Part shown: one piece after another, positions 1 through 51,292 of the stretch
Layout of the letters: the number at the start of each line of letters is the position of its first letter
Numbering within the stretch: position 1 is the first letter of the stretch
Virus record (IMG/VR): IMGVR_UViG_3300002460_000039
Location: 1-51,292 of that record
Source of the DNA: a virus
Length of the DNA stretch: 51,292 nt
Direction: 5' to 3' (one strand)
Translations under genes and position numbers: made by a program
The notes under the pieces: model-generated
Told to the model about the DNA's origin: nothing
The model's input: the letters and a program-made list of their open reading frames with translations, nothing else
Database searches by the model: none

Positions 1-2070
1 CAAAATGCTTATGCACTTCGCTTGACACAAGATACAGTTACTCCACCACCTCCACCTCCACCACCGCAGACATCCCAAGTCACGTCTTTCCAGTTGACAT
101 CCAGTCTCGGCGGTACTCTCCCATTTACCGTTGGACTCGGTTTCAAGAAGGGCGACCTCACCGGATTTCCGGTTCTTACTGTGCCAACTTCGCAAGTCAT
201 TGTTAAAAGTCGCTGGACAGACAACAGCGTGAAACATGCCATCGCATCCGGTCAGGTTGCGTTGACGGCGGGAGTTCCCAGCAACGTCGGTGTTTCTTCG
301 TCTGCGTCGGTGCCATCGGGAACAAACCTGACGGCCGCAGATATTCAGGCAGCGAATCCGGCTGCTTCGGTTCAGCTGGGAAGTATAGGGACGGTGAGTC
401 TTTCCAGTCTGCTTGCCACACCTTTTCGGACATGGATCAGCGGACCAGAGATGGTCGAAGCGCACTACAGACGCGCTGTCGGGAGCGACCCGACGCTGGC
501 AGTGTGGTTTTACGTACGGATGTACAAGGGTGGCCGAGTGTGGGTGCGCACAAACGTCGAAAATGGATACGTTAACACGACAACAGCAAACAAGACCTAC
601 ACACCGTCCGTACGGATAGGTACAACGACTGTATTCACAAACAACGGTAATACACTTATTCATTATGCGAATACGCGGTGGACCGCCGATGGATGGATTG
701 GCACAGACCCGCAGGTTGTTCCAAGAATAGACACAACGTACCTTATGAACAGCAAACTCGTTCCGAATTACTGGAAACGGAACCCGAGTTCCAGCATCCT
801 AAATAGTTTGAACCAATCCTACACACCAATGACGAACGGCATGCTGACACCGAGTATGGGCAATGGCGGTTATCAGGAACAGATTGGTCTCTTGCCGCTA
901 TGGGATGCACTCTACATTTCGTCTGGTGCGGATGCACGTGCGTACAAGTCAGTCTTGGCAAATGCCAGTTCCATGAACAGTTACCCTATTGCATGGCGCA
1001 ACCCATCCACGCAACTGCCAGCCAAGCCGTCGGATTTCCCGAGCTATGCCATCAATGGCGGTACCTATGACTTGCGTGCCGGTCCGTATACATGGGAAAT
1101 GAACCATGCACCATCTGAAGGTTACGTTGCCTATCTCGTTACCGGGGACTATTGGTACTACGAAACTATGCTGCTGCACTTGTCCTTGGACTTTCTGGCG
1201 CTCAATGATGGAACAGGCTCAGGTGTCAATCGCCTGCTCACGGCTGAGACTCGAGGCACGGCATGGAACTTTCGCAACATGGTGCAGACGCTTGCACTGG
1301 CCCCAACTGGCGATGCCGTTGCCGCCGACTATCGAATACTTCTGGCAAACAACGTCAGTCATTGGAAGGCGGTAAAGGATACCTTGGGAGGACAAGGCAT
1401 CGGATATCTCCATGAATACAATGTTGATCTGTATGCTCCCGGCACAATCGCGCCGTGGCAGCAGCATTTTTTTATTCAATCGGTTGGGATGGGTTCCGAT
1501 CTCGAACCATTAACGAACATGGTCGTATACAATGAGGTGCGCGACTGGATGTACAGGGGATCGGTTGGAATTCTGGGCGATGCCAACGGATTTTGCTTTA
1601 CCTATGCTTCTTCGTACAACATCAAGATCAGTAGCGGCGGTAACGATAACCCATCGAGTTGGTATCCTAATTGGAAAGCTGTTTCAAATGCGACTCTTGG
1701 TAACAACGTTTCGTGTGGGAATACACTCCTGGGTGATTCTGCAAGTGGAGGTCATCCTACTACAGCCCACGAGGGATATTGGGGCAACCTGATGCCATCT
1801 ATTGCATATGCAGTGGACCATGGGGCTGTGGGTGCAGCAGCGTCATGGGCACGGTTAACGGGGGCATCAAACTGGTCTACAATAGAGCGTGCCGGATTCG
1901 ATGATACCCCACTGTGGGGGATAGTACCGCGAACACTACCTCAACCCCCACCACCTCCCCCAACGACAATTGACCTAACTGCACCATCAATAGCGTCTAC
2001 AGACTATAATACGGCTCATACGGCTATGCTAATCTTAGCTCAACCGTCTTCGGAGGAAGATTTCAGATGA
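1..2070 (+). CDS. RIFT-barrel / exo-rhamnogalacturonan-lyase-like protein, 5' partial
   Basis: The reading frame is open to the left edge of the window (seven sense codons precede the first possible TTG start at 22), so the true N-terminus is probably outside. A proline tract of eight residues comes first, then a beta-rich segment with the sequence LPFTVGLGFKKGDL and WTDNSVKHA, which resembles the N-terminal RIFT barrel of the PcRGLX/YetA-like lyase family. The middle and C-terminal part (roughly residues 270-640) is rich in aromatic and helical segments, such as WEMNHAPSEGYVAYL, compatible with an alpha/alpha toroid. A second proline tract sits near the C-terminus. In a phage such a protein would plausibly be a virion-attached polysaccharide-degrading or glycan-binding enzyme; the substrate cannot be told from sequence. 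It overlaps the next gene by ATGA, so the two are translationally coupled. Confidence 0.55.
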   Translation, partial: QNAYALRLTQDTVTPPPPPPPPQTSQVTSFQLTSSLGGTLPFTVGLGFKKGDLTGFPVLTVPTSQVIVKSRWTDNSVKHAIASGQVALTAGVPSNVGVSSSASVPSGTNLTAADIQAANPAASVQLGSIGTVSLSSLLATPFRTWISGPEMVEAHYRRAVGSDPTLAVWFYVRMYKGGRVWVRTNVENGYVNTTTANKTYTPSVRIGTTTVFTNNGNTLIHYANTRWTADGWIGTDPQVVPRIDTTYLMNSKLVPNYWKRNPSSSILNSLNQSYTPMTNGMLTPSMGNGGYQEQIGLLPLWDALYISSGADARAYKSVLANASSMNSYPIAWRNPSTQLPAKPSDFPSYAINGGTYDLRAGPYTWEMNHAPSEGYVAYLVTGDYWYYETMLLHLSLDFLALNDGTGSGVNRLLTAETRGTAWNFRNMVQTLALAPTGDAVAADYRILLANNVSHWKAVKDTLGGQGIGYLHEYNVDLYAPGTIAPWQQHFFIQSVGMGSDLEPLTNMVVYNEVRDWMYRGSVGILGDANGFCFTYASSYNIKISSGGNDNPSSWYPNWKAVSNATLGNNVSCGNTLLGDSASGGHPTTAHEGYWGNLMPSIAYAVDHGAVGAAASWARLTGASNWSTIERAGFDDTPLWGIVPRTLPQPPPPPPTTIDLTAPSIASTDYNTAHTAMLILAQPSSEEDFR

Positions 2071-2390
2071 TACTCCACCCCGGCAAAAAATCTGTTCTAA
2101 CCGTTTCTAACATTGTGGATAATAGCGTGCCTCCGAAACCGATAGTACTCACTGATACAGTACCCGTCTACACGGTGGCCCCAGAAGGAAACGTATCACT
2201 GTGGCCGTCGGCAGACGGTATGACGTGCGATGTTGTATTTGCTCAAGCTAGTACCGTCAGCAACATAGTGACAGTGAACGTTAGTGGAGTCAAAAAGACC
2301 GCAATCTTTCAAACATTGCTAACCCCACCCCCGCCCGTGCCTGTAGTCGGGGACTTTACTTTGACAATAGGCCCAGAGGTTGATGTATGA
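2067..2390 (+). CDS. small Ig-like protein
   Basis: A 107-residue protein starting in an ATGA overlap with the upstream lyase-like gene. It is beta-rich, with alternating hydrophobic residues (VPVYTVAPEGNVSLW, SNIVTVNVSGVKK) as in bacterial Ig-like (Big) domains, and carries a short proline run near the C-terminus that echoes the proline tracts of its neighbour. It probably forms a structural or carbohydrate-contacting accessory of the upstream protein. I do not recognise a specific family, and no catalytic motif is visible. Confidence 0.55.
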   Translation: MILHPGKKSVLTVSNIVDNSVPPKPIVLTDTVPVYTVAPEGNVSLWPSADGMTCDVVFAQASTVSNIVTVNVSGVKKTAIFQTLLTPPPPVPVVGDFTLTIGPEVDV

Positions 2391-2950
2391 CACTCACAGC
2401 AGCTAGTTTGGTCTTGGTTCTTGCCCTACAGGGTATGACAGATTCGAGGGCAATGTCCGTAGCGCGGTCATTGTGGGATCAGGTGGCTATGATCGGACAT
2501 GCTCGCAATGTATTTGATACATATTGGGTCAAACAAGTCGGGGTTCGTTCGGACGGCTGTAAGACAGACTTTACTTTGTTGGGGAGTGGCCCCAACACAT
2601 GGGACACAGCATTTGCTGCTGTTCCGATGAATATCGTAAAGGGGCCGTATTCCAGCACAGTAACACTTCGATCCGCAGCTTGGGACGATATCGCTGCAGT
2701 GTCACTCCAATTTCGTTTGGACGGCCAGCCATTGGGGACTGAGATCGCAAACCCAGCCCCCGGTCAATTGTTCAATGCCTCAATGATGTGGAACACTGCA
2801 ACTGTGCCGAATGGTATTCACAGTTTGTGCGCCACAGCACGGGACGCTTCTGGAAACATTGGTCGTGGCAATGCGATTGTTATCGAAATAGACCAAAGTC
2901 GTGCATCTATCGCAACGGAAATAGGGCCATCATTTCCGGCAGTGAGATAA
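2387..2950 (+). CDS. Ig-like domain protein with hydrophobic N-terminus
   Basis: A 187-residue protein that again overlaps the upstream gene by ATGA, making a three-gene coupled unit. The first 16 residues (MTLTAASLVLVLALQG) are hydrophobic and could be a signal or anchor segment, although no basic n-region is present. From about residue 88 the sequence looks like a bacterial Ig domain of the Big_7 type: LQFRLDGQPLGTEI, then WNTATVPNGIHSL and ATARDASGNIG, the usual pattern of domains found beside glycan-active enzymes. The likely role is a cell-surface-binding accessory. It is the last gene before a strong hairpin terminator. Confidence 0.55.
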   Translation: MTLTAASLVLVLALQGMTDSRAMSVARSLWDQVAMIGHARNVFDTYWVKQVGVRSDGCKTDFTLLGSGPNTWDTAFAAVPMNIVKGPYSSTVTLRSAAWDDIAAVSLQFRLDGQPLGTEIANPAPGQLFNASMMWNTATVPNGIHSLCATARDASGNIGRGNAIVIEIDQSRASIATEIGPSFPAVR

Positions 2951-3011
2951 AACCACCACAAACGTCGCAGCAGTTGTGATATAGTAGTAGTAATTGATCT
3001 AGTCTCCTTTC

Positions 3012-3053
3012 CGGTGAGTGGCGCTGGCTTTTATTAGTCAGCGCCACTCGCCG
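3012..3053. terminator. rho-independent terminator after the lyase/Ig genes
   Basis: A 15-bp inverted repeat (cggtgagtggcgctg with cagcgccactcgccg, one G-T wobble) can extend by three more pairs to leave a short loop, and is followed by TTTT on the plus strand. It lies between the plus-strand gene ending at 2950 and a possible minus-strand gene ending at 3071, so it may also serve transcription from the other side. Confidence 0.75.
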
Positions 3054-3070
3054 TTTTAAAGGGACTTAAC

Positions 3071-3199
3071 CTACTTATGCCCCGAATACCCGCGTGCGCG
3101 GTCGCCTATTCGACGATGCTTCGCTTTCGGCTTTACGCCTTTCTTCGGACCCATTTTCGGTTGTTCGGACTTTGGAGCTGAAATCTTTTTAATTGCCAT
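3071..3199 (-). CDS. possible small basic protein, opposite strand
   Basis: A 42-residue reading frame from ATG, very rich in Lys and Arg (MAIKKISAPKSEQPKMGPKK at the start, ending RARGYSGHK). The frame stays open upstream to 3325 with a histidine-rich stretch (AHGHAHVHN), so a longer form starting at a GTG or at 3325 is possible, but that part runs antisense to the HNH gene. No Shine-Dalgarno sequence is visible before the ATG. The convergent position opposite the terminator gives mild support. Function unknown. Confidence 0.35.
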   Translation of the reverse strand: MAIKKISAPKSEQPKMGPKKGVKPKAKHRRIGDRARGYSGHK

Positions 3200-3246
3200 T
3201 AATGCATTATGCACATGTGCGTGTCCATGTGCGAAGCTAATCGTGC

Positions 3247-3642
3247 TTGCAAGAATATATTCGCAGAAATGATTTGCTATTTGACCTCGGGTACACCAGT
3301 TATAAGCAATATCTACAGTCCCCACTGTGGAAGGAAATTCGCAAACGCAAACTTACACTCGACCCACTATGCTTTGGCTGCGGCAAAAGAGCCAGACAAG
3401 TCCATCACGGCAGTTATCATCAAGATAATCTAACTGGCACCACCCTCAAAGATCTCTTCAGCATCTGTAAACGGTGTCACCATTGGATCGAATTTACAAA
3501 GTCCGGCGATAAGCGTCAGCCGAGGGATGCCACAAATGAACTTCGCAGAGTCCGCAAATGGCGTCTCCGAAGCAAGCACTGGAAGGTCGATAACCGCGTC
3601 AAAGTGCTGCAGCGTGCTAAAGTCTGGGCCGCTGCACGGTAA
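3247..3642 (+). CDS. HNH endonuclease
   Basis: A 131-residue protein with a short HNH fold. A Trp-containing helix (YLQSPLWKEIRKRK) leads into a zinc-binding pair CFGCG, the catalytic VHHGSYH segment and a second pair CKRCH. This layout is typical of free-standing phage homing endonucleases. The first possible start after an upstream in-frame stop is TTG, without a clear ribosome site, so the N-terminus is uncertain. It is followed after two bases by a second gene of the same family, and the pair interrupts the space between the early structural genes and the head module. Confidence 0.75.
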   Translation: MQEYIRRNDLLFDLGYTSYKQYLQSPLWKEIRKRKLTLDPLCFGCGKRARQVHHGSYHQDNLTGTTLKDLFSICKRCHHWIEFTKSGDKRQPRDATNELRRVRKWRLRSKHWKVDNRVKVLQRAKVWAAAR

Positions 3643-3644
3643 CA

Positions 3645-4388
3645 GTGTTCAAATGTGGACTAACACCACCAGTACAAATCAAGCGAAAAGCCCAGAGGTA
3701 CTTGGTGTACAATAAAAAAGCGGCCCCTGTAAAAATGCCGCACTTGTCAATTTTTGGGGGTGTTTATATCGCGCATCGCGCACACCAACTCCACAAAATA
3801 AACAAAATTAGAGAGATTTCTCTCGAATACTCGCGCGGTGAACACATACCTGCAGAACGCCCAAGCGCACAACTTCCATCTCGTCTGCCGCACGAGAACC
3901 GTACGACAATTGACTTTCTCGGCACAGAGTTAGCAAACTCCGGCACAAATTACAAAAGACTTAGACTGAAATTGCTGGGGATGACCTACCATGAATATAT
4001 ACAAAGTACGCACTGGAGGAAATTTCGCAAACGGTATATCAAGGGCCTAAAATCAAATCAGTGCGAAGTGTATAACTGCCGCAATCGCGCCGTCTTACTA
4101 CACCACCGCACATATACTCGTCTCGGCGAAGAACACAGAGACGATGTCTTTTTTATATGCAACTCGTGCCACGATCAAGTTCACGAATACATTCGACGCA
4201 AACGCAGACACAATAAAAAACAACAAAACCGGCACGATGCATTGGGAGAACCTGAAAAGTTCACTCGCTTACCCCGGTCAGGGCATCGCCAGAAGATGTA
4301 CCTACCTTGGGGCGGCTTGTTTGATTGTCGCTTCAAAGCCGATACCAAATCGAAAGCGCAGGGCAGTAATGCCCAGAGCACACGGTAA
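3645..4388 (+). CDS. HNH endonuclease, paralogue of the preceding gene
   Basis: The HNH core is in the second half: LGMTYHEYIQSTHWRKFRKR aligns with the equivalent helix of the upstream protein, followed by CEVYNC, VLLHHRTYTR and ICNSCHDQVHEY. The length from the GTG at 3645 is 247 residues, but the first 100 or so have no recognisable domain and a hairpin lies across 3714-3741, so the real start may be further in, for example ATG at 3735. The C-terminal tail after the HNH core is basic and low in recognisable structure. Probably a mobile homing endonuclease; the cleavage site is unknown. Confidence 0.7.
   Translation: MFKCGLTPPVQIKRKAQRYLVYNKKAAPVKMPHLSIFGGVYIAHRAHQLHKINKIREISLEYSRGEHIPAERPSAQLPSRLPHENRTTIDFLGTELANSGTNYKRLRLKLLGMTYHEYIQSTHWRKFRKRYIKGLKSNQCEVYNCRNRAVLLHHRTYTRLGEEHRDDVFFICNSCHDQVHEYIRRKRRHNKKQQNRHDALGEPEKFTRLPRSGHRQKMYLPWGGLFDCRFKADTKSKAQGSNAQSTR
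3714..3741 (-). terminator. possible minus-strand terminator
   Basis: Read on the minus strand, gcggc and gccgc form a 5-bp stem with a 12-base loop, followed by six T residues. It is weak and lies inside the extended 5' part of the second HNH frame, which hints that this part is not coding. No convincing minus-strand gene ends here. Confidence 0.25.
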
Positions 4389-4571
4389 AATACCCGCCGT
4401 GGACTTCTTTGACGAGTCGGAAAGGGGACTGTCCAGCCTTTTTTTTAGGTTGGTTTGATGCCGGGCAACGAGTAGGTGATTGAACAGAGATTCATCAAGA
4501 ATCTTTCCTACAAACGCGGGCCGCGCCCCGGTCGTATTCTGAAAATACAGAGTGCGTACATAATCAGTCAT
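4302..4571 (-). CDS. doubtful ORF at the edge of the non-coding region
   Basis: An 89-residue minus-strand frame starting MTDYVRTLYFQNTTGARPAF. It has no recognised domain and no Shine-Dalgarno sequence; TATACT sits three bases before the ATG. Its 3' part is antisense to the end of the second HNH gene. It is listed because it is the only long frame in this stretch, but it may well be spurious. Confidence 0.18.
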   Translation of the reverse strand: MTDYVRTLYFQNTTGARPAFVGKILDESLFNHLLVARHQTNLKKRLDSPLSDSSKKSTAGILPCALGITALRFRFGIGFEATIKQAAPR

Positions 4572-4691
4572 CCCAGTATAAAGACAGGCTTAAATAAGCT
4601 TACGTGGGAAGTAACGTCATAGAGTCGAAATGCTTATGTATAGAGCGAGACGCAAGAGGATCCATACCATCTTCTATAGGATTTCAGAAGG

Positions 4692-4754
4692 GGATGCCCG
4701 CGGTGTGCAGCGTAGGTGTGTCTGCCTAACACAGGAATGCCCGTGGTGTGCTGC
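4692..4754. repeat. imperfect direct repeat, period 42
   Basis: ggatgcccgcggtgtgcagc recurs 42 bases later as gaatgcccgtggtgtgctgc, 17 of 20 bases the same. Both copies are in non-coding DNA. Confidence 0.6.
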
Positions 4755-4778
4755 CTGAGTTCTGTTTAGTGCTGTAAC

Positions 4779-4816
4779 GACTATAAGGGTCTCGCTAACG
4801 CTCAACCCTTATAGTC
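4779..4816. repeat. perfect 12-bp inverted repeat (hairpin)
   Basis: gactataagggt is followed after 14 bases by its exact reverse complement acccttatagtc. No T tract follows, so it is not an ordinary terminator. The arms do not fold as a tRNA. A protein-binding site or structured RNA is possible. Confidence 0.65.
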
Positions 4817-4833
4817 TATCGGCGGTGTTATTG

Positions 4834-4859
4834 TGTTATGACCGTGTGTTAGGACCGTG
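4834..4859. repeat. tandem 13-bp repeat
   Basis: tgttatgaccgtg is immediately followed by tgttaggaccgtg, one mismatch. Short tandem repeats of this kind can be iterons or operator sites, but nothing else here decides the role. Confidence 0.55.
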
Positions 4860-5013
4860 CTAGATGACAATTCGTCCCTTCAGATGAGCGTCATCGGCGT
4901 ATGCACGGAGTGTCCTGCCATTTTTTTGTGTTGAACGCACCTACACACCTGCCAAGTGTAAAAAAGTGACTACATCTCCGAGACTCCTGTCACCGATGTA
5001 AACTACATTTATT

Positions 5014-6864
5014 ATGCCTGTACCTCACCCGATGCCGGATGAAGACAAGGACGAGTTTGTATCCAGGTGTATGGGGTCCGATGGTATGATGGCGGAATTT
5101 CCAGACAAGTCCCAGCGCGCGGCTGTATGTCTTGGCGCATGGCGGAAAAAGAAGAAGTCTGCGTCGAATGCGAACTCTAATCTCCGCAGAACCCAGCTCG
5201 CCACACTAGAAATCCAAAAAGACCTTATTCGGAGCGAGAAATTAGACGGGCGTACCTTCACCGTAGCCCCATGCGTTCCTATACGCGAGGGTGTCCACAA
5301 TAACGAATTCATAAGTTTCGATGAGATAAGTATCTTCCCAGAAGCATGGGACGGCCGACCACTGCCTATTGACCATCCCACAGACGACGACGGCAAAGCC
5401 ATCACAGCCAACAGTCCGAAGGTTATGGAATCCTCAGTTGTTGGATTCCTCTTTAATGTTGTAGAGCGGGAAGATATCCGAGGCATTTCCGGGGAAATCT
5501 GGGTAGATGTGGAAAAAGCCGGTACAGTGCCTGGCGGCGCAGAAGTACTACGAAAGTTGAATGCTGGTGAGCAGTTGGAAGTATCGACAGCTTACTACAC
5601 TTTTGTAGACAAAGTCCCGGGCGAGTGGAAGAACTCTGATGGCACGATTGAGAAGTTCAATGGTAGCCAGACGGGCGTACGCCCCGATCATTTAGCGCTG
5701 CTTCCATTCAATACAGGTGCATGCAATTGGGCGGATGGCTGCGGAGCCCCACGCAATAATGTCGCAAAACCTAATGACCAGACCATAAAATCTGTTGAGG
5801 ATATTATGCCAGATAAACAGTTTCAAGTAAATGGTAAGCAACTCGGTAAAGTATTGGCCGGTGTACTGGCTGCGCATGCAGACGGTGACGGGTCTGCTAC
5901 TTCTATGATTAATAGGCTTGCAATAGCCGCAAACATTGAGCCTGCGAAGGTTCAAGCTCTCGTGAATGGTGAGCTGGATTTTGCCCCACGGTCGTGGCTG
6001 AATATCTTTTCAGTCATATTGGACATTGATTCGTGGGACATTTTCATGGCTGCGTCAAGCGATAACGCCGATGCACGTCACAAAGAAAATGTCAAGGAAA
6101 ATATTTCAAGTGACGTGTCCATAGCAGATAATGGAAAACAGAAGCTTGCAACCGAGGTTGGTGTGGACACCGAGAAGAAAGCCTGTACGCCTTGTGCCGA
6201 ACGTGATGCATCGGAGAAGTCTCTGGCGGCCAAAGTTCAAGAAGTGGTTACGAACAGTATTACGAATACCATCAAGTCTCTCGGACTGCGATGGAACAGT
6301 GGAGAACAAATCCTAATGGACAAGAAACAGAGAGTCGATGCATTGATTGCATCCGACAAGACTCGGTTTGCTGAAAATCACCGAGAGTGGCTGATGGCCA
6401 TGAACGATGAACAGCTAGCACTTTTTGAGCCAGAGGCTGAAAAGGAAACAAAGTCTGAAGTTCAGGCTGATGTCACTGTGCAAGTGGCTGCGACTGAAAA
6501 GATTGTGGCACCGGAACCGGTTGCCATGACAAAAGAACAGATGTTTCAGACAATGGGCTTGAGTGAGGAAGATGTCAAAATAATCAAAGCTGCGGCCGAC
6601 CAGAAGAAACAGGCTCGCAATGACAAGATTGCTGCAATAGTCGCTGCATCCGGGTGCCCGTACGAGAAAGCCGAACTGGAAGCATTCAGTGACGCTATGC
6701 TCGAAAAGACACTAAACATGCTTCAGCCAGATGGTACTCCGTTCCGTGCTGCTGCGTGTGCTACACGTACCGACCCGAAGAATGCCGTTCCAGCACCGCC
6801 CGCTATTCTACTGGCAAAGCCGGAACCGGTCGTGACATTACTCGAACGCAGGGGGCGCAAGTAA
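5014..6864 (+). CDS. prohead protease (DUF2213) with C-terminal scaffold-like region
   Basis: A 616-residue protein. The first 45 residues (MPVPHPMPDEDKDEFVSRCM and the cysteine-containing stretch that follows) match the short N-terminal element common in phage maturation proteases. Residues 60-260 match the DUF2213 prohead protease type, with LPIDHPTDDDGK and the beta strands around LEVSTAYYTFVD. The second half is acidic and helical (Lys/Glu/Ala-rich, about residues 470-580), as expected of a fused scaffold that is cleaved during capsid maturation. It sits directly before decoration and major capsid genes, the usual order. The ATG has no strong ribosome site; the non-coding region upstream probably holds the promoter. 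Confidence 0.8.
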   Translation: MPVPHPMPDEDKDEFVSRCMGSDGMMAEFPDKSQRAAVCLGAWRKKKKSASNANSNLRRTQLATLEIQKDLIRSEKLDGRTFTVAPCVPIREGVHNNEFISFDEISIFPEAWDGRPLPIDHPTDDDGKAITANSPKVMESSVVGFLFNVVEREDIRGISGEIWVDVEKAGTVPGGAEVLRKLNAGEQLEVSTAYYTFVDKVPGEWKNSDGTIEKFNGSQTGVRPDHLALLPFNTGACNWADGCGAPRNNVAKPNDQTIKSVEDIMPDKQFQVNGKQLGKVLAGVLAAHADGDGSATSMINRLAIAANIEPAKVQALVNGELDFAPRSWLNIFSVILDIDSWDIFMAASSDNADARHKENVKENISSDVSIADNGKQKLATEVGVDTEKKACTPCAERDASEKSLAAKVQEVVTNSITNTIKSLGLRWNSGEQILMDKKQRVDALIASDKTRFAENHREWLMAMNDEQLALFEPEAEKETKSEVQADVTVQVAATEKIVAPEPVAMTKEQMFQTMGLSEEDVKIIKAAADQKKQARNDKIAAIVAASGCPYEKAELEAFSDAMLEKTLNMLQPDGTPFRAAACATRTDPKNAVPAPPAILLAKPEPVVTLLERRGRK

Positions 6865-6868
6865 ATAG

Positions 6869-7300
6869 ATGCCTAACACAATTATTCTACGTGGTGACAA
6901 TTACACATACCGCGAAGACAACTCACAAGCAGCAATCACGCCTGGAATGTTGCTGGAATTCAATGCCAATGACAAGCTCCAGAAGCACTCTACGTCCGGT
7001 GGTGATGCTGCCGCAATGTTTGCTCTTGAGGAAGATTACGTAGGTAATCCAGTTACGGAAGCGTTCACGGCTGGTGATCGCGTGCCTTATGCAGACTGCG
7101 GCAAGGGTACAATCGTCTGGGCTCACCTTGCTTCTGGACAGAATGTCGCTCGTGGCGATTTTCTGATGTCTGATGGGGCTGGATTTCTTACAGCCAAGAC
7201 GAGCACAAATTTTGTCGTAGCACAGGCCGATGAAGATGCCGACGCAAGTACGGGTGTCGCAGCGGCGGGGTCTCTACGCTTCAGAGCGAGGGTGGTGTAA
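6869..7300 (+). CDS. capsid decoration protein
   Basis: A 143-residue protein between protease and major capsid protein. It is glycine/alanine-rich and beta-rich, with PGMLLEF, GDRVPYADCGKGTIVWAHL and NVARGDFLMSDGAGFL, the pattern of phage head decoration or stabilising proteins related to DUF2190. It would bind the capsid surface as trimers and stabilise expanded heads. A GGGGG ribosome-site candidate lies 13 bases before the ATG, inside the end of the protease gene. Confidence 0.7.
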   Translation: MPNTIILRGDNYTYREDNSQAAITPGMLLEFNANDKLQKHSTSGGDAAAMFALEEDYVGNPVTEAFTAGDRVPYADCGKGTIVWAHLASGQNVARGDFLMSDGAGFLTAKTSTNFVVAQADEDADASTGVAAAGSLRFRARVV

Positions 7301-7305
7301 ATTAA

Positions 7306-8298
7306 ATGGAAACGAACACAGCACTTATTAATCATGCACGCGATTTCATCAGTGCAGGTGGAAGTCCAGCAAAAGCACTGCTTCGTGCCAATGGCGACAC
7401 ACAAGCCCTGCGTACCAACGACGTGCTGCGCAAGGACGAGTGGGAACTGCTGGACGAGACGTTGGTTGGCATTGCCCGTCAGCGGCTTATCGGCATCAAT
7501 GACCTGCGCAATCGCGGTTTGGTCGAAAATACGGGGGGACTTGGTGTTCTACTGAGCCAATATGAGCAGCTCGGTGATATGTCCGCTGCTGATGTGGACT
7601 TTGCAGGTGTTACCGATGGAGAAAAGGACAGCGTAACGTTTACTCTGGTAAGCGTGCCAGTCCCTATCATCCACAAGGACTTCAGCATCAATATCCGTAG
7701 GTTGCTTGCATCACGCGGCTCTCAGAGTCACGGGTCGCCAATTGACCGTACTCAAGTTGAAGTAGCTGGCCAGAAGGTTGCCGAACAGATGGAAGAAATT
7801 CTATTTAATGGCTTCTCTGGCGGGTCTCTTGACGGTAATGCGCTGTTGGGGTATACCAACGCGCCAGATGTGAATACCGAAGCGGGTTCAGATTGGGGCA
7901 CTGCGACCAACGTTCAAATTGATGTTATTGATGCGATTGATGAACTGGAAGCGGACAGCTTCTTCGGGCCGTGGGTCATGTATGTGGCAACGACACAGTT
8001 CGGTCAACTTAGAACTTTTTTCACTGATGGTTCTGGTGACCAAGTCTTCGACCGTCTTGCACGTATCCAGGGTCTGGAAGATGTGCGGCCTGGGGACAGA
8101 CTGAGTGCTGGTAATGCAGTCCTTGTCAGTATGCGCCGCGATGTGGTTGATCTTGCAATCGGGCAAGAACTGACGGTTGTGGAGTGGGAGACCAAAGGTG
8201 GACTCATGATGCATTTCAAGGTCATGACTGCTATGGCCGCTCGCGTGAAAAGCACTAGTGACGATAAGTCTGGTATTTGTACCATAACCGGTATATAA
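7306..8298 (+). CDS. major capsid protein (HK97 fold)
   Basis: A 330-residue protein in the position of the major capsid protein, right after the decoration gene and before a strong terminator. The sequence resembles the encapsulin/bacteriocin-like branch of HK97-fold shell proteins: an N-terminal helical arm (residues 1-60), the IHKDFSINIRRLLASR segment (E-loop/P-domain region), the long helix QVEVAGQKVAEQMEEILFNG and the beta-rich end with DLAIGQELTVVEWE. It contains no separate scaffold; the protease gene upstream seems to supply it. This should be the most abundant virion protein. Confidence 0.85.
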   Translation: METNTALINHARDFISAGGSPAKALLRANGDTQALRTNDVLRKDEWELLDETLVGIARQRLIGINDLRNRGLVENTGGLGVLLSQYEQLGDMSAADVDFAGVTDGEKDSVTFTLVSVPVPIIHKDFSINIRRLLASRGSQSHGSPIDRTQVEVAGQKVAEQMEEILFNGFSGGSLDGNALLGYTNAPDVNTEAGSDWGTATNVQIDVIDAIDELEADSFFGPWVMYVATTQFGQLRTFFTDGSGDQVFDRLARIQGLEDVRPGDRLSAGNAVLVSMRRDVVDLAIGQELTVVEWETKGGLMMHFKVMTAMAARVKSTSDDKSGICTITGI

Positions 8299-8324
8299 GC
8301 TAATAGACTGATATAGCAAAACTT

Positions 8325-8358
8325 AGGGTGGTCTGTCCGTCGGACAGACCACCCTTTT
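8325..8358 (+). terminator. strong rho-independent terminator after the capsid gene
   Basis: The 13-bp arms gggtggtctgtcc and ggacagaccaccc are separated by three bases, with one more A-T pair at the base, and are followed by TTTT and a T-rich tail. It should separate the heavily expressed capsid gene from the following HNH gene. Confidence 0.9.
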
Positions 8359-8406
8359 CTATTTTCCGGCCTTTAAAGTCACAACCTGTGTTATGCTGTT
8401 TTTACC

Positions 8407-9153
8407 GTGAAAAGATTAGATTTGTGCGGCAGGAAGTTCGGTAAATTGATGGTTGCACGTGCTGGACCTATTTTACGTGCTGCTAAATCGCGACTAACGG
8501 CCACAACGTGGGAGTGTTTGTGTGAGTGCGGCAACACTATCAATGTCCGAACAAACAATCTCCAACGCGGGATTGCGAAAAGCTGCGGATGTTTGAAGCT
8601 ACCGACCTTGACTGGTATGCGGTTTGGTCGTCTAGTCGTGACCAGCAGCGTGATACGGCGTAAAATGGGCAATGGGCGGTGGCAGTGTTATTGGGACTGT
8701 CTGTGTGACTGCGGTACTGTGAAGCGTGTACAGTCCGGTAATCTGAGAAAGGGTTCAACTAAGAGTTGCGGTTGTCTGCGCCGTGAAATGCTACCATCGA
8801 CCAAGTATCTGCCTGGGCATTCTTTTGTTCTGAAGGACTACAAACGTAGTGCGAGTGTACGAAACTTAGTGTGGGGTCTGGCAGATGAACATGCGAAAAG
8901 TCTGTTTAATGGTGATTGCTATTACTGCGGTAGACCACCAACAAGGATTACAACTCCCCCGGATAGGGCGGTAGCAGTTGATTATGCCTACAACGGTATC
9001 GACCGCATTGACAGCACGCGAGGCTACCTGCCGGATAACGTAGTTACAGCCTGCACACGCTGTAACTACGCAAAACGCAACTATTCCCGAAGTGAGTTTC
9101 TGGAGATGGTACAGCTGATTTACCGGAAGCACTTTATCACTAAAAGCGTCTAA
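8407..9153 (+). CDS. HNH endonuclease with two N-terminal CxCG/SCGC zinc modules
   Basis: A 248-residue protein from GTG. Two tandem modules (about residues 8-64 and 70-125) each carry a GKLMV/GRLVV strand, a WxCxCxCG knuckle (CLCECGN, CLCDCGT), an LxxGxxKSCGCL end, a DNA-binding module known from phage homing endonucleases. The C-terminal part has CYYCGRPP, then DRIDSTRGYLPDNVV and CTRCNYAK, a divergent HNH nuclease core. The gene sits alone between the capsid terminator and the moron, as an inserted homing endonuclease would. TATGCT lies nine bases before the GTG, which could be a -10 box. Confidence 0.8.
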   Translation: MKRLDLCGRKFGKLMVARAGPILRAAKSRLTATTWECLCECGNTINVRTNNLQRGIAKSCGCLKLPTLTGMRFGRLVVTSSVIRRKMGNGRWQCYWDCLCDCGTVKRVQSGNLRKGSTKSCGCLRREMLPSTKYLPGHSFVLKDYKRSASVRNLVWGLADEHAKSLFNGDCYYCGRPPTRITTPPDRAVAVDYAYNGIDRIDSTRGYLPDNVVTACTRCNYAKRNYSRSEFLEMVQLIYRKHFITKSV

Positions 9154-9210
9154 TTTACTTTCCTTTTTTTCTGTTTTCAGTGCCGTGTCTGTGGTATATG
9201 TACTATTGCT

Positions 9211-9384
9211 ATGACACATACCTTCGATCTGTATTTAAGTCTAGAACGTATCATGATGGACCTGGACGATGAGCAGTCCGAAGACGCACACACACTTGCG
9301 GATAAACTGCGCGACTTGATGGACCCACTTTGGGTTGCCATGTCTCCCGAAGAGCACGCAGTTCTTGATGCCCGCAAGCCGTAA
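9211..9384 (+). CDS. small acidic protein
   Basis: A 57-residue protein starting MTHTFDLYLSLERIMMDLDD and ending SPEEHAVLDARKP. It is mostly helical and strongly acidic. Small proteins with this ending are common in phages but have no known function. There is no ribosome site; TATATG lies ten bases upstream. The gene converges on the minus-strand moron, with 16 bases between their ends. Confidence 0.6.
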   Translation: MTHTFDLYLSLERIMMDLDDEQSEDAHTLADKLRDLMDPLWVAMSPEEHAVLDARKP

Positions 9385-9400
9385 TTATCTGCCAACCTCT

Positions 9401-9613
9401 CTACTCCCCGCTGTTCTTTTGGCTACAGACAGCCGGTACGAACCTACACTCCGTCACGAAAATACCGTCTGGATGTCCGGTTTTTTCCCATTCGTAATAT
9501 ACGGCTCTTGTGGCGTATGATGCATCCAGTTCGAGCACGAGCACCGGAATTTTAGATACCAGTACAGCTTTAGACGATGTGTGCTGTGATACTGCAATGA
9601 TTTTTGGTGCCAT
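9401..9613 (-). CDS. hypothetical protein, third gene of the moron
   Basis: A 70-residue protein whose ATG directly follows the TGA stop of the upstream DUF6197-like gene with no spacing, so the two are probably translationally coupled. It starts MAPKIIAVSQHTSSKAVLVS and contains alternating hydrophobic strands and three aromatic residues (AVYYEWEKTG). I do not recognise a family. Confidence 0.55.
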   Translation of the reverse strand: MAPKIIAVSQHTSSKAVLVSKIPVLVLELDASYATRAVYYEWEKTGHPDGIFVTECRFVPAVCSQKNSGE

Positions 9614-10045
9614 TCAGAGTGTATCGACCAGTGCAATCGCTTTGTCGAATTTCAGTTCGATGGCACTGTATTTCCTGAGCCTAGTGTCGTTGTAATCGAT
9701 GATTGTATCTTCCGGGTCAACATTGTCCAGAATGTCGGCCCATATTCTTGCGTCAGACTTGTCTGGACTGTCCCATGGGTCGATATCTGGAATAAGCACA
9801 TACCTCTTCGAATCGATTACATGTGCAAGTAGATGTGTTGCCATAGCCTCTCCAGGGCCGTTGGCTTCACGGAGTGCGCCAATCATGCAGTAGTTGACGC
9901 CCTGGTCTGTTTTCTCGCTTTCCTTATTTTGTACCCAATTCGCTCCACCATTCAGGAGTTTCTTGGCCTTGACGAGCGTTGTCTTTGCGGACTTGCGCAG
10001 TTTCGCGCTTAATTTTGGCGCAGTGTTCTTTTTCTTCGTTGCCAT
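9614..10045 (-). CDS. DUF6197-like protein
   Basis: A 143-residue protein with a very basic N-terminus (about ten Lys/Arg in the first 30 residues), then GGANWVQNK, the signature-like NYCMIGALREANGPGE and a C-terminal IIDYNDTRLRKYSAIELKFD followed by a helix. The CMIGAL and YNDT elements match the DUF6197 family, small proteins of unknown function found in phages and actinobacteria. It is the middle gene of a three-gene minus-strand unit placed inside the plus-strand head module, which marks it as an accessory gene rather than a structural one. Confidence 0.6.
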   Translation of the reverse strand: MATKKKNTAPKLSAKLRKSAKTTLVKAKKLLNGGANWVQNKESEKTDQGVNYCMIGALREANGPGEAMATHLLAHVIDSKRYVLIPDIDPWDSPDKSDARIWADILDNVDPEDTIIDYNDTRLRKYSAIELKFDKAIALVDTL

Positions 10046-10063
10046 GCTATATGCCTATCCTTT

Positions 10064-10231
10064 CTAAAATAGTTTGGTGTAGTTGTCAAGTTTAACAACA
10101 CACCATCCGATGAAGCAACCCATACCGATTGCACAGACAAACAATACCCACTCTGGGAGAGTAGAGCGTGCTGCTACGTATCGGCCTGCCACGAAGCCGA
10201 TGACTAGGGCTATGTAAGCTCTTAATGACAT
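10064..10231 (-). CDS. small two-helix membrane protein, first gene of the moron
   Basis: A 55-residue protein (MSLRAYIALVIGFVAGRYVA at the start) with two hydrophobic segments, about residues 4-19 and 28-46, separated by a short loop with RSTLPEW, and a polar tail. The predicted topology is a hairpin in the inner membrane. It could be a superinfection-exclusion or lysis-accessory protein, but this is a guess. A promoter with a TTGACA box lies immediately upstream, placed so that the transcript would begin at or next to the ATG. Confidence 0.65.
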   Translation of the reverse strand: MSLRAYIALVIGFVAGRYVAARSTLPEWVLFVCAIGMGCFIGWCVVKLDNYTKLF

Positions 10232-10238
10232 GTCACAT

Positions 10239-10266
10239 GGTATACTTACCTGGAATGCATTGTCAA
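10239..10266 (-). promoter_or_regulatory. sigma-70-like promoter of the moron, leaderless arrangement
   Basis: On the minus strand TTGACA (10266-10261) and TATACC (10244-10239) are separated by 16 bases. Seven bases then lead to the ATG at 10231. The expected start of transcription is at or one base before the ATG, and no ribosome site is present. Confidence 0.65.
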
Positions 10267-10288
10267 TAAAAATCTTGGGGGGTTTTGA

Positions 10289-10828
10289 GTGTCAAACAAT
10301 TTCACTTCGTCGGCAGCGGTCCCGACCCATACCTTATACACACTTACACGCGGAAAGGTCAAGCGGAAAGACCCAGCACAGCCTGTAAAAGATGCAAACG
10401 GGAACATCACGGACTATATCAAGGTGCGATACAGTTCACCCTATACATTTGTACCGTCACCTGGCGAATATAAGATGAATAAATACAGACTGACTCCAGC
10501 CGGTACAGTCTCGGACGATTCCCCAGAAGTGTTTGCTGCTAGAATTAATACGAACCCAGCGGACTTGGTGGGTATTACGGCACAAGCTGCCGCAAAAGGA
10601 AAGGTCATTGAGGTGTCACCGACACAGAATATTACCATGGTAAACGTGGAGACTGCCATAGAGTTGATTGCTGCCGTGACGGACACAAAGCAATTAGATA
10701 CTTTCTTTGTGCAGGAATCCGGCAATAAACCGCGTGTACGTAAGCGCGTACTAGTTGCCGTAGAAGTTCGCCGCAAAGAACTGGATGATATTGCGGCAAC
10801 ACAAACGGTAACGGGTACCGGTGATTGA
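10289..10828 (+). CDS. hypothetical structural protein of the head/neck module
   Basis: A 179-residue protein from GTG with a GGGGGG ribosome site seven bases upstream. It has no recognised domain. The N-terminal half is polar and beta-rich (TPAGTVSDDSPEVFAARI), the C-terminal half helical with many charged residues (VETAIELIAAVTDTKQLDTF, then a basic RVRKRVL stretch). It lies between the capsid gene and the head-tail connector, where phages often encode a small virion protein or a head-assembly factor. Confidence 0.6.
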   Translation: MSNNFTSSAAVPTHTLYTLTRGKVKRKDPAQPVKDANGNITDYIKVRYSSPYTFVPSPGEYKMNKYRLTPAGTVSDDSPEVFAARINTNPADLVGITAQAAAKGKVIEVSPTQNITMVNVETAIELIAAVTDTKQLDTFFVQESGNKPRVRKRVLVAVEVRRKELDDIAATQTVTGTGD

Positions 10829-10873
10829 ACTGACATGGACCCACAATAGGTGTGTGTGTGGGGGTGATAGCAA

Positions 10874-11284
10874 ATGGCCAGGGTGACCGTAGATGAGGTC
10901 CGGGAAATTTTTGATACTTCCATGGAATTTGATCAAATTACCGCATTTATAACAGCGGCAAATCTCCTGGTAACTCAGGTTTGTACGAGCACGACACTGC
11001 CAACTGGGTTACTGAAAGAGATTGAGCGCTATGTTGCGGCACATTTCTGCTGGCTTCGAGACCCGCATGAACTACGTTCGAAGCTAGGTGATTTCGAAAT
11101 GTGGGCCTTTCCTGCCGCGGTAACAACTTCATGGGGTAAGGGGTTGAATCTAACACCGTATGGTCAGACAGCTGTTGCACTTGACACATCCGGTGCATTG
11201 GCTAATCTTGCAATGAAGCAAGCGTCGTTTAGGGCGGCACCGCGAGAGAACAGCGGCCGGTACACAGAAGGCTTGACTGACTAA
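10874..11284 (+). CDS. head-tail connector (gp6-like adaptor)
   Basis: A 136-residue protein with the pattern of phage neck adaptors: a VTVDEVREIFDTS start, a helix FDQITAFITAANLLVTQVC, TLPTGLLKEIERYVAAHFCW and a loop and C-terminal arm. This helical arrangement (sometimes annotated DUF4054 or gp6-like) binds beneath the portal ring. The following gene begins within its stop codon (TAATG), and the order connector, stopper, tail completion, terminator is the classical one. A GT-repeat tract (gtgtgtgtgt) and a GGGGGTG ribosome site precede it. Confidence 0.7.
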   Translation: MARVTVDEVREIFDTSMEFDQITAFITAANLLVTQVCTSTTLPTGLLKEIERYVAAHFCWLRDPHELRSKLGDFEMWAFPAAVTTSWGKGLNLTPYGQTAVALDTSGALANLAMKQASFRAAPRENSGRYTEGLTD

Positions 11285-11649
11285 TGCCGTCAACAGGGAG
11301 TCTCTCTCGCGCACTGACGTCTACTGCCACGTACTGGGCTCCCAGTTCTACGGACCAGTATGGCGATACGACATTTGCAGCGCCGCTTGAATTGTCTGCC
11401 GTTAACGGTACAGGTGTCAGGTGGGAAGAAGCTTCAGAGCGCTTCGTGAATGTCAATGAACGCGGAGACCAGGAACAGGGGCGGGCAAAAGTGTGGACGC
11501 TGCATGCTGTCGTCAAGGGAGGCTACCTGTACCTAGGTTCCAGTTCCGCAACGAACCCAGAAACAGTAAGTGGTGCCGACCAGATTCGACGCGTTGAATT
11601 TGTCAGTGATTTACATGATTCTGTGAGATTGTATAAAGCATTTTTATAG
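11284..11649 (+). CDS. head closure / stopper protein
   Basis: A 121-residue beta-rich protein. DQYGDTTFAAP, GVRWEEASERFVNVNERGDQ and RRVEFVSDLHDSVRLYKAFL follow the pattern of phage head-tail stoppers (SPP1 gp16-like), in which a beta-barrel plugs the portal channel. It starts in a one-base overlap with the connector gene. Confidence 0.65.
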   Translation: MPSTGSLSRALTSTATYWAPSSTDQYGDTTFAAPLELSAVNGTGVRWEEASERFVNVNERGDQEQGRAKVWTLHAVVKGGYLYLGSSSATNPETVSGADQIRRVEFVSDLHDSVRLYKAFL

Positions 11650-11650
11650 C

Positions 11651-12073
11651 ATGAAAATACGAGTCACAAATCCAGACTTGCCGTGGGCTCTGTCAAAATT
11701 ATCACTATTAGTAACACAAGTACCGATTCGTCTGAAGACTTCTACCAAGAGACTTGCAGAACAAATCTTGAAAGATTCCGACAGTATTCCTCCAATGGTG
11801 CCTGTTGATACATCCGATTTGCAGAGCACAGGGCGTGTTGAACCGACGCCACAGGGGCATACTGTCGTTTATGGCGGCAAGGCTGGTGCAGCGACAGGAG
11901 CGTTTGTGTATTATGCAGATGCCGTGCATGATGATTTGAGCCCACGCAAGTACAAACGCAAAGGGTCAGGACCAAAGTTTGTGGAAACTCATGGATTGCG
12001 GCGTAGTCCTGAAGGCGTACTGTTGATGCAGGCCACATTGAAGGAATTAGCGTTGGGGTTGTTTAAAAAGTAA
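11651..12073 (+). CDS. tail completion protein (HK97 gp10-like)
   Basis: A 140-residue protein with an N-terminal helix (TKRLAEQILKDSDSI), then PPMVPVDTSDLQSTGRVEP and a beta segment THVVYGG-like (TVVYGGKAGAATGAFVYYAD), closing with a basic region. The mix PVDTGxL-like motif followed by a VVYGG strand and the YYAxxVH element is the recognisable core of HK97-gp10-type neck/tail completion proteins. It is flanked by stopper and terminator genes. The next gene starts within its stop codon. Confidence 0.7.
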   Translation: MKIRVTNPDLPWALSKLSLLVTQVPIRLKTSTKRLAEQILKDSDSIPPMVPVDTSDLQSTGRVEPTPQGHTVVYGGKAGAATGAFVYYADAVHDDLSPRKYKRKGSGPKFVETHGLRRSPEGVLLMQATLKELALGLFKK

Positions 12074-12474
12074 TGGCAGCGCCAGACCTAGCAGATGATA
12101 TCCGTGACTATCTCGTGACAACGTTCGGTCTATCCAACGTCAGTGTCAATGTGCTGCAGCCATCTCCAATCAATCAATATGCTGTTGTGGAGTATGCTGG
12201 GCCACAGAACATAAAAACGCACGCTGGTGCGAGTCCTGTAGCTGCCGTGCTCGATGAGGGCATGATACAAATCATGGCAAGACATACGTCTGCTAACACA
12301 GCTCGTGCGAATATTCTTGCTGTCATTGACGAATTGGACGGCAGGTGCGATACAACCATAGGTTCTGTCGTTTATACTTACATGGAATGCATTAGTCGCC
12401 CTCGTGTTATTGACCGTGAGGAATCTGGCAGCACGACGTTTATTGCGGAATTCAAAGTACAATCACGGCGGTAA
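12073..12474 (+). CDS. tail terminator protein
   Basis: A 133-residue protein resembling the minor-capsid/tail-terminator type: DLADDIRDYLVTTFGL, the strand YAVVEYAGPQN, a QIMARHTSANTARANILAV segment and a final beta strand FIAEFKV. Such proteins cap the tail tube where it joins the neck. Its start overlaps the upstream tail-completion gene by one base and its place at the end of the neck genes supports the call. Confidence 0.65.
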   Translation: MAAPDLADDIRDYLVTTFGLSNVSVNVLQPSPINQYAVVEYAGPQNIKTHAGASPVAAVLDEGMIQIMARHTSANTARANILAVIDELDGRCDTTIGSVVYTYMECISRPRVIDREESGSTTFIAEFKVQSRR

Positions 12475-12478
12475 ATCC

Positions 12479-12733
12479 ATGCAACAGACCGACTTTCTGG
12501 CGCATACCATAGAAGCACTCCGTTCTCAAATGCGCGCACTAGACCATTCCCTGGCAATGCTCCAGGGGTATCTGCGCACTGAAAAAGTACCGGATCAGCA
12601 CACTGGAAGTGCAGAACCGGCGTGCCCGAAGTGCGGTACCATCTTTACGCACGAAAACGACGCCACAACTATGGGAAGTGCACATACGATCTATGTCTGC
12701 CCGAAGTGCAATTACCAGGGAGAGTCTCTCTAG
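12479..12733 (+). CDS. small zinc-ribbon protein
   Basis: An 84-residue protein. The first 40 residues form a helix (MQQTDFLAHTIEALRSQMRA), the rest a zinc ribbon with CPKCGTIFTH and CPKCNYQG, two CxxC knuckles 33 residues apart. The frame is open further upstream, but the ATG at 12479 has a GGCGG ribosome site and avoids a long overlap with the terminator gene. It could bind nucleic acid or act as a small assembly factor; the role is not known. Confidence 0.65.
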   Translation: MQQTDFLAHTIEALRSQMRALDHSLAMLQGYLRTEKVPDQHTGSAEPACPKCGTIFTHENDATTMGSAHTIYVCPKCNYQGESL

Positions 12734-12734
12734 A

Positions 12735-13076
12735 TTGAGCACCGTGCTGGCATCCTGTTTAGCAGACCATCTTCGTACTGTGACGCAAGAAATACAGCAA
12801 GTAAGTGTCACGAATACCTATAAGCCATTACTGGACGCAACCTGCCAGATGCTTGTGTCTGTTGCAGACGCATGCGATGTTTATTTTATAGATGTTGACA
12901 ATAAGGTACTGAATGACACACTTCTACTTACCGTAATGGATTTCACACAACGGTGGGAGCTGTGGATAGCAACCCAAAGGTTCTCGCCGGAAAAGACCCT
13001 CCACGAGTTTCTTCTACGGTTCTCCAAGGGTGCTATCAAGTCTTGGCGTATATACCGAATTGACTCACACAAGTAA
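12735..13076 (+). CDS. hypothetical protein before the endonuclease VII gene
   Basis: A 113-residue protein counted from the TTG one base after the zinc-ribbon stop, with a GGGAGAG ribosome site; the open frame runs further upstream but would overlap the zinc-ribbon gene. It is helical (VTQEIQQVSVTNTYKPLLD, DFTQRWELWIATQRF) without recognised motifs. Because it sits in the neck/tail boundary it may be a minor structural or chaperone protein. Confidence 0.5.
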   Translation: MSTVLASCLADHLRTVTQEIQQVSVTNTYKPLLDATCQMLVSVADACDVYFIDVDNKVLNDTLLLTVMDFTQRWELWIATQRFSPEKTLHEFLLRFSKGAIKSWRIYRIDSHK

Positions 13077-13091
13077 TACTCACACAATCGT

Positions 13092-13964
13092 ATGATGAAG
13101 AAACTGGATCTTACTGGAAAACGGTTCGGGGAATTGACTGTCGTTCGTCTTATGCCAGAGAGAAGTTACCGTTCGTGCGTATGGGAATGCAGATGCGACT
13201 GCGGCCGGTTATCGTACCCGCTGACTGGCAGTCTTCAAAAGGGCGCGTCCAGAAGTTGCGGTTGCCGTGCGCGGGAAGCGATTGAAAACCGTATCAGGCA
13301 TACTGTGCAGACATCGGACGGGGATGTTAAATATTGCGTGACATGCAAACAGAATCGCCCGATTGCGGATTTTGGTAAGGATTCCAGAGCTGTGTGTGGC
13401 TTGCGGTGCTCTTGCAGGGACTGCCGTATCATCGAATCACGACAGAGGTACGAGACTAGAGATAAGAAATCGTGGACTCGGCGGGCGCGCGAATCAAAAC
13501 TGAAAAGAGTTTATGGTATTACTGGCTCGGTGTATGCTGACCTGTACACGAGACAGGGCGGTCTCTGTGCAGTTTGTCGCCAAGGCTGCCAGCCTCGAAG
13601 TCATTTCGATATTGACCACTCCCATGCTACCGGCAAGGTGCGCGGACTGCTGTGTCGCCGCTGCAACAATTCTATTGGGTTGTTTCACGAGAACCCAGTT
13701 GCAGTTCTCGCAGCAGTGCATTATTTGACAGATGGAGGCAGCTATTCAAGAATCCGTGCATCAAAACTAGAGCCTTTTGTGTGCAAACGTGTTTGTGAGA
13801 TTTGTAGCAAAGCAGACAGCCATGGTACTGCTCTGGCGCTTGACCACGATCATACGACGGAGATGGTTCGCGGGCGTCTCTGTAGGAAATGTAATATGGC
13901 CATTGGGCTGATGCAAGACAACAGAACTACCCTAGCGTCAATGGCTGCATATCTCGCCAAGTAA
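13092..13964 (+). CDS. endonuclease VII-like protein, duplicated nuclease domain
   Basis: A 290-residue protein. Residues 1-60 form a zinc module like those of the HNH gene at 8407 (CRCDCG, then SRSCGC). A second cysteine cluster follows (CVTCKQNRP, CSCRDC). Then come two recombination-endonuclease VII domains: the first has LCAVCRQ with IDHSHATGKVRGLLCRRCN and a helix GLFHENP, the second CEICSK with LDHDHTTEMVRGRLCRKCN and GLMQDN. Each keeps the DH-H and CxxC residues. A homing or Holliday-junction-resolving role is possible; the N-terminal module favours a mobile endonuclease. Two adjacent ATG codons make the start ambiguous by one residue. Confidence 0.8.
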   Translation: MMKKLDLTGKRFGELTVVRLMPERSYRSCVWECRCDCGRLSYPLTGSLQKGASRSCGCRAREAIENRIRHTVQTSDGDVKYCVTCKQNRPIADFGKDSRAVCGLRCSCRDCRIIESRQRYETRDKKSWTRRARESKLKRVYGITGSVYADLYTRQGGLCAVCRQGCQPRSHFDIDHSHATGKVRGLLCRRCNNSIGLFHENPVAVLAAVHYLTDGGSYSRIRASKLEPFVCKRVCEICSKADSHGTALALDHDHTTEMVRGRLCRKCNMAIGLMQDNRTTLASMAAYLAK

Positions 13965-14096
13965 TTTCCCCACCGTTACAAGTAAAATTCTCTTGACTAT
14001 GCCGTAGAATTGTGTCTTGGAACAGGCACGCTTCTACAGAGGCCTCCCTGTATAAGAACCTAGAAAAGATATAGTAGTGGGGGTAAGTACTTTATA

Positions 14097-14525
14097 ATGA
14101 GTATTTTCGGCGTCTGGAGAAATGGTTTCCTTCAGGTTGATGGTGTGCAACTACATGACCACGCACGTGAAATTTCCGTGGAGACATCTGTCACGGAAAT
14201 TCCATCGAGTGTTCATGGTGACAGTGTTGCACGTGTCGTGCCTGGTCTGGAAGACTGGACAATCAGTGTGACGTTCCTGCAGGACTTTGCGGCTGGTGAG
14301 GTTGATGCGACATTGCAACCACTGAGTCTGGTCACACAGTCTGTAACAGGGTTCCCAATTATTGTCGGTGCGGATTCGGTTGCGGCAGTGTCTGCAACGA
14401 ACCCACGATACAGTGGAAATGCGATTCTTGCAAGCTATAGCCCGATGCACGGTCCGCATGGGTCAAACTTGGAAGCAACTGCAACATTCCGGTGTACGGC
14501 AGCACTGACACGCACTACAGCCTAA
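14097..14525 (+). CDS. tail tube-like protein, first copy
   Basis: A 142-residue protein, MSIFGVWRNGFLQVDGVQL at the start, with GLEDWTISVTFLQDFA, NPRYSGNAILASYSPM and GPHGSNLEATATFR. Length, position (before the tail chaperone and tape measure) and beta-rich pattern fit a single-domain major tail tube protein. It is followed after 56 bases by a close paralogue. A GGGGG run lies 13 bases before the ATG, the same spacing as seen at the decoration gene. Confidence 0.7.
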   Translation: MSIFGVWRNGFLQVDGVQLHDHAREISVETSVTEIPSSVHGDSVARVVPGLEDWTISVTFLQDFAAGEVDATLQPLSLVTQSVTGFPIIVGADSVAAVSATNPRYSGNAILASYSPMHGPHGSNLEATATFRCTAALTRTTA

Positions 14526-14581
14526 AAGGATAAGGTGGCCTATGTGAGCCGTGTCGTGCCGACCCGGCGAGGTAAAACCGC

Positions 14582-15004
14582 TTGGGGTATTTCGGTGTTT
14601 GGCGCAATGCGCATTTTACCGTCAATGGTGTCAACTTATCGGATCATGTTCGGGAAGTTTCGCTAGAGACATCTATATCGGAACTTCCCGACAATATTTT
14701 AGGCAGTGAGACTGAAATTGTTCGTGCTGGTCTAGAAAGCTGGACTGTTAATGCGACTTTCTTACAGGACTTTGCGGCATCAAAGATCGATGCAACTTTG
14801 TCGGCACTTAACAGTGCAACTCAGGCTAGTTTCCAATTGATTCTATATGCAAATGCGGGTGCTGCCGTATCTGCGACAAATCCAAGATACAGCGGTTCGG
14901 CAATATTGACGAGTTACAGGCCGATGGGAGGCCCGCACGGGTCAAATCTGGAGGCAACGGCCACATTCCGTAGTGCCAGCGATTTAGCTCGTACCACAAG
15001 TTAG
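14582..15004 (+). CDS. tail tube-like protein, second copy
   Basis: A 140-residue protein starting at TTG, placed by alignment to its neighbour (GYFGVWRNAHFTVNGVNL against SIFGVWRNGFLQVDGVQL) and by a GAGG site ten bases upstream. The elements TFLQDFAA, AVSATNPRYSG and GPHGSNLEATATFR are shared. The two copies are roughly 60 percent identical by eye. One may form the tube and the other an initiator or a replacement subunit; which is the major form cannot be told. Confidence 0.65.
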   Translation: MGYFGVWRNAHFTVNGVNLSDHVREVSLETSISELPDNILGSETEIVRAGLESWTVNATFLQDFAASKIDATLSALNSATQASFQLILYANAGAAVSATNPRYSGSAILTSYRPMGGPHGSNLEATATFRSASDLARTTS

Positions 15005-15019
15005 ATACCTACAGCAAGG

Positions 15020-15054
15020 TATAATAAAACAACACGCCGTCTTTTAAAGACGGC
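15020..15054 (+). promoter_or_regulatory. TATAAT box followed by a 9-bp hairpin before the tail chaperone gene
   Basis: TATAAT (15020-15025) lacks a clear -35 box. Ten bases later gccgtcttt pairs with aaagacggc around a one-base centre. The hairpin lies in what would be the leader of the chaperone mRNA, just before a GGAG ribosome site. It could regulate or stabilise the message; there is no T tract beyond the stem. Confidence 0.4.
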
Positions 15055-15071
15055 CTCTTGGAGCATAATAA

Positions 15072-15881
15072 ATGACCGATAGTAGACCCGCATCAATCCA
15101 CATTCAATCCGCTATTGCATTCCGCAATACCAAACCAGTTTGGGCGTTTAATGAAACCACAGCCTTTCCAGTTGAAATCTCATTAGGGCACAAAACGCCA
15201 ACAGTCTATGTATATTTGACGCCGTATGAGCCGGATGAACTGAAAGCTATTCTGCGCAAGGCAACTGCTGGTTACAGGCGCGAGAAGCGTGATATTGAAT
15301 TAGTCAAGCAAGAAACTAGCATTTATGTCCCGTTGCTGGACGCACATTTTGTCAAACTGGGCAATGCAACTGGTACGCCGGATGAACAGAAAGCGTGGCT
15401 GGATAAGTATCCAGAATTCAAACCAAGTATCGTGGAATACACGTTCGGTGGCGTGAAGATGGACCCGCCGAAGACAGATGAAGAGACTGACGACATACTT
15501 GATATTTCGTTGGAATTGTCCGGGTCTGTGCATGTGTATCAAGATATCTACGATCCAGTGACAGATGCTGTGGTCCGTGTTGATATGTACCACAACCATA
15601 GCCACCCCACGGAAGCACAGTACCGCGAATACCGCAGTGCACGGCGCTCGAAGTTTATACGCAGGACTACACTGTGGACTATCAGCGAACAGCACGGGAC
15701 TCTTGAGAAGCTTTATGATTCAGTTATAAAGTCCGTTGCTGGGGCAGGGTATAGCAAAGATGGTACTGTCTTTGATTGTGCGGAACGTGATAAGTCCGAA
15801 TGGCTGCCGGTTGTCCCTCTGTGGCACAAACTGTGGATTGTAGATCAGATATTCGGGGAGCTAGTTGAAAAAAACGGCTAG
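15072..15881 (+). CDS. tail assembly chaperone, short (unshifted) form
   Basis: A 269-residue protein between the tail tube genes and the tape measure, the place of gpG-type tail chaperones. It is helical and charged in the second half, with no enzyme motif. The last four codons before the stop (GAA AAA AAC GGC TAG) include the canonical slippery heptamer A AAA AAC, so a fraction of ribosomes should move into the -1 frame and make a longer protein. The ATG follows a GGAG ribosome site at nine bases. Confidence 0.75.
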   Translation: MTDSRPASIHIQSAIAFRNTKPVWAFNETTAFPVEISLGHKTPTVYVYLTPYEPDELKAILRKATAGYRREKRDIELVKQETSIYVPLLDAHFVKLGNATGTPDEQKAWLDKYPEFKPSIVEYTFGGVKMDPPKTDEETDDILDISLELSGSVHVYQDIYDPVTDAVVRVDMYHNHSHPTEAQYREYRSARRSKFIRRTTLWTISEQHGTLEKLYDSVIKSVAGAGYSKDGTVFDCAERDKSEWLPVVPLWHKLWIVDQIFGELVEKNG

Positions 15882-16369
15882 TCGCGGAGAGTACTGTTGA
15901 GGCTCTTCGCGCGTGGAATGATGCAACTGGTATAGAAAAGTGCCCACGGGAAGACTCGTTTGTTGATCTTTATCCGCACATCGGTGACAAAGACGCTCAG
16001 GACAAAATTCGTGCAGACAAGCCGAATGATCACCACTGTCCATGGTTGATGCGGTCCTCTGATGCGTGTGATGCGATACCAGACGGAATAGATGGCATAG
16101 AAGCGGGTAGTGCCTGTCCACACAACGTCTATATACAGAAGGCATCTGTGTTTGCCAACCGTGATGGTGTCATGGAAACCGTGGACCGTTTATTTCGATT
16201 AGTCAACGCTGCGGATGTCGGCATTCTGATAGAGTCGGAGTTAGATTCCTTGACGACTACGGAACTGATAGTAGCTAAAGGTGAATTGAACAGGCAAGAA
16301 TCTGAGAAGAGTAAGAAAGAATACGAAATAGCCCAAGCGGAATCTGAGAAGAACCGCAGGAGTAGTTAA
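15072..16369 (+). CDS. tail assembly chaperone, -1 frameshift fusion form
   Basis: If ribosomes slip at 15869-15875, translation continues through CGG CTA GTC to a TAA ending at 16369, giving a protein of about 432 residues (the first 268 shared, 164 new). The -1 frame has no stop across this stretch and no start codon until the ATG at 16046, so it is best explained as the G-T-type extension of the chaperone. The extension has a cysteine/histidine-containing middle part (NDHHCPWLM) and a charged coiled-coil end (NRQESEKSKKEYEIAQAES). The tape measure starts three bases after its stop. Confidence 0.75.
15869..15911 (+). promoter_or_regulatory. programmed -1 ribosomal frameshift site
   Basis: The heptamer A AAA AAC is in the correct phase (zero-frame codons AAA and AAC). 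Seven bases downstream, cgcggagag (15883-15891) pairs with ctcttcgcg (15903-15911) as a 9-bp stem with one G-U and an 11-base loop, matching the usual stimulator distance. The zero-frame stop lies between them. Confidence 0.8.
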
Positions 16370-16371
16370 GT

Positions 16372-19300
16372 TTGGCAAATGTCCGGTTCGTACTCGAAGT
16401 TGACGCAGCGGGGGGCCTTGTAGGTATCAAGAGCTTTCAATCGGCTCTCGCCGGTGTCGGTACTACAGCAACGGCATCATCGAACCAAGCAACAACTGCT
16501 TTCGACCGTATGGAGAAAATACTGGGCAAGGCTAGAAGTGCGGTTATCGGTATGCTGTCGGCCTTTGTGGTTGTAAATGCCATTCGCGCACTTCGGGAGT
16601 TGATAGACGCAGGCATCGCCTTCGAGGCGTCGTTTGCCGGTATCCGAAAGACGGTAGAGGGGTCCGTCATAGAATTTGGTCGGTTGCAGGAACAGATGCG
16701 TCAACTTGCCAAAGAAGTGCCAATCAACGTTAACGAATTGAACAAAATAGGTGAGATAGCGGGGCAGTTGGGGGTACCGACGCAAAAGATTGCCGAGTTC
16801 ACGGAAGTAATTGCGAAAATAGGGTTAGCTACCACACTTAGTACCGAAGAGGCTGCGACTGGGTTTGCTAGGTTTGCAGCAATTATGGATATCCCCATTG
16901 ACCGTATAAAGACATTCGCATCTGTTGTTGTCCGGCTCGGCAATGAGTTTCCAGCTACGGAGCAGGAGATTCTCTCGTTCTCGTTGAATATTGCTGCTGC
17001 CGGTAAGCAGGTAGGGTTGTCGGAGGATAAGATTGCGGCTCTGGCTACCGCACTTGCATCGACCGGACTACGCGCAGAAAAAGCTGGGTCTGCCATGTCA
17101 CGCATTTTGATTGAGATGGCAAAAAGTGTAGATACTGGCGGGGAACGGCTGAACAAGTTCGCGGAAATAGCTGGCACGAGTGCGGAGAAGTTCTCAAAAG
17201 CATTCCGTGAAGATGCATCAAAAGCACTTATTGCCTTTTTGGGTGGCCTGAAAGCCATACCGCCAGAAGGGGAGAGTACATTCAAGGTACTTGAGAAGCT
17301 GGGGCTGGCAGAAATACGTGTGCGCGATGTGACCCTGCGTGCATCTGAAGCTGTTGGGTTCTTTGAGCGTGCGCTGGTATCGGCCAAGGATGAAATGGGT
17401 AAGGCTGGGCGTGCATTAGACACCGAAGTTGCAAAGCGCATGCAAACTACGGCAGCTCAACTGGATTTACTGGTGGCGCGCTTGAGAGATTTAGCAATAA
17501 CGGCGTCTCTCGAAGTTGCACCGGCATTACTCTCCACAGCCAGCAAAATCGTCAATTTTGTGGAGGCTACAGCCAGACTTACCAAAGAAAATCAAGCTCT
17601 CATATTTGCTGTTATTGGCGTTGGGGCGGCTTTTGGCAGCTTGGCTTTCCTCAAGTGGATTGCTGGATTTGCAGCTGTTAAGCTTGTCGTAGTAAATCTG
17701 GTGGTCGCCTTCACAAGTTTACTTGGATTTATTGCTTCGGCGGAAATTGCATTCGGTGCTCTAGTTGCTGCACTCCCGACTGTGGCTATACTCGGGACCG
17801 TTGCAGCCATATTTTCCCTACAAAAGGCTTGGGACGATGAGGCGGTTGCTGTGGAGAACGCTGCGCAAGCCGAGGCAGAATTTGGGCGCGTACTAGCCAA
17901 GGAGCAAAAAGCTTTGCGCGAAGCCGGGTTCTCAATGTCACAAATCCGGGAACGTGGTGTTGCGTCATTGCGCGAGGAATTAGACACGCGTCTTTGGTTC
18001 GAGGCAGCCCAGCAGAAAATTCTGGACCGTCAGCGTGCGTCGCAAGAGCAGGCCACCGAGGAATACACCAAACAAGTCAAGAAGATGACTGATTCTGTTA
18101 CAGATGCTGCCCGAAATGCCGGTCCTCTGAGCGGTGCACTATCGCAGTTAGCACGGAATGGCACGCCAGCAACGCTGGTGTTTGAGGCTCTTGGAAAATC
18201 TATAGACGAAACAGTACGGCAACTAAAAGCGATGGGCAAAGAAATTCCTAAGAATATCGCACAGATGGCGGAGTTGCAAGGATTACTGAAACTTGGCATG
18301 ATGAAGCCGGGCGAGAATATCGAAGATCGAGATACGCGGGATATTTTTCGTACTCCAGACTGGCTGCGTACGAGCCCAGTGCTTGGTCCTGCGCCAGATA
18401 TTATCGGTAGCATGGCGTCTGACATGGAAATGTTAGAACAGACATTGAAAGGCCTGGAAACGCTCCGTACAGGTGATGCGCTAAAAGTGAACATCGATAT
18501 TACCATATCCGATGCCGCGAAGAAGAGAGCTGACGATACTTTCAAAGATTTGGCCAAGGCTGCGGGGCAAGTGTTTGATGCAATGATTGAGAAAGGTTTC
18601 TCGGGTGTAGGTGATGTGTTCAAGGGCATTGCTTTGACAGCTGCACGTGACATGTTCTCTGTCTTTGTCGCAGACCTGTTAACTCCATTAAAAGAAAAGT
18701 GGACGACACTATTAAGAGATCATATCGCGCCAGTTATAAAGAACATAACCAAGAGCATTGGAGACAGTATCAAATCTCTTGGCAGTGCTAGGGGGATGGC
18801 CTTTATGGGTGGCGGCGCTGCTATCGGCGGTGCAGCCGGTGGTGTTCGCGGGTCCATTGTAGGTGCTGCGGGTGGTGCAGCACTATCTTTACTGACAGCC
18901 GCTGGTCCCACTAACTGGGTTGGGGTTGCGATTGCTGGTGTAGCTGCTGTCGGCGCAGCACTCACTGGACTATTCGGAAAACTCCGTAAGCAGGCGGACA
19001 AGTTCGTGCAAGAAATACAGAACCCGATGACCGCAGCCGTAACAGACCTGTTCAATTCCCTGACTGCTGCAAAAGACGCTGGGACATTGACGGTAGCACA
19101 GGTACAGCAAGCCAAGGGTGCCTTCGAGGATATGTGGACAACGTTCCAAGCACAAGCGGCATCGGCAGGTATCGTCGGACAGCAGGCTATGTCTACGATG
19201 ACACCATTCGTTGCGTCGTGGCGGGAATGGCTGGATTCCTTGGAAGATGCAGGTGCTGAACTTGAACGTCAGGCGGCTATTAAAGAGATTACATCGCGTG

Positions 19301-21015
19301 TCACAGATGCCGCGGCTGGGTTCGAAGCCATGGAAGGTGCCCTGGCAGAGCTAGTGGACTCTGGTATGGACTGGGGTCCGATTGTCGAGTTTATAGGTAA
19401 TGATATCAAGACACTAGCAGAACGTATGAAAGTGCTTGGTATGGAAATACCGCCATACATGCAGGCTTTGCTGGACCAGATGGACGCCAATGACGGTGCC
19501 AGAAAAGCTGCAGAAGCGGCAGCAGAAGCCATTCGTGCGCACACTGAAGCCGTGGAAGAAATGGTCGGCCGTGTTGCTAATGCTGCAGGTGGCTGGACCG
19601 TCATGGAAGAAGCTCTTATCGAGCTGCAAGAGCGTGGTGTGCCCGCATCGCAAATAATCAAATTCCTGGGCGATGATATCGTCAAGATGGGCGATACCAT
19701 GAAAGCAGTGGGACTTGAAATCCCTGGTGCGATACAGGCTTTCTACAACTTAGCAAAGGCTATAGAGCGCATAGGGGAAGTCAATAAAGAACTCAAGGAG
19801 GTTGGTGATGCACTAGAGAAAGAAATTATCAAGAAATTTGACTACTTGACCAGTGCACTTGAGAAAAGCCGAAAGAATATTGAGGGTTGGACCAAAGAGC
19901 TTACCGGAGTGACAGAAGACATTGACGAGCACACCAAGAAATTGGCGGATGCGAAGTTTTGGCAGGGTGAGTACGATAAGGCTATTAAAGACACTGCTGA
20001 CAATCTGAAATCTCTTGCCGAGAAGCGTAAATCTATTGAAGACCGTATTCAAGACCTGACTTTGCAGGTTGAGCGGGACAGACTGCGCGCCATTGTCGAG
20101 ACATCTAAAGATGAGAAAGCCGTCAAAGACGCGGAAATGGCACTGGATGCCATGGACAGGACCGCCAAAGAGAAAGAAATAAGTGACCGTATATCTGAAT
20201 TGTCATCACTGCGCAATGAACTGGAAGAAACAATAAGACAGCAAGCCGAGGCGCGTATTGCACACGAGACCGCATCAGATGCGGCCTTAAAAGCCATTGA
20301 AGACTCTAAAGAAGAGACACGGCAGAAACTGGCAGCCAGTACTGCGCAAAAGACTGCACTGCAACAGAGTATATCTCTTGAGAATGCTAGGGTTGCTCTT
20401 CTACAGGAAGATATTGCAGCAACAGAAGCCTTGATGAAGACGATGGGTATCGCTCGCGTGTCCGAACTTGAGCAGATGAATAATACAATTCAGAGTTTGA
20501 TGGCCCGGCGCGATGCCTTGTATGCCGAGCGGGATGCACTGATGGCAGTCGTAGGTGCCGCAGGCGTGGCATCGGCAGCGTTGAATGGGTTACTTGGCAA
20601 CTTGGCAATTGAAGATACTGGACTTCCATCAAGTGCTGCGCAGAATACAGGTATACCGACATCGCCGCAGGCCACAACCGGGCATGAGCAGCCTATAGGG
20701 TATGAACAGCCCAGTGCACCGCTCGCATCCGCACGGCCCTATTATGAAGAGGGACCGTTCGGGAGACGTTATACGCCACGGTATCACATGGGAACGCCCT
20801 ATCCGGTACAGCAGACTGGTCCAGCAATTCTGGAACGCGGTGAAGAGGTGCGCCCCGCCCACGAAGCAGCAAAGGCAGGGAACAGCTATACGGTCGTAGT
20901 CAACGGAAACATTATCGGTAACCGTGAGTATGCCCGCTATATTGCCGAGGAAATGGACAGACTTCGCCGAGACGGAGAAATATCTATTGTGGCTAGCGAG
21001 GTGCGTCCTTTCTAG
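16372..21015 (+). CDS. tail tape measure protein
   Basis: A 1547-residue protein from TTG (GGAG-type site nine bases upstream). Residues about 75-280 match the TP901-type tape-measure domain: AGIAFEASFAGIRKTVEGS, ITEVIAKIGLATTLSTEEAA-like segments and GLRAEKAGSAMSRIL. Two hydrophobic stretches follow (about 410-483 and 810-865), the second very Gly/Ala-rich, as expected for the part that enters the host membrane. A module of some 60 residues appears three times (about 573, 970 and 1063; see findings). The C-terminal third is a long charged coiled coil. At about 1.5 angstrom per residue the tail would be some 230 nm long (inference). Confidence 0.9.
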   Translation: MANVRFVLEVDAAGGLVGIKSFQSALAGVGTTATASSNQATTAFDRMEKILGKARSAVIGMLSAFVVVNAIRALRELIDAGIAFEASFAGIRKTVEGSVIEFGRLQEQMRQLAKEVPINVNELNKIGEIAGQLGVPTQKIAEFTEVIAKIGLATTLSTEEAATGFARFAAIMDIPIDRIKTFASVVVRLGNEFPATEQEILSFSLNIAAAGKQVGLSEDKIAALATALASTGLRAEKAGSAMSRILIEMAKSVDTGGERLNKFAEIAGTSAEKFSKAFREDASKALIAFLGGLKAIPPEGESTFKVLEKLGLAEIRVRDVTLRASEAVGFFERALVSAKDEMGKAGRALDTEVAKRMQTTAAQLDLLVARLRDLAITASLEVAPALLSTASKIVNFVEATARLTKENQALIFAVIGVGAAFGSLAFLKWIAGFAAVKLVVVNLVVAFTSLLGFIASAEIAFGALVAALPTVAILGTVAAIFSLQKAWDDEAVAVENAAQAEAEFGRVLAKEQKALREAGFSMSQIRERGVASLREELDTRLWFEAAQQKILDRQRASQEQATEEYTKQVKKMTDSVTDAARNAGPLSGALSQLARNGTPATLVFEALGKSIDETVRQLKAMGKEIPKNIAQMAELQGLLKLGMMKPGENIEDRDTRDIFRTPDWLRTSPVLGPAPDIIGSMASDMEMLEQTLKGLETLRTGDALKVNIDITISDAAKKRADDTFKDLAKAAGQVFDAMIEKGFSGVGDVFKGIALTAARDMFSVFVADLLTPLKEKWTTLLRDHIAPVIKNITKSIGDSIKSLGSARGMAFMGGGAAIGGAAGGVRGSIVGAAGGAALSLLTAAGPTNWVGVAIAGVAAVGAALTGLFGKLRKQADKFVQEIQNPMTAAVTDLFNSLTAAKDAGTLTVAQVQQAKGAFEDMWTTFQAQAASAGIVGQQAMSTMTPFVASWREWLDSLEDAGAELERQAAIKEITSRVTDAAAGFEAMEGALAELVDSGMDWGPIVEFIGNDIKTLAERMKVLGMEIPPYMQALLDQMDANDGARKAAEAAAEAIRAHTEAVEEMVGRVANAAGGWTVMEEALIELQERGVPASQIIKFLGDDIVKMGDTMKAVGLEIPGAIQAFYNLAKAIERIGEVNKELKEVGDALEKEIIKKFDYLTSALEKSRKNIEGWTKELTGVTEDIDEHTKKLADAKFWQGEYDKAIKDTADNLKSLAEKRKSIEDRIQDLTLQVERDRLRAIVETSKDEKAVKDAEMALDAMDRTAKEKEISDRISELSSLRNELEETIRQQAEARIAHETASDAALKAIEDSKEETRQKLAASTAQKTALQQSISLENARVALLQEDIAATEALMKTMGIARVSELEQMNNTIQSLMARRDALYAERDALMAVVGAAGVASAALNGLLGNLAIEDTGLPSSAAQNTGIPTSPQATTGHEQPIGYEQPSAPLASARPYYEEGPFGRRYTPRYHMGTPYPVQQTGPAILERGEEVRPAHEAAKAGNSYTVVVNGNIIGNREYARYIAEEMDRLRRDGEISIVASEVRPF

Positions 21016-21603
21016 ATGGCAAACCGGATTACATACAACTCCAAGAATATTGATTTCACAAAAGATGTTCATGATATGGAGATATTGTATCCTCGGCAAA
21101 CTGCCAGAAATATGTCGGTTGCAGGAGTCATGGAAACTATCACAAACCGTGCAGACTGTACTGTACAGCTGAAATGGCGTTGGCTGGTCAATGCGAATGC
21201 GACAGACGCGACTCTGAAAAGAAACCTGCGGCAGTGGGAAGCGTGGGCACAGTCCGGGCGTACATGGACATTCGCACGAGATTCTGGGGAAGTCGTGAAT
21301 ACGACGATTACGCAGAAGGCGTCTGCCGGTGCTATATCTATCATTGTCACAAGCGCGTCCGGTATCGACAACGGCGGGTTATATGTTCTGCGCAGTGCAT
21401 CGGATATTGAAGTTGTCAAAGTGGACAGTCAGTCTGGCACAACAATTACTCTAACGGAAACGCTGAACCATTCCTATGATGCACTGTCACGGTTCAGGTC
21501 GGAACAGTTCTGGCCAGCCGTACTATCAGGGACATCTGTTATAATAGAAAAACCGCCACTTTGGTACGACGTGGCATTAGAGTTCACAGAAGACCTTTTG
21601 TAG
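21016..21603 (+). CDS. distal tail / baseplate protein
   Basis: A 195-residue protein that begins immediately after the tape measure stop. The N-terminal half resembles tail proteins that contact the tube (IDFTKDVHDMEILYP, then RWLVNANATDATLKRNLRQW) and the second half holds a beta-rich insertion (TSASGIDNGGLYVLRS, VVKVDSQSGTTITLTE) like that seen in tip proteins that carry a DUF2163/Dit-type fold. Position directly after the tape measure supports a distal-tail role. No enzymatic motif is visible. Confidence 0.5.
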   Translation: MANRITYNSKNIDFTKDVHDMEILYPRQTARNMSVAGVMETITNRADCTVQLKWRWLVNANATDATLKRNLRQWEAWAQSGRTWTFARDSGEVVNTTITQKASAGAISIIVTSASGIDNGGLYVLRSASDIEVVKVDSQSGTTITLTETLNHSYDALSRFRSEQFWPAVLSGTSVIIEKPPLWYDVALEFTEDLL

Positions 21604-21642
21604 TCTATGGCATACTCGTCAATTGGGAGTAGGTGGTATTGA

Positions 21643-23517
21643 ATGATTAGGCAGCTGTCAGATATGATTGAATGTCGGCACGTGTCCAGACTCAAATTGT
21701 TACTGCTTCTTGGAATTATTATCGGCCTGGCAGATGTACATCCAGCCATGGCTACGACATACTACACAGCGAAAGACTGCACTGGTGGGTCTGCTCCCCC
21801 TAATTGTTCTGATGCCAACGATGGGTTGACGCGACAAACAGCGGAATTGACTATTGCGGCAGGACTTGCTCACCTAGCAGCCGGGGACACGCTGATTATC
21901 GGCAACGGGACTTATACCGAGCAGCAATTTATTGACGATGTGCCATCGGGAAGCGCAGGTGCGCCGACTATCATTCAAGCCGAAAACAACCAGCAAGCAA
22001 TACTGATGCCGTCGTCACCCATCGCCGATTTTGCAATCTGGCATTTCAGCACCGATATCGATTATGTCACCTTTGATGGACTTGTCACTGATGCGACCAA
22101 CGTTTCTGGCAATTCCGGTTACGACGTCCATGACCGCGCTTCCAGCAACATCATTGTGAAAAATGGAATTACCCGCTTCGGATCGACAGCACCAGGCGGC
22201 ATTTTCATGCACGGCACCGACCATCAAATTCTGAATAATGAAGTCCATGGCTGTTGTACTACAGGCTCCTTCGGCCATGGCATTTACGTTCCAGCCGATA
22301 ATACGATCATTGACGGCAATACTGTCCATGATAATGGCTGGTATGGTATCCATGTTTACGAGGCCGCCGAAGGTTTCACCTCAGATAACAACACTATTCG
22401 TAACAACCATGTCTATAATAATGGTGTCGGTGCGGGCGGTGCAGCGATTCTTGCATCCAGCGGAAGCAATCATCTTGTGTATAACAACATTGCCCGAGCC
22501 CAGACAGGACAAGGAATAAGAATCCGGTATAGCTGTACCAGTTGTGGTGTATACAACAACACCGTCTATGGAAATAGCGAAGTCAGCATTTACGTCTTTT
22601 CCGATTCATCTGCCACTGTTCGCAATAATATTATGGACGGGAACACTACCGACGACCCGACGTTTGATGGTACCGTCACAGACAGTAACAATCGATGCGA
22701 TTCTGGATGTGCGACGGCCGCCAGTCCCGGGTTTGTGAATGCGGGTGCCGCCAACTTTCATTTGATTCCAACTAGCGCAATGGTTGGCGCTGGTGTAGCT
22801 GTTGCTGGAATCACTACAGATCATGATGGGGTCACGCGGCCCAATCCGCCATCGATAGGCGCTTACGAGTTAGAGGGAGCAGAGACTGGAACAGGCACAT
22901 ATTCCTTCATCGTAATTGATTCATTGACCGATGGTTATATCGGCGTATCAGTAAGAAATAATGCTTCAAGTGGGGCCAGCCGTAGCTTCTACGCATGCAC
23001 GGCGGAGTTATTTTTTGGTAACACGTGGGTTTCGTTTTTCAAGTATGTCGCCGGGACTTACACATCGTTTACCAGTTTACAAACCCCAGTCGGGTTTAAT
23101 GACGAATTAGCTATTGAAGCAAGGGATGATTCTATTTCGTGTCGAGTCGATGGTACCATCGTAGCGGCTGTTACAGATACAGCTATTGCCGATGGCGGTA
23201 CTTACGGAATTGTCGGAGCGAAGGTAAGTACCGGGTCGATTGCATTATCATGGGAGGCGGGCACATTGGATTCTGTGGGCGCCAGAACACCAGTAGAATC
23301 TGACAGCTTCACTCATTCAGCCGCCGACTTTGCTTCCACTGACGGCTGGTCTCAGCAAAACTCCGCGCAAGGCAATATCGAGTATGACGGGTCGGGCAAG
23401 GCATTGGCGGATGCGGCAGGTGGATCGCAATACGATGGAGCCGTCGTTCGTTGGGTTGGAGGGGCCGGTGGTGGTTCGGGTGTACCAGATATCTTTGCTC
23501 CCACGGTGATTCGATGA
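21643..23517 (+). CDS. secreted right-handed beta-helix protein (depolymerase-like)
   Basis: A 624-residue protein. The N-terminus has a Sec signal peptide: basic RLK, a hydrophobic core LLLLLGIIIGLA and a cleavage site after AMA (about residue 37). Residues 80-410 form a right-handed parallel beta-helix with many NN and GI turns (IDGNTVHDNGWYGIHVYEA, NTIRNNHVYNNGVG, VYNNTVYGNSEV), the fold of pectate-lyase-like and tailspike proteins, closed by a GAYELEG end. Residues about 420-545 look like a concanavalin-type beta sandwich. It could be a depolymerase released outside the cell or a receptor-binding protein; the export signal is unusual for a virion part. The next gene overlaps by ATGA. Confidence 0.65.
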   Translation: MIRQLSDMIECRHVSRLKLLLLLGIIIGLADVHPAMATTYYTAKDCTGGSAPPNCSDANDGLTRQTAELTIAAGLAHLAAGDTLIIGNGTYTEQQFIDDVPSGSAGAPTIIQAENNQQAILMPSSPIADFAIWHFSTDIDYVTFDGLVTDATNVSGNSGYDVHDRASSNIIVKNGITRFGSTAPGGIFMHGTDHQILNNEVHGCCTTGSFGHGIYVPADNTIIDGNTVHDNGWYGIHVYEAAEGFTSDNNTIRNNHVYNNGVGAGGAAILASSGSNHLVYNNIARAQTGQGIRIRYSCTSCGVYNNTVYGNSEVSIYVFSDSSATVRNNIMDGNTTDDPTFDGTVTDSNNRCDSGCATAASPGFVNAGAANFHLIPTSAMVGAGVAVAGITTDHDGVTRPNPPSIGAYELEGAETGTGTYSFIVIDSLTDGYIGVSVRNNASSGASRSFYACTAELFFGNTWVSFFKYVAGTYTSFTSLQTPVGFNDELAIEARDDSISCRVDGTIVAAVTDTAIADGGTYGIVGAKVSTGSIALSWEAGTLDSVGARTPVESDSFTHSAADFASTDGWSQQNSAQGNIEYDGSGKALADAAGGSQYDGAVVRWVGGAGGGSGVPDIFAPTVIR

Positions 23518-24164
23518 AAAACATACTGTTATTTGCTTGGTTACTTGTGGCCGGTACTCTGTTCGGGCAGAACGTTCCTATCGATGAGGTCTATCACATT
23601 GAGGACGCCAATACGTTTGATTCGAGTGGCGCACAAGTTAATGCGGTATCCACGCCAATCTGCGATGTGTACGAAGAAGATACGGATACGGCCATTCTCA
23701 ATGATCAGAATATGACATTGAGAACAGCACATACTGGAGAATATCGATACAGCTTCACGGTTTCAGCGGCGAACGGGTTTGAAGTAGGAAAGTGGTACAA
23801 CGTCAAATGCCGTGCAACGGTAGGTAGTGTGACCCAGGTAGCGAACAAGGGACACTTCCGTGTTGTAGCAGCAGATGCCACGTCCGGTGACATAGTAGGC
23901 CTAAGTGCTGTCATGGTCGCCCCTACCGCAATAACAGGACTTAGTTCTCAGACTGTATTCAACTTGACTGTAGGCCCTACAGAGAATGATGTAATAAATG
24001 GGCTGATTGCAGTAATAACGGACAGCAGTACAGCGGCACAGAAAGCACAAGTTGCTGTGTGTGATTATGTGGCTGCAACAAAGACTGTTACACTATGTAG
24101 AACCCCAACCTTTACTATCGCAAACGGTGACACTATCACTATTCCAGCGCGCACACCGAGATAG
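23514..24164 (+). CDS. secreted Ig-like protein
   Basis: A 216-residue protein; the start at 23514 is chosen for the ATGA overlap with the beta-helix gene and for the signal peptide MKNILLFAWLLVAGTLFGQN (cleavage near FGQ). Residues 30-125 form an Ig-like module (ANTFDSSGAQVNAV, then YRYSFTVSAANGFEVGKWYN and GHFRV) that is clearly related to the next protein and to the N-terminus of the giant fibre on the other strand. The last 80 residues are a second beta domain. The function may be binding or spacing of the secreted beta-helix enzyme. Confidence 0.6.
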   Translation: MKNILLFAWLLVAGTLFGQNVPIDEVYHIEDANTFDSSGAQVNAVSTPICDVYEEDTDTAILNDQNMTLRTAHTGEYRYSFTVSAANGFEVGKWYNVKCRATVGSVTQVANKGHFRVVAADATSGDIVGLSAVMVAPTAITGLSSQTVFNLTVGPTENDVINGLIAVITDSSTAAQKAQVAVCDYVAATKTVTLCRTPTFTIANGDTITIPARTPR

Positions 24165-24172
24165 GGGAATGA

Positions 24173-24718
24173 ATGCCATACTTAGGTAGCTGGAAAATTG
24201 ATGATCTCCTTACGTTCGTTCTGACCACCAGGGATAGTAGTGGTGCGGTGGACGCAGATGCTGTTCCAACTTACCGCGTTTATGAGGATGAAACTGCAAC
24301 TGCAATAGGTACTGGAAGTATGGCACTTCTGGACAGTGCAAATACAGAGGGGTTCTATTCAGAGCAATTAACGCTATCTGCTGCCAATGGGTACGAAAAG
24401 GGGAAATGTTACTCGATCTACATTACAGCAACCGTCAGTGGGATAGCCGATACCGAAGTACATACATTCCAGATAGAAGCTGAAATCGATTGCAACACCA
24501 TGAGTGCAACCAGCTTTCCTCTCGGGAGTGAAAGCTATGCAGCAGATGGTGCAGTACCTACAATGCAGCAGGCAATGTTCATGATATGGTCATTCTTGGC
24601 CGAGAAGAACATTTCCAGTACTACGATTACATGTAAGAAACTGGACGGTTCGACGACAGCAATGACGTTTACCATAAATGATGCCACGACACCAACGGCA
24701 GTGACCAGGGCAACATAG
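24173..24718 (+). CDS. Ig-like tail fibre/baseplate protein (BppU-like domain)
   Basis: A 181-residue protein starting MPYLGSWKIDDLLTFVLTTR with a GGGG ribosome site. Residues 1-105 are a BppU-type N-terminal module: TRDSSGAVDADAVPTYRVYE, then FYSEQLTLSAANGYEKGKCY and VHTFQIEA. The C-terminal part has an MQQAMFMIWSFLAEKNISS helix and KKLDGSTTAMTFTINDATTP, an element common at the end of phage tip proteins. It lacks a signal peptide, unlike its upstream relative. Confidence 0.6.
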   Translation: MPYLGSWKIDDLLTFVLTTRDSSGAVDADAVPTYRVYEDETATAIGTGSMALLDSANTEGFYSEQLTLSAANGYEKGKCYSIYITATVSGIADTEVHTFQIEAEIDCNTMSATSFPLGSESYAADGAVPTMQQAMFMIWSFLAEKNISSTTITCKKLDGSTTAMTFTINDATTPTAVTRAT

Positions 24719-24719
24719 T

Positions 24720-24935
24720 ATGTCTGTTGGCCCGTTAATTACTGAGGGGTTTTTATTCACACCGAGCTTAGTAGTGACGGACGGGCTAAATACGTCATCT
24801 GCAGCAATTGTTACAGGTATCTGGACATCGTCGGCTGCAGCTACAACGCAGTGGGTTGGAACGCCTGTAGTGGCAGTGACCACAGACCGTGTCCAAGATT
24901 TCAGCGGGAATAGACTGGTAGGGACTTTTGTCTAG
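24720..24935 (+). CDS. small tail-associated protein
   Basis: A 71-residue protein, MSVGPLITEGFLFTPSLVVT at the start, rich in Ser, Thr and Val, beta-like, and without charged clusters. It starts one base after the upstream stop and ends two bases before the hub gene, so it belongs to the same transcription unit. No family is recognised. Confidence 0.5.
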   Translation: MSVGPLITEGFLFTPSLVVTDGLNTSSAAIVTGIWTSSAAATTQWVGTPVVAVTTDRVQDFSGNRLVGTFV

Positions 24936-24937
24936 AA

Positions 24938-27757
24938 ATGCTAACACCATCCACCAATTACCAGACAGAGCACGATAGACTTTTCCGCACGCCCGTCTAT
25001 ATGACCGAGTTCGAGGGCGTCGGCGAGGTCAACGGATACTTCGCATCTGTCATGCTGGATAAGCCAGTGGCCTACTACAGGCTCAGTGATGCATTGGCAA
25101 CCAGCATTGCAGGTGCATTAGTAGGGGATGCAGACCCTGGTGTTGATTTCAATGGAACGTCAAACTATATCACTGTTCCAGACAATGCAGTACTAGACTT
25201 CACAACACAATTCACGATAGAGGGCTACCTGTACAAAGACTCTCTTGCCGCCGAGAGGTATGTCTGCGACAAAGATGATGTAGGTGGTGCAACTGCGGAT
25301 ACGTGGGGACTGTCTGTTACCACAACAGGTGCGCTGAAGCTCTACCGCAAGAGTACGGACAGTGCAACCTCGGATGCGTCTGTTATCACTGCGGCACGGT
25401 GGGTGCATTTTGCTGTAACGTTCGACAACAATGCCAGCCCGAAAACCATATTCTACGTAAATGGTGCTCAGGCCGGAACCAGCACAGGCATTGCAGGTGT
25501 GTTCACCACAAACGCGCGCACACTGTTAATAGGCCGGAACGGTGCTGGCAACTACTGGAACGGCTCCTTGGATGAGATTGCATTCTATAACTATGCAGTC
25601 TCACCAGACAGGATTCTGACACACTATACCGCAGGGTGGACTCCGTTCAGTGGTAAGTTCTCAACACACAAAGTTAATGATACTCAAATAGAGGTCTTGC
25701 GAGACGCACCTAGCATCTACTTGCGTTTCGGCGAGTCATCGGGTACAGCAGCGGACGATACCACAGCGAATGGACTGGATGGTATCTATGCTGGAAGCTA
25801 TGCACTGGCCGCAGCAGGTGCTTTAATCGGAGACCCGGACACTGCTGTCACGCTGACGGCAGCCGGAAATGGCCGTGTGACTGTAGCAGATGATACTTTG
25901 TTAGACCCTGGCGATACATTCTCGCTCGAAATATGGGTCAAGCGCACTCGAACGGGTACGGCGGAGACATTTATTGACAAGGGGACAGGCGGCTATCAAT
26001 TGGGTGTCAACTCAAGTGATGAGATTATATTTACAAAGACTGGGACAGGTGTCATTGTTACATCCCTGGATTTGCTGGACACTACGGGTATCTGGTATCA
26101 CGTCGCTGTCACGAAAGCAATAGCTACTGTGGCGCTGTACATCAACGGCTTGGACACGACTGGTACGGTATCGAATCAAACCATTGTGGCAACAGCGTCC
26201 GATTTGAATATTGGCCGTACTGTTGCCGGTGCAGGCTATTTTGACGGTTCGCTGGACGAATTCTCGCTGTACTCATTTGCATTGCCGCGTGCGCGTGTCC
26301 GTGGACATTACTTAGCAAGTCAAGCACAGTGGACACTTCCGTACATGCGAACACCTTCCGGCTCTAGTAGCCGCGTTATACCGGAAGAGGGGCGCAGTTC
26401 TATCGGTACCATCACGGATACGATTGTCGATAAAGACTACAGACTGACACGTGTGATATCGGACGGTATTCTCGGGCGTGTTGCGACACACAAAGCCGGA
26501 TTTGCCGGGTTACCGGAACATGATTTTGCAGAACTCCCAGCCATGGTCGTGGATGATTTCGGCATGCTTGATGATGCCACTGGGTTCTCGGTAGTTTCAC
26601 GCGATGTCGCCGTTCTCGGTAACCGCAGTGTGTTTGATGTGGCAACGAGTTTTCTAACTGGACCGATGACAAGCGGCGCTTCGTCAATGGATATCAACGA
26701 TACAACATATTTCGGCGCATCCGGGTACGCTCGTATTGATGATGAAATCGTATCTTATACCACCAATCTGACAGGCACACTGAGTGGACTTGTGCGCGGG
26801 GAAAAGGGCACGACAGCGGCAGCTCACAGTACAGATGCACAAGTTATTGAAGTTATTGTGTTGGGTCCGGCACACCCCTTCGATATTGCTCAAGACGTCA
26901 TCACAGGTACCAGCAAGTCCGGTATGGGTATCAGTTCGACACTGGTCGATACGGTAAGATGGGATTCTGCAAAAGTCACAACCGGCAGTGACCTTCAAAT
27001 GGAGTTCCGCATCACTGAACGTGAGAACGGAAAGCAGTGGCTAGAGCGGGAAATATTTATTCCGATGGCAGCATACCCTATTACGACTGCCGATGGTATC
27101 GGTATCAAAGCCTTTCGCCAGCCAATTCCGACCGATGTTGCTGGGTCCATAGACAATGATGCCATTATCGGCACACCGAAGTGGCGTGCCAATGGGTCGT
27201 CTATCATAAACAAAGTTATTTTCCTGCACGACTGGAATGCGATAACCCAGAAATTCGACGAATCGCAGACTGTTGAAGATGTATCATCACAGGCCATTTA
27301 CGGGACATGGCCTCTTGTCATTGAATCAAGAGGTTTTCGAACAGATCTTACAAACACAGATGACTATATGGCACAGCGTGGGCGTGCAATACTGCGCCGG
27401 TATGCGAATACCGCACCTATTGTGCAGGTTGATACCCACCTGCAGAAGAATTTGATGGAGCCGTCGGATATTATAGAAATAACCTCCGACAAGGTACCAA
27501 ACCGTGCGAATGGCACACGTGGCGTGACCGACGAACTGATGGAAATTGTCAACCGTGACGTGGAGTGGATTGACGGACGAGTGCGGTTCGAGCTTCTAGC
27601 GACCGGCTGGAGCGCTTTTATCGCTGTCATCGCACCAGCAGGGACCGTGAGTTATACTAGTGGTACGGCTGCAGACCATAAAACGTATATATATGTGTCT
27701 GATGCCGTCGGATTAAATCCAGACGGGTCTGTTGCGGCCGTTATCGGGACAGCATAG
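24938..27757 (+). CDS. tail hub/tip protein with two inserted LamG domains
   Basis: A 939-residue protein. The N-terminal 45 residues and the part after residue 460 look like a phage tail hub or tip protein (LTRVISDGILGRVATHK, DDEIVSYTTNLTGTLSGLVR, IIEITSDKVPNRANGTRGV and WIDGRVRFELLATGW). Between them are two concanavalin-type LamG domains: about 45-225 (FNGTSNYITVPDN, ARWVHFAVTFDN, LIGRNGAGNYWNGSLDEIAF) and 255-450 (VAVTKAIATVALYINGLDTT, LNIGRTVAGAGYFDGSLDEF). LamG folds bind glycans, so the tip may carry its own sugar-binding receptors. The same two-domain insertion is known from other phage tip proteins. Confidence 0.65.
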   Translation: MLTPSTNYQTEHDRLFRTPVYMTEFEGVGEVNGYFASVMLDKPVAYYRLSDALATSIAGALVGDADPGVDFNGTSNYITVPDNAVLDFTTQFTIEGYLYKDSLAAERYVCDKDDVGGATADTWGLSVTTTGALKLYRKSTDSATSDASVITAARWVHFAVTFDNNASPKTIFYVNGAQAGTSTGIAGVFTTNARTLLIGRNGAGNYWNGSLDEIAFYNYAVSPDRILTHYTAGWTPFSGKFSTHKVNDTQIEVLRDAPSIYLRFGESSGTAADDTTANGLDGIYAGSYALAAAGALIGDPDTAVTLTAAGNGRVTVADDTLLDPGDTFSLEIWVKRTRTGTAETFIDKGTGGYQLGVNSSDEIIFTKTGTGVIVTSLDLLDTTGIWYHVAVTKAIATVALYINGLDTTGTVSNQTIVATASDLNIGRTVAGAGYFDGSLDEFSLYSFALPRARVRGHYLASQAQWTLPYMRTPSGSSSRVIPEEGRSSIGTITDTIVDKDYRLTRVISDGILGRVATHKAGFAGLPEHDFAELPAMVVDDFGMLDDATGFSVVSRDVAVLGNRSVFDVATSFLTGPMTSGASSMDINDTTYFGASGYARIDDEIVSYTTNLTGTLSGLVRGEKGTTAAAHSTDAQVIEVIVLGPAHPFDIAQDVITGTSKSGMGISSTLVDTVRWDSAKVTTGSDLQMEFRITERENGKQWLEREIFIPMAAYPITTADGIGIKAFRQPIPTDVAGSIDNDAIIGTPKWRANGSSIINKVIFLHDWNAITQKFDESQTVEDVSSQAIYGTWPLVIESRGFRTDLTNTDDYMAQRGRAILRRYANTAPIVQVDTHLQKNLMEPSDIIEITSDKVPNRANGTRGVTDELMEIVNRDVEWIDGRVRFELLATGWSAFIAVIAPAGTVSYTSGTAADHKTYIYVSDAVGLNPDGSVAAVIGTA

Positions 27758-27758
27758 G

Positions 27759-27792
27759 GGTATATTGAGAAGCACAGAGGTATATTAAGAAA
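27759..27792 (+). repeat. 14-base direct repeat before the 51-residue gene
   Basis: ggtatattgagaag recurs 20 bases later as ggtatattaagaaa, 12 of 14 bases the same; the second copy runs into the next start codon. TATATT in that copy lies five bases before the ATG. Confidence 0.4.
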
Positions 27793-27947
27793 TGGCATTA
27801 CCGCCTTATACAGCGATTTCGACAGGACAGATTGATGCAGGCAGCCCAGTTGATGAGACTCTTATGGATGCCATAGTGGATAGAGACGACTATTTGAGGA
27901 CAACATCCGAGACACTATTCTGGATTAATTACTCTCAGGGTATCTAA
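27792..27947 (+). CDS. 51-residue tail-tip protein
   Basis: Starts MALPPYTAISTGQIDAGSPV and continues with DETLMDAIVDRDDYLR. The motif IDAGSPVDETLM followed by an acidic helix recurs in small phage proteins encoded next to tail tip genes, where it is often annotated as tail fibre component. Function is not known. It lies between the hub gene and the next fibre gene, two bases before that start. Confidence 0.6.
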   Translation: MALPPYTAISTGQIDAGSPVDETLMDAIVDRDDYLRTTSETLFWINYSQGI

Positions 27948-27949
27948 CA

Positions 27950-28303
27950 ATGGCACAGGGCGACATTACACACGCAGAAATTGACGGCGCTGCATTAAGC
28001 ACTACAGCCACCACGACTATCTATACAATTCCTGCAGCGAAGACTGCAATATTTCTATCACTAACATTCTGCAATTTCGATACAGTCGCACGGCAACTGG
28101 AAATACGTATTATTGAAAGTGGGGGTGCTTCCGGCAATACAAAGCGTGTTGTGGCACAAAGCACCGCAACTGCAATGCTCGCGGGCGAGACGCAGAAATA
28201 TACTTTTGAGTGTCTGGAAGCCGGAACTTTTATTCAGGCTAGTATTGACTCAGGCTCATCTGTCAATTATCGCGGTTCCGTTACGCTAAAAGCAGATTCA
28301 TAA
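27950..28303 (+). CDS. small tail-tip protein
   Basis: A 117-residue beta-rich protein (MAQGDITHAEIDGAAL start; TTIYTIPAAKTAIFLSLTFC, then VAQSTATAMLAGETQKYTF and SVNYRGSVTLKADS). The pattern of alternating short strands, with a TIYTIPAAK strand, resembles phage proteins of a small beta-sandwich type found with tail fibre genes. An AGGG ribosome site lies ten bases upstream. The following gene overlaps its stop codon by one base. Confidence 0.55.
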   Translation: MAQGDITHAEIDGAALSTTATTTIYTIPAAKTAIFLSLTFCNFDTVARQLEIRIIESGGASGNTKRVVAQSTATAMLAGETQKYTFECLEAGTFIQASIDSGSSVNYRGSVTLKADS

Positions 28304-28569
28304 TGCAGACGAATAGACCGCCATCTGGGACAATCAGAAGTATTCAATTGGGAACCATAACCATTACTGCGGGCAATTCATCGAATACAGCCACGATTAC
28401 ATCTGTCGATACAACGAAGTCAATTATCCATTTTCTTGGCGTAAGCAATCCGACAGGATCTGGCAACGGAGGCTATGTCACCTTGACAAACGCAACAACT
28501 GTTACCGCCAATAGGTCGGACACAACGAATCAGACAATCTACGGCTTTCAAGTGGTAGAATACTACTAG
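28303..28569 (+). CDS. small tail-tip protein
   Basis: An 88-residue protein, almost entirely beta strands (IRSIQLGTITITAGNSSNTA, KSIIHFLGVSN, TVTANRSDTTNQTIYGFQVV). It shares the strand style of its upstream neighbour, and both start in stop-codon overlaps (TAATG here). Probably a virion tip component; no known family. Confidence 0.5.
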   Translation: MQTNRPPSGTIRSIQLGTITITAGNSSNTATITSVDTTKSIIHFLGVSNPTGSGNGGYVTLTNATTVTANRSDTTNQTIYGFQVVEYY

Positions 28570-28868
28570 TGAGACACTACATAAAAATAAAAGACAACGT
28601 GGTAATATCAGAGACCATATCCGCTGGCATACCCGGTGCTACTGGTGAACTCCCAGGCGACATGCTGGATGTGACAGACCGGGTTGATGGTCCGTGGGTC
28701 GGCAAATCGTACGATTCGGTGACAGACACATTTGCTGCTATAGTCCCTGTAATTGACCCGAAAGACGCTGCGGCAATGGCTGTGGCTGCACTTGATGTGT
28801 CCTTGTGGAAACAGTCTGATAGAGACGTTCTGCTGCTCGGTATTGCACGCAAGCTCGGTATTACATAA
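28569..28868 (+). CDS. small tail-associated protein
   Basis: A 99-residue protein from GTG, overlapping the upstream stop. MRHYIKIKDNVVISETISAG and the YDSVTDTFAAIVPVID segment resemble short proteins that follow fibre genes and may help fibre assembly. The end (WKQSDRDVLLLGIARKLGI) is a helix. Confidence in function is low. Confidence 0.5.
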   Translation: MRHYIKIKDNVVISETISAGIPGATGELPGDMLDVTDRVDGPWVGKSYDSVTDTFAAIVPVIDPKDAAAMAVAALDVSLWKQSDRDVLLLGIARKLGIT

Positions 28869-28876
28869 GCCGGGCG

Positions 28877-28882
28877 TATAAT
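28877..28882 (+). promoter_or_regulatory. TATAAT box before the holin-like gene
   Basis: A perfect TATAAT ends eight bases before the ATG at 28891, so transcription would begin close to the start codon. AGGA is also present four bases before the ATG. No -35 consensus is visible. Confidence 0.45.
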
Positions 28883-28890
28883 AGGATCTT

Positions 28891-29298
28891 ATGAATATAC
28901 TGTCCGTTTTCAAAAACATTGGTAAAGGCGCTCTGGCGGTATCCGATATTGGCGCGAAAGCGAATGTGCCCATCTTGTCGCAGATTGATGCTATCGCAGA
29001 CTCCGTCACTACCGTCAAAGTCAAGCGCAAGCTGGATGAAAAGACTGTAGAAGATGTGCTGATGGCTTTAGAGGATTTGCGCAGCGAGATACCTGCTGTG
29101 ACGTCAATGTCAAAGAAAGCACTGGAATCCAACCGGTTCAAAATGGTACTGATTGGAGTAGTCACTGCACTCGCCGTGAATCTTGGGTTTCCCGAGAATA
29201 TAGCCGCAAACCTATCGGAAGTTATTTTTTATCTCGTTAGCGTCTACGTTCTTGGAGATACATTCCGAGGCAGCGTAAAACCGCCGCCGCAGGTTTAG
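28891..29298 (+). CDS. holin-like two-helix membrane protein
   Basis: A 135-residue protein. Residues 1-80 are polar and helical (KVKRKLDEKTVEDVLMALED), then come two predicted transmembrane segments, RFKMVLIGVVTALAVNLGF (about 82-100) and VIFYLVSVYVLGDTF (about 111-125), and a short proline-containing tail. Two segments near the C-terminus with a soluble N-terminal part fit several phage holin or holin-like families. The endolysin lies about 2.3 kb downstream, so it belongs to the same general region but not the same cassette. Confidence 0.5.
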   Translation: MNILSVFKNIGKGALAVSDIGAKANVPILSQIDAIADSVTTVKVKRKLDEKTVEDVLMALEDLRSEIPAVTSMSKKALESNRFKMVLIGVVTALAVNLGFPENIAANLSEVIFYLVSVYVLGDTFRGSVKPPPQV

Positions 29299-29320
29299 AA
29301 CTTGTGATCCGCGAAGCAGT

Positions 29321-29455
29321 ATGGCTTGCCCACAGTCGCAACAACAGGAGGAATGGCCGTCTACGCAGAATCCTATTGCGTACCTGCACATGGCTCCTGT
29401 TCCGAAAGTATATTCCATTACGCTGGCGTCAATGGTGGCTATTCGATGGCCTTAA
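29321..29455 (+). CDS. possible 44-residue protein in an ambiguous stretch
   Basis: A short frame starting MACPQSQQQEEWPSTQNPIA and ending MVAIRWP. The 190 bases between the holin-like gene and the next fibre gene are open in all three frames for some distance; this one has the most protein-like composition, but there is no ribosome site. It may be real or chance. Confidence 0.3.
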   Translation: MACPQSQQQEEWPSTQNPIAYLHMAPVPKVYSITLASMVAIRWP

Positions 29456-29492
29456 AAAGTGCAATCGTTTTATACTTCGGTGTGCACTATGG

Positions 29493-29939
29493 TTGCAACC
29501 CATCAGCGGCGGGAGCATCGGGAATACATTTGAGAATGACCTTCTCAAGCTGGTATTCACTGCAACCGCTATCGCCAATCTTGCAGATAACGCGGCATCT
29601 AGTCCATTAACGAACCTGTACGTATCACTGCATACTGCCGATCCTGGTGATGCCGGTAGTCAAACGACATCGGAAACAACCTACACAAGCTATGCACGTG
29701 TCGCAGTGGCCAGGTCTGCGTCCGGGTGGACGGTCACAGACAATAGTGTCAGTCCGACTGCAAATGTAGACTTTCCAGCAGCCACTGGTGGCAGTATTAC
29801 TGTGACGTATGCTGCGGTCGGCACAGCATTAACCGGTGCTGGAAAGATACTTTTGAGCGGTGCGATATCCCCGAGTATTCCAGTTTCGTCAGGTGTGACG
29901 CCGAGACTGTCAACGGCATCTACACTTACTATGGATTAA
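29493..29939 (+). CDS. tail fibre-type protein
   Basis: About 148 residues from a TTG chosen because it gives MQPISGGSIGNTFENDLLKL, the expected N-terminus of this family. It continues ASSPLTNLYVSLHTADPGD, YTSYARVAVARSASGWTV and PAATGGSITVTYAAVGTA. This is a widespread small phage tail-fibre protein. The frame is open to 29304, but the extra residues are Arg/Trp-rich and look non-coding. No clear ribosome site is seen, so the start is uncertain. Confidence 0.6.
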   Translation: MQPISGGSIGNTFENDLLKLVFTATAIANLADNAASSPLTNLYVSLHTADPGDAGSQTTSETTYTSYARVAVARSASGWTVTDNSVSPTANVDFPAATGGSITVTYAAVGTALTGAGKILLSGAISPSIPVSSGVTPRLSTASTLTMD

Positions 29940-29941
29940 CG

Positions 29942-30835
29942 ATGAAAGTATTTATACCGTATGCGTTACACGTCCCTGCAAAAAATCCAGATGGTACTCT
30001 TGCGACCGGGTTCGACGGCAACGGCAGCCCAGTAGACGGTAACTCGCGGCCACAATACGATACCCTGCTTGCCGTCTTAAACCCCTACAGTTCCCCGGTT
30101 ACGGCTAGATTCGTGTTTAGTGGGCTCACAGGCGCTCCGCGCGTGTGGGGCGATGGATTGCCATACCGCGACTACATATTGCAGCCACAGACCAGTATGG
30201 CGACGACGCTGATACCCTACAATATATTTCCCGACCCGCCCATGGATTTTCTAGGACACGCGACTGTGGAGTTCATGCCAAGTCCAGTAAACGGAAACCC
30301 AATCGATTGTTCCGTACGTGCGATGCTGTGTGGCGGAAAGTTTTTCCCAGACCATTGGAACAAGGGCGGCGCGCATATTCCGGTGATACGCGAGGAAGTG
30401 CCGCTTAAAACAATATGGCGATGCAGCTACGCAATCCCATTTTTTCAAGACTACAATCACGGCCCGCTGTCTTACCAGCGGTCATCGACGACGCATCCAT
30501 GGCTCAATGGAACAGTTTTTGAGGATTCCTCGTACCGCAGCGGACTTGTGATCACGAATTTCGATACAATATCGGCATCCTTCTTGGTCCGGTTTCGTGT
30601 GGGTGTACCTTACCAGGGCGCTGGGGATACCTACACATTCAGTTTATCTGTAAATCCTAGATCAACTGTAGTCCATGATTTGTATGGTCTGTTACAGACT
30701 TGGGGCTACCCAGCGGGCCGGAATTCCGAGGGCTGGCTGGAAATCAGCAGCAGCTATCCGGTGCGTGCGGTTCCATACTTGCTTTGCTCAAACGCATCCT
30801 ACGACGACTGGCAGGTCGGATTATCATTTGAATAA
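29942..30835 (+). CDS. hypothetical virion or receptor-binding protein
   Basis: A 297-residue protein starting two bases after the fibre gene. It has two repeated beta-type halves: LLAVLNPYSSPVTARFVFSG, TLIPYNIFPDPPM against LVITNFDTISASFLVRFRVG, TVVHDLYGLLQ. Each half holds a strand pattern like domains that contact sugar or act as spacers. It lacks a signal sequence and any catalytic motif I can name. It closes the adsorption genes before the lysis genes. Confidence 0.5.
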   Translation: MKVFIPYALHVPAKNPDGTLATGFDGNGSPVDGNSRPQYDTLLAVLNPYSSPVTARFVFSGLTGAPRVWGDGLPYRDYILQPQTSMATTLIPYNIFPDPPMDFLGHATVEFMPSPVNGNPIDCSVRAMLCGGKFFPDHWNKGGAHIPVIREEVPLKTIWRCSYAIPFFQDYNHGPLSYQRSSTTHPWLNGTVFEDSSYRSGLVITNFDTISASFLVRFRVGVPYQGAGDTYTFSLSVNPRSTVVHDLYGLLQTWGYPAGRNSEGWLEISSSYPVRAVPYLLCSNASYDDWQVGLSFE

Positions 30836-30894
30836 AAATGACTGGCTCACGCCAGACTTTCGTGGTACTCTACATGTAACGAGGTAGAACCACA

Positions 30895-31164
30895 ATGTAC
30901 CACTGGCTTTTGATGATTCTCATCACAGGGTGCATGTCAGGTTGCGTTCCACGCCACGTCAAGTACTCCAACCCCGAAATGACGATTATCAAGGCGACAC
31001 TCCCCTATACTATAGGTCAGCATACGGAAACGCAGTTTCTCATCTTTGCCGGGAATTCGGCCACCGCACGAGACGCCGCCGATAAAGAACTGGACTGCAA
31101 GAAACGGGTATGCCAAATAACGCAAACTGGAATCATTCTGTTTGTCGAACGCCCACTGCAGTAA
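30895..31164 (+). CDS. lipoprotein, possible outer-membrane spanin subunit
   Basis: An 89-residue protein with a lipobox near the N-terminus: MYHWLLMILITGC fits the pattern I-T-G-C at residue 13, and a second cysteine (MSGC) follows at 17. The mature part is short and polar with two more cysteines (LDCKKRVC). A small lipoprotein beside the membrane/coiled-coil gene and the endolysin suggests an o-spanin-like partner for disrupting the outer membrane, though this needs experimental support. The start has a GAGG ribosome site. Confidence 0.5.
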   Translation: MYHWLLMILITGCMSGCVPRHVKYSNPEMTIIKATLPYTIGQHTETQFLIFAGNSATARDAADKELDCKKRVCQITQTGIILFVERPLQ

Positions 31165-31195
31165 CCACATTCACCCGTAGTTGTGTGAGTATACA

Positions 31196-31606
31196 ATGGA
31201 AATGAGTAGTGATACAATCGAGAGAATAGCAAAACTGGAAGTCGCCGTGGCGTTGCTTGCAGACAAGACCGAAGCCATTCGTATTGCCGTGGAACAGTTG
31301 ACCCTAAATATATCACAGGTCAACCGAATAAACTGGCCATCACTGCTGTCGGCAGCCGGGCTTATAATATTACTATACGGTGTGGCAATTAAGCCTGTGG
31401 ATACGACTCTAACTAGATTTGATACAGCCTTAGTCGCTTCTAGCACACAGATGCAGGATATCCAGAACCGGCAGTTCAGTATCATGGCGCAGTTATCTGC
31501 CGTAGAGCAGGAACTTTATATTCTGCGTGCTGAGGGTGCCCCAGTCGTACAGACTCGTCTTGCTAGAATTGAATCTAGGCTCGGACTCACGAACGGTAAG
31601 AAATAG
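31196..31606 (+). CDS. membrane protein with coiled-coil regions, lysis-associated
   Basis: A 136-residue protein counted from ATG at 31196; a second ATG at 31202, six bases after TATACA, is also possible. An N-terminal coiled coil (MSSDTIERIAKLEVAVALLA) leads to one transmembrane segment, about residues 48-66 (LLSAAGLIILLYGVAI), and a C-terminal coiled coil (MAQLSAVEQELYILRAE). This arrangement occurs in inner-membrane spanins and in some holin partners. It overlaps the endolysin start by one base. Confidence 0.5.
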   Translation: MEMSSDTIERIAKLEVAVALLADKTEAIRIAVEQLTLNISQVNRINWPSLLSAAGLIILLYGVAIKPVDTTLTRFDTALVASSTQMQDIQNRQFSIMAQLSAVEQELYILRAEGAPVVQTRLARIESRLGLTNGKK

Positions 31607-32163
31607 TGAATGGCCTCAGCAATGTTGCCGGTAGAGACAGGCAGTCCGATAGTACGGACTCATTCCGGTGTTCGAACACATACACCAACGACAGAATCTC
31701 TCGTAATTTTCAGGTATACGAACTTATAAAGTCCGACATCGCCTTACGTCGCGGTATTGACAACAGGCTTACTGCCGATACGCGTCTACGCGCAGCTATT
31801 GAGCTGACACGCAATGTCCTGCAGCCTATACGCAACCATTTTGGCGCATATACGCCGAATAGTGTCTACAGGTCGCAGGCCGTTGAGCGTGTATTAAAGA
31901 ACAAGCCATCCACGTGGTACAGTAAAAGCCAGCATACAACGGGTCAGGCTGCCGATATTGAAGTTCTTACCGCCAGCAATGCAGCTCTTGCAAAGTGGAT
32001 TAGTGAGAATTTAGTATGGGACCAGCTGATATTGGAGATGTATACGCCCGGGGAGCCCAACAGTGGGTGGGTGCATGTCAGTTATAACATGGCCATGTTA
32101 GCAAACCGGAAGAAAGTCCTGACTTTCGATGGCAAAACCTACCGTTCCGGTTTGATTTTCTAG
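31606..32163 (+). CDS. endolysin, peptidase M15-type
   Basis: A 185-residue protein from GTG. Residues 32-160 match peptidase M15A: FQVYELIKSDIALRRGID, VLQPIRNHFGAYTPNSVYRS, then the metal ligands SQHTTGQAADIEV (His110, Asp117) and GWVHVSY (His157). These peptidases cut the D-Ala-containing cross-bridge of peptidoglycan. No signal peptide is seen, so export depends on a holin. The last plus-strand gene; one base separates its stop from the first minus-strand stop. Confidence 0.8.
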   Translation: MNGLSNVAGRDRQSDSTDSFRCSNTYTNDRISRNFQVYELIKSDIALRRGIDNRLTADTRLRAAIELTRNVLQPIRNHFGAYTPNSVYRSQAVERVLKNKPSTWYSKSQHTTGQAADIEVLTASNAALAKWISENLVWDQLILEMYTPGEPNSGWVHVSYNMAMLANRKKVLTFDGKTYRSGLIF

Positions 32164-32164
32164 T

Positions 32165-32836
32165 TTATTTAGGGAAATTTCTTCGACCTATCGTAAGCTC
32201 TTCGAGATAAAGAGACTGGTAGTTGGATACCGCGGCGAAAATAGCATCAGCCACATCAGACGGTTCCATCAAGAATTGGTTGTCTTGGCGAGACGTTGTC
32301 ATGTGGCTCTTGGTAGCGCCCAGGAAGACGTCTAGGACGCGTATGCCGTCTTTACGACTCTCAAGCCGTATTGCCTTCAGAAAGCCAGCCATGCCGTGTT
32401 TACTCGCAGAATACAAGGCTTCCCCGGGTGATGCGTTCCGTCCAGCCAATGAATTGATGTGAATAATAGACCCGCTTCGTCTCCACAGAAACAGGGGGAG
32501 TATTTCTTTGACCAAATAAATTGGGGCCACTAAGTTTGTAGTCACCAAATCCATCGGGTCGCTGCCCTCGTACTGCCCAGAGCTAAGTATAAGAGTATGT
32601 ATATTATACAGGTCTGCAAGTGCGACTAGTTTCTTTCGTACATTGAATAAATCCCCAATGACAACGGAGATATCTGCAGGGTCTTCACACGCCGTACGCG
32701 TCCACTCCAGTTTGGTTGCATCACGTCCCGTTATGATGACATGGCCCATAGCTGAGAATTTCTTAGCTATCTCGTGGCCAATGCTGCCACTTGCGCCCGT
32801 TATAAGTGTTGACAACCGCTCTCTTGAATTACGCAC
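32165..32836 (-). CDS. short-chain dehydrogenase/reductase (SDR)
   Basis: A 223-residue protein, last in the minus-strand operon. The NAD(P)-binding motif TGASGSIG is at residues 13-20, the catalytic triad is Ser129 (INSLAG), Tyr142 and Lys146 (YSASKHG), and the family's usual NNAG is replaced by SSGQ. SDRs in sugar clusters reduce or epimerise nucleotide-sugar carbonyls, which fits its place here. The start at GTG overlaps the upstream HTH gene by eight bases. Confidence 0.8.
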   Translation of the reverse strand: MRNSRERLSTLITGASGSIGHEIAKKFSAMGHVIITGRDATKLEWTRTACEDPADISVVIGDLFNVRKKLVALADLYNIHTLILSSGQYEGSDPMDLVTTNLVAPIYLVKEILPLFLWRRSGSIIHINSLAGRNASPGEALYSASKHGMAGFLKAIRLESRKDGIRVLDVFLGATKSHMTTSRQDNQFLMEPSDVADAIFAAVSNYQSLYLEELTIGRRNFPK

Positions 32837-33071
32837 CCGGCAATCTCGGGCGAGAGTATGTGTATGGTTTGCGGGATTGTCCTGTTAATGATTGCATTTG
32901 TGTTTTCTTTTCAAGCACTTGTGTACGCACGAACCGGTGTGACGTATATGCCTTCCGGCTAAACCGGATAGGGCTCAGTCCGACAAGTGGCGCAATGCGC
33001 CGAAATTGCCGTATGGACATGCCAGCAGTCTTGGCAGCCTCTTCGATAGTTACGAATACAGATTCATTCAT
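32829..33071 (-). CDS. excisionase-like helix-turn-helix protein
   Basis: An 80-residue protein. MNESVFVTIEEAAKTAGMSI followed by RQFRRIAPLVGL forms a MerR/excisionase-type winged HTH, with a basic C-terminus. It starts inside the stop codon of the E1 beta gene (ATGA). Excisionase-like small proteins usually bind DNA, so it may regulate this operon; an integrase partner is not in the window. Confidence 0.6.
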   Translation of the reverse strand: MNESVFVTIEEAAKTAGMSIRQFRRIAPLVGLSPIRFSRKAYTSHRFVRTQVLEKKTQMQSLTGQSRKPYTYSRPRLPGA

Positions 33072-34111
33072 TTTGTTAAATTGCCAGAAAACTGTATCAC
33101 ATTATCTGACGGCGGCAAATGCAATTCTACAAAAGATAATCCCGGAAAGTCTGGACATGGCAAGTGTAACATCTTGAAAACTTCGGATACAATACTAAAT
33201 CTTGTCGGGTAATACCCAGAAGCCAGTGCCGGTGCTGTCGGGCATGCAGTGTCTGGGCACGTGAGTGCCGCAGTTTTTATCTCGTACAGATCCAGTGCAC
33301 CGGCAATATCTCTAGCGGTACTGTAGCCTGGTGTAGATGCATCCACCACAAGAAGATACCCTGTTTTAGCCGCAGATTCTTGAATTGTTTGAGTGTCCAG
33401 CGGATACACCGACACCAAATCTATGATTTCTGCGAATATGGAACACTCTTCAAGAATATGTGCCGCTTTTAATGCTTCTAGTACCATATCCCCCACCGCA
33501 ACAATGGTGATATCCCCGCCGTAGTGCATTACACGGCATTTATCTAAAGAGACAGTTTTGGCATCCGCAGTGCCACGCAACTTATAAAGCCATCTAGATT
33601 CGAGAAAAACAACAGGATTCGGTTCTATCACAGCGGACAATAGTAGGCCTCGTGCGGTTTCTGGTGTGGCCGGTGACACGACCCGAAGTCCTGGGACAGC
33701 AAACAGCCCTTTGGCCGTCAGTGTATGTTGCGGGCCGTTCCCCCACTGCCTGCCAGTGGCAATTCGCAGTGTCAACGGACATGGGTATCCACCACCGAAC
33801 ATGTAATCCCATTTCGCCGCCTGTGTGATTATCTGGTCCATTGCATGTAATGCGAACTCTACCCTGCCATGATGAACAATCGGCCGAAGTCCAGAGATGG
33901 CCATGCCTACAGCCATTCCAGTTACTGCGTTTTCACTGCACGGGGTATCGTGTACCCTGTCTGGGAACTGCTTTGCCAGACTGCCCATGGTACCGTCAAG
34001 TCCGTTTGGGTAGGTAGCACCGAGACCGAGAACATGCACGGTATCGAACATGTTCATTGCGTCTTCCGTTGCCTGGTGTATTGCTTGTGCAAAGGTAATA
34101 ATTTCAGACAT
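33068..34111 (-). CDS. thiamine-diphosphate E1 component, beta subunit
   Basis: A 347-residue protein of the 2-oxo acid dehydrogenase E1 beta family (transketolase-like pyrimidine-binding and C-terminal domains). The segment TPCSENAVTGMAVGMAISG carries the expected thiamine-contacting glutamate (Glu60); GGYPCPLTLRIATG and VVSPATPETARGLLLSAV are typical further on, and a C-terminal transketolase domain follows (GDITIVAVGDMVLEALKA). It overlaps its alpha partner by eight bases, so the two are co-translated. No E2 or E3 gene is nearby, so the usual acyl transfer to lipoate is not evident. Confidence 0.8.
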   Translation of the reverse strand: MSEIITFAQAIHQATEDAMNMFDTVHVLGLGATYPNGLDGTMGSLAKQFPDRVHDTPCSENAVTGMAVGMAISGLRPIVHHGRVEFALHAMDQIITQAAKWDYMFGGGYPCPLTLRIATGRQWGNGPQHTLTAKGLFAVPGLRVVSPATPETARGLLLSAVIEPNPVVFLESRWLYKLRGTADAKTVSLDKCRVMHYGGDITIVAVGDMVLEALKAAHILEECSIFAEIIDLVSVYPLDTQTIQESAAKTGYLLVVDASTPGYSTARDIAGALDLYEIKTAALTCPDTACPTAPALASGYYPTRFSIVSEVFKMLHLPCPDFPGLSFVELHLPPSDNVIQFSGNLTK

Positions 34112-35081
34112 ACGGGGATGCTGTGTCTTTTGCCCTAGTAAAAACTTCCGCTATCTGCACAGTAATCTTGTCTAATATATGGTTCAGGGTGTCGCCAGAC
34201 ACCCCTCTGCTCTTTAGTTGGCACATGGTAGTTGTTATGGGATCGTGTTGCTGCCGTACATCTTCTGTGTCAATACTGCGAACACTTTCATCTTTGATTG
34301 GTCCAGAATGCGCCATGTGCCTGAAGCAAGACAAATGCAATACTACTGGCCGATTGGCTGCTGCTTGTGTCCTGGCATGCTGGGCTGCAGTGTAAACACT
34401 ACTAAAATCGTTGCCGTTCGCTTCCAAGAAATCCGCACCGAGACCGGTTACCACTTTGGACAACGAAAATCCTACAGACCTGCGCGTATGCCTTGGAGTG
34501 TTCACGGCGTAGAGATTGTCTTCAATTGCATAGATAACAGGCAACTGCATGGTTGCTGCGAGATTGATACTTTCGTAGACCGCACCCTCTTCCGAGGCCC
34601 CGTCACCTAGGAATACCACGGTAATGTTCCGGTGCTTTGATACTTTTTGTTGGAATGCGGACCCAGTGGCAATCGGAACAATACTACCGAGGATTGGTGT
34701 GCTGCCCATAAACCCAGCATCTCTATCCAGCATGTGCATTGAACCGCCTTTACCTTTGCAGCATCCATCGGTTTTGCCGTAAATCTCACATATCATTCTG
34801 TACAAGTTTCCGCCGCACGCCAAGTAATGCCCGTGAGACCGATGATTGCCAAAAACCCTATCACCCTTTTCTGTAGCCAAACATACGCCGACCGCTGCTG
34901 CTTCTTGCCCCGCCGACGAGTGATAGAATGAAAATATTTTGTTGGTTCGGAAATCTTCTGCTATGGCATTCTCCGTATGTCTTACCAGTAGCATCTTTGT
35001 GTAAGCGTCTAATAAGACAGCAGTTGGTATCACATCTTCAGCATACTCGTCTGTCACTACAGCCCGTGTACCATCACTCAT
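34104..35081 (-). CDS. thiamine-diphosphate E1 component, alpha subunit
   Basis: A 325-residue protein counted from ATG at 35081, which overlaps the upstream small gene by only eight bases; a longer start at 35129 is possible. It has the E1 alpha signature: RSHGHYLACGG, GCCKGKGGSMHML, and the thiamine-diphosphate motif GDGASEEG with the distal Asn in YESINLAA. The partner is the beta gene that follows. The pair would decarboxylate a 2-oxo acid and hold a hydroxyalkyl-thiamine intermediate; in this gene set it may donate a short acyl or acyloin unit to a sugar, which is my inference. Confidence 0.8.
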   Translation of the reverse strand: MSDGTRAVVTDEYAEDVIPTAVLLDAYTKMLLVRHTENAIAEDFRTNKIFSFYHSSAGQEAAAVGVCLATEKGDRVFGNHRSHGHYLACGGNLYRMICEIYGKTDGCCKGKGGSMHMLDRDAGFMGSTPILGSIVPIATGSAFQQKVSKHRNITVVFLGDGASEEGAVYESINLAATMQLPVIYAIEDNLYAVNTPRHTRRSVGFSLSKVVTGLGADFLEANGNDFSSVYTAAQHARTQAAANRPVVLHLSCFRHMAHSGPIKDESVRSIDTEDVRQQHDPITTTMCQLKSRGVSGDTLNHILDKITVQIAEVFTRAKDTASPYV

Positions 35082-35271
35082 CCGTGCACACAACCAGCCA
35101 GTCCGTATGAAGAACTTCACATTCCGCATTATCCAGATATACCTGGTTACCTTCTACTTTGCTCACCACTAGAATACTTTTAGATGTCAACCCACGAAAA
35201 AGTGCTGGATTACTGGTCTGCCAATCAAGTGCAAGTTTACTGAGCCGAACTCTACTACCAGGCAAAATCAT
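35074..35271 (-). CDS. small beta-barrel protein
   Basis: A 65-residue protein starting MILPGSRVRLSKLALDWQTS and ending TDWLVVCTDE. Valine-rich strands (SILVVSKVEGNQVYLDN) and an initial PGSRVRL turn suggest a small SH3- or KOW-like barrel. Such proteins in phages often bind nucleic acid or act as adaptors; here the role is unknown. It lies between the 53-residue gene and the E1 alpha gene. Confidence 0.5.
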   Translation of the reverse strand: MILPGSRVRLSKLALDWQTSNPALFRGLTSKSILVVSKVEGNQVYLDNAECEVLHTDWLVVCTDE

Positions 35272-35277
35272 TTAAAA

Positions 35278-35439
35278 CTAGCCCTCCTTCAGTATACCTA
35301 CGTTACGTAGATGGTCATCATAGGATGCCCCAGCAGATTCCATCAACTTGGATGGAGCAGTACAGAACCCGCAAACGCACCATATAACCCACCCCGGCAG
35401 AACGCTGTCCCATCCTGCAGAATCAATATCATGTGTCAT
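35278..35439 (-). CDS. 53-residue hypothetical protein
   Basis: Starts MTHDIDSAGWDSVLPGWVIW, then CVCGFCTAPSKL and ends HLRNVGILKEG. It overlaps the PhyH-methyltransferase stop by four bases (ATGA), so it is probably translated with that gene. Its CVCGFC cluster has three cysteines. No family recognised. Confidence 0.5.
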   Translation of the reverse strand: MTHDIDSAGWDSVLPGWVIWCVCGFCTAPSKLMESAGASYDDHLRNVGILKEG

Positions 35440-36806
35440 TGGAAAACTGTCCTTTTACGCATATCAATAAGCATCAACTGATGCTTTGTCGGCAGCATTA
35501 GCGGCGGAATTCCATAAAAATCACACAAGTCTCTGGCCGCAGTACCTACGTGAGGCGTATCGGTATCATCAATCAAGATAATACCAGCCGGACTGATATA
35601 CATCTTGGCTATGGCGATCTCAGAAAGAATTCCATCAGGTGAGTGGTCTCCATCAATGTGAATAAGATCTGGATTACCATATCCAGACAACGCTTCACAT
35701 ACTGCTGCCGTCTTTCGAGTATTCATAGACCATACTCTGGCATCGTCTGAGACGGGTCTAAGATTGTTCAAGGCAATTCGATTGGATGCAATACCGTCAA
35801 TTTCACCGTCTATGCCGATATATCGAGTCTCGTTTCTGCCGGACCACGCCGCTCCACACAGCAACGCCACACCAGAATACCCGTACCGCACACCAAGTTC
35901 AAGAATAAATGCAGGAACTTTGGCCGCACCCACAGCACGGTACCATGTGTAGGTGCTATCTGTATCAATCCAAGCATCTTCTGGCTGGCGTACCTGGCAA
36001 AGAATTTCTGCGTCTGTCAAGCCGTGCGTCAGTGCTTCAATACGCTCGTATGTTATTGGGAATTGGGGCTTTTTGGTGTGTACTTGTGGCACGTCCGTAC
36101 CCGAATATTCAGGTACCATATCTGTAAGATATTGCCAGTATTGTGCCGGGACCGAACCTTGAACTGTGGCTTTAGACCTACCACTCAGGGTTGTATAATC
36201 CGGCAAAAACCAGAATGTCAGAGCAACACGGCACGGCAGATTTAAATTGGAATCAACCGCATGTAAAACTCTGGCATCCAGCAGTATTGCATCTCCAGCA
36301 TTTACTGGAAGTGCTTCTTCGTTCGGGTGCTGCTTAGGCGTTTCCCAGTACTCGTAATGCCCAATTACCTCGCGCCGGTGCGAACCCGGCACATACAGCA
36401 GCGCTCCTGTATGATGTGCTGTTGTTGCATGCAGATAGCACAGTACGCCGACTTGTGGAGGTGTCTCACGGCACGTATCTGTGAAATTGTCCCAATTCCA
36501 CCAGTCAACGTGGTATGGACGACGACCTTCGTTATACCACTTCGGGACAATAACACCGAGTGCACATCTTACATCCGTGAAATGGTGTGCAGCCAGAACC
36601 CCGGCAGCTTTACGTGCGGCACGAGCAATGACTGCTGCTGACGGGTCCGCCAGACCTGCATAAGCCGTTCCATTATTCGGCTGTATGCGCTCCCACGTTG
36701 ATATGTGCGGTTCAATGTAGTCTAGTAACTCGGAAACCTCATCTGCAGAAAACACGCCCGGTACGTGTTGCACGCCGGTTGACAGAAAGTCACGGTTAAT
36801 CAACAT
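35436..36806 (-). CDS. PhyH-type dioxygenase fused to a SAM methyltransferase
   Basis: A 456-residue fusion. Residues 1-230 form a phytanoyl-CoA-hydroxylase-type Fe(II)/2-oxoglutarate oxygenase with metal ligands His99, Asp101 (PYHVDWW) and His182 (VLHAVDSN), and Arg193 as the 2-oxoglutarate anchor. Residues 290-456 are a class I methyltransferase of the Methyltransf_24 type: ILELGVRYGYSG, GIDGEIDG, LIHIDGDHSPDG and AGIILIDDTD. The pair suggests hydroxylation and methylation of the same substrate, likely a sugar or lipid-like precursor. Confidence 0.75.
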   Translation of the reverse strand: MLINRDFLSTGVQHVPGVFSADEVSELLDYIEPHISTWERIQPNNGTAYAGLADPSAAVIARAARKAAGVLAAHHFTDVRCALGVIVPKWYNEGRRPYHVDWWNWDNFTDTCRETPPQVGVLCYLHATTAHHTGALLYVPGSHRREVIGHYEYWETPKQHPNEEALPVNAGDAILLDARVLHAVDSNLNLPCRVALTFWFLPDYTTLSGRSKATVQGSVPAQYWQYLTDMVPEYSGTDVPQVHTKKPQFPITYERIEALTHGLTDAEILCQVRQPEDAWIDTDSTYTWYRAVGAAKVPAFILELGVRYGYSGVALLCGAAWSGRNETRYIGIDGEIDGIASNRIALNNLRPVSDDARVWSMNTRKTAAVCEALSGYGNPDLIHIDGDHSPDGILSEIAIAKMYISPAGIILIDDTDTPHVGTAARDLCDFYGIPPLMLPTKHQLMLIDMRKRTVFQ

Positions 36807-37467
36807 CCTGCTGTCCTGTTACCACACCGCGTGCACCTATCTGGAACAGTATTCCGCCAGAATGAGAATTTTCCATGAAGATATATGGAATGGAACCCCA
36901 ATTCCAGTGTTTGTAGAATGCCCAAAATGTACCGGCAACAACTGCCTGGTTGTGACAGTCATCCACCAGTAGCCACTCTGCACCAGAGTTTATGGCTTTC
37001 ATTACATCACGTTCCTTGTGCTGTATCTCGTGGCTGCCATCGATGTGTATTAAATCAATCTTTCCCGCTGGGTGCGCGAATACGTCTAGGTCATCACTAT
37101 CTGCTTGCAGCCAGTGTCCAGGTGTACCAGACAGTGCGGTTGCAATATCGACACCCATTTCCGCAGAGTCCACACCAAAATACTCGCAACCAGATGCAGC
37201 CATGAATGCCCTGGCACTGATACCCCAGCCGATACCAACCTCGTAGACTGTTCTCGGAAGTAATACCGCAGCTACGGCGTACTTGTTCTCACCATAGAGA
37301 ACGTGGTGTGCACCGTGTGTGCCACTGTGGATGTGCGGGTAACTATCCTTGATGCTTTGCGGGATATCTTTTCTATAATCATACCCACACGATACCTGCA
37401 CGCGCCGTATACGGTCCGCGAGTATGGCCAACTCCGCAGCAATAGTTTGCTCGTATCTTGTGCTCAC
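36796..37467 (-). CDS. class I SAM methyltransferase
   Basis: A 223-residue protein from GTG. The glycine-rich SAM motif VYEVGIGWGISARAF is near residue 75, GVDSAEMG follows, and LIHIDGSHEIQHKERDV and WLLVDDCHNQ are the Methyltransf_24-type acidic motifs, the same type as the fused domain downstream. Its 3' end overlaps the fusion gene by 11 bases. Members of this family O-methylate sugars in surface glycan clusters. Confidence 0.75.
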   Translation of the reverse strand: MSTRYEQTIAAELAILADRIRRVQVSCGYDYRKDIPQSIKDSYPHIHSGTHGAHHVLYGENKYAVAAVLLPRTVYEVGIGWGISARAFMAASGCEYFGVDSAEMGVDIATALSGTPGHWLQADSDDLDVFAHPAGKIDLIHIDGSHEIQHKERDVMKAINSGAEWLLVDDCHNQAVVAGTFWAFYKHWNWGSIPYIFMENSHSGGILFQIGARGVVTGQQDVD

Positions 37468-38499
37468 TCACTCTACCAAAAATCGTGGGTCTGTATGGCT
37501 GGAACGAAGTAGCTCAATTTTGGCGGCTATATCCGCATTTCGCATCGCCGCGTCAACAGTAATTAAATTGCGCCCAACTCCGGCAACATTAATGGGGGCC
37601 TTAATTAACGCACGAGTAATAACGTGCCTGGAGTATGCTTCCGAGTCCTCTATACCGAGTGTGCCGCACTCCGCACACCGTGCCCACTCAAACCCATTAT
37701 GAGTCAGCCTCTGCACAGGCACATCTATATGACGCCGACTATCGCGCAGTGCATTTATGAGATAAACAACACAGTTCGGGTTCGTATCTAGACTGCACAC
37801 ACTCTTGCCTATACCAGACAACTGGCTAATACCGTCGCCCGAAACCTCATCACGGCCATAGTGCCCAGACCGCTCCAGCCGTATCAGTGCTCTCGGCATT
37901 ACCTTGACATTCAATGACAGAAACTTGGCACGTGTCGATAGATCGCAGTCCACCCAATGATGGTTGACACTGGCCTCGTTCCAGCCATTAAGTCTGTTGA
38001 TAAGCATGTCCCGGCGTGCGGAGAAAAACCCGGAATGATCTAGTGCATGCCACTGCTCGACATGTGAGTCCATTTCGTAAGTCTCTTCAATATTCAGTGG
38101 CAGTTCATCCATTCGTTCGGCACGTCCCTGCCAAAGTACAACAGGGATATCTCTTGCTGCACACTCGGCAACAGCTTGCAACGCACCACTATGCATGTAT
38201 CTATGCATACCAAAGTACATAACCCAAGGACTGTTTGCCAGAAGCAGCACATTGTTGTAAAGCTCCCAATGGAGAATTCTGCCAACATGCCGAGCCTCGC
38301 ACGCCGGGGTATGCACAACTCGCTCTAATCCAAGAGACTTGCACGTGTTCGATACGAACTGTGCATTAGCATCATAGAAGGCATCCACGAAAATAAGTTC
38401 GAAATCCTGAAATGTCTGTATCGCCAGATTGCGTAGCATGAACTCCACCGGCGCAGTACCTGGATAGACATTGCAGGACAGTACAGATAGTGTTGGCAT
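37468..38499 (-). CDS. GT2-like glycosyltransferase
   Basis: A 343-residue protein. The N-terminus MPTLSVLSCNVYPGTAPV followed by LRNLAIQTFQDFELIFVDAF has the start and first nucleotide-binding strand of GT-A family-2 transferases, although the classical DxD is not obvious. The rest holds a HALDHSGFFSARRDMLI segment and a second half with cysteine pairs (CAECGTLG). It may be a divergent transferase or sugar-binding relative. It shares its stop region with the next gene by zero bases. Confidence 0.6.
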   Translation of the reverse strand: MPTLSVLSCNVYPGTAPVEFMLRNLAIQTFQDFELIFVDAFYDANAQFVSNTCKSLGLERVVHTPACEARHVGRILHWELYNNVLLLANSPWVMYFGMHRYMHSGALQAVAECAARDIPVVLWQGRAERMDELPLNIEETYEMDSHVEQWHALDHSGFFSARRDMLINRLNGWNEASVNHHWVDCDLSTRAKFLSLNVKVMPRALIRLERSGHYGRDEVSGDGISQLSGIGKSVCSLDTNPNCVVYLINALRDSRRHIDVPVQRLTHNGFEWARCAECGTLGIEDSEAYSRHVITRALIKAPINVAGVGRNLITVDAAMRNADIAAKIELLRSSHTDPRFLVE

Positions 38500-39050
38500 T
38501 ATTTTTGTTTGATCACCACTACATCATCCCAGCGGCCATTTTTGCGGAATATGTGTGCGGTACCATCTACGGCCTTTGCCAAGACATCGGCATAGCCTAC
38601 ATCCTCGATGATATACACGCCACCGTTTGATAAGTGCGGCCACAGTACCATGAAGCTTATAACCTGTGCTAGTGTGTGGTGGCACCCATCATCGATAATG
38701 ACATCAAAATTTCCACCAAATTCCACTGTCATACGAGTCAAGGCACTGTAATCGTACTGGTCGCATACCTTGCTGTGAATTCGTTCGGTATTTATAAGTG
38801 TGTCTTGGCGTATATCACAAGCAAAGATTTGCGCTTGTGGGAAGTAGTCTGCCCACATTTTCAGGCTAGCTCCGTGGACATAATTCGGTACAAGCGGCGA
38901 CATCAACTCTTCGTAACCTATGCCTATTTCCAGCAATCGCTGCACATCTCTGCCATTGAACAGCCTATCATAGAACCCGCTATCAATGTAGCTGTGCGCA
39001 AAGTACTTATCGCACGAGTATTTGATGGCCAATTCTTTAAGCACGGACAT
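38499..39050 (-). CDS. sugar O-methyltransferase-like protein
   Basis: A 183-residue protein, RLLEIGIG with GASLKMWADYFPQAQIFACD and VIIDDGCHHTLAQVISF, ending VYIIEDVGYAD. The combination of the LEIGIG motif, the aligned acidic residue after the second strand and the DDGCHH ending is that of macrolide/rhamnosyl O-methyltransferases (MycE/8-demethyl-rhamnosyl type). Such enzymes methylate sugars and need divalent metal. The start overlaps the upstream gene by 14 bases. Confidence 0.7.
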   Translation of the reverse strand: MSVLKELAIKYSCDKYFAHSYIDSGFYDRLFNGRDVQRLLEIGIGYEELMSPLVPNYVHGASLKMWADYFPQAQIFACDIRQDTLINTERIHSKVCDQYDYSALTRMTVEFGGNFDVIIDDGCHHTLAQVISFMVLWPHLSNGGVYIIEDVGYADVLAKAVDGTAHIFRKNGRWDDVVVIKQK

Positions 39051-40224
39051 CTATATACCCCGCCATGCGCCTAATATTGGACTGAACATCGTCAACCGTA
39101 AATTCACCAAAATGCAGTGCTGTATACCTGCCTCTGGCCATGACGTTTGGCGGCATCCAGCATGTAGAGAACCCATCTTTGATTAGAGTACACAGGTGAG
39201 GTTCAACTGGCAGCACACCGGGCTTTGGCCAGAACGTCAGCACATTGTATCCCAGGTATGCGGCCGTAACAGTTAGTCCACTAGACCCGCTACCCACAGT
39301 CAGTACAGCGTGTTTCATGAGACCGAGAGCCGTAAGTAGAGGCGTTTTCCCAATCATGTTAATCCACGTATTGCTTGGCTTCTCGCCAGCCAACAGAATC
39401 TCGTCAGCCACTCGCGCACAGTATGTGGCGTCCCATTCGCGGCCCAGTACGACCGGCTTCAGTCCAATCTTATTAAGGTAAATGCAAGTCGCAGCCCAGT
39501 CTTTCGGAAGCCAAGCTTGACCGGCAGTACATTCTTCATTCCATGCATTGGAACTGAAATAGACAGTGGCATATTGCACCTTCTTCATTCGAGCCAAGAC
39601 CTGCTCGTCAACCACTTCCGGTATCTCGAACTGAATATCATAGTCGCAGGCATACTCCGGTAACCACTCACCGAGATGTTTCCCCGCATCCACGTGCGGA
39701 TTGGCGAACAGGCTATACATCGGAAGGCTTACATCTGGGCACACTGGGCCTCGTGGCAATGGCATTTCTTCCGCAGAACATGAATCAAGAAGACCGCAAT
39801 TGTTCAACAAATCGAAGGAACGCGACCCTTCAAACTGGTTTGCACAAACTGTGTAATTGATGCGGCATGGCTGCTCACGATTTCGGATGTCCTTCAGTTT
39901 ATTCAGTGTCCAAATAACATCACCCACACCAGGCGGCCCGTAGATGTTTACTTTCTCAACACGAATCTCTGGCATCGCGTGTGCGTACCATGTACCGCGA
40001 AGGTTAAAAACATCTACCACAAAAAATCCAGCTTTCTCTATAGTGGAAACAACGCTCTCATCCACATCTTTTACTTGCAGAACTCCGGTACGCTTGAGCA
40101 ACCCCTTTGCCATGCCCAGATAACCGAGCTGATGCTTCCCGAGATCAATACCGTCAAGGCTGCGTCGGAACAGGTTTCCAGCGTCTAAGAGAGGTTCGAT
40201 ATCGTGAATAACGTTCATTGCCAT
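39037..40224 (-). CDS. GT9-like (heptosyltransferase-like) glycosyltransferase
   Basis: A 395-residue GT-B protein. VNIYGPPGVGDVIWTLNKLK is the N-terminal motif seen in the LPS heptosyltransferase family, and a C-terminal nucleotide-sugar-binding part includes LTVGSGSSGLTVTAAYLGYN. The middle portion contains NPHVDAGKHLGEWLPEY, unlike standard heptosyltransferases, so the donor sugar cannot be assumed. It starts in a 10-base overlap with the gene before it. Confidence 0.65.
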   Translation of the reverse strand: MAMNVIHDIEPLLDAGNLFRRSLDGIDLGKHQLGYLGMAKGLLKRTGVLQVKDVDESVVSTIEKAGFFVVDVFNLRGTWYAHAMPEIRVEKVNIYGPPGVGDVIWTLNKLKDIRNREQPCRINYTVCANQFEGSRSFDLLNNCGLLDSCSAEEMPLPRGPVCPDVSLPMYSLFANPHVDAGKHLGEWLPEYACDYDIQFEIPEVVDEQVLARMKKVQYATVYFSSNAWNEECTAGQAWLPKDWAATCIYLNKIGLKPVVLGREWDATYCARVADEILLAGEKPSNTWINMIGKTPLLTALGLMKHAVLTVGSGSSGLTVTAAYLGYNVLTFWPKPGVLPVEPHLCTLIKDGFSTCWMPPNVMARGRYTALHFGEFTVDDVQSNIRRMAGYIDVRA

Positions 40225-42101
40225 GCACTTAAAGAAACAGAAGACGCATCTTCTGTCCGCTGCACCACATTTACAAGCACTTTATGAAAGTGCAGCGCAA
40301 TATCATCCCAAGAAGGCAGTCTCCTGACTAGTTCAAGTCCGCGTTGTCTGTACTCTTTCCGCAAACTCTCATCCGTGTACATTGCGTGCATTGCCGCTAC
40401 AAAATCCTCCTCCGACGCAACCCACCGTTTTGTGTTTGTCCGGTTTGGAGTAAATGCATACTGGGACGGTTCCACCCAGTACATCGCCTCACCAGCCCAG
40501 GAGGGCATACCGCCACACCTGACCGCAATCTGAGGAATTCCGCAGGCTGCGCCCTCGTGTTGGCACATTCCCCAACTTTCGGACTCGGCGGTAGATAGCA
40601 TAACATCGAAGATGCTGTACATCGCAGGCATCTGATTTTCCGGCAGAGCAGTGCTGGTTGTGAGTACTTGACCGCGTATGCCTAGATAATCCGATAGTTG
40701 TGTGATGTCCCACACCCCGTCGTGATTACAGTGGATATACAAATAAACATTTGCCGGTTTCCCTGCGCATTTCCACCATTCCGCGAAGTATGCCAGTGAC
40801 AAGTCCAAACGCTTTCGCGGCTGGTTCATCCCAACCACGCCCCAGATGAATGCATCTTGTAACTTTGCACGCGGTACGGCAAGTTGTACTTTTGAGCGCG
40901 CATCCGCTTTGTCGTAAGTACCGTATAGTTTCGTATCCACACCATGACCAGCGATACTCGCTTGACCGATATAACCAGCTTTCTTGAATTGCTCTAGACC
41001 GAACTCGGTATGGAAGACAGCATGTTTTAACGCACGCAGCTGCGACACGACATCTTTGCGCACGTTCTCAGAATCAACAGCCACATACCCGACGGACGGC
41101 GGATACATATTGTGTGCGGCCATGGTCTGCATATGTGTCGCCACATTCCAGTGGTCGTCCAGCATAACAACAGCATCTGGCTCCATCTCGTTAATCAGTG
41201 CCTTTAGACGAGTACCGTGTGTGTCCGCAGGGTATATTCTGTAGGGTAACGTGTGGGGTTCGCCACTGTAGCCCACACCATAGACACGCACATCCCATCC
41301 CATTTCAAATAGACGACGACAGATATTCTTCGTGACTTTGCTGTAACCGGACTGGATACCAGCGTGTCCGATCCACAAGACCTTTTTGGTTGCGACTGCG
41401 GCTGACACAACAGGTCTTTCAGCCACGAGCAGTCCCAAATCGTCTCCCATTGCACGAATCTTCGGATGAAGTCCGTATTTCTGCAGGGATCTCACTGCAT
41501 GCAGCGTGAGTTCTGACAAACTCATATCCGCCAACACGTCATATAATGGATGTTCGCCAGGAGATATCAGGTGAAGTTCGGCTACAACATAGTGGACATT
41601 CGTAAAATCACCTGACTCGAAAATACTCCATTCTGCCCCTTCACAGTCCAGCTTCAGTAAATTAACCGGACTATGTGCCGCTTGCAATACGCTGTTGATA
41701 CCAGTACTTTGGATTCCGTTGATTTCATCTAACCCAAAAATATCAATATGCCCAGTGTTGTCCCCGCTACCGAAATCATGATTGCGTAGATGCCGCAATT
41801 TCAAATTGCTGGTAGCTTCACCGGTAACCGCAGTGTTATAGAGTTCAAAAACAGTAATGGTCTCTGGATTAGATGCCAGTTCGGTGATATTAGCTTTTAG
41901 CAGGTTGAAATTCTCAGGGTCCGGTTCGTAGCAAATGACTCGCTTGGCTTCGCGCGCCGCACATGCTGCCGCAAATGCGCCGATATGCGCACCGATATCC
42001 ACGACAACCATCCCGGCCATGGAACTTGGCAGCCCGTATTCGTTATTTGTAATGACGGATTCGCAGATTGCGGTGTCCCAAGTCTTGTAGCGTACTTTCA
42101 T
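40215..42101 (-). CDS. FkbM methyltransferase fused to GT4 glycosyltransferase
   Basis: A 628-residue fusion, the first gene of the operon. Residues 1-235 are an FkbM-type methyltransferase: VVDIGAHIGAFAAACAAR, CYEPDPENFNLLKANI and LLKLDCEGAEW. Residues 240-620 are a GT-B transferase of the GT4 kind: VLWIGHAGIQSGYSKVTKNI, then GMNQPRKRLDLSLAYF and the donor-site AESESWGMCQHEGAACG. Fusing a methyltransferase to a glycosyltransferase suggests that addition and capping of a sugar are linked. A CATATT box lies six bases before the ATG, so the operon may start here. Confidence 0.8.
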   Translation of the reverse strand: MKVRYKTWDTAICESVITNNEYGLPSSMAGMVVVDIGAHIGAFAAACAAREAKRVICYEPDPENFNLLKANITELASNPETITVFELYNTAVTGEATSNLKLRHLRNHDFGSGDNTGHIDIFGLDEINGIQSTGINSVLQAAHSPVNLLKLDCEGAEWSIFESGDFTNVHYVVAELHLISPGEHPLYDVLADMSLSELTLHAVRSLQKYGLHPKIRAMGDDLGLLVAERPVVSAAVATKKVLWIGHAGIQSGYSKVTKNICRRLFEMGWDVRVYGVGYSGEPHTLPYRIYPADTHGTRLKALINEMEPDAVVMLDDHWNVATHMQTMAAHNMYPPSVGYVAVDSENVRKDVVSQLRALKHAVFHTEFGLEQFKKAGYIGQASIAGHGVDTKLYGTYDKADARSKVQLAVPRAKLQDAFIWGVVGMNQPRKRLDLSLAYFAEWWKCAGKPANVYLYIHCNHDGVWDITQLSDYLGIRGQVLTTSTALPENQMPAMYSIFDVMLSTAESESWGMCQHEGAACGIPQIAVRCGGMPSWAGEAMYWVEPSQYAFTPNRTNTKRWVASEEDFVAAMHAMYTDESLRKEYRQRGLELVRRLPSWDDIALHFHKVLVNVVQRTEDASSVSLSAWQ

Positions 42102-42135
42102 TGTGAAAATATGCTACCACAGGTTACCAAAGTTG

Positions 42136-42465
42136 CTAGGCTTCTGTGTTGCAAATCCAAACGTCCCACGCGCCATTTGGAAAATATGCGACCTTGCCCG
42201 TAGCATCCGTGACTTTGATGCGGCCCCTATAAATACCGGCAACGAAATCGCCAGCATCGGGGCTGACTCGCACACGCCAGTTGGTTGCATCCTGGATGGT
42301 CACATCACCGGTAAACGGCAATTGCGTACCTGCGGAGTTTTTCAGGATCAGTTCAACAGTCCCGCCGAGCGTGCCGGAGGGAGTAGCGCCGTCGTCCTTG
42401 AGGTCGATATCTATCGCAGCAGTCCACCCAGCGACTACATTGTAAGTTGTTCCGGCGACACTCAT
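42136..42465 (-). CDS. small BppU/Ig-like fibre protein
   Basis: A 109-residue protein. MSVAGTTYNVVAGWTAAIDI with DLKDDGATPSGTLGGTVELI, then FTGDVTIQDATNWRVRVSPD and VWICNTEA make one BppU-type Ig module similar to the N-terminal domains of 24173-24718 and of the giant fibre. TATAAT (42478-42473) ends seven bases before the ATG. It may be the tip or companion of the giant fibre. Confidence 0.6.
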   Translation of the reverse strand: MSVAGTTYNVVAGWTAAIDIDLKDDGATPSGTLGGTVELILKNSAGTQLPFTGDVTIQDATNWRVRVSPDAGDFVAGIYRGRIKVTDATGKVAYFPNGAWDVWICNTEA

Positions 42466-42472
42466 AAGTTAG

Positions 42473-42478
42473 ATTATA
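42473..42478 (-). promoter_or_regulatory. TATAAT box before the small fibre gene
   Basis: Read on the minus strand, a perfect TATAAT is separated from the ATG by ctaactt (7 bases). No ribosome site or -35 consensus is visible, so this is another candidate leaderless start. Confidence 0.5.
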
Positions 42479-42489
42479 CAGTCAGGCTG

Positions 42490-42804
42490 TCATGGACTGC
42501 CAGTAGTTTTGTCCTTTACGACTTGCCGCGTGGACTTCTGCCCGACTACCGCCGTTGTAGGCTTAGAAGCTACAACCTGCTTTGTACTCTTACGAAGAAC
42601 GGCAGCGGATGTTGTTTTGGACGCTACTGCCGCCCGAGTACTGGCCTTTAGTATATCCGGCAGTACAAACAGAGCAGCCACAGTCATTCGATAGAGCCCA
42701 GCAACATGCACGCGATCTAATGCACTTAGTACTAGGCCATCTGGTAACGGCAGTAAACGGGACAGCAATGCAGATGCCCTCTTGTCTCTTGTGTCTACGG
42801 CCAT
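42490..42804 (-). CDS. small protein with Lys/Ser/Thr-rich repeat tail
   Basis: A 104-residue protein that starts four bases after the giant fibre gene, with AGGAG ten bases upstream. The first part (MAVDTRDKRASALLSRLLPL, then PDGLVLSALDRVHVAGLYRM) recurs in phage tail genes. The rest is a degenerate repeat of KST/KTT elements (ASTRAAVASKTTSAAV, RKSTKQVVASKPTTAV, QKSTRQVVKDKTTG). Serine and threonine make it a potential glycan acceptor like the giant fibre. Confidence 0.55.
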   Translation of the reverse strand: MAVDTRDKRASALLSRLLPLPDGLVLSALDRVHVAGLYRMTVAALFVLPDILKASTRAAVASKTTSAAVLRKSTKQVVASKPTTAVVGQKSTRQVVKDKTTGSP

Positions 42805-42808
42805 TGCA

Positions 42809-45800
42809 TCAGACTCCTGTCCCTATTTCGTCGCGCGTGAATGTCGTGCCATCGTCAGATACGACCGCAGAATGGTCAACAGTCGTCCCGTCATCGGCAT
42901 ATATCTTGGTTTTGGATGAATTCTGAGTAAGCTTGTTGCGCCACGCCTTATAGACATAGTCAAGTTTTGTGAATGGTGTCTCAGATACTCCCGGTGCACC
43001 CTGTGCAGGTTCCGTACGGGTGGTTGTCAACACGGAGTAGACATCAGACAAAACGCCGCTCATCACAGTGATATCGGAACCCACATCCGACAAAAGCGAG
43101 TAGATGTCGCTGGCTGTGGACTGCAGGGCACTGGCGCGTCCAGCCGCCAATGTAGCAGCGGAATGTGCGTCACTAACCGCACCACTTAGAGCCACTACAC
43201 CCGAGTATGTGTCCGAGAGGATACCAGACATCACGGTAACATCGGAGTGCAGGTCTGAGAGAAGCGAATAAACATCGCTGATTGCGGACTGATTTAACAG
43301 CACTCTGCTGTTTGTTTGTTGTGCGGCAGACGCAGCATCAGATGCCAAGGACTGAATAAGAGCGGTTCTAGAAAAGATATCGCTCATCAGAGACCCAAAG
43401 CTTGATGCATCGGAGTGTGCAGTGTACTTTGCGGACCACACCCGTGATGCTATATCGGACATATCCGATGCAGTAATGGACCCGGCAGTGATTGCGGACC
43501 GGATATCAGACATTGTTGATATATCGAGAGGGACACCCGCAGTCAGCAGCGACTGAATATCTGACACTTGCGACTGATTGACCAGTACGCGAGAATTAAT
43601 CTGAACAGCTGCGGACAAGATATCCGACAAATCAGACGAGAGCGTTGCCTTCACTGCACTCGCAATATCGCTGATATCCGATGCAGATACAGTAGCCGTG
43701 ACTCCCGTAATAGCCGAACGGATATCTGACATTGTAGATGCGTCTAAGGCTACGCCAGCCCCAACAAACGATTTCAGATCACTGACTGCATCCGACATCA
43801 AATCCGAGACCTGAGAGTTGGTAGCTACCAGCTTTGGCACACGTGACTGAAAATCGCTATAAAAGTCTGACAGTATATCGGACATGGCAGTCAACATGGA
43901 ATCCACATCGGATACAGTCGATGTCATTACACGGAAAGCAGACCCAAACGATGAGACGGCATTATGTGCCCCGACACCGATGTACTTCTGCGACCACACT
44001 GCGGATGCTATATCTGAGATATCCGATGCCGTGACAGTTACAGTAGGTCCAGCCGCAATGGCCGAGCGAAGATCCGATATGGTTGATGCGTCCAGCGGAA
44101 CACCCGCGACAATCGCAGAGTACACATCACTAATACGTGATTGATTCAAAAGTACCCTGCTGTTGGCCTGTGTTGCTGCTGATGCCGCATCACTAGCAGC
44201 GGACTGTATAAGCACAGCTCGGGAGTATATATCCGACATCAAAGAGCCGAAGGAAGATGCAGCTGAATTAGCAGTATATTTTGCCGACCAGACGGCACTG
44301 GCAATATCCGAGATGTCCGATGCACTCACACTAGCGGGGAGACCGCCGATTTGAGAACGTAAATCAGAATACACATCAGATAACTGTGAGTCAGTTGCTA
44401 CCCGTTTCGGAACACGGGACTGGAAATCGCTATAGAAATCACTAAGTACATCCGACATAACAATCACCTTAGATAGGGTGTCGGATACATCGGATCTTGT
44501 TTGTAGAACACGGCTATTGATCTGCCCGGCCCGAGAGAAGATATCTGACATCATGGAACCGAAACTGGATGCTGCCGAATTAGCGGTGTATTTAGCTGCC
44601 CAGACTGCGGACGCGATATCACTGATGTCGGATGCAGAAACACTAACCGTGATGCCGCCAATTTGCGAGCGTAAATCACTGTGCATGTCAGAGAGTTGAG
44701 AATCTGTAGCGACTCTCTTCGGTACACGTGATTGAAAATCTGAATAGAAATCGGATAACACATCCGATAGTACTAAGATCCGGCTGTTCACCTGCTGTGC
44801 GTGTGACGCAGCATCCGACGCTGATGATTGAATCAAGACAACACGCGAATAGATATCCGAGAACATGGAACCAAAACTGCTGGCCGCCGAGTTTGCTGTG
44901 TACTTCGCAGCCCACACAGCGGAAGCAATATCTGAGATATCGGAAGCACTGACGCTGACTGTAATACCGCCGATTTGGGATCTCAAATCCGAATGCACAT
45001 CGCTTAATTGCGAACTGGTTGCAACCAGTTTCGGCACGCGTGAACCGAAGTCGCTCTGAAAGTCTGACAGAGCAGAATAGATATCCGATTGAATCCCACT
45101 CATTACCACTAGAAACGATGCGATATCGGAAATGCGGGACTGGTTCAAGAGAACTCGGCTATTTGCCTGTTGTGCGGCAGACGCTGCATCCGATGCAGTT
45201 GATTGAATCAGTGCCGCCCGAGAATATATGTCGGACATCATAGAACCAAAGCTGGACGCAGCAGAGTGTGCAGTGTACTTCGCTGACCAGACGGCACTTG
45301 CGATGTCGGAAATGTCAGAGGCACTGACCGATACAGTAATTCCACCAATCTGGCTTCTAAGATCGGAATGAACATCTGATAAAAGCGACTGTGTAGCCAC
45401 AGCTTTAGGCACGCGTGACTGAAAATCTGACTGCAGGTCAGATAAAGCGGAATAGATATCAGACTGTATCCCACTCATTACTACCAGGATGGATGTGATA
45501 TCCGAAATCCTCGATGCTGCCAAGTGGAAAGCCGACCCAAAGGAGGACGCAACGTTGTGGGCCGAGACACCTTTGTACTTTTGCCCCCAGACAGCCGACG
45601 CTATATCTGAAATATCGGAAGCACTAACACTGACTGGAATCCCAGCAATCTGTGATCGGAGGTCGCTATGCACATCCGACAGTTGAGAATTCGTGGCTAC
45701 CAACTTTGGAACACGACTCTGAAAATCACTATAGAAATCGGACAGGATATCCGACATAGTTGTCAGCATGGAATCGACATCGGATACGGTAGATGTCATG

Positions 45801-47359
45801 ACACGGAAAGATGAACCAAACGAGGATGCAACGTTGTGAGCACCCACGCCGATGTATTTCTGTGCCCAGACTGCCGAGGCGATGTCGGAAATGTCAGATG
45901 CCGTGATCGCGGCAGTGATTGCAGCAACAGCACTCTTGATGTCAGAGATTGCATCGCTTAGTTGAGAGTCGGTAGCGACACGCTTCGGAACTCTGGATTG
46001 AAAATCTGAGTAGAAATCCGATAGAACGTCCGACATTACCAAGATTCGGCTATTTGCCTGTTGAGCATGGGAAGCGGCATCTGACGCAGATGACTGAATC
46101 AGGACAACACGAGAGTAAATATCTGAGAATAGTGAGCCAAAGCTGCTAGCAGCAGAGTTTGCTGTGTACTTCGCAGCCCAAACGGCAGAAGCAATATCGG
46201 AAATGTCCGATGCCGAAACAGATGCTGTTATGCCGCCAATCTGAGACCGCAGGTCGGAGTGGACATCCGACAACTGTGAATCAGTAGCCACCCGTTTTGG
46301 GACACGTGACTGGAAATCGGAATAGAAATCCGATAGAACATCCGACATGATTAGAATACGGCTGTTGGCCTGCTGTGCATAAGATGCGGCATCGGAAGCT
46401 GCCGATTGGATCAGCACCACCCTGGAGTAGATATCCGAGAACAGCGAACCGAAACTGCTAGCTGCGGAGTGGGTTGTGTATTTCGCGGCCCACACTGCAG
46501 ATGCGATATCGGATATATCTGACGCACTGACTGAAGCCGTAATCCCAGCAATTTGAGATCTCAGGTCACTATGAACATCTGACAGTTGTGAGTCCGTAGC
46601 TACACGTTTTGGCACTCTAGACTGAAAATCTGAATAAAAGTCGGACAACACGTCTGACATGGCTAAGATTCTGCTATTAGCCTGCTGAGCGTGAGAAGCT
46701 GCGTCGGAAGCCGAAGACTGGATCACGACTACGCGGGAGTAGATATCTGAAAATAGTGAACCGAAACTGGATGCAGCTGAATGCGCCGTATATTTGGCGG
46801 ACCAGACACGCGATGCTATATCGCTCATGTCCGATGCAGAGACACTAACTGGGATAGCTACAACAGCACTATAAACATCGCTAAGTATGCCCGACATCAC
46901 TATCAAGTCCGAGTGCATATCGCTGACATCGGACCGGATATCAGACACAACACCGGACAGGTTACTGGCCATGTTCGAGAGGTAGCTCAGAACGTTGGAG
47001 ACATAGCTGCCATCGGCACGTTCGCCTTCAAGGATCAGTGTCTGGTAAGCAGCCCCGGTTGCAGACAGGCTAATAATATAAGTATCGTAGAACGCAGCCG
47101 ACGCATCCGATATATCAGCCTTGGCAAGAGCGATATGGTATATGCCGAGAGCCGATGCTCCAACATGTGTTATAGCAGCAGTCAATGACCCTGTACCGGA
47201 AGTAATAAAATTGGTTCCAGTTGCCGAACGCAACTGACCGTACACCTTGATCTTTGTTGCGGCAGATAGTGCACTCTCCGGCGTAGCGAAGTCAGCACTA
47301 TCCACCATCATCCAGTTGATGTGGTTGTTCGTCCGGCCTTGATAGATTTTCTGCGCCAT
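42809..47359 (-). CDS. giant Ser/Asp-rich repeat fibre
   Basis: A 1516-residue protein. The first 110 residues are a BppU-type Ig module (NHINWMMVDSADFATPESAL, then LGIYHIALAKADISDASAAF). Residues about 174-1440 consist of some twelve modules of about 105 residues, each with a core SDIASAVWxxKYTxxS-type segment, ASSFGS, SDIYSR, a QQANSR loop, SDVLSDFYSDFQSRVPK and SQLSDVHSDLRSQI. Ser-Asp steps every four or seven residues imply a long trimeric coiled coil. Ser is about 23 percent of a module by my count. The C-terminal 70 residues (FTKLDYVYKAWRNKLTQNSS, then TDEIGTG-type ending) are a common phage fibre end. A GGTGAG ribosome site precedes the ATG. Confidence 0.75.
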   Translation of the reverse strand: MAQKIYQGRTNNHINWMMVDSADFATPESALSAATKIKVYGQLRSATGTNFITSGTGSLTAAITHVGASALGIYHIALAKADISDASAAFYDTYIISLSATGAAYQTLILEGERADGSYVSNVLSYLSNMASNLSGVVSDIRSDVSDMHSDLIVMSGILSDVYSAVVAIPVSVSASDMSDIASRVWSAKYTAHSAASSFGSLFSDIYSRVVVIQSSASDAASHAQQANSRILAMSDVLSDFYSDFQSRVPKRVATDSQLSDVHSDLRSQIAGITASVSASDISDIASAVWAAKYTTHSAASSFGSLFSDIYSRVVLIQSAASDAASYAQQANSRILIMSDVLSDFYSDFQSRVPKRVATDSQLSDVHSDLRSQIGGITASVSASDISDIASAVWAAKYTANSAASSFGSLFSDIYSRVVLIQSSASDAASHAQQANSRILVMSDVLSDFYSDFQSRVPKRVATDSQLSDAISDIKSAVAAITAAITASDISDIASAVWAQKYIGVGAHNVASSFGSSFRVMTSTVSDVDSMLTTMSDILSDFYSDFQSRVPKLVATNSQLSDVHSDLRSQIAGIPVSVSASDISDIASAVWGQKYKGVSAHNVASSFGSAFHLAASRISDITSILVVMSGIQSDIYSALSDLQSDFQSRVPKAVATQSLLSDVHSDLRSQIGGITVSVSASDISDIASAVWSAKYTAHSAASSFGSMMSDIYSRAALIQSTASDAASAAQQANSRVLLNQSRISDIASFLVVMSGIQSDIYSALSDFQSDFGSRVPKLVATSSQLSDVHSDLRSQIGGITVSVSASDISDIASAVWAAKYTANSAASSFGSMFSDIYSRVVLIQSSASDAASHAQQVNSRILVLSDVLSDFYSDFQSRVPKRVATDSQLSDMHSDLRSQIGGITVSVSASDISDIASAVWAAKYTANSAASSFGSMMSDIFSRAGQINSRVLQTRSDVSDTLSKVIVMSDVLSDFYSDFQSRVPKRVATDSQLSDVYSDLRSQIGGLPASVSASDISDIASAVWSAKYTANSAASSFGSLMSDIYSRAVLIQSAASDAASAATQANSRVLLNQSRISDVYSAIVAGVPLDASTISDLRSAIAAGPTVTVTASDISDIASAVWSQKYIGVGAHNAVSSFGSAFRVMTSTVSDVDSMLTAMSDILSDFYSDFQSRVPKLVATNSQVSDLMSDAVSDLKSFVGAGVALDASTMSDIRSAITGVTATVSASDISDIASAVKATLSSDLSDILSAAVQINSRVLVNQSQVSDIQSLLTAGVPLDISTMSDIRSAITAGSITASDMSDIASRVWSAKYTAHSDASSFGSLMSDIFSRTALIQSLASDAASAAQQTNSRVLLNQSAISDVYSLLSDLHSDVTVMSGILSDTYSGVVALSGAVSDAHSAATLAAGRASALQSTASDIYSLLSDVGSDITVMSGVLSDVYSVLTTTRTEPAQGAPGVSETPFTKLDYVYKAWRNKLTQNSSKTKIYADDGTTVDHSAVVSDDGTTFTRDEIGTGV
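43030..46840 (-). repeat. tandem protein repeats of the giant fibre (about 12 modules)
   Basis: Modules recur about every 315 bases. Two types appear: one with AKYTANSAASSFGS, another with QKYIGVGAHNVASSFGS (fourth, fifth and tenth modules); the eleventh is degenerate (SAVKATLSSDLSD). Protein identity is high, while the codons differ between copies, for instance SDISDIASAVW is written differently in almost every module. Confidence 0.8.
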
Positions 47360-47962
47360 TTAGCTCACCACAAATATCAGACCTTCTGCCGTCAAGGGCT
47401 TCCCGCCGTACCAGTAGAACTCGTCTATCTTGAAATTATATCTCTCTACCAGTATCTTGAGTGTATGGTAGCTGTACCACGCAACATGATCATTATTTAC
47501 TTGCTCATATCCGTACCGTAGCCATGAGCGCCCGCCTTCAGCAAGCGCATTAGGTACAGTGATCAACAGAGGTGTTTTCAACTGCCTCAGGGTATGAAGA
47601 AAATGACCTGGATTGGCTAAGTGTTCTATAATCTCCCCAGCAACAATAAGATCCGGGTAAGGCAAGTTTTTAGAAACAATATCGCCATAAATAACATGGG
47701 GTTGCATGTCAACATCAATCTGAATATCCGCAGTGTTAAGAGCCCTATCCACGCCAATCACGTATTTAGCTACAGACTTGATTCTAGAATGTAGATGCCC
47801 TGACGCACAGCCGATGTTTAATACATTCTTGTCTCGGCAATGTGAAACTATAAAATCAATGCGGTCTTCTACGACAGCAGCAGCTGGCACCGGGTGCATC
47901 ATTTTTCTGCAGTAGTCAGTGCCCTGGCGACCTTCAATACCGCGAAGTTCGAACGGCGTCAT
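47360..47962 (-). CDS. SAM methyltransferase (Methyltransf_11/23 type)
   Basis: About 200 residues from ATG at 47962; the frame is open to 48061 but the extra residues are unusual, while TATAAT ends six bases before this ATG. NVLNIGCASGHLHSRIKS is the SAM-binding motif, GVDRALNTADIQIDV the second strand and VAGEIIEHLANPGHFL the helix with the usual EHL; LLITVPNALA is the post-motif strand. Phage and polysaccharide loci use such enzymes for O-methylation. It starts the fibre/glycan side of the minus block just before the giant fibre gene. Confidence 0.7.
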   Translation of the reverse strand: MTPFELRGIEGRQGTDYCRKMMHPVPAAAVVEDRIDFIVSHCRDKNVLNIGCASGHLHSRIKSVAKYVIGVDRALNTADIQIDVDMQPHVIYGDIVSKNLPYPDLIVAGEIIEHLANPGHFLHTLRQLKTPLLITVPNALAEGGRSWLRYGYEQVNNDHVAWYSYHTLKILVERYNFKIDEFYWYGGKPLTAEGLIFVVS

Positions 47963-47968
47963 GCAACA

Positions 47969-47974
47969 ATTATA
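47969..47974 (-). promoter_or_regulatory. TATAAT box before the methyltransferase gene
   Basis: On the minus strand TATAAT is separated from the ATG at 47962 by tgttgc (6 bases). There is no ribosome site, which supports the shorter start and suggests a leaderless transcript. Confidence 0.45.
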
Positions 47975-48129
47975 AATATCTTCCACTACGCTGCTACTCT
48001 CTTGTGCACACACGACAACGAAGCCGCTGTCGCATCCAATTTTAAACCGTAGCCACTGCAAAGCCGTAGACGCACCCCGACCAGAACTAAAACCACTTCA
48101 ATAAACGTTTCGGGTTCTAGATGCGTACT

Positions 48130-48306
48130 TTAAATGGTTCTCGGCTTGGCAATCCTTCGTGGCTGCAGATTATCGTGAATCCTGTGCAACATTGGCGTCA
48201 GGTTGATGCCGTTTATCTCTACACCACCGGCAATTTTAAGCTGAATCCATTTAACAAACGCTTCATACTCAGCAGTTGAGCAGTGCAATTTAAATGTATT
48301 TTTCAT
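48130..48306 (-). CDS. 58-residue hypothetical protein
   Basis: Starts MKNTFKLHCSTAEYEAFVKW and continues QLKIAGGVEINGINLTPML. A short alpha/beta protein without recognised family. It lies between the glycosyltransferase and methyltransferase genes; the 21 bases before it hold no obvious ribosome site. Confidence 0.5.
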   Translation of the reverse strand: MKNTFKLHCSTAEYEAFVKWIQLKIAGGVEINGINLTPMLHRIHDNLQPRRIAKPRTI

Positions 48307-48327
48307 AGATAGCCACGTTCCGCATAT

Positions 48328-49257
48328 CTAGATGTATCTCTGGTAGATTTCAACGGACTGTCGAACTGTATCCTCAACATTATGCCTTTCTTCAGCCCAC
48401 TTGCGGTAGTCTATTTTATCGTAGTTCTCCCAGCAGTTGATAATTGCATCTGCTATAGAATCCGGGTCCATATCACAAGTCCACGGATAGTCATCATATT
48501 CGCGGTAACCTGGACCAATAAACGCCTTGCCTGCACCGAACGCCTCTATACCTCTGGCATATAGCGGATACAGACCACTCACAAGCATATCAACTTTGTT
48601 GTAGAGCATGTTGATATCCTCCTGAGCGCCTTGAAGTGTTCTAATAAATGTCCACCACTTATTATTTTTAATGAGTGCATCAAAGGCACCGTGCATCTTC
48701 TTGTCTGTGCAGTTGTATAGATGCAGTCGTGCATTAGGAAACTTCTTGTGCACCTTCTCCATTGCCACACAGAGGTAGAGCGGATTGCGCGAGCCTCTCC
48801 AGTTTTCTGCGTATAGAACTGCTGGCTCACCGGATAGTCTCTCTACAACTTCCGGTATTTTATGGAAGCGCTCTAAATCTACACCCTTACGCACAAGGTG
48901 GGTTTTCTTGATAGTTGACCATATAGGCCACTCTTGTCGGCGCATGCAGATGAAGGCATCAATCTTTGGTGCCAAATCCACAATGGCTTTCATCGAAATA
49001 CCATTACCGACAGACGAGAGCGGTTCACCGTGCATCCACATTAACTTCGGTTTCCTATCGGCATAGGCGTCGATATTCAACTGAGAGTGCACGGCATGAA
49101 CATCACAGTCACCATTCACGCGGCCATAGATAGGCATACTCTCGGACGGCTGACGAACACCTACATGATGCCCTTGACGCTCCTCGTATTTGGCAAGCTC
49201 TAGCGTTGACCACGCTAAACCAGATGATTCGCGCCTTAACCAGTGTAGGATACGCAA
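48328..49257 (-). CDS. glycosyltransferase, GT4-like
   Basis: A 309-residue protein from TTG (MRILHWLRRESSGLAW). The GT-B layout is indicated by an N-terminal domain with AVHSQLNIDAYADRKPKL and a C-terminal domain with LYAENWRGSRNPLYLCV and YARGIEAFGAGKAFIGPGYR, in which GIEAFGAGKAFI is the donor-binding E-x-x-G-type region. It is shorter than most GT4 enzymes. It lies beside the giant fibre genes, separate from the main sugar operon, and may be the first transferase that touches the fibre. Confidence 0.65.
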   Translation of the reverse strand: MRILHWLRRESSGLAWSTLELAKYEERQGHHVGVRQPSESMPIYGRVNGDCDVHAVHSQLNIDAYADRKPKLMWMHGEPLSSVGNGISMKAIVDLAPKIDAFICMRRQEWPIWSTIKKTHLVRKGVDLERFHKIPEVVERLSGEPAVLYAENWRGSRNPLYLCVAMEKVHKKFPNARLHLYNCTDKKMHGAFDALIKNNKWWTFIRTLQGAQEDINMLYNKVDMLVSGLYPLYARGIEAFGAGKAFIGPGYREYDDYPWTCDMDPDSIADAIINCWENYDKIDYRKWAEERHNVEDTVRQSVEIYQRYI

Positions 49258-49865
49258 TAGTACCTCCGTTGTTTCTTACGATTGTCTGACGCCCAGAGTG
49301 GCTGTAGATTCTGCAGTGACCAGCATTCTTTAAATGAGGAGTCACTCATTTATCTAAACTCAAACGTTGCAATCGGTCGAATGTGGTCAATCTCCCATTG
49401 ACCGTAATTGTCCCAGTTCATCCCATCGGCAAACTGTGCTTCCAGATGGGCCATTAGTTCAGTGACATTATACCCCACTACATATTCCCACGACATCCGT
49501 TGCTTGTTACGTTTCAGCGCATAATACATTCGACTCTTCATATTCCGCGAAATGCGGGATCTTGGAGGAACTGGAATATGCTTACGCCGATGGTAAGACA
49601 ACCGGTTTAGTTCGTTTGTTCTTTCGCGGTTCGCTTCGCGCCACCGGGCGGAAATCGCATATACCGATAACCGGTTCGCAATTCGATATAGTTTCTGTGC
49701 TTCTCGAATACGTTCACGGTTTTGTTGGTAGTAGGTTTTCTGGCACGTTCTGCAAGTATTGGCAAGCCCATCTTTCTTCTGTGCATCTTTTGCGAAACAC
49801 GTCAACACCTTGAACTGTCTGCACTTTCCGCACTTCTTCGATAGATTCAAACAGGCATCCTCCAC
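49236..49865 (-). pseudogene. HNH endonuclease interrupted by an in-frame TAA
   Basis: The first 171 residues (from GTG) hold a zinc finger (CGKCRQFKVLTCF, CRTCQK), basic coils and the first half of an HNH core ending WEIDHIRPIATFEFR. A TAA codon then occurs (49352-49350), but the same frame continues with MSDSSFKECWSLQNLQPLW and ASDNRKK, which is the expected second half of the HNH motif. The ATG after the TAA could reinitiate. It is either a decayed homing endonuclease, a split gene or a readthrough case. The start overlaps the beta-helix gene end by 19 bases. Confidence 0.75.
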
Positions 49866-50854
49866 CCCATTCCGATCTCAATACCAAGTGGATTGGATCG
49901 CGTATTTCGTGTAATACCTGCACGTACCGCATCAAAGCCGATGTCCCACGCATTTCCAAACAACTGTCTGTCAATATCATCATCGAACGCATAGGTGACA
50001 TCACCGCTCAAATCGATACCGAAGCCTTTCGCGCCAGCGTCGGCAGCGGCGAGGTGGTAGTCGAATCCGGCTGCGTTGACGAATGTGAATGTCTGGCTTG
50101 TGCGCGGAGAGGTGCCAAGCGCGGTAGTGTCTTCGGAGGCGTTGTTGCTGCCGGAGTCGATGGAGCCGCTAAAGTCACCGCCAACGTTAGACGCGCCCAG
50201 GCAATTTACCAGCGCAATGGTGGCATTTGCCCCACAATCAAAACCCTGCGCGCCATTTCCAGCGACGGTCGTATTGTAGATGACCGGAGCGACGCTAGCG
50301 GTGCTTGCAATTCTAATTCCGTCGTTTTCGTTGCCCTCGCTGATGCAGTCGATCACAAAATGACGGTTGGTCGCACCTGCGGCGCTGTTGATACCGATAT
50401 TAGCACCGGTTCCAGCGTTCTGTGAATTCGTGAGAATACAGCCGACAAGCGCAGCGTCCGTACAAGCCGTCGAAAAGTTGACGGCAACGCGGCTTGTTAC
50501 AGAATTCTGAGTCGTTCGCGCACAGACGTCCTGCACCTGGTCGAATTCGTCCAGAAATGTAATGGTGGTTCCATCCGCCGTAGAATAAAAACGAACCCCC
50601 GTATCACGGATGCCGGTATGAAAGTTGCCCGGTTTCGGGCGAAGTATCCTGAAATAAGTTGCGTTGTTTACTGCACTACTCAGCGAAATGGAGTCGTCGT
50701 ACTGTGCCGCAAGGCACTCCAGCACCGGCGATATTTGCGCCGTAACATTGTCGTTGTCGGTGTCGGCTTCCCATGTGGCGAGGAGGACATAGTCTTGGCC
50801 AGCGCCGTAGGTCGATATTGATTCGTTGGTTCCGACGCGACGTGCGGATGGCAT
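49847..50854 (-). CDS. right-handed beta-helix protein
   Basis: A 335-residue protein from the ATG at 50854, which overlaps the upstream stop by one base (TAATG). N-terminal residues 1-110 are a beta-rich head (ESISTYGAGQDYVLLATWEA); residues 120-250 hold short beta-helix turns (NRHFVIDCISEGNENDGIRI, VIYNTTVAGNGAQGFDC) and the end (FVNAAGFDYHLAAADAGAKG, DIDRQLFGNAWDIGFDAV) resembles the end of the 21643-23517 protein. It has no signal peptide. Possible tailspike or head-fibre part. Local codons look more G+C-rich than those of the fibre genes, which hints at a separate origin. Confidence 0.55.
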   Translation of the reverse strand: MPSARRVGTNESISTYGAGQDYVLLATWEADTDNDNVTAQISPVLECLAAQYDDSISLSSAVNNATYFRILRPKPGNFHTGIRDTGVRFYSTADGTTITFLDEFDQVQDVCARTTQNSVTSRVAVNFSTACTDAALVGCILTNSQNAGTGANIGINSAAGATNRHFVIDCISEGNENDGIRIASTASVAPVIYNTTVAGNGAQGFDCGANATIALVNCLGASNVGGDFSGSIDSGSNNASEDTTALGTSPRTSQTFTFVNAAGFDYHLAAADAGAKGFGIDLSGDVTYAFDDDIDRQLFGNAWDIGFDAVRAGITRNTRSNPLGIEIGMGWRMPV

Positions 50855-51288
50855 TAGATGTAGCCTCCGGTCTGCTTGTCCCAGACCAAGCCGTGAACGT
50901 TGAATGGACGTTCCGAGCAAATGAATCGGAACGGTGGATCTTCGTCCACGCCGAGAAATGGCTGGTACTTGTCGGCTAGGTCGCGCGCGCGTGCGACGTT
51001 AAACGACGGAACCACCTGCGCCAGTCTATCAAGCGGGATGCAGTAGCGTCGCTTGTCGTGGCCCTCAATCGGATCGGTGAGCCGCGCCATCTCGTTCTCT
51101 TCGAGTCCTTCGATTCGCAGCCACAGGTAGCCGGACTGCTCCAGTCGGCCAACAGCTTGAGCCGGACGGCGAATCGCGATGATGTCGCCGACGCACTTGC
51201 GCTCCTTCGTACCTCCCGTGTGCGTGCCGCCGTGCTCGCAACTGATCGCGATTTCCATCACCGGGTAGTTGTGGTTGGTGTAACCCAT
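50854..51288 (-). CDS. hypothetical structural-type protein near the window edge
   Basis: A 144-residue frame from ATG at 51288, four bases from the window edge, so a longer N-terminus cannot be excluded. It starts MGYTNHNYPVMEIAIS and contains CEHGG, KRRYCIPLDRLAQVVPSFNV and a polar tail. The KRRYCIPLDRL segment and its place before a beta-helix gene suggest a phage virion or baseplate protein, but no family is certain. Confidence 0.45.
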   Translation of the reverse strand: MGYTNHNYPVMEIAISCEHGGTHTGGTKERKCVGDIIAIRRPAQAVGRLEQSGYLWLRIEGLEENEMARLTDPIEGHDKRRYCIPLDRLAQVVPSFNVARARDLADKYQPFLGVDEDPPFRFICSERPFNVHGLVWDKQTGGYI

Positions 51289-51292
51289 CAGT

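Follow-up and report, generated by a model that had tools for sequence, protein, structure and literature searches.

A serine-striped phage fibre with conserved glycosyltransferase and methyltransferase partners: a candidate fibre-decoration cassette beside a separable glycan operon

Introduction

A very serine-rich repeat fibre is encoded here beside a run of sugar- and methyl-transferring enzymes, and the question this raises is whether those enzymes decorate the fibre and, if so, which of them. To our knowledge, there are few cases in which phage virion proteins are known to carry sugars. A sequence-only reading of the window (the whole 51,292-nt stretch of viral DNA analysed) had taken the entire operon to serve the fibre; we think it quite probable, instead, that the block combines a dedicated fibre-decoration cassette (module 1) with a separable nucleotide-sugar/glycan operon (module 2).

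Organisation of the locus

The fibre and both modules lie on the minus strand, and as annotated from sequence the modules sit side by side (32165-49257), module 1 spanning 42136-49257 and module 2 spanning 32165-42101, with the last gene of the latter convergent with lysis genes. The record ends at position 51292, and the 51,292-nt contig is probably a fragment. The features are as follows.

Module 1
48328..49257, minus: fibre-linked glycosyltransferase (GT48328), GT-B fold, GT4-like, 309 aa; relatives at 53-66% identity in 16 phage lineages
47360..48061, minus: SAM methyltransferase (MT47360; Methyltransf_23), second cassette gene; PF13489 E=4.6e-15
42809..47359, minus: Ser-rich coiled-coil repeat fibre, 1516 aa; from composition, repeats, heptad register and relatives
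42490..42804, minus: small gene after the fibre, kept in some cassettes; weak relatives (32-44%) 3' of the fibre in L159/L160, L161/L175, L173 and L174
42136..42465, minus: small beta-rich protein, last cassette gene; in L166 the fibre is followed by a 57% identical gene

Module 2
40215..42101, minus: FkbM methyltransferase fused to GT4 glycosyltransferase, first operon gene; TIGR01444 3e-18, PF00534, PHROG
39037..40224, minus: GT9-like (heptosyltransferase-like) glycosyltransferase, tentative; low-confidence fold
38499..39050, minus: methyltransferase; phrog_21658 1e-19, Pfam below cut-off
37468..38499, minus: GT2-like glycosyltransferase, tentative; hhalign to a GT2 alignment
36796..37467, minus: methyltransferase; PF13649 2e-5, below cut-off
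35436..36806, minus: PhyH oxygenase fused to C-terminal methyltransferase; PF05721 4e-11, PF13578 9e-11
34104..35129, minus: ThDP enzyme E1 alpha; PF00676 2e-61
33068..34111, minus: ThDP enzyme E1 beta; PF02779/PF02780
32165..32836, minus: short-chain dehydrogenase/reductase (SDR), last operon gene; PF00106 4e-28

Much of the gene content named by the sequence-only reading is borne out: the Ser/Asp-rich repeat fibre is present at its full 1516 residues, the PhyH oxygenase, E1 pair and SDR give clear Pfam matches, and five methyltransferase domains can be counted (the FkbM N-terminus of 40215, 47360, 36796, 38499 and the C-terminus of 35436), those of 36796 and 38499 falling below the Pfam cut-off. 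Its four glycosyltransferases fare unevenly; 40215 is assigned directly (Pfam, PHROG) and GT48328 through relatives that carry PF13692/PF00534, itself having no Pfam match at E <= 0.01, with 37468 tentatively GT2-like by profile (hhalign probability 66%, E 5.6e-5) and 39037 tentatively GT9-like by fold (its model, pLDDT 48, matches WaaF, WaaC and TibC), neither of these two having a Pfam match at that threshold. The supposed second Ser/Thr-rich protein was not confirmed, its best candidate being the 104-aa ORF at 42490-42804 (S 10%, T 11%), and a 'full glycan-building gene set' was an overstatement, as the block's scanned genes include no nucleotidyltransferase, dehydratase or flippase. Nor did we see a membrane glycosyltransferase in module 2, the GtrA flippase or GtrB bactoprenol glucosyltransferase families among the block's Pfam matches, or SecA2/SecY2/Asp export genes by Pfam among the genes of 32165-51288. 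The single-strand arrangement stands, but the gene overlap, described as holding for most genes, is partial, with gaps of 231 bp and 306 bp.

The protein at 42136-42465 bears some likeness, by eye only, to phage baseplate N-terminal domains.

A predicted serine stripe along the fibre

The fibre contains 312 Ser (20.6%) and 9.0% Asp, arranged in eleven repeat units, mostly of 93-125 aa. Conserved units are 85-91% identical at the protein level with synonymous sites saturated, and by this measure the repeats are under constraint. Both TCN and AGY codons occur at 9 of the 20 invariant Ser columns, and it is therefore Ser itself that is kept.

With the coiled-coil register assigned without using Ser, 59% of heptad f positions and 39% of b positions are Ser, against 6% at each of a and d and a null of 19-20% (sd 0.01); in the window's fibre alone the figures are 70% at f and 1% at a. 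Thr, Gln and Asn account for 1-2% each at f. By this register, Ser fills the predicted outward f and b positions and shuns the core. Since modelling the fibre as a single chain gave a structure (pLDDT 35) that was rejected as low confidence, the coiled coil is read from sequence periodicity and helical prediction only.

Linkage of the enzymes and the fibre across phages

The full-length fibre found no match in IMG/VR, and neither did the fibre, its N-terminus, its C-terminus or a repeat as INPHARED queries; an internal-repeat alignment used against IMG/VR, by contrast, recovered relatives at 12 loci. Linkage was assessed by this Ser-repeat search followed by a reciprocal search from the glycosyltransferase. 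Where the contigs of Ser-repeat-seeded loci include sequence upstream, the genes immediately preceding the fibre are homologues of GT48328 and MT47360, and the reciprocal search, which used short conserved peptide patterns and may favour close relatives, returned 22 loci from 16 lineages. A fibre of 487-1148 aa and 14.4-19.0% Ser adjoins the glycosyltransferase in all 15 lineages with downstream sequence (8 of them absent from the Ser-seeded set, i.e. found via the glycosyltransferase alone), against a background in which one of 254 viral ORFs of at least 250 aa has at least 14% Ser. The methyltransferase is likewise present in 15 of 15, its relatives (38-49% identical) placed between glycosyltransferase and fibre; MT47360 itself is a probable sugar O-methyltransferase.

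The flanks of these loci are otherwise unrelated, any flank protein being common to the pair in 9 of 136 locus pairs, and the window's capsid protein occurs in 0 of 17 GT-carrying records. Variation in the glycosyltransferase tracks that in the fibre N-terminus (Mantel r 0.54, reached by 0 of 2000 permutations). Three loci (L164, L167 and L168) have another fibre family and another methyltransferase, the partner still being a Ser-rich, heptad-spaced protein. Among the collected loci there was no Ser-poor fibre relative with at least two repeat motifs; a made-up Ser-poor probe had no phage match, and no relative that was both Ser-poor and GT-less was found.

All the cassette relatives are metagenomic fragments whose hosts are not known, and the phage isolate collection contains none of them. 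GT48328 has no PHROG match and none among 50,697 phage records; the GtfA/GtfB models (NCBIfam) match neither the window's enzymes nor the GT48328 family, and that family had no match in six bacterial genomes, a sample without power. Taken together, these comparisons indicate that a GT4-like glycosyltransferase and a methyltransferase are conserved partners of Ser-rich fibres in unrelated phages; that such a fibre lies beside sugar- and methyl-attaching enzymes in at least 15 other lineages suggests a sugar-coated rod.

A separable second module

Module 2 behaves differently. Phage G002, a relative whose capsid protein is 67% identical, carries the core of this operon, namely FkbM-GT4 (54% identity), the GT9-like protein (68%), the 38499 methyltransferase (48%), the GT2-like protein (39%), E1 alpha (63%), E1 beta (59%) and the SDR (39%), and has neither a Ser-rich protein nor a GT48328 homologue; a full-length relative of the PhyH-methyltransferase (35436-36806) was not found in it. 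Conversely, E1 alpha occurs in 0 of 17 searched records that carry the fibre-linked glycosyltransferase. On gene content, the two modules are separable, neither needing the other. The sequence-only reading had held that related phages with the operon and no Ser-rich fibre would count against it, and G002 is such a phage; fibre-linked glycosylation survives for a fibre with a conserved glycosyltransferase and methyltransferase, the conserved linkage expected of each enzyme holding for these two and failing for E1 alpha, and most of the partner genes it named were wrong.

The E1 pair is intact and scores under the PDH equivalog cut-offs, the neighbouring genes that were scanned include no E2/E3, and on both counts the pair lies outside a PDH complex. 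A further locus (L037) has E1 alpha and beta at 53% and 56% identity, with the E1-SDR set among tail genes; the SDR adjoins the E1 pair there as it does here, and in G002 it does so after a cupin gene. Relatives of 36796 neighbour capsid genes in L002-L004 and E1 in L037, and glycosyltransferases lie 3' of the portal gene in G002 and S-CBS4.

Searching genome contigs for E1 gave no match at first and matches with a four-sequence alignment, the nearest cellular relatives being ZnADH-E1-E1-PfkB clusters of Patescibacteria with sugar genes nearby. In phage G010 a split transketolase takes the E1 place of this order, and in cyanophages P-TIM68 and S-SM2 ZnADH adjoins a transketolase-like gene, together with kinase, nucleotidyltransferase and phosphoheptose isomerase genes; by gene content, module 2 resembles such nucleotide-sugar clusters of cyanophages and Patescibacteria. 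FkbM-only marine phage loci (L012-L031) were set aside as kin, having only weak FkbM or GT similarity in common.

Discussion

Synthesising these observations, we propose that GT48328 would glycosylate the fibre on its Ser side chains, that MT47360 would methylate or cap the linked sugar, and that the coated rod may become an appendage of the virion. As Ser occupies the outward f and b positions, a stripe or 'brush' of sugars would run the length of the rod. The chemistry, acceptor residues and virion incorporation are inferred from linkage and the Ser register; as a whole, the picture of a modular cassette of tailed phages, in which a Ser-striped rod is hyperglycosylated by a GT4-like enzyme, capped by a methyltransferase and moved as a unit between unrelated phages to give a methylated-glycan brush on the virion, strikes us as slightly better than an even prospect. 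Module 2 belongs to a type of operon found in other phages in the absence of the fibre. With its E1 pair and SDR it may extend a keto-sugar from the host by a two-carbon branch and then reduce it, and the target of its glycosyltransferases may be the host envelope, some other virion protein or, possibly, the glycan of the fibre.

The stripe could instead be purely structural, the soluble outer face of a coiled coil, with GT48328 and MT47360 modifying something else. An unmodified coiled coil could accommodate small polar residues at its f and b positions, but Thr, Gln and Asn are scarcely used at f, Ser is kept through both codon families, and the glycosyltransferase stays with the fibre across unrelated flanks and two fibre families; we consider this account unlikely. 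We think it similarly improbable that all the enzymes of 32165-49257 form one pathway making an elaborate sugar and placing it on the fibre: the modules are adjacent on one strand in this window, and the order fibre-42490-42136 recurs in relatives (which also supports the sequence assembly through the repeats), yet the E1 alpha counts tell against it, and we reject it because G002 carries the operon core alone.

A rival view sees module 2 as altering the envelope of the infected host (LPS, O-antigen or capsule), for instance as a barrier to superinfection, and as unconnected with the virion; in our judgement it falls a little short of an even chance. The Patescibacteria clusters and the comparable gene sets of P-TIM68 and S-SM2 favour it, and cyanophage genes of such kind have been interpreted as LPS modification (PMC9602691); the lack of a flippase or membrane glycosyltransferase among the genes scanned weighs against it, as does the placement of its relatives among tail genes (L037) and 3' of the portal gene (G002, S-CBS4), which hints at late, virion-related expression.

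The candidate cassette of module 1 is a compact unit of one glycosyltransferase, one methyltransferase and one acceptor whose sites are predictable from heptad position, found in at least 16 phage lineages, all from metagenomes. If it is confirmed, phages would make sugar-coated rods much like the glycosylated adhesins of bacteria, and the placement of Ser in a coiled coil would be tied to a dedicated modifying enzyme.

Comparison with known systems

Phage O-antigen conversion cassettes (gtrA-gtrB-gtr) pair the flippase GtrA with the bactoprenol glucosyltransferase GtrB, and the block differs in having neither family by Pfam. In P-TIM68 and S-SM2, which module 2 resembles, ZnADH adjoins a ThDP enzyme gene alongside sugar-activating genes and glycosyltransferases; module 2 is without the kinase and nucleotidyltransferase, and these cyanophages are a different phage type. 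Two-carbon branching ThDP enzymes (AviB1/AviB2, Pau11/Pau12 and KbDH-alpha/beta; alpha-KADH2; PMC4753412, PMC12247030) also present an E1 alpha/beta pair in a sugar-related setting, possibly with a comparable reductase alongside; the one here is an SDR, but the published ketoreductase Pau7 belongs to the AKR family, and the gene order nearest to the module 2 pair is ZnADH-E1-E1-PfkB.

For the fibre, the SRR adhesins of Gram-positive bacteria, long Ser-rich surface proteins with dedicated glycosyltransferases encoded adjacent (PMC6973325), offer the parallel of a very Ser-rich repeat protein beside such an enzyme. The phage set, in contrast, is one glycosyltransferase and one methyltransferase, with no GtfA/GtfB match and no SecA2 seen, and its heptad coiled coil with repeats of ~100 aa differs from the 10-20-aa alternating-Ser repeats of SRR proteins; the likeness, as we read it, is one of function only. 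In TibA/TibC and AIDA-I a single glycosyltransferase modifies many Ser, not Thr, of a repetitive surface protein (PMC4358343), much as proposed here, but TibC resembles GT9 heptosyltransferases where GT48328 is GT4-like, and there is no autotransporter; 39037 alone resembles TibC in fold, at low confidence, and is not fibre-linked. In mycobacteriophages Che8 and Rita, phage-encoded glycosyltransferases have been proposed to modify virion proteins, with the major capsid protein as the target named in PMC11256854 (citing Freeman et al. 2023); there the capsid is concerned, whereas here the candidate acceptor is a Ser-striped fibre with its adjoining glycosyltransferase-methyltransferase pair.

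Anatomy of the fibre

The serine-rich repeat fibre described in the sequence-only reading is real: the ORF at 42809-47359 encodes 1516 residues, 312 of them Ser, in which eleven repeat units can be recognised and Ser spacings of 3, 4 and 7 recur. With the heptad register set by hydrophobicity, Ser being masked, Ser occupies 59% of f and 39% of b positions, and 6% each of a and d, against 19-20% (sd 0.01) in shuffled sequences; in the window fibre alone, the values are 70% at f and 1% at a. Thr, Gln and Asn are scarcely present at f. In a coiled coil, f and b face outward. The AlphaFold model is helical, at low confidence.

The best-conserved repeat units share 85-91% protein identity with near-random third codon positions (0.29-0.43 identical), and 9 of the 20 columns with invariant Ser contain both Ser codon families. 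Strong constraint therefore acts on the residues, and on Ser as well. Synonymous sites are saturated across the repeat units (42809-47359), as though the repeat DNA had been selected for difference.

A conserved fibre cassette

Module 1 comprises the following genes:

48328-49257, minus: glycosyltransferase GT48328
47360-48061, minus: methyltransferase
42809-47359, minus: fibre
42490-42804, minus: small gene
42136-42465, minus: small gene

Five aligned fibre repeats, used as the query against IMG/VR, gave 12 loci in which, where upstream sequence is present, homologues of GT48328 (55-65% identity) and of the methyltransferase (41-50%) directly precede the Ser-rich gene. The reciprocal search, with the glycosyltransferase family alone, gave 22 loci, or 16 lineages once near-identical contigs were merged (L169/L170 and L173 pooled at 88%); one ends at the glycosyltransferase, leaving 15 for scoring of neighbours. 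All 15 have a Ser-rich fibre (14.4-19.0% Ser, 487-1148 aa) adjoining the glycosyltransferase and at least one methyltransferase. In a background set of 254 viral ORFs at least 250 aa long, one attains 14% Ser. Because eight of these lineages are new, lying outside the Ser-search seed set, the linkage is not an artefact of how the set was assembled. The surroundings of these loci are mostly unrelated, flank proteins being common to only 9 of 136 locus pairs, and neither the capsid protein nor the E1 alpha of the window occurs in any of 17 records searched. Glycosyltransferase and fibre N-terminus co-diverge (Mantel r 0.54, 0 of 2000 permutations). By these sequence comparisons, the genes of module 1 form a conserved cassette around the fibre.

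In one variant clade (L164, L167 and L168) the fibre belongs to a different sequence family, likewise Ser-rich with heptad spacing, and the methyltransferase differs too. This variant cassette has an additional conserved gene, without Pfam match, found at:

L167:4601-5164
L168:6930-7505
L164:6924-7490
L177:8605-9330

From its HDD motif, this is possibly a second glycosyltransferase.

Misassembly at the fibre repeats could occur. The order glycosyltransferase-methyltransferase-fibre-42490-42136 is recovered piecewise among relatives, which supports the window assembly up to 42136; the junction with module 2 (about 42.1 kb) has support from the window contig alone.

Linkage and anatomy suggest that, most likely, the glycosyltransferase would take a host nucleotide-sugar and modify fibre Ser in the cytoplasm ahead of assembly, with the methyltransferase then capping the sugar. 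Candidate roles for such a coat are a protease or antibody shield, host-glycan mimicry and adhesion.

Genomic setting

The record is linear (51,292 bases, IMG/VR) and is probably a fragment of a viral genome. Neither a terminase nor a portal gene was noticed in it. Its plus strand carries a siphovirus-like late region:

5014-6864, plus: putative protease
6869-7300, plus: decoration protein
7306-8298, plus: major capsid protein
14097, plus: major tail protein
16372-21015, plus: tape measure
31606-32163, plus: endolysin

The enzyme/fibre block lies on the minus strand and extends to the contig end. Neighbouring related major-tail-protein genes (14097-14525 and 14582-15004) share 73% DNA identity over 74 nt, and each of the relatives L002-L005 has a single match. 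HNH/endonuclease-like genes are scattered through the late region (3247-4388, 8407-9153, 13092-13964), with one (49350-49865) within the minus-strand block.

A separable enzyme operon

The enzymes named in the sequence-only reading are present in the block, three of the four glycosyltransferases lacking a Pfam match at E <= 0.01 and requiring other evidence. The full glycan-building gene set that it described is not a complete sugar pathway, the minus-strand block showing neither nucleotide-sugar synthesis genes nor a flippase. Nor is the whole operon bound to the fibre: the phage record G002 (IMGVR_UViG_3300046543_000521), whose capsid protein is 67% identical to that of the window, carries the core of module 2 (32165-42101, minus) in the same gene order, again convergent with tail-side genes. 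None of the ORFs in its 49.8 kb reaches the Ser content of the window fibre, and a GT48328 relative is likewise absent.

Identity of G002 proteins to those of the window
FkbM-GT4: 54%
GT9-like: 68%
Methyltransferase: 48%
GT2-like: 39%
E1 alpha: 63%
E1 beta: 59%
SDR: 39%

By this gene content, module 2 is separable from the fibre cassette.

Phage L037 has methyltransferase-E1 alpha-E1 beta-SDR immediately ahead of tail genes; genes for E1 alpha, E1 beta and SDR follow one another amid them at L037:487-3778, with a short unassigned ORF between the two E1 genes. In L039 the order is ZnADH-E1-E1-PfkB, accompanied by cupin, HAD and nucleotidyltransferase-like genes (assigned by eye and from matches among loci). 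The ZnADH-E1-E1 order also occurs in about two dozen of 80 E1 relatives from bacteria, mostly Patescibacteria, in many cases with PfkB next. In the phage record G010 (L141:530-2482), a split transketolase pair replaces the E1 pair, with a PfkB kinase next (by eye); in cyanophages P-TIM68 and S-SM2, ZnADH adjoins a transketolase-like gene, with a sugar kinase and nucleotidyltransferase. E1-type enzymes can add two-carbon branches to sugars, with subsequent reduction in some cases (PMC4753412, PMC12247030). We take module 2 to be a sugar-modification operon, whose target may be the host envelope, another virion protein or possibly the fibre glycan. Two unrelated phages, S-CBS4 (L144, 6472-11454) and L033 (6374-11401), carry a GT4 gene a few genes downstream of portal.

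Comparison with known systems

In function, the fibre cassette would resemble both the SRR adhesin system (PMC6973325) and TibA/TibC (PMC4358343), but it belongs to neither: the block lacks the GtfA/GtfB and SecA2 of the former, and the fibre-linked glycosyltransferase is not of the TibC type. The nearest known phenomenon in phages is the glycosylation of mycobacteriophage virions (PMC11256854).

Follow-up and report, generated by a model that had tools for sequence, protein, structure and literature searches.

Pairs of proteins resembling the two E1 subunits of pyruvate dehydrogenase (PDH) are described for three antibiotic pathways, AviB1/AviB2 of avilamycin, Pau11/Pau12 of paulomycin and EvdU5/EvdS3 of everninomicin, for which transfer of a C2 unit from pyruvate is proposed, and not reconstituted, in the available text of the reports (PMC4753412, PMC4425429, PMC10338323). 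According to the same portions of text, such E1-like pairs are proposed to place C2 branches onto keto-sugars, with reduction of the ketone at a later step (PMC4753412, PMC4425429, PMC10338323); in paulomycin, a separate reductase reduces the acetyl branch afterwards (PMC4753412), and Pau11 and Pau12 have 325 and 345 aa, respectively (PMC4425429). A ThDP-dependent C2 branch on a keto-sugar followed by ketone reduction is also described there for YerE of the yersiniose pathway (PMC4753412, PMC4425429), but this protein is a single ThDP flavoprotein of the acetolactate synthase type (PMC10338323) and, as far as those excerpts describe it, belongs to another class of ThDP enzyme than the pair analysed here. 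In the phage literature, the accessible text reports O-antigen nucleotide-sugar genes in phages of Patescibacteria (PMC12911398) and LPS genes in cyanophages (PMC9602691). The word 'transketolase' is absent from the main text of both papers, and searches of the open-licence literature in PubMed Central found no description of the module reported below.

The window analysed here, that is, the whole stretch of 51,292 bases, is the virus record IMGVR_UViG_3300002460_000039, linear by its IMG/VR class and with no completeness estimate. It is a real phage record, with matches to a head protein, a tape measure protein and an endolysin; the capsid proteins of Brevundimonas and Halorubrum phages share 34-35% identity with the one encoded here. 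As the record may be a fragment, any absence of E2 and E3 applies to the record only. The window genes given here with coordinates are all on the minus strand. An E1alpha-like subunit, the ThDP-binding half (34104..35129; 341 aa if translation starts at the first ATG, 325 aa if it starts at the later ATG at 35081, which the preliminary description used), and an E1beta-like subunit of 347 aa with a C-terminal extension of ~30 aa (33068..34111) have reading frames that overlap by 8 nt. An SDR of 223 aa is encoded nearby (32165..32836; adh_short, 4.3e-28). The same gene run contains a PhyH oxygenase-methyltransferase fusion (35436..36806; PF05721 plus PF13578, Methyltransf_24) and glycan-type genes (36796..42101) recognised by domain matches, namely methyltransferases (36796-37467 and 38499-39050), two genes without a Pfam match (37468-38499 and 39037-40224) and an FkbM methyltransferase-glycosyltransferase fusion (40215-42101). 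Homologues of these glycan-type genes keep the same order in L002, the closest relative of the window.

Like the AviB1/AviB2, Pau11/Pau12 and EvdU5/EvdS3 systems as available descriptions present them, the window holds a two-gene PDH E1-like pair within a glycan/sugar gene set that lacks E2 and E3, and the lengths of its subunits resemble those given for Pau11 and Pau12. However, the described pairs belong to actinobacterial antibiotic clusters and not to phages, the likeness is drawn from their descriptions, and the portions available mention no cassette of MDR, E1 and HldE1-like kinase.

Both subunits matched their Pfam families far beyond chance, the alpha subunit with E1_dh (E=1.8e-61) and the beta subunit with Transket_pyr (4.5e-20) and Transketolase_C (8.9e-21). 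The alpha subunit carries the GDG...N motif (GDG at 159-161 and N189, in P0002 numbering), which a strict regular expression recovered in 35 of 41 alpha sequences of the family, and Glu60 and His129 of the beta subunit are invariant in 43/43 aligned betas. The ThDP motif and the catalytic Glu and His of PDH/BCKDH E1 enzymes are thus present in the window, and the view of the preliminary description that these overlapping genes look functional is upheld. The best NCBIfam matches of the pair were PDH E1 models, but the scores stayed below their curated cut-offs both for alpha (244.5 vs 393.85 bits, TIGR03182) and for beta (198.3 vs 321, NF006667). The distance was larger for transketolase (38.5 vs 488 bits for alpha, 59.8 vs 488 for beta) and for DXS (56.2 vs 465.95 bits for beta), and by these scores the pair is not an enzyme of this kind, be it with two or three domains in one chain or as a split transketolase.

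Scans of IMG/VR with the beta subunit revealed 15 other viral loci with an E1 of this family. A scan with an alpha alignment gave 12 viral loci, two of them on further contigs (L091 and L095) that were left out of trees and counts, and the window alpha as a single viral query gave 22 pattern stretches, none of which was confirmed as a relative. One scan of a species-genome collection yielded 29 cellular loci, comprising 18 Patescibacteria-type genomes, 4 labelled 'bacterium' and 7 from Opitutaceae, Mucilaginibacter, SAR86 and Pelagibacteraceae. As the scans hinge on short exact patterns, all these counts are lower bounds. In the class to which the L016 genome belongs, 31 of 285 sampled genomes had a match at E<=1e-50, and 3 of them at family level (E below 1e-160). 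The pair had been called unusual for a phage; this is not supported, as many viral contigs encode a related E1 in split or fused form.

In the beta tree, the family formed a group of 43 rows (support 99/96) in which the window pairs with L002 (100/95) and next with L003; in the alpha tree, it comprised 41 rows (100/99), again with the window beside L002 (100/96). All references with an adjacent E2 were placed outside the family in both trees, so that in neither did the pair fall among host PDH or other E2-linked E1s, in line with the doubt already expressed that it serves a complete dehydrogenase. Two E1s without an E2 nearby, one encoded in a sugar cluster of Solidesulfovibrio and the other in a biosynthetic cluster of Streptomyces, form the sister group in the alpha tree (96/92); the beta tree leaves their place open. 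A caveat of both trees is that the motif of the family itself had served to gather its rows. Clipped rows of <=200 aa, alpha or beta, were left out of the trees, and L004 and L005 have identical pairs and count as one line of evidence. The very long branch L020_b2 was kept in the beta tree and in the tail count of 45 ORFs given below and was left out of aligned-row counts, and the beta of L015, present in that locus, is missing from both the tree and the tail count because the greedy ORF picker kept a longer overlapping frame. As judged from these phylogenies, the pair belongs to a separate E1 family and is not a stray host pyruvate dehydrogenase.

Two known E1 types can be set against it. The heterotetrameric E1 of pyruvate dehydrogenase has the same beta fold and ThDP residues, whereas the window pair lacks E2 and E3, has an extended beta C-terminus and scores below the equivalog cut-offs. 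AcoA/AcoB, the E1 of acetoin dehydrogenase, shares the alpha/beta architecture and size, and aco operons also contain SDR and MDR-type dehydrogenases; in contrast, E2 was always present in the aco operons examined, AcoA/AcoB form a separate clade with which the window pair did not group, and their beta C-terminus is short. An additional set of 29 phage-database records with an E1beta match (under the names of Listeria, Enterococcus, Staphylococcus and Acinetobacter, among others) consisted mostly of unannotated fragments and was not used as phage evidence. The Acinetobacter record in it looks like host DNA, with AcoA/AcoB and E2 among many chromosomal-type genes, and was kept solely as a reference for acetoin E1s. 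Of the same list, the two cyanophages were used.

Profile searches of the window record gave no match to 2-oxoacid_dh (E2), Biotin_lipoyl or Pyr_redox_dim (E3), which agrees with the absence of E2 and E3 noted before; neither partner of the complex was found with the pair on this possibly partial record. Both E2 and E3 were also absent from 15/15 related viral records. E1_dh was found in each of the 29 cellular genomes with a relative, whereas 22 of them, the 18 Patescibacteria-type and the 4 'bacterium' genomes, lacked 2-oxoacid_dh and the same 22 lacked Pyr_redox_dim; the other 7 had both. Weak Biotin_lipoyl matches occurred in four of the 22 (G003, G013, G017 and G024), only that of G024 being above the cut-off. 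The MAGs and viral contigs behind these counts are incomplete, but a split of 22/22 without and 7/7 with E2 and E3 is hard to ascribe to gaps in the assemblies.

The C-terminal end of E1beta is, we assume, the E2 docking site, and it is here that the family differs from E2-linked enzymes. After a conserved proline, 35-56 residues follow in all 45 family ORFs examined, compared to 14-18 after the same proline in the E2-linked betas (13/13), so that family betas overrun the normal E1beta end by 17-42 residues. Residues 3-317 of the window beta, as modelled by AlphaFold2 (mean pLDDT 90.8), superpose on residues 1-324 of 1w85_B (Z 42.5, rmsd 1.7), a PDH E1beta chain whose structure was determined together with the E2 binding domain, and Z scores of 42-44 were obtained with human and Bacillus E1beta. 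The last 30 residues of the model have no counterpart in 1w85_B and lie past the end of the solved chain. On the basis of this model, the beta C-terminus that PDH/BCKDH E1s keep free for E2 docking would be occupied by ~30 extra residues. An altered beta end relative to E2-linked betas was thus found when the E2-binding surface, a feature singled out in the preliminary description, was inspected. Two single residues were tried as docking markers and dropped, as neither separates cleanly the E1s with and without E2. At the aligned position that we take to be human E1beta Asp289, an acidic residue is present in 2/43 family rows, but its loss proves nothing because 5/13 E2-linked betas lack it too. 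Another conserved beta Glu, present in 13/13 E2-linked betas and 0/43 family rows, is also found in several E1s without a neighbouring E2.

The gene neighbourhood was compared by clustering the ORFs of 47 loci, the 45 of the split family (window included) plus those of cyanophages S-SM2 and P-TIM68. Among the 45 split-pair loci, an MDR zinc alcohol dehydrogenase is the most constant partner (41), followed by an HldE1-like kinase matched by TIGR02198 (30), a nucleotide-sugar epimerase/dehydratase (30), an HldE2-like nucleotidyltransferase above the TIGR02199 cut-off (17), the SDR family of the window (13) and a GmhA-like isomerase (11). Where alpha was called as a gene of its own (41 loci), the MDR is its immediate upstream neighbour on the same strand in 34 cases, and in L015 and L024 both form one uninterrupted in-frame ORF; these predicted fusions are good evidence that MDR and E1alpha would act together. 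The cassette MDR most resembles primary-alcohol/aldehyde dehydrogenases (class III ADH and NDMA-dependent ADH). Judging by the HldE-like genes, the product would undergo phosphorylation and nucleotidylation. The GmhA-like and other heptose-type genes also fit a ketol transfer.

In L043-L045, the order MDR-E1alpha-E1beta-SDR is found amid virion genes, flanked upstream by the gene of a head maturation protease and downstream by that of a virion structural protein (from domain searches on L043), and in L002 an MDR is placed after a portal gene. The window itself gave no match to the MDR, the kinase, the nucleotidyltransferase or the isomerase of the cassette, nor was any dehydratase that makes keto-sugars recognised among the window proteins scanned. 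As only the pair and the SDR are present, the window either has a reduced cassette that depends on the host or is itself a fragment, and the SDR is a possible ketoreductase partner of the pair. The sugar-type cluster with SDR and PhyH enzymes proposed before therefore stands in part: the sugar context is conserved and the SDR is real, but the PhyH fusion has no homologue in L002-L009 and belongs to no family of at least three loci in the clustering.

A second form of E1 was found with the same neighbours. In cyanophages S-SM2 (gp198) and P-TIM68 (gp190), a protein of 381-402 aa contains E1_dh and Transket_pyr without Transketolase_C, and one scan with the S-SM2 protein revealed 57 viral loci with such a fused E1. 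An MDR is present in 56 of the 57, directly upstream in 54/55 with enough sequence, together with the HldE1-like kinase (56/57), the nucleotidyltransferase (39/57) and the SDR (9/57); in some loci, the kinase match is weak and located upstream of the MDR. Between a Patescibacterium and S-SM2, the MDRs share 55.8% identity. Transketolase_C, the C-terminal domain of the window E1beta, is present in 0/57, and the domain missing from the fused form is presumably the E2 site of known structures. The cyanophage 'transketolase central region-containing protein' thus shares the MDR, HldE1-like kinase and HldE2-like nucleotidyltransferase neighbour families with the window family, but it is a single fused chain instead of a split alpha/beta pair, and it forms a very long branch in both trees. 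The same place in the cassette is therefore taken by two E1 forms that differ greatly.

What has to be explained is a distinct family with intact catalytic residues, an altered beta C-terminus and a conserved sugar-type cassette, without E2 or E3; from this we infer carboligation, its donor, acceptor and product, and the purpose of the pair. By a slight balance of probability, we favour a stand-alone E1-derived ThDP carboligase in nucleotide-sugar biosynthesis that acts like the proposed avilamycin and paulomycin PDH-like pairs. The pair would cleave a 2-oxo acid, most likely pyruvate, hold the two-carbon acyl fragment on ThDP and, rather than transfer it to a lipoyl-E2, ligate it to the carbonyl of a sugar or of a precursor of one. 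The new ketone would be reduced, or the carbonyl acceptor supplied, by a partner oxidoreductase, which is the MDR in most relatives and the SDR in the window; in relatives with the full cassette, activation of the product would fall to the HldE1-like kinase and the HldE2-like nucleotidyltransferase. This product probably serves the phage for a glycan on the host surface or the virion. As the relatives in phages and tiny bacteria stand in gene sets for sugar synthesis that lack the other parts of the complex, the pair probably helps to build an unusual surface sugar. Counting against the carboligase, MDR, kinase, nucleotidyltransferase and isomerase are all missing from the window, and its SDR family occurs in just 13/45 loci. 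The preliminary interpretation is partly supported overall, and for the window pair we infer the carboligation that it suggested. We put forward more tentatively, and with less than even confidence, a wider proposal of a previously unrecognised nucleotide-sugar pathway, in which an MDR and an E2-independent ThDP carboligase would make an extended or branched sugar for HldE1/HldE2-like activation in Patescibacteria, some marine bacteria (SAR11, SAR86) and many aquatic phages, the split, fused and stripped-down phage forms serving to recoat the host or the virion.

Two other activities of a stand-alone enzyme were considered, and both appear unlikely. A transketolase-like ketol transfer, in which a glycolaldehyde unit from a ketose or hydroxypyruvate would give a higher-carbon ketose for a heptose-like route, would account for the relatives of heptose-pathway kinase, nucleotidyltransferase and GmhA found in 30, 17 and 11 of the 45 loci. 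However, alpha scores 244.5 bits with PDH E1 alpha against 38.5 with transketolase, and 17/22 Patescibacteria-type genomes contain one more E1_dh match, weak and within an ORF of ~280-370 aa, which we read as their own split transketolase; on this reading, a substitute would not be needed. A plain decarboxylation of a 2-oxo acid to an aldehyde, which the MDR would convert to the alcohol (or the reverse) with no C-C bond formed, seems about as doubtful, if not slightly more so. The MDR-E1alpha fusions, the near-constant adjacency of the MDR and its proximity to primary-alcohol/aldehyde dehydrogenases fit it, but no MDR is present in the window. A phosphonate variant of the route was rejected, as PEP mutase is absent from the window, from 15/15 viral records and from 21/22 Patescibacteria-type genomes.

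We give very little credit to a phage copy of the E1 of host pyruvate or acetoin dehydrogenase that would use host E2 and E3 to raise acetyl-CoA, an explanation already disfavoured: the overall E1 homology, the catalytic residues and the best NCBIfam matches would be expected from it, but not scores well below the PDH equivalog/subfamily cut-offs, placement outside the E2-linked clades, relatives in genomes without E2 and E3, an altered beta C-terminus or sugar-type neighbours. The most improbable of all is that the genes are functionless cargo, decaying or carried by accident, or that host DNA was misbinned as virus. The MDR of L002 is missing from the window, which leaves its cassette incomplete, but the frames are open and the catalytic residues are invariant across relatives at 42-59% identity. 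Moreover, structural genes are present on the same record, an MDR comes after a portal gene in L002, the module is placed amid virion genes in L043-L045, and isolated cyanophages carry the fused form.

The carboligase that we favour is of a known kind, an E1-derived, E2-independent ThDP enzyme of sugar biosynthesis; new, as far as our searches go, is the conserved cassette around it. If true, a core-metabolism enzyme was freed from its complex, re-used for glycans and repeatedly carried by phages. For Patescibacteria, in which no E2 or E3 was found, a 'pyruvate dehydrogenase' label on the family E1 would then mislead metabolic reconstruction, and the label 'energy-metabolism auxiliary gene' for a phage E1 would be equally misleading. 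The cassette of dehydrogenase, E1, kinase and nucleotidyltransferase yields a testable chemical prediction.

An ORF of 80 aa from the ORF list (32829..33071) lies between the beta and SDR genes and overlaps both. Family searches gave no match for it; judged by eye only, it looks like a small helix-turn-helix protein.

The zinc alcohol dehydrogenase and E1alpha were joined in a single open frame in two Patescibacteria genomes, at L015:5930-8002 and L024:4040-6031. In viruses, a fused minimal E1, consisting of E1_dh plus Transket_pyr and missing Transketolase_C, was found at 57 loci (L100-L156), in almost all of which it was immediately preceded by the zinc alcohol dehydrogenase.

The E1 module of L043 is flanked on both sides by ORFs matching separate portions of phrog_3017, a family of head maturation proteases: L043:1134-2861 matches positions 39-153 and L043:7118-7891 positions 1-36, as if the protease gene had been split or rearranged about an inserted module. 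Downstream of the module in L045, an 881-aa phage protein (L045:13099-15744) matched a sialyltransferase family (phrog_4603), a match that hints at further glycan work in these phages.

In the window, a PhyH oxygenase and a Methyltransf_24 domain are carried by one 456-aa protein (35436-36806, minus strand). Between E1beta and the SDR lies an 80-aa ORF (32829-33071, minus strand) for which protein family searches returned no match; a helix-turn-helix likeness was noted by eye. Adjoining the glycan genes, a 1516-aa protein built from many SDI/SDV-type repeats (42809-47359, minus strand), whose Pfam matches were only weak and coiled-coil-like, is possibly a fibre.
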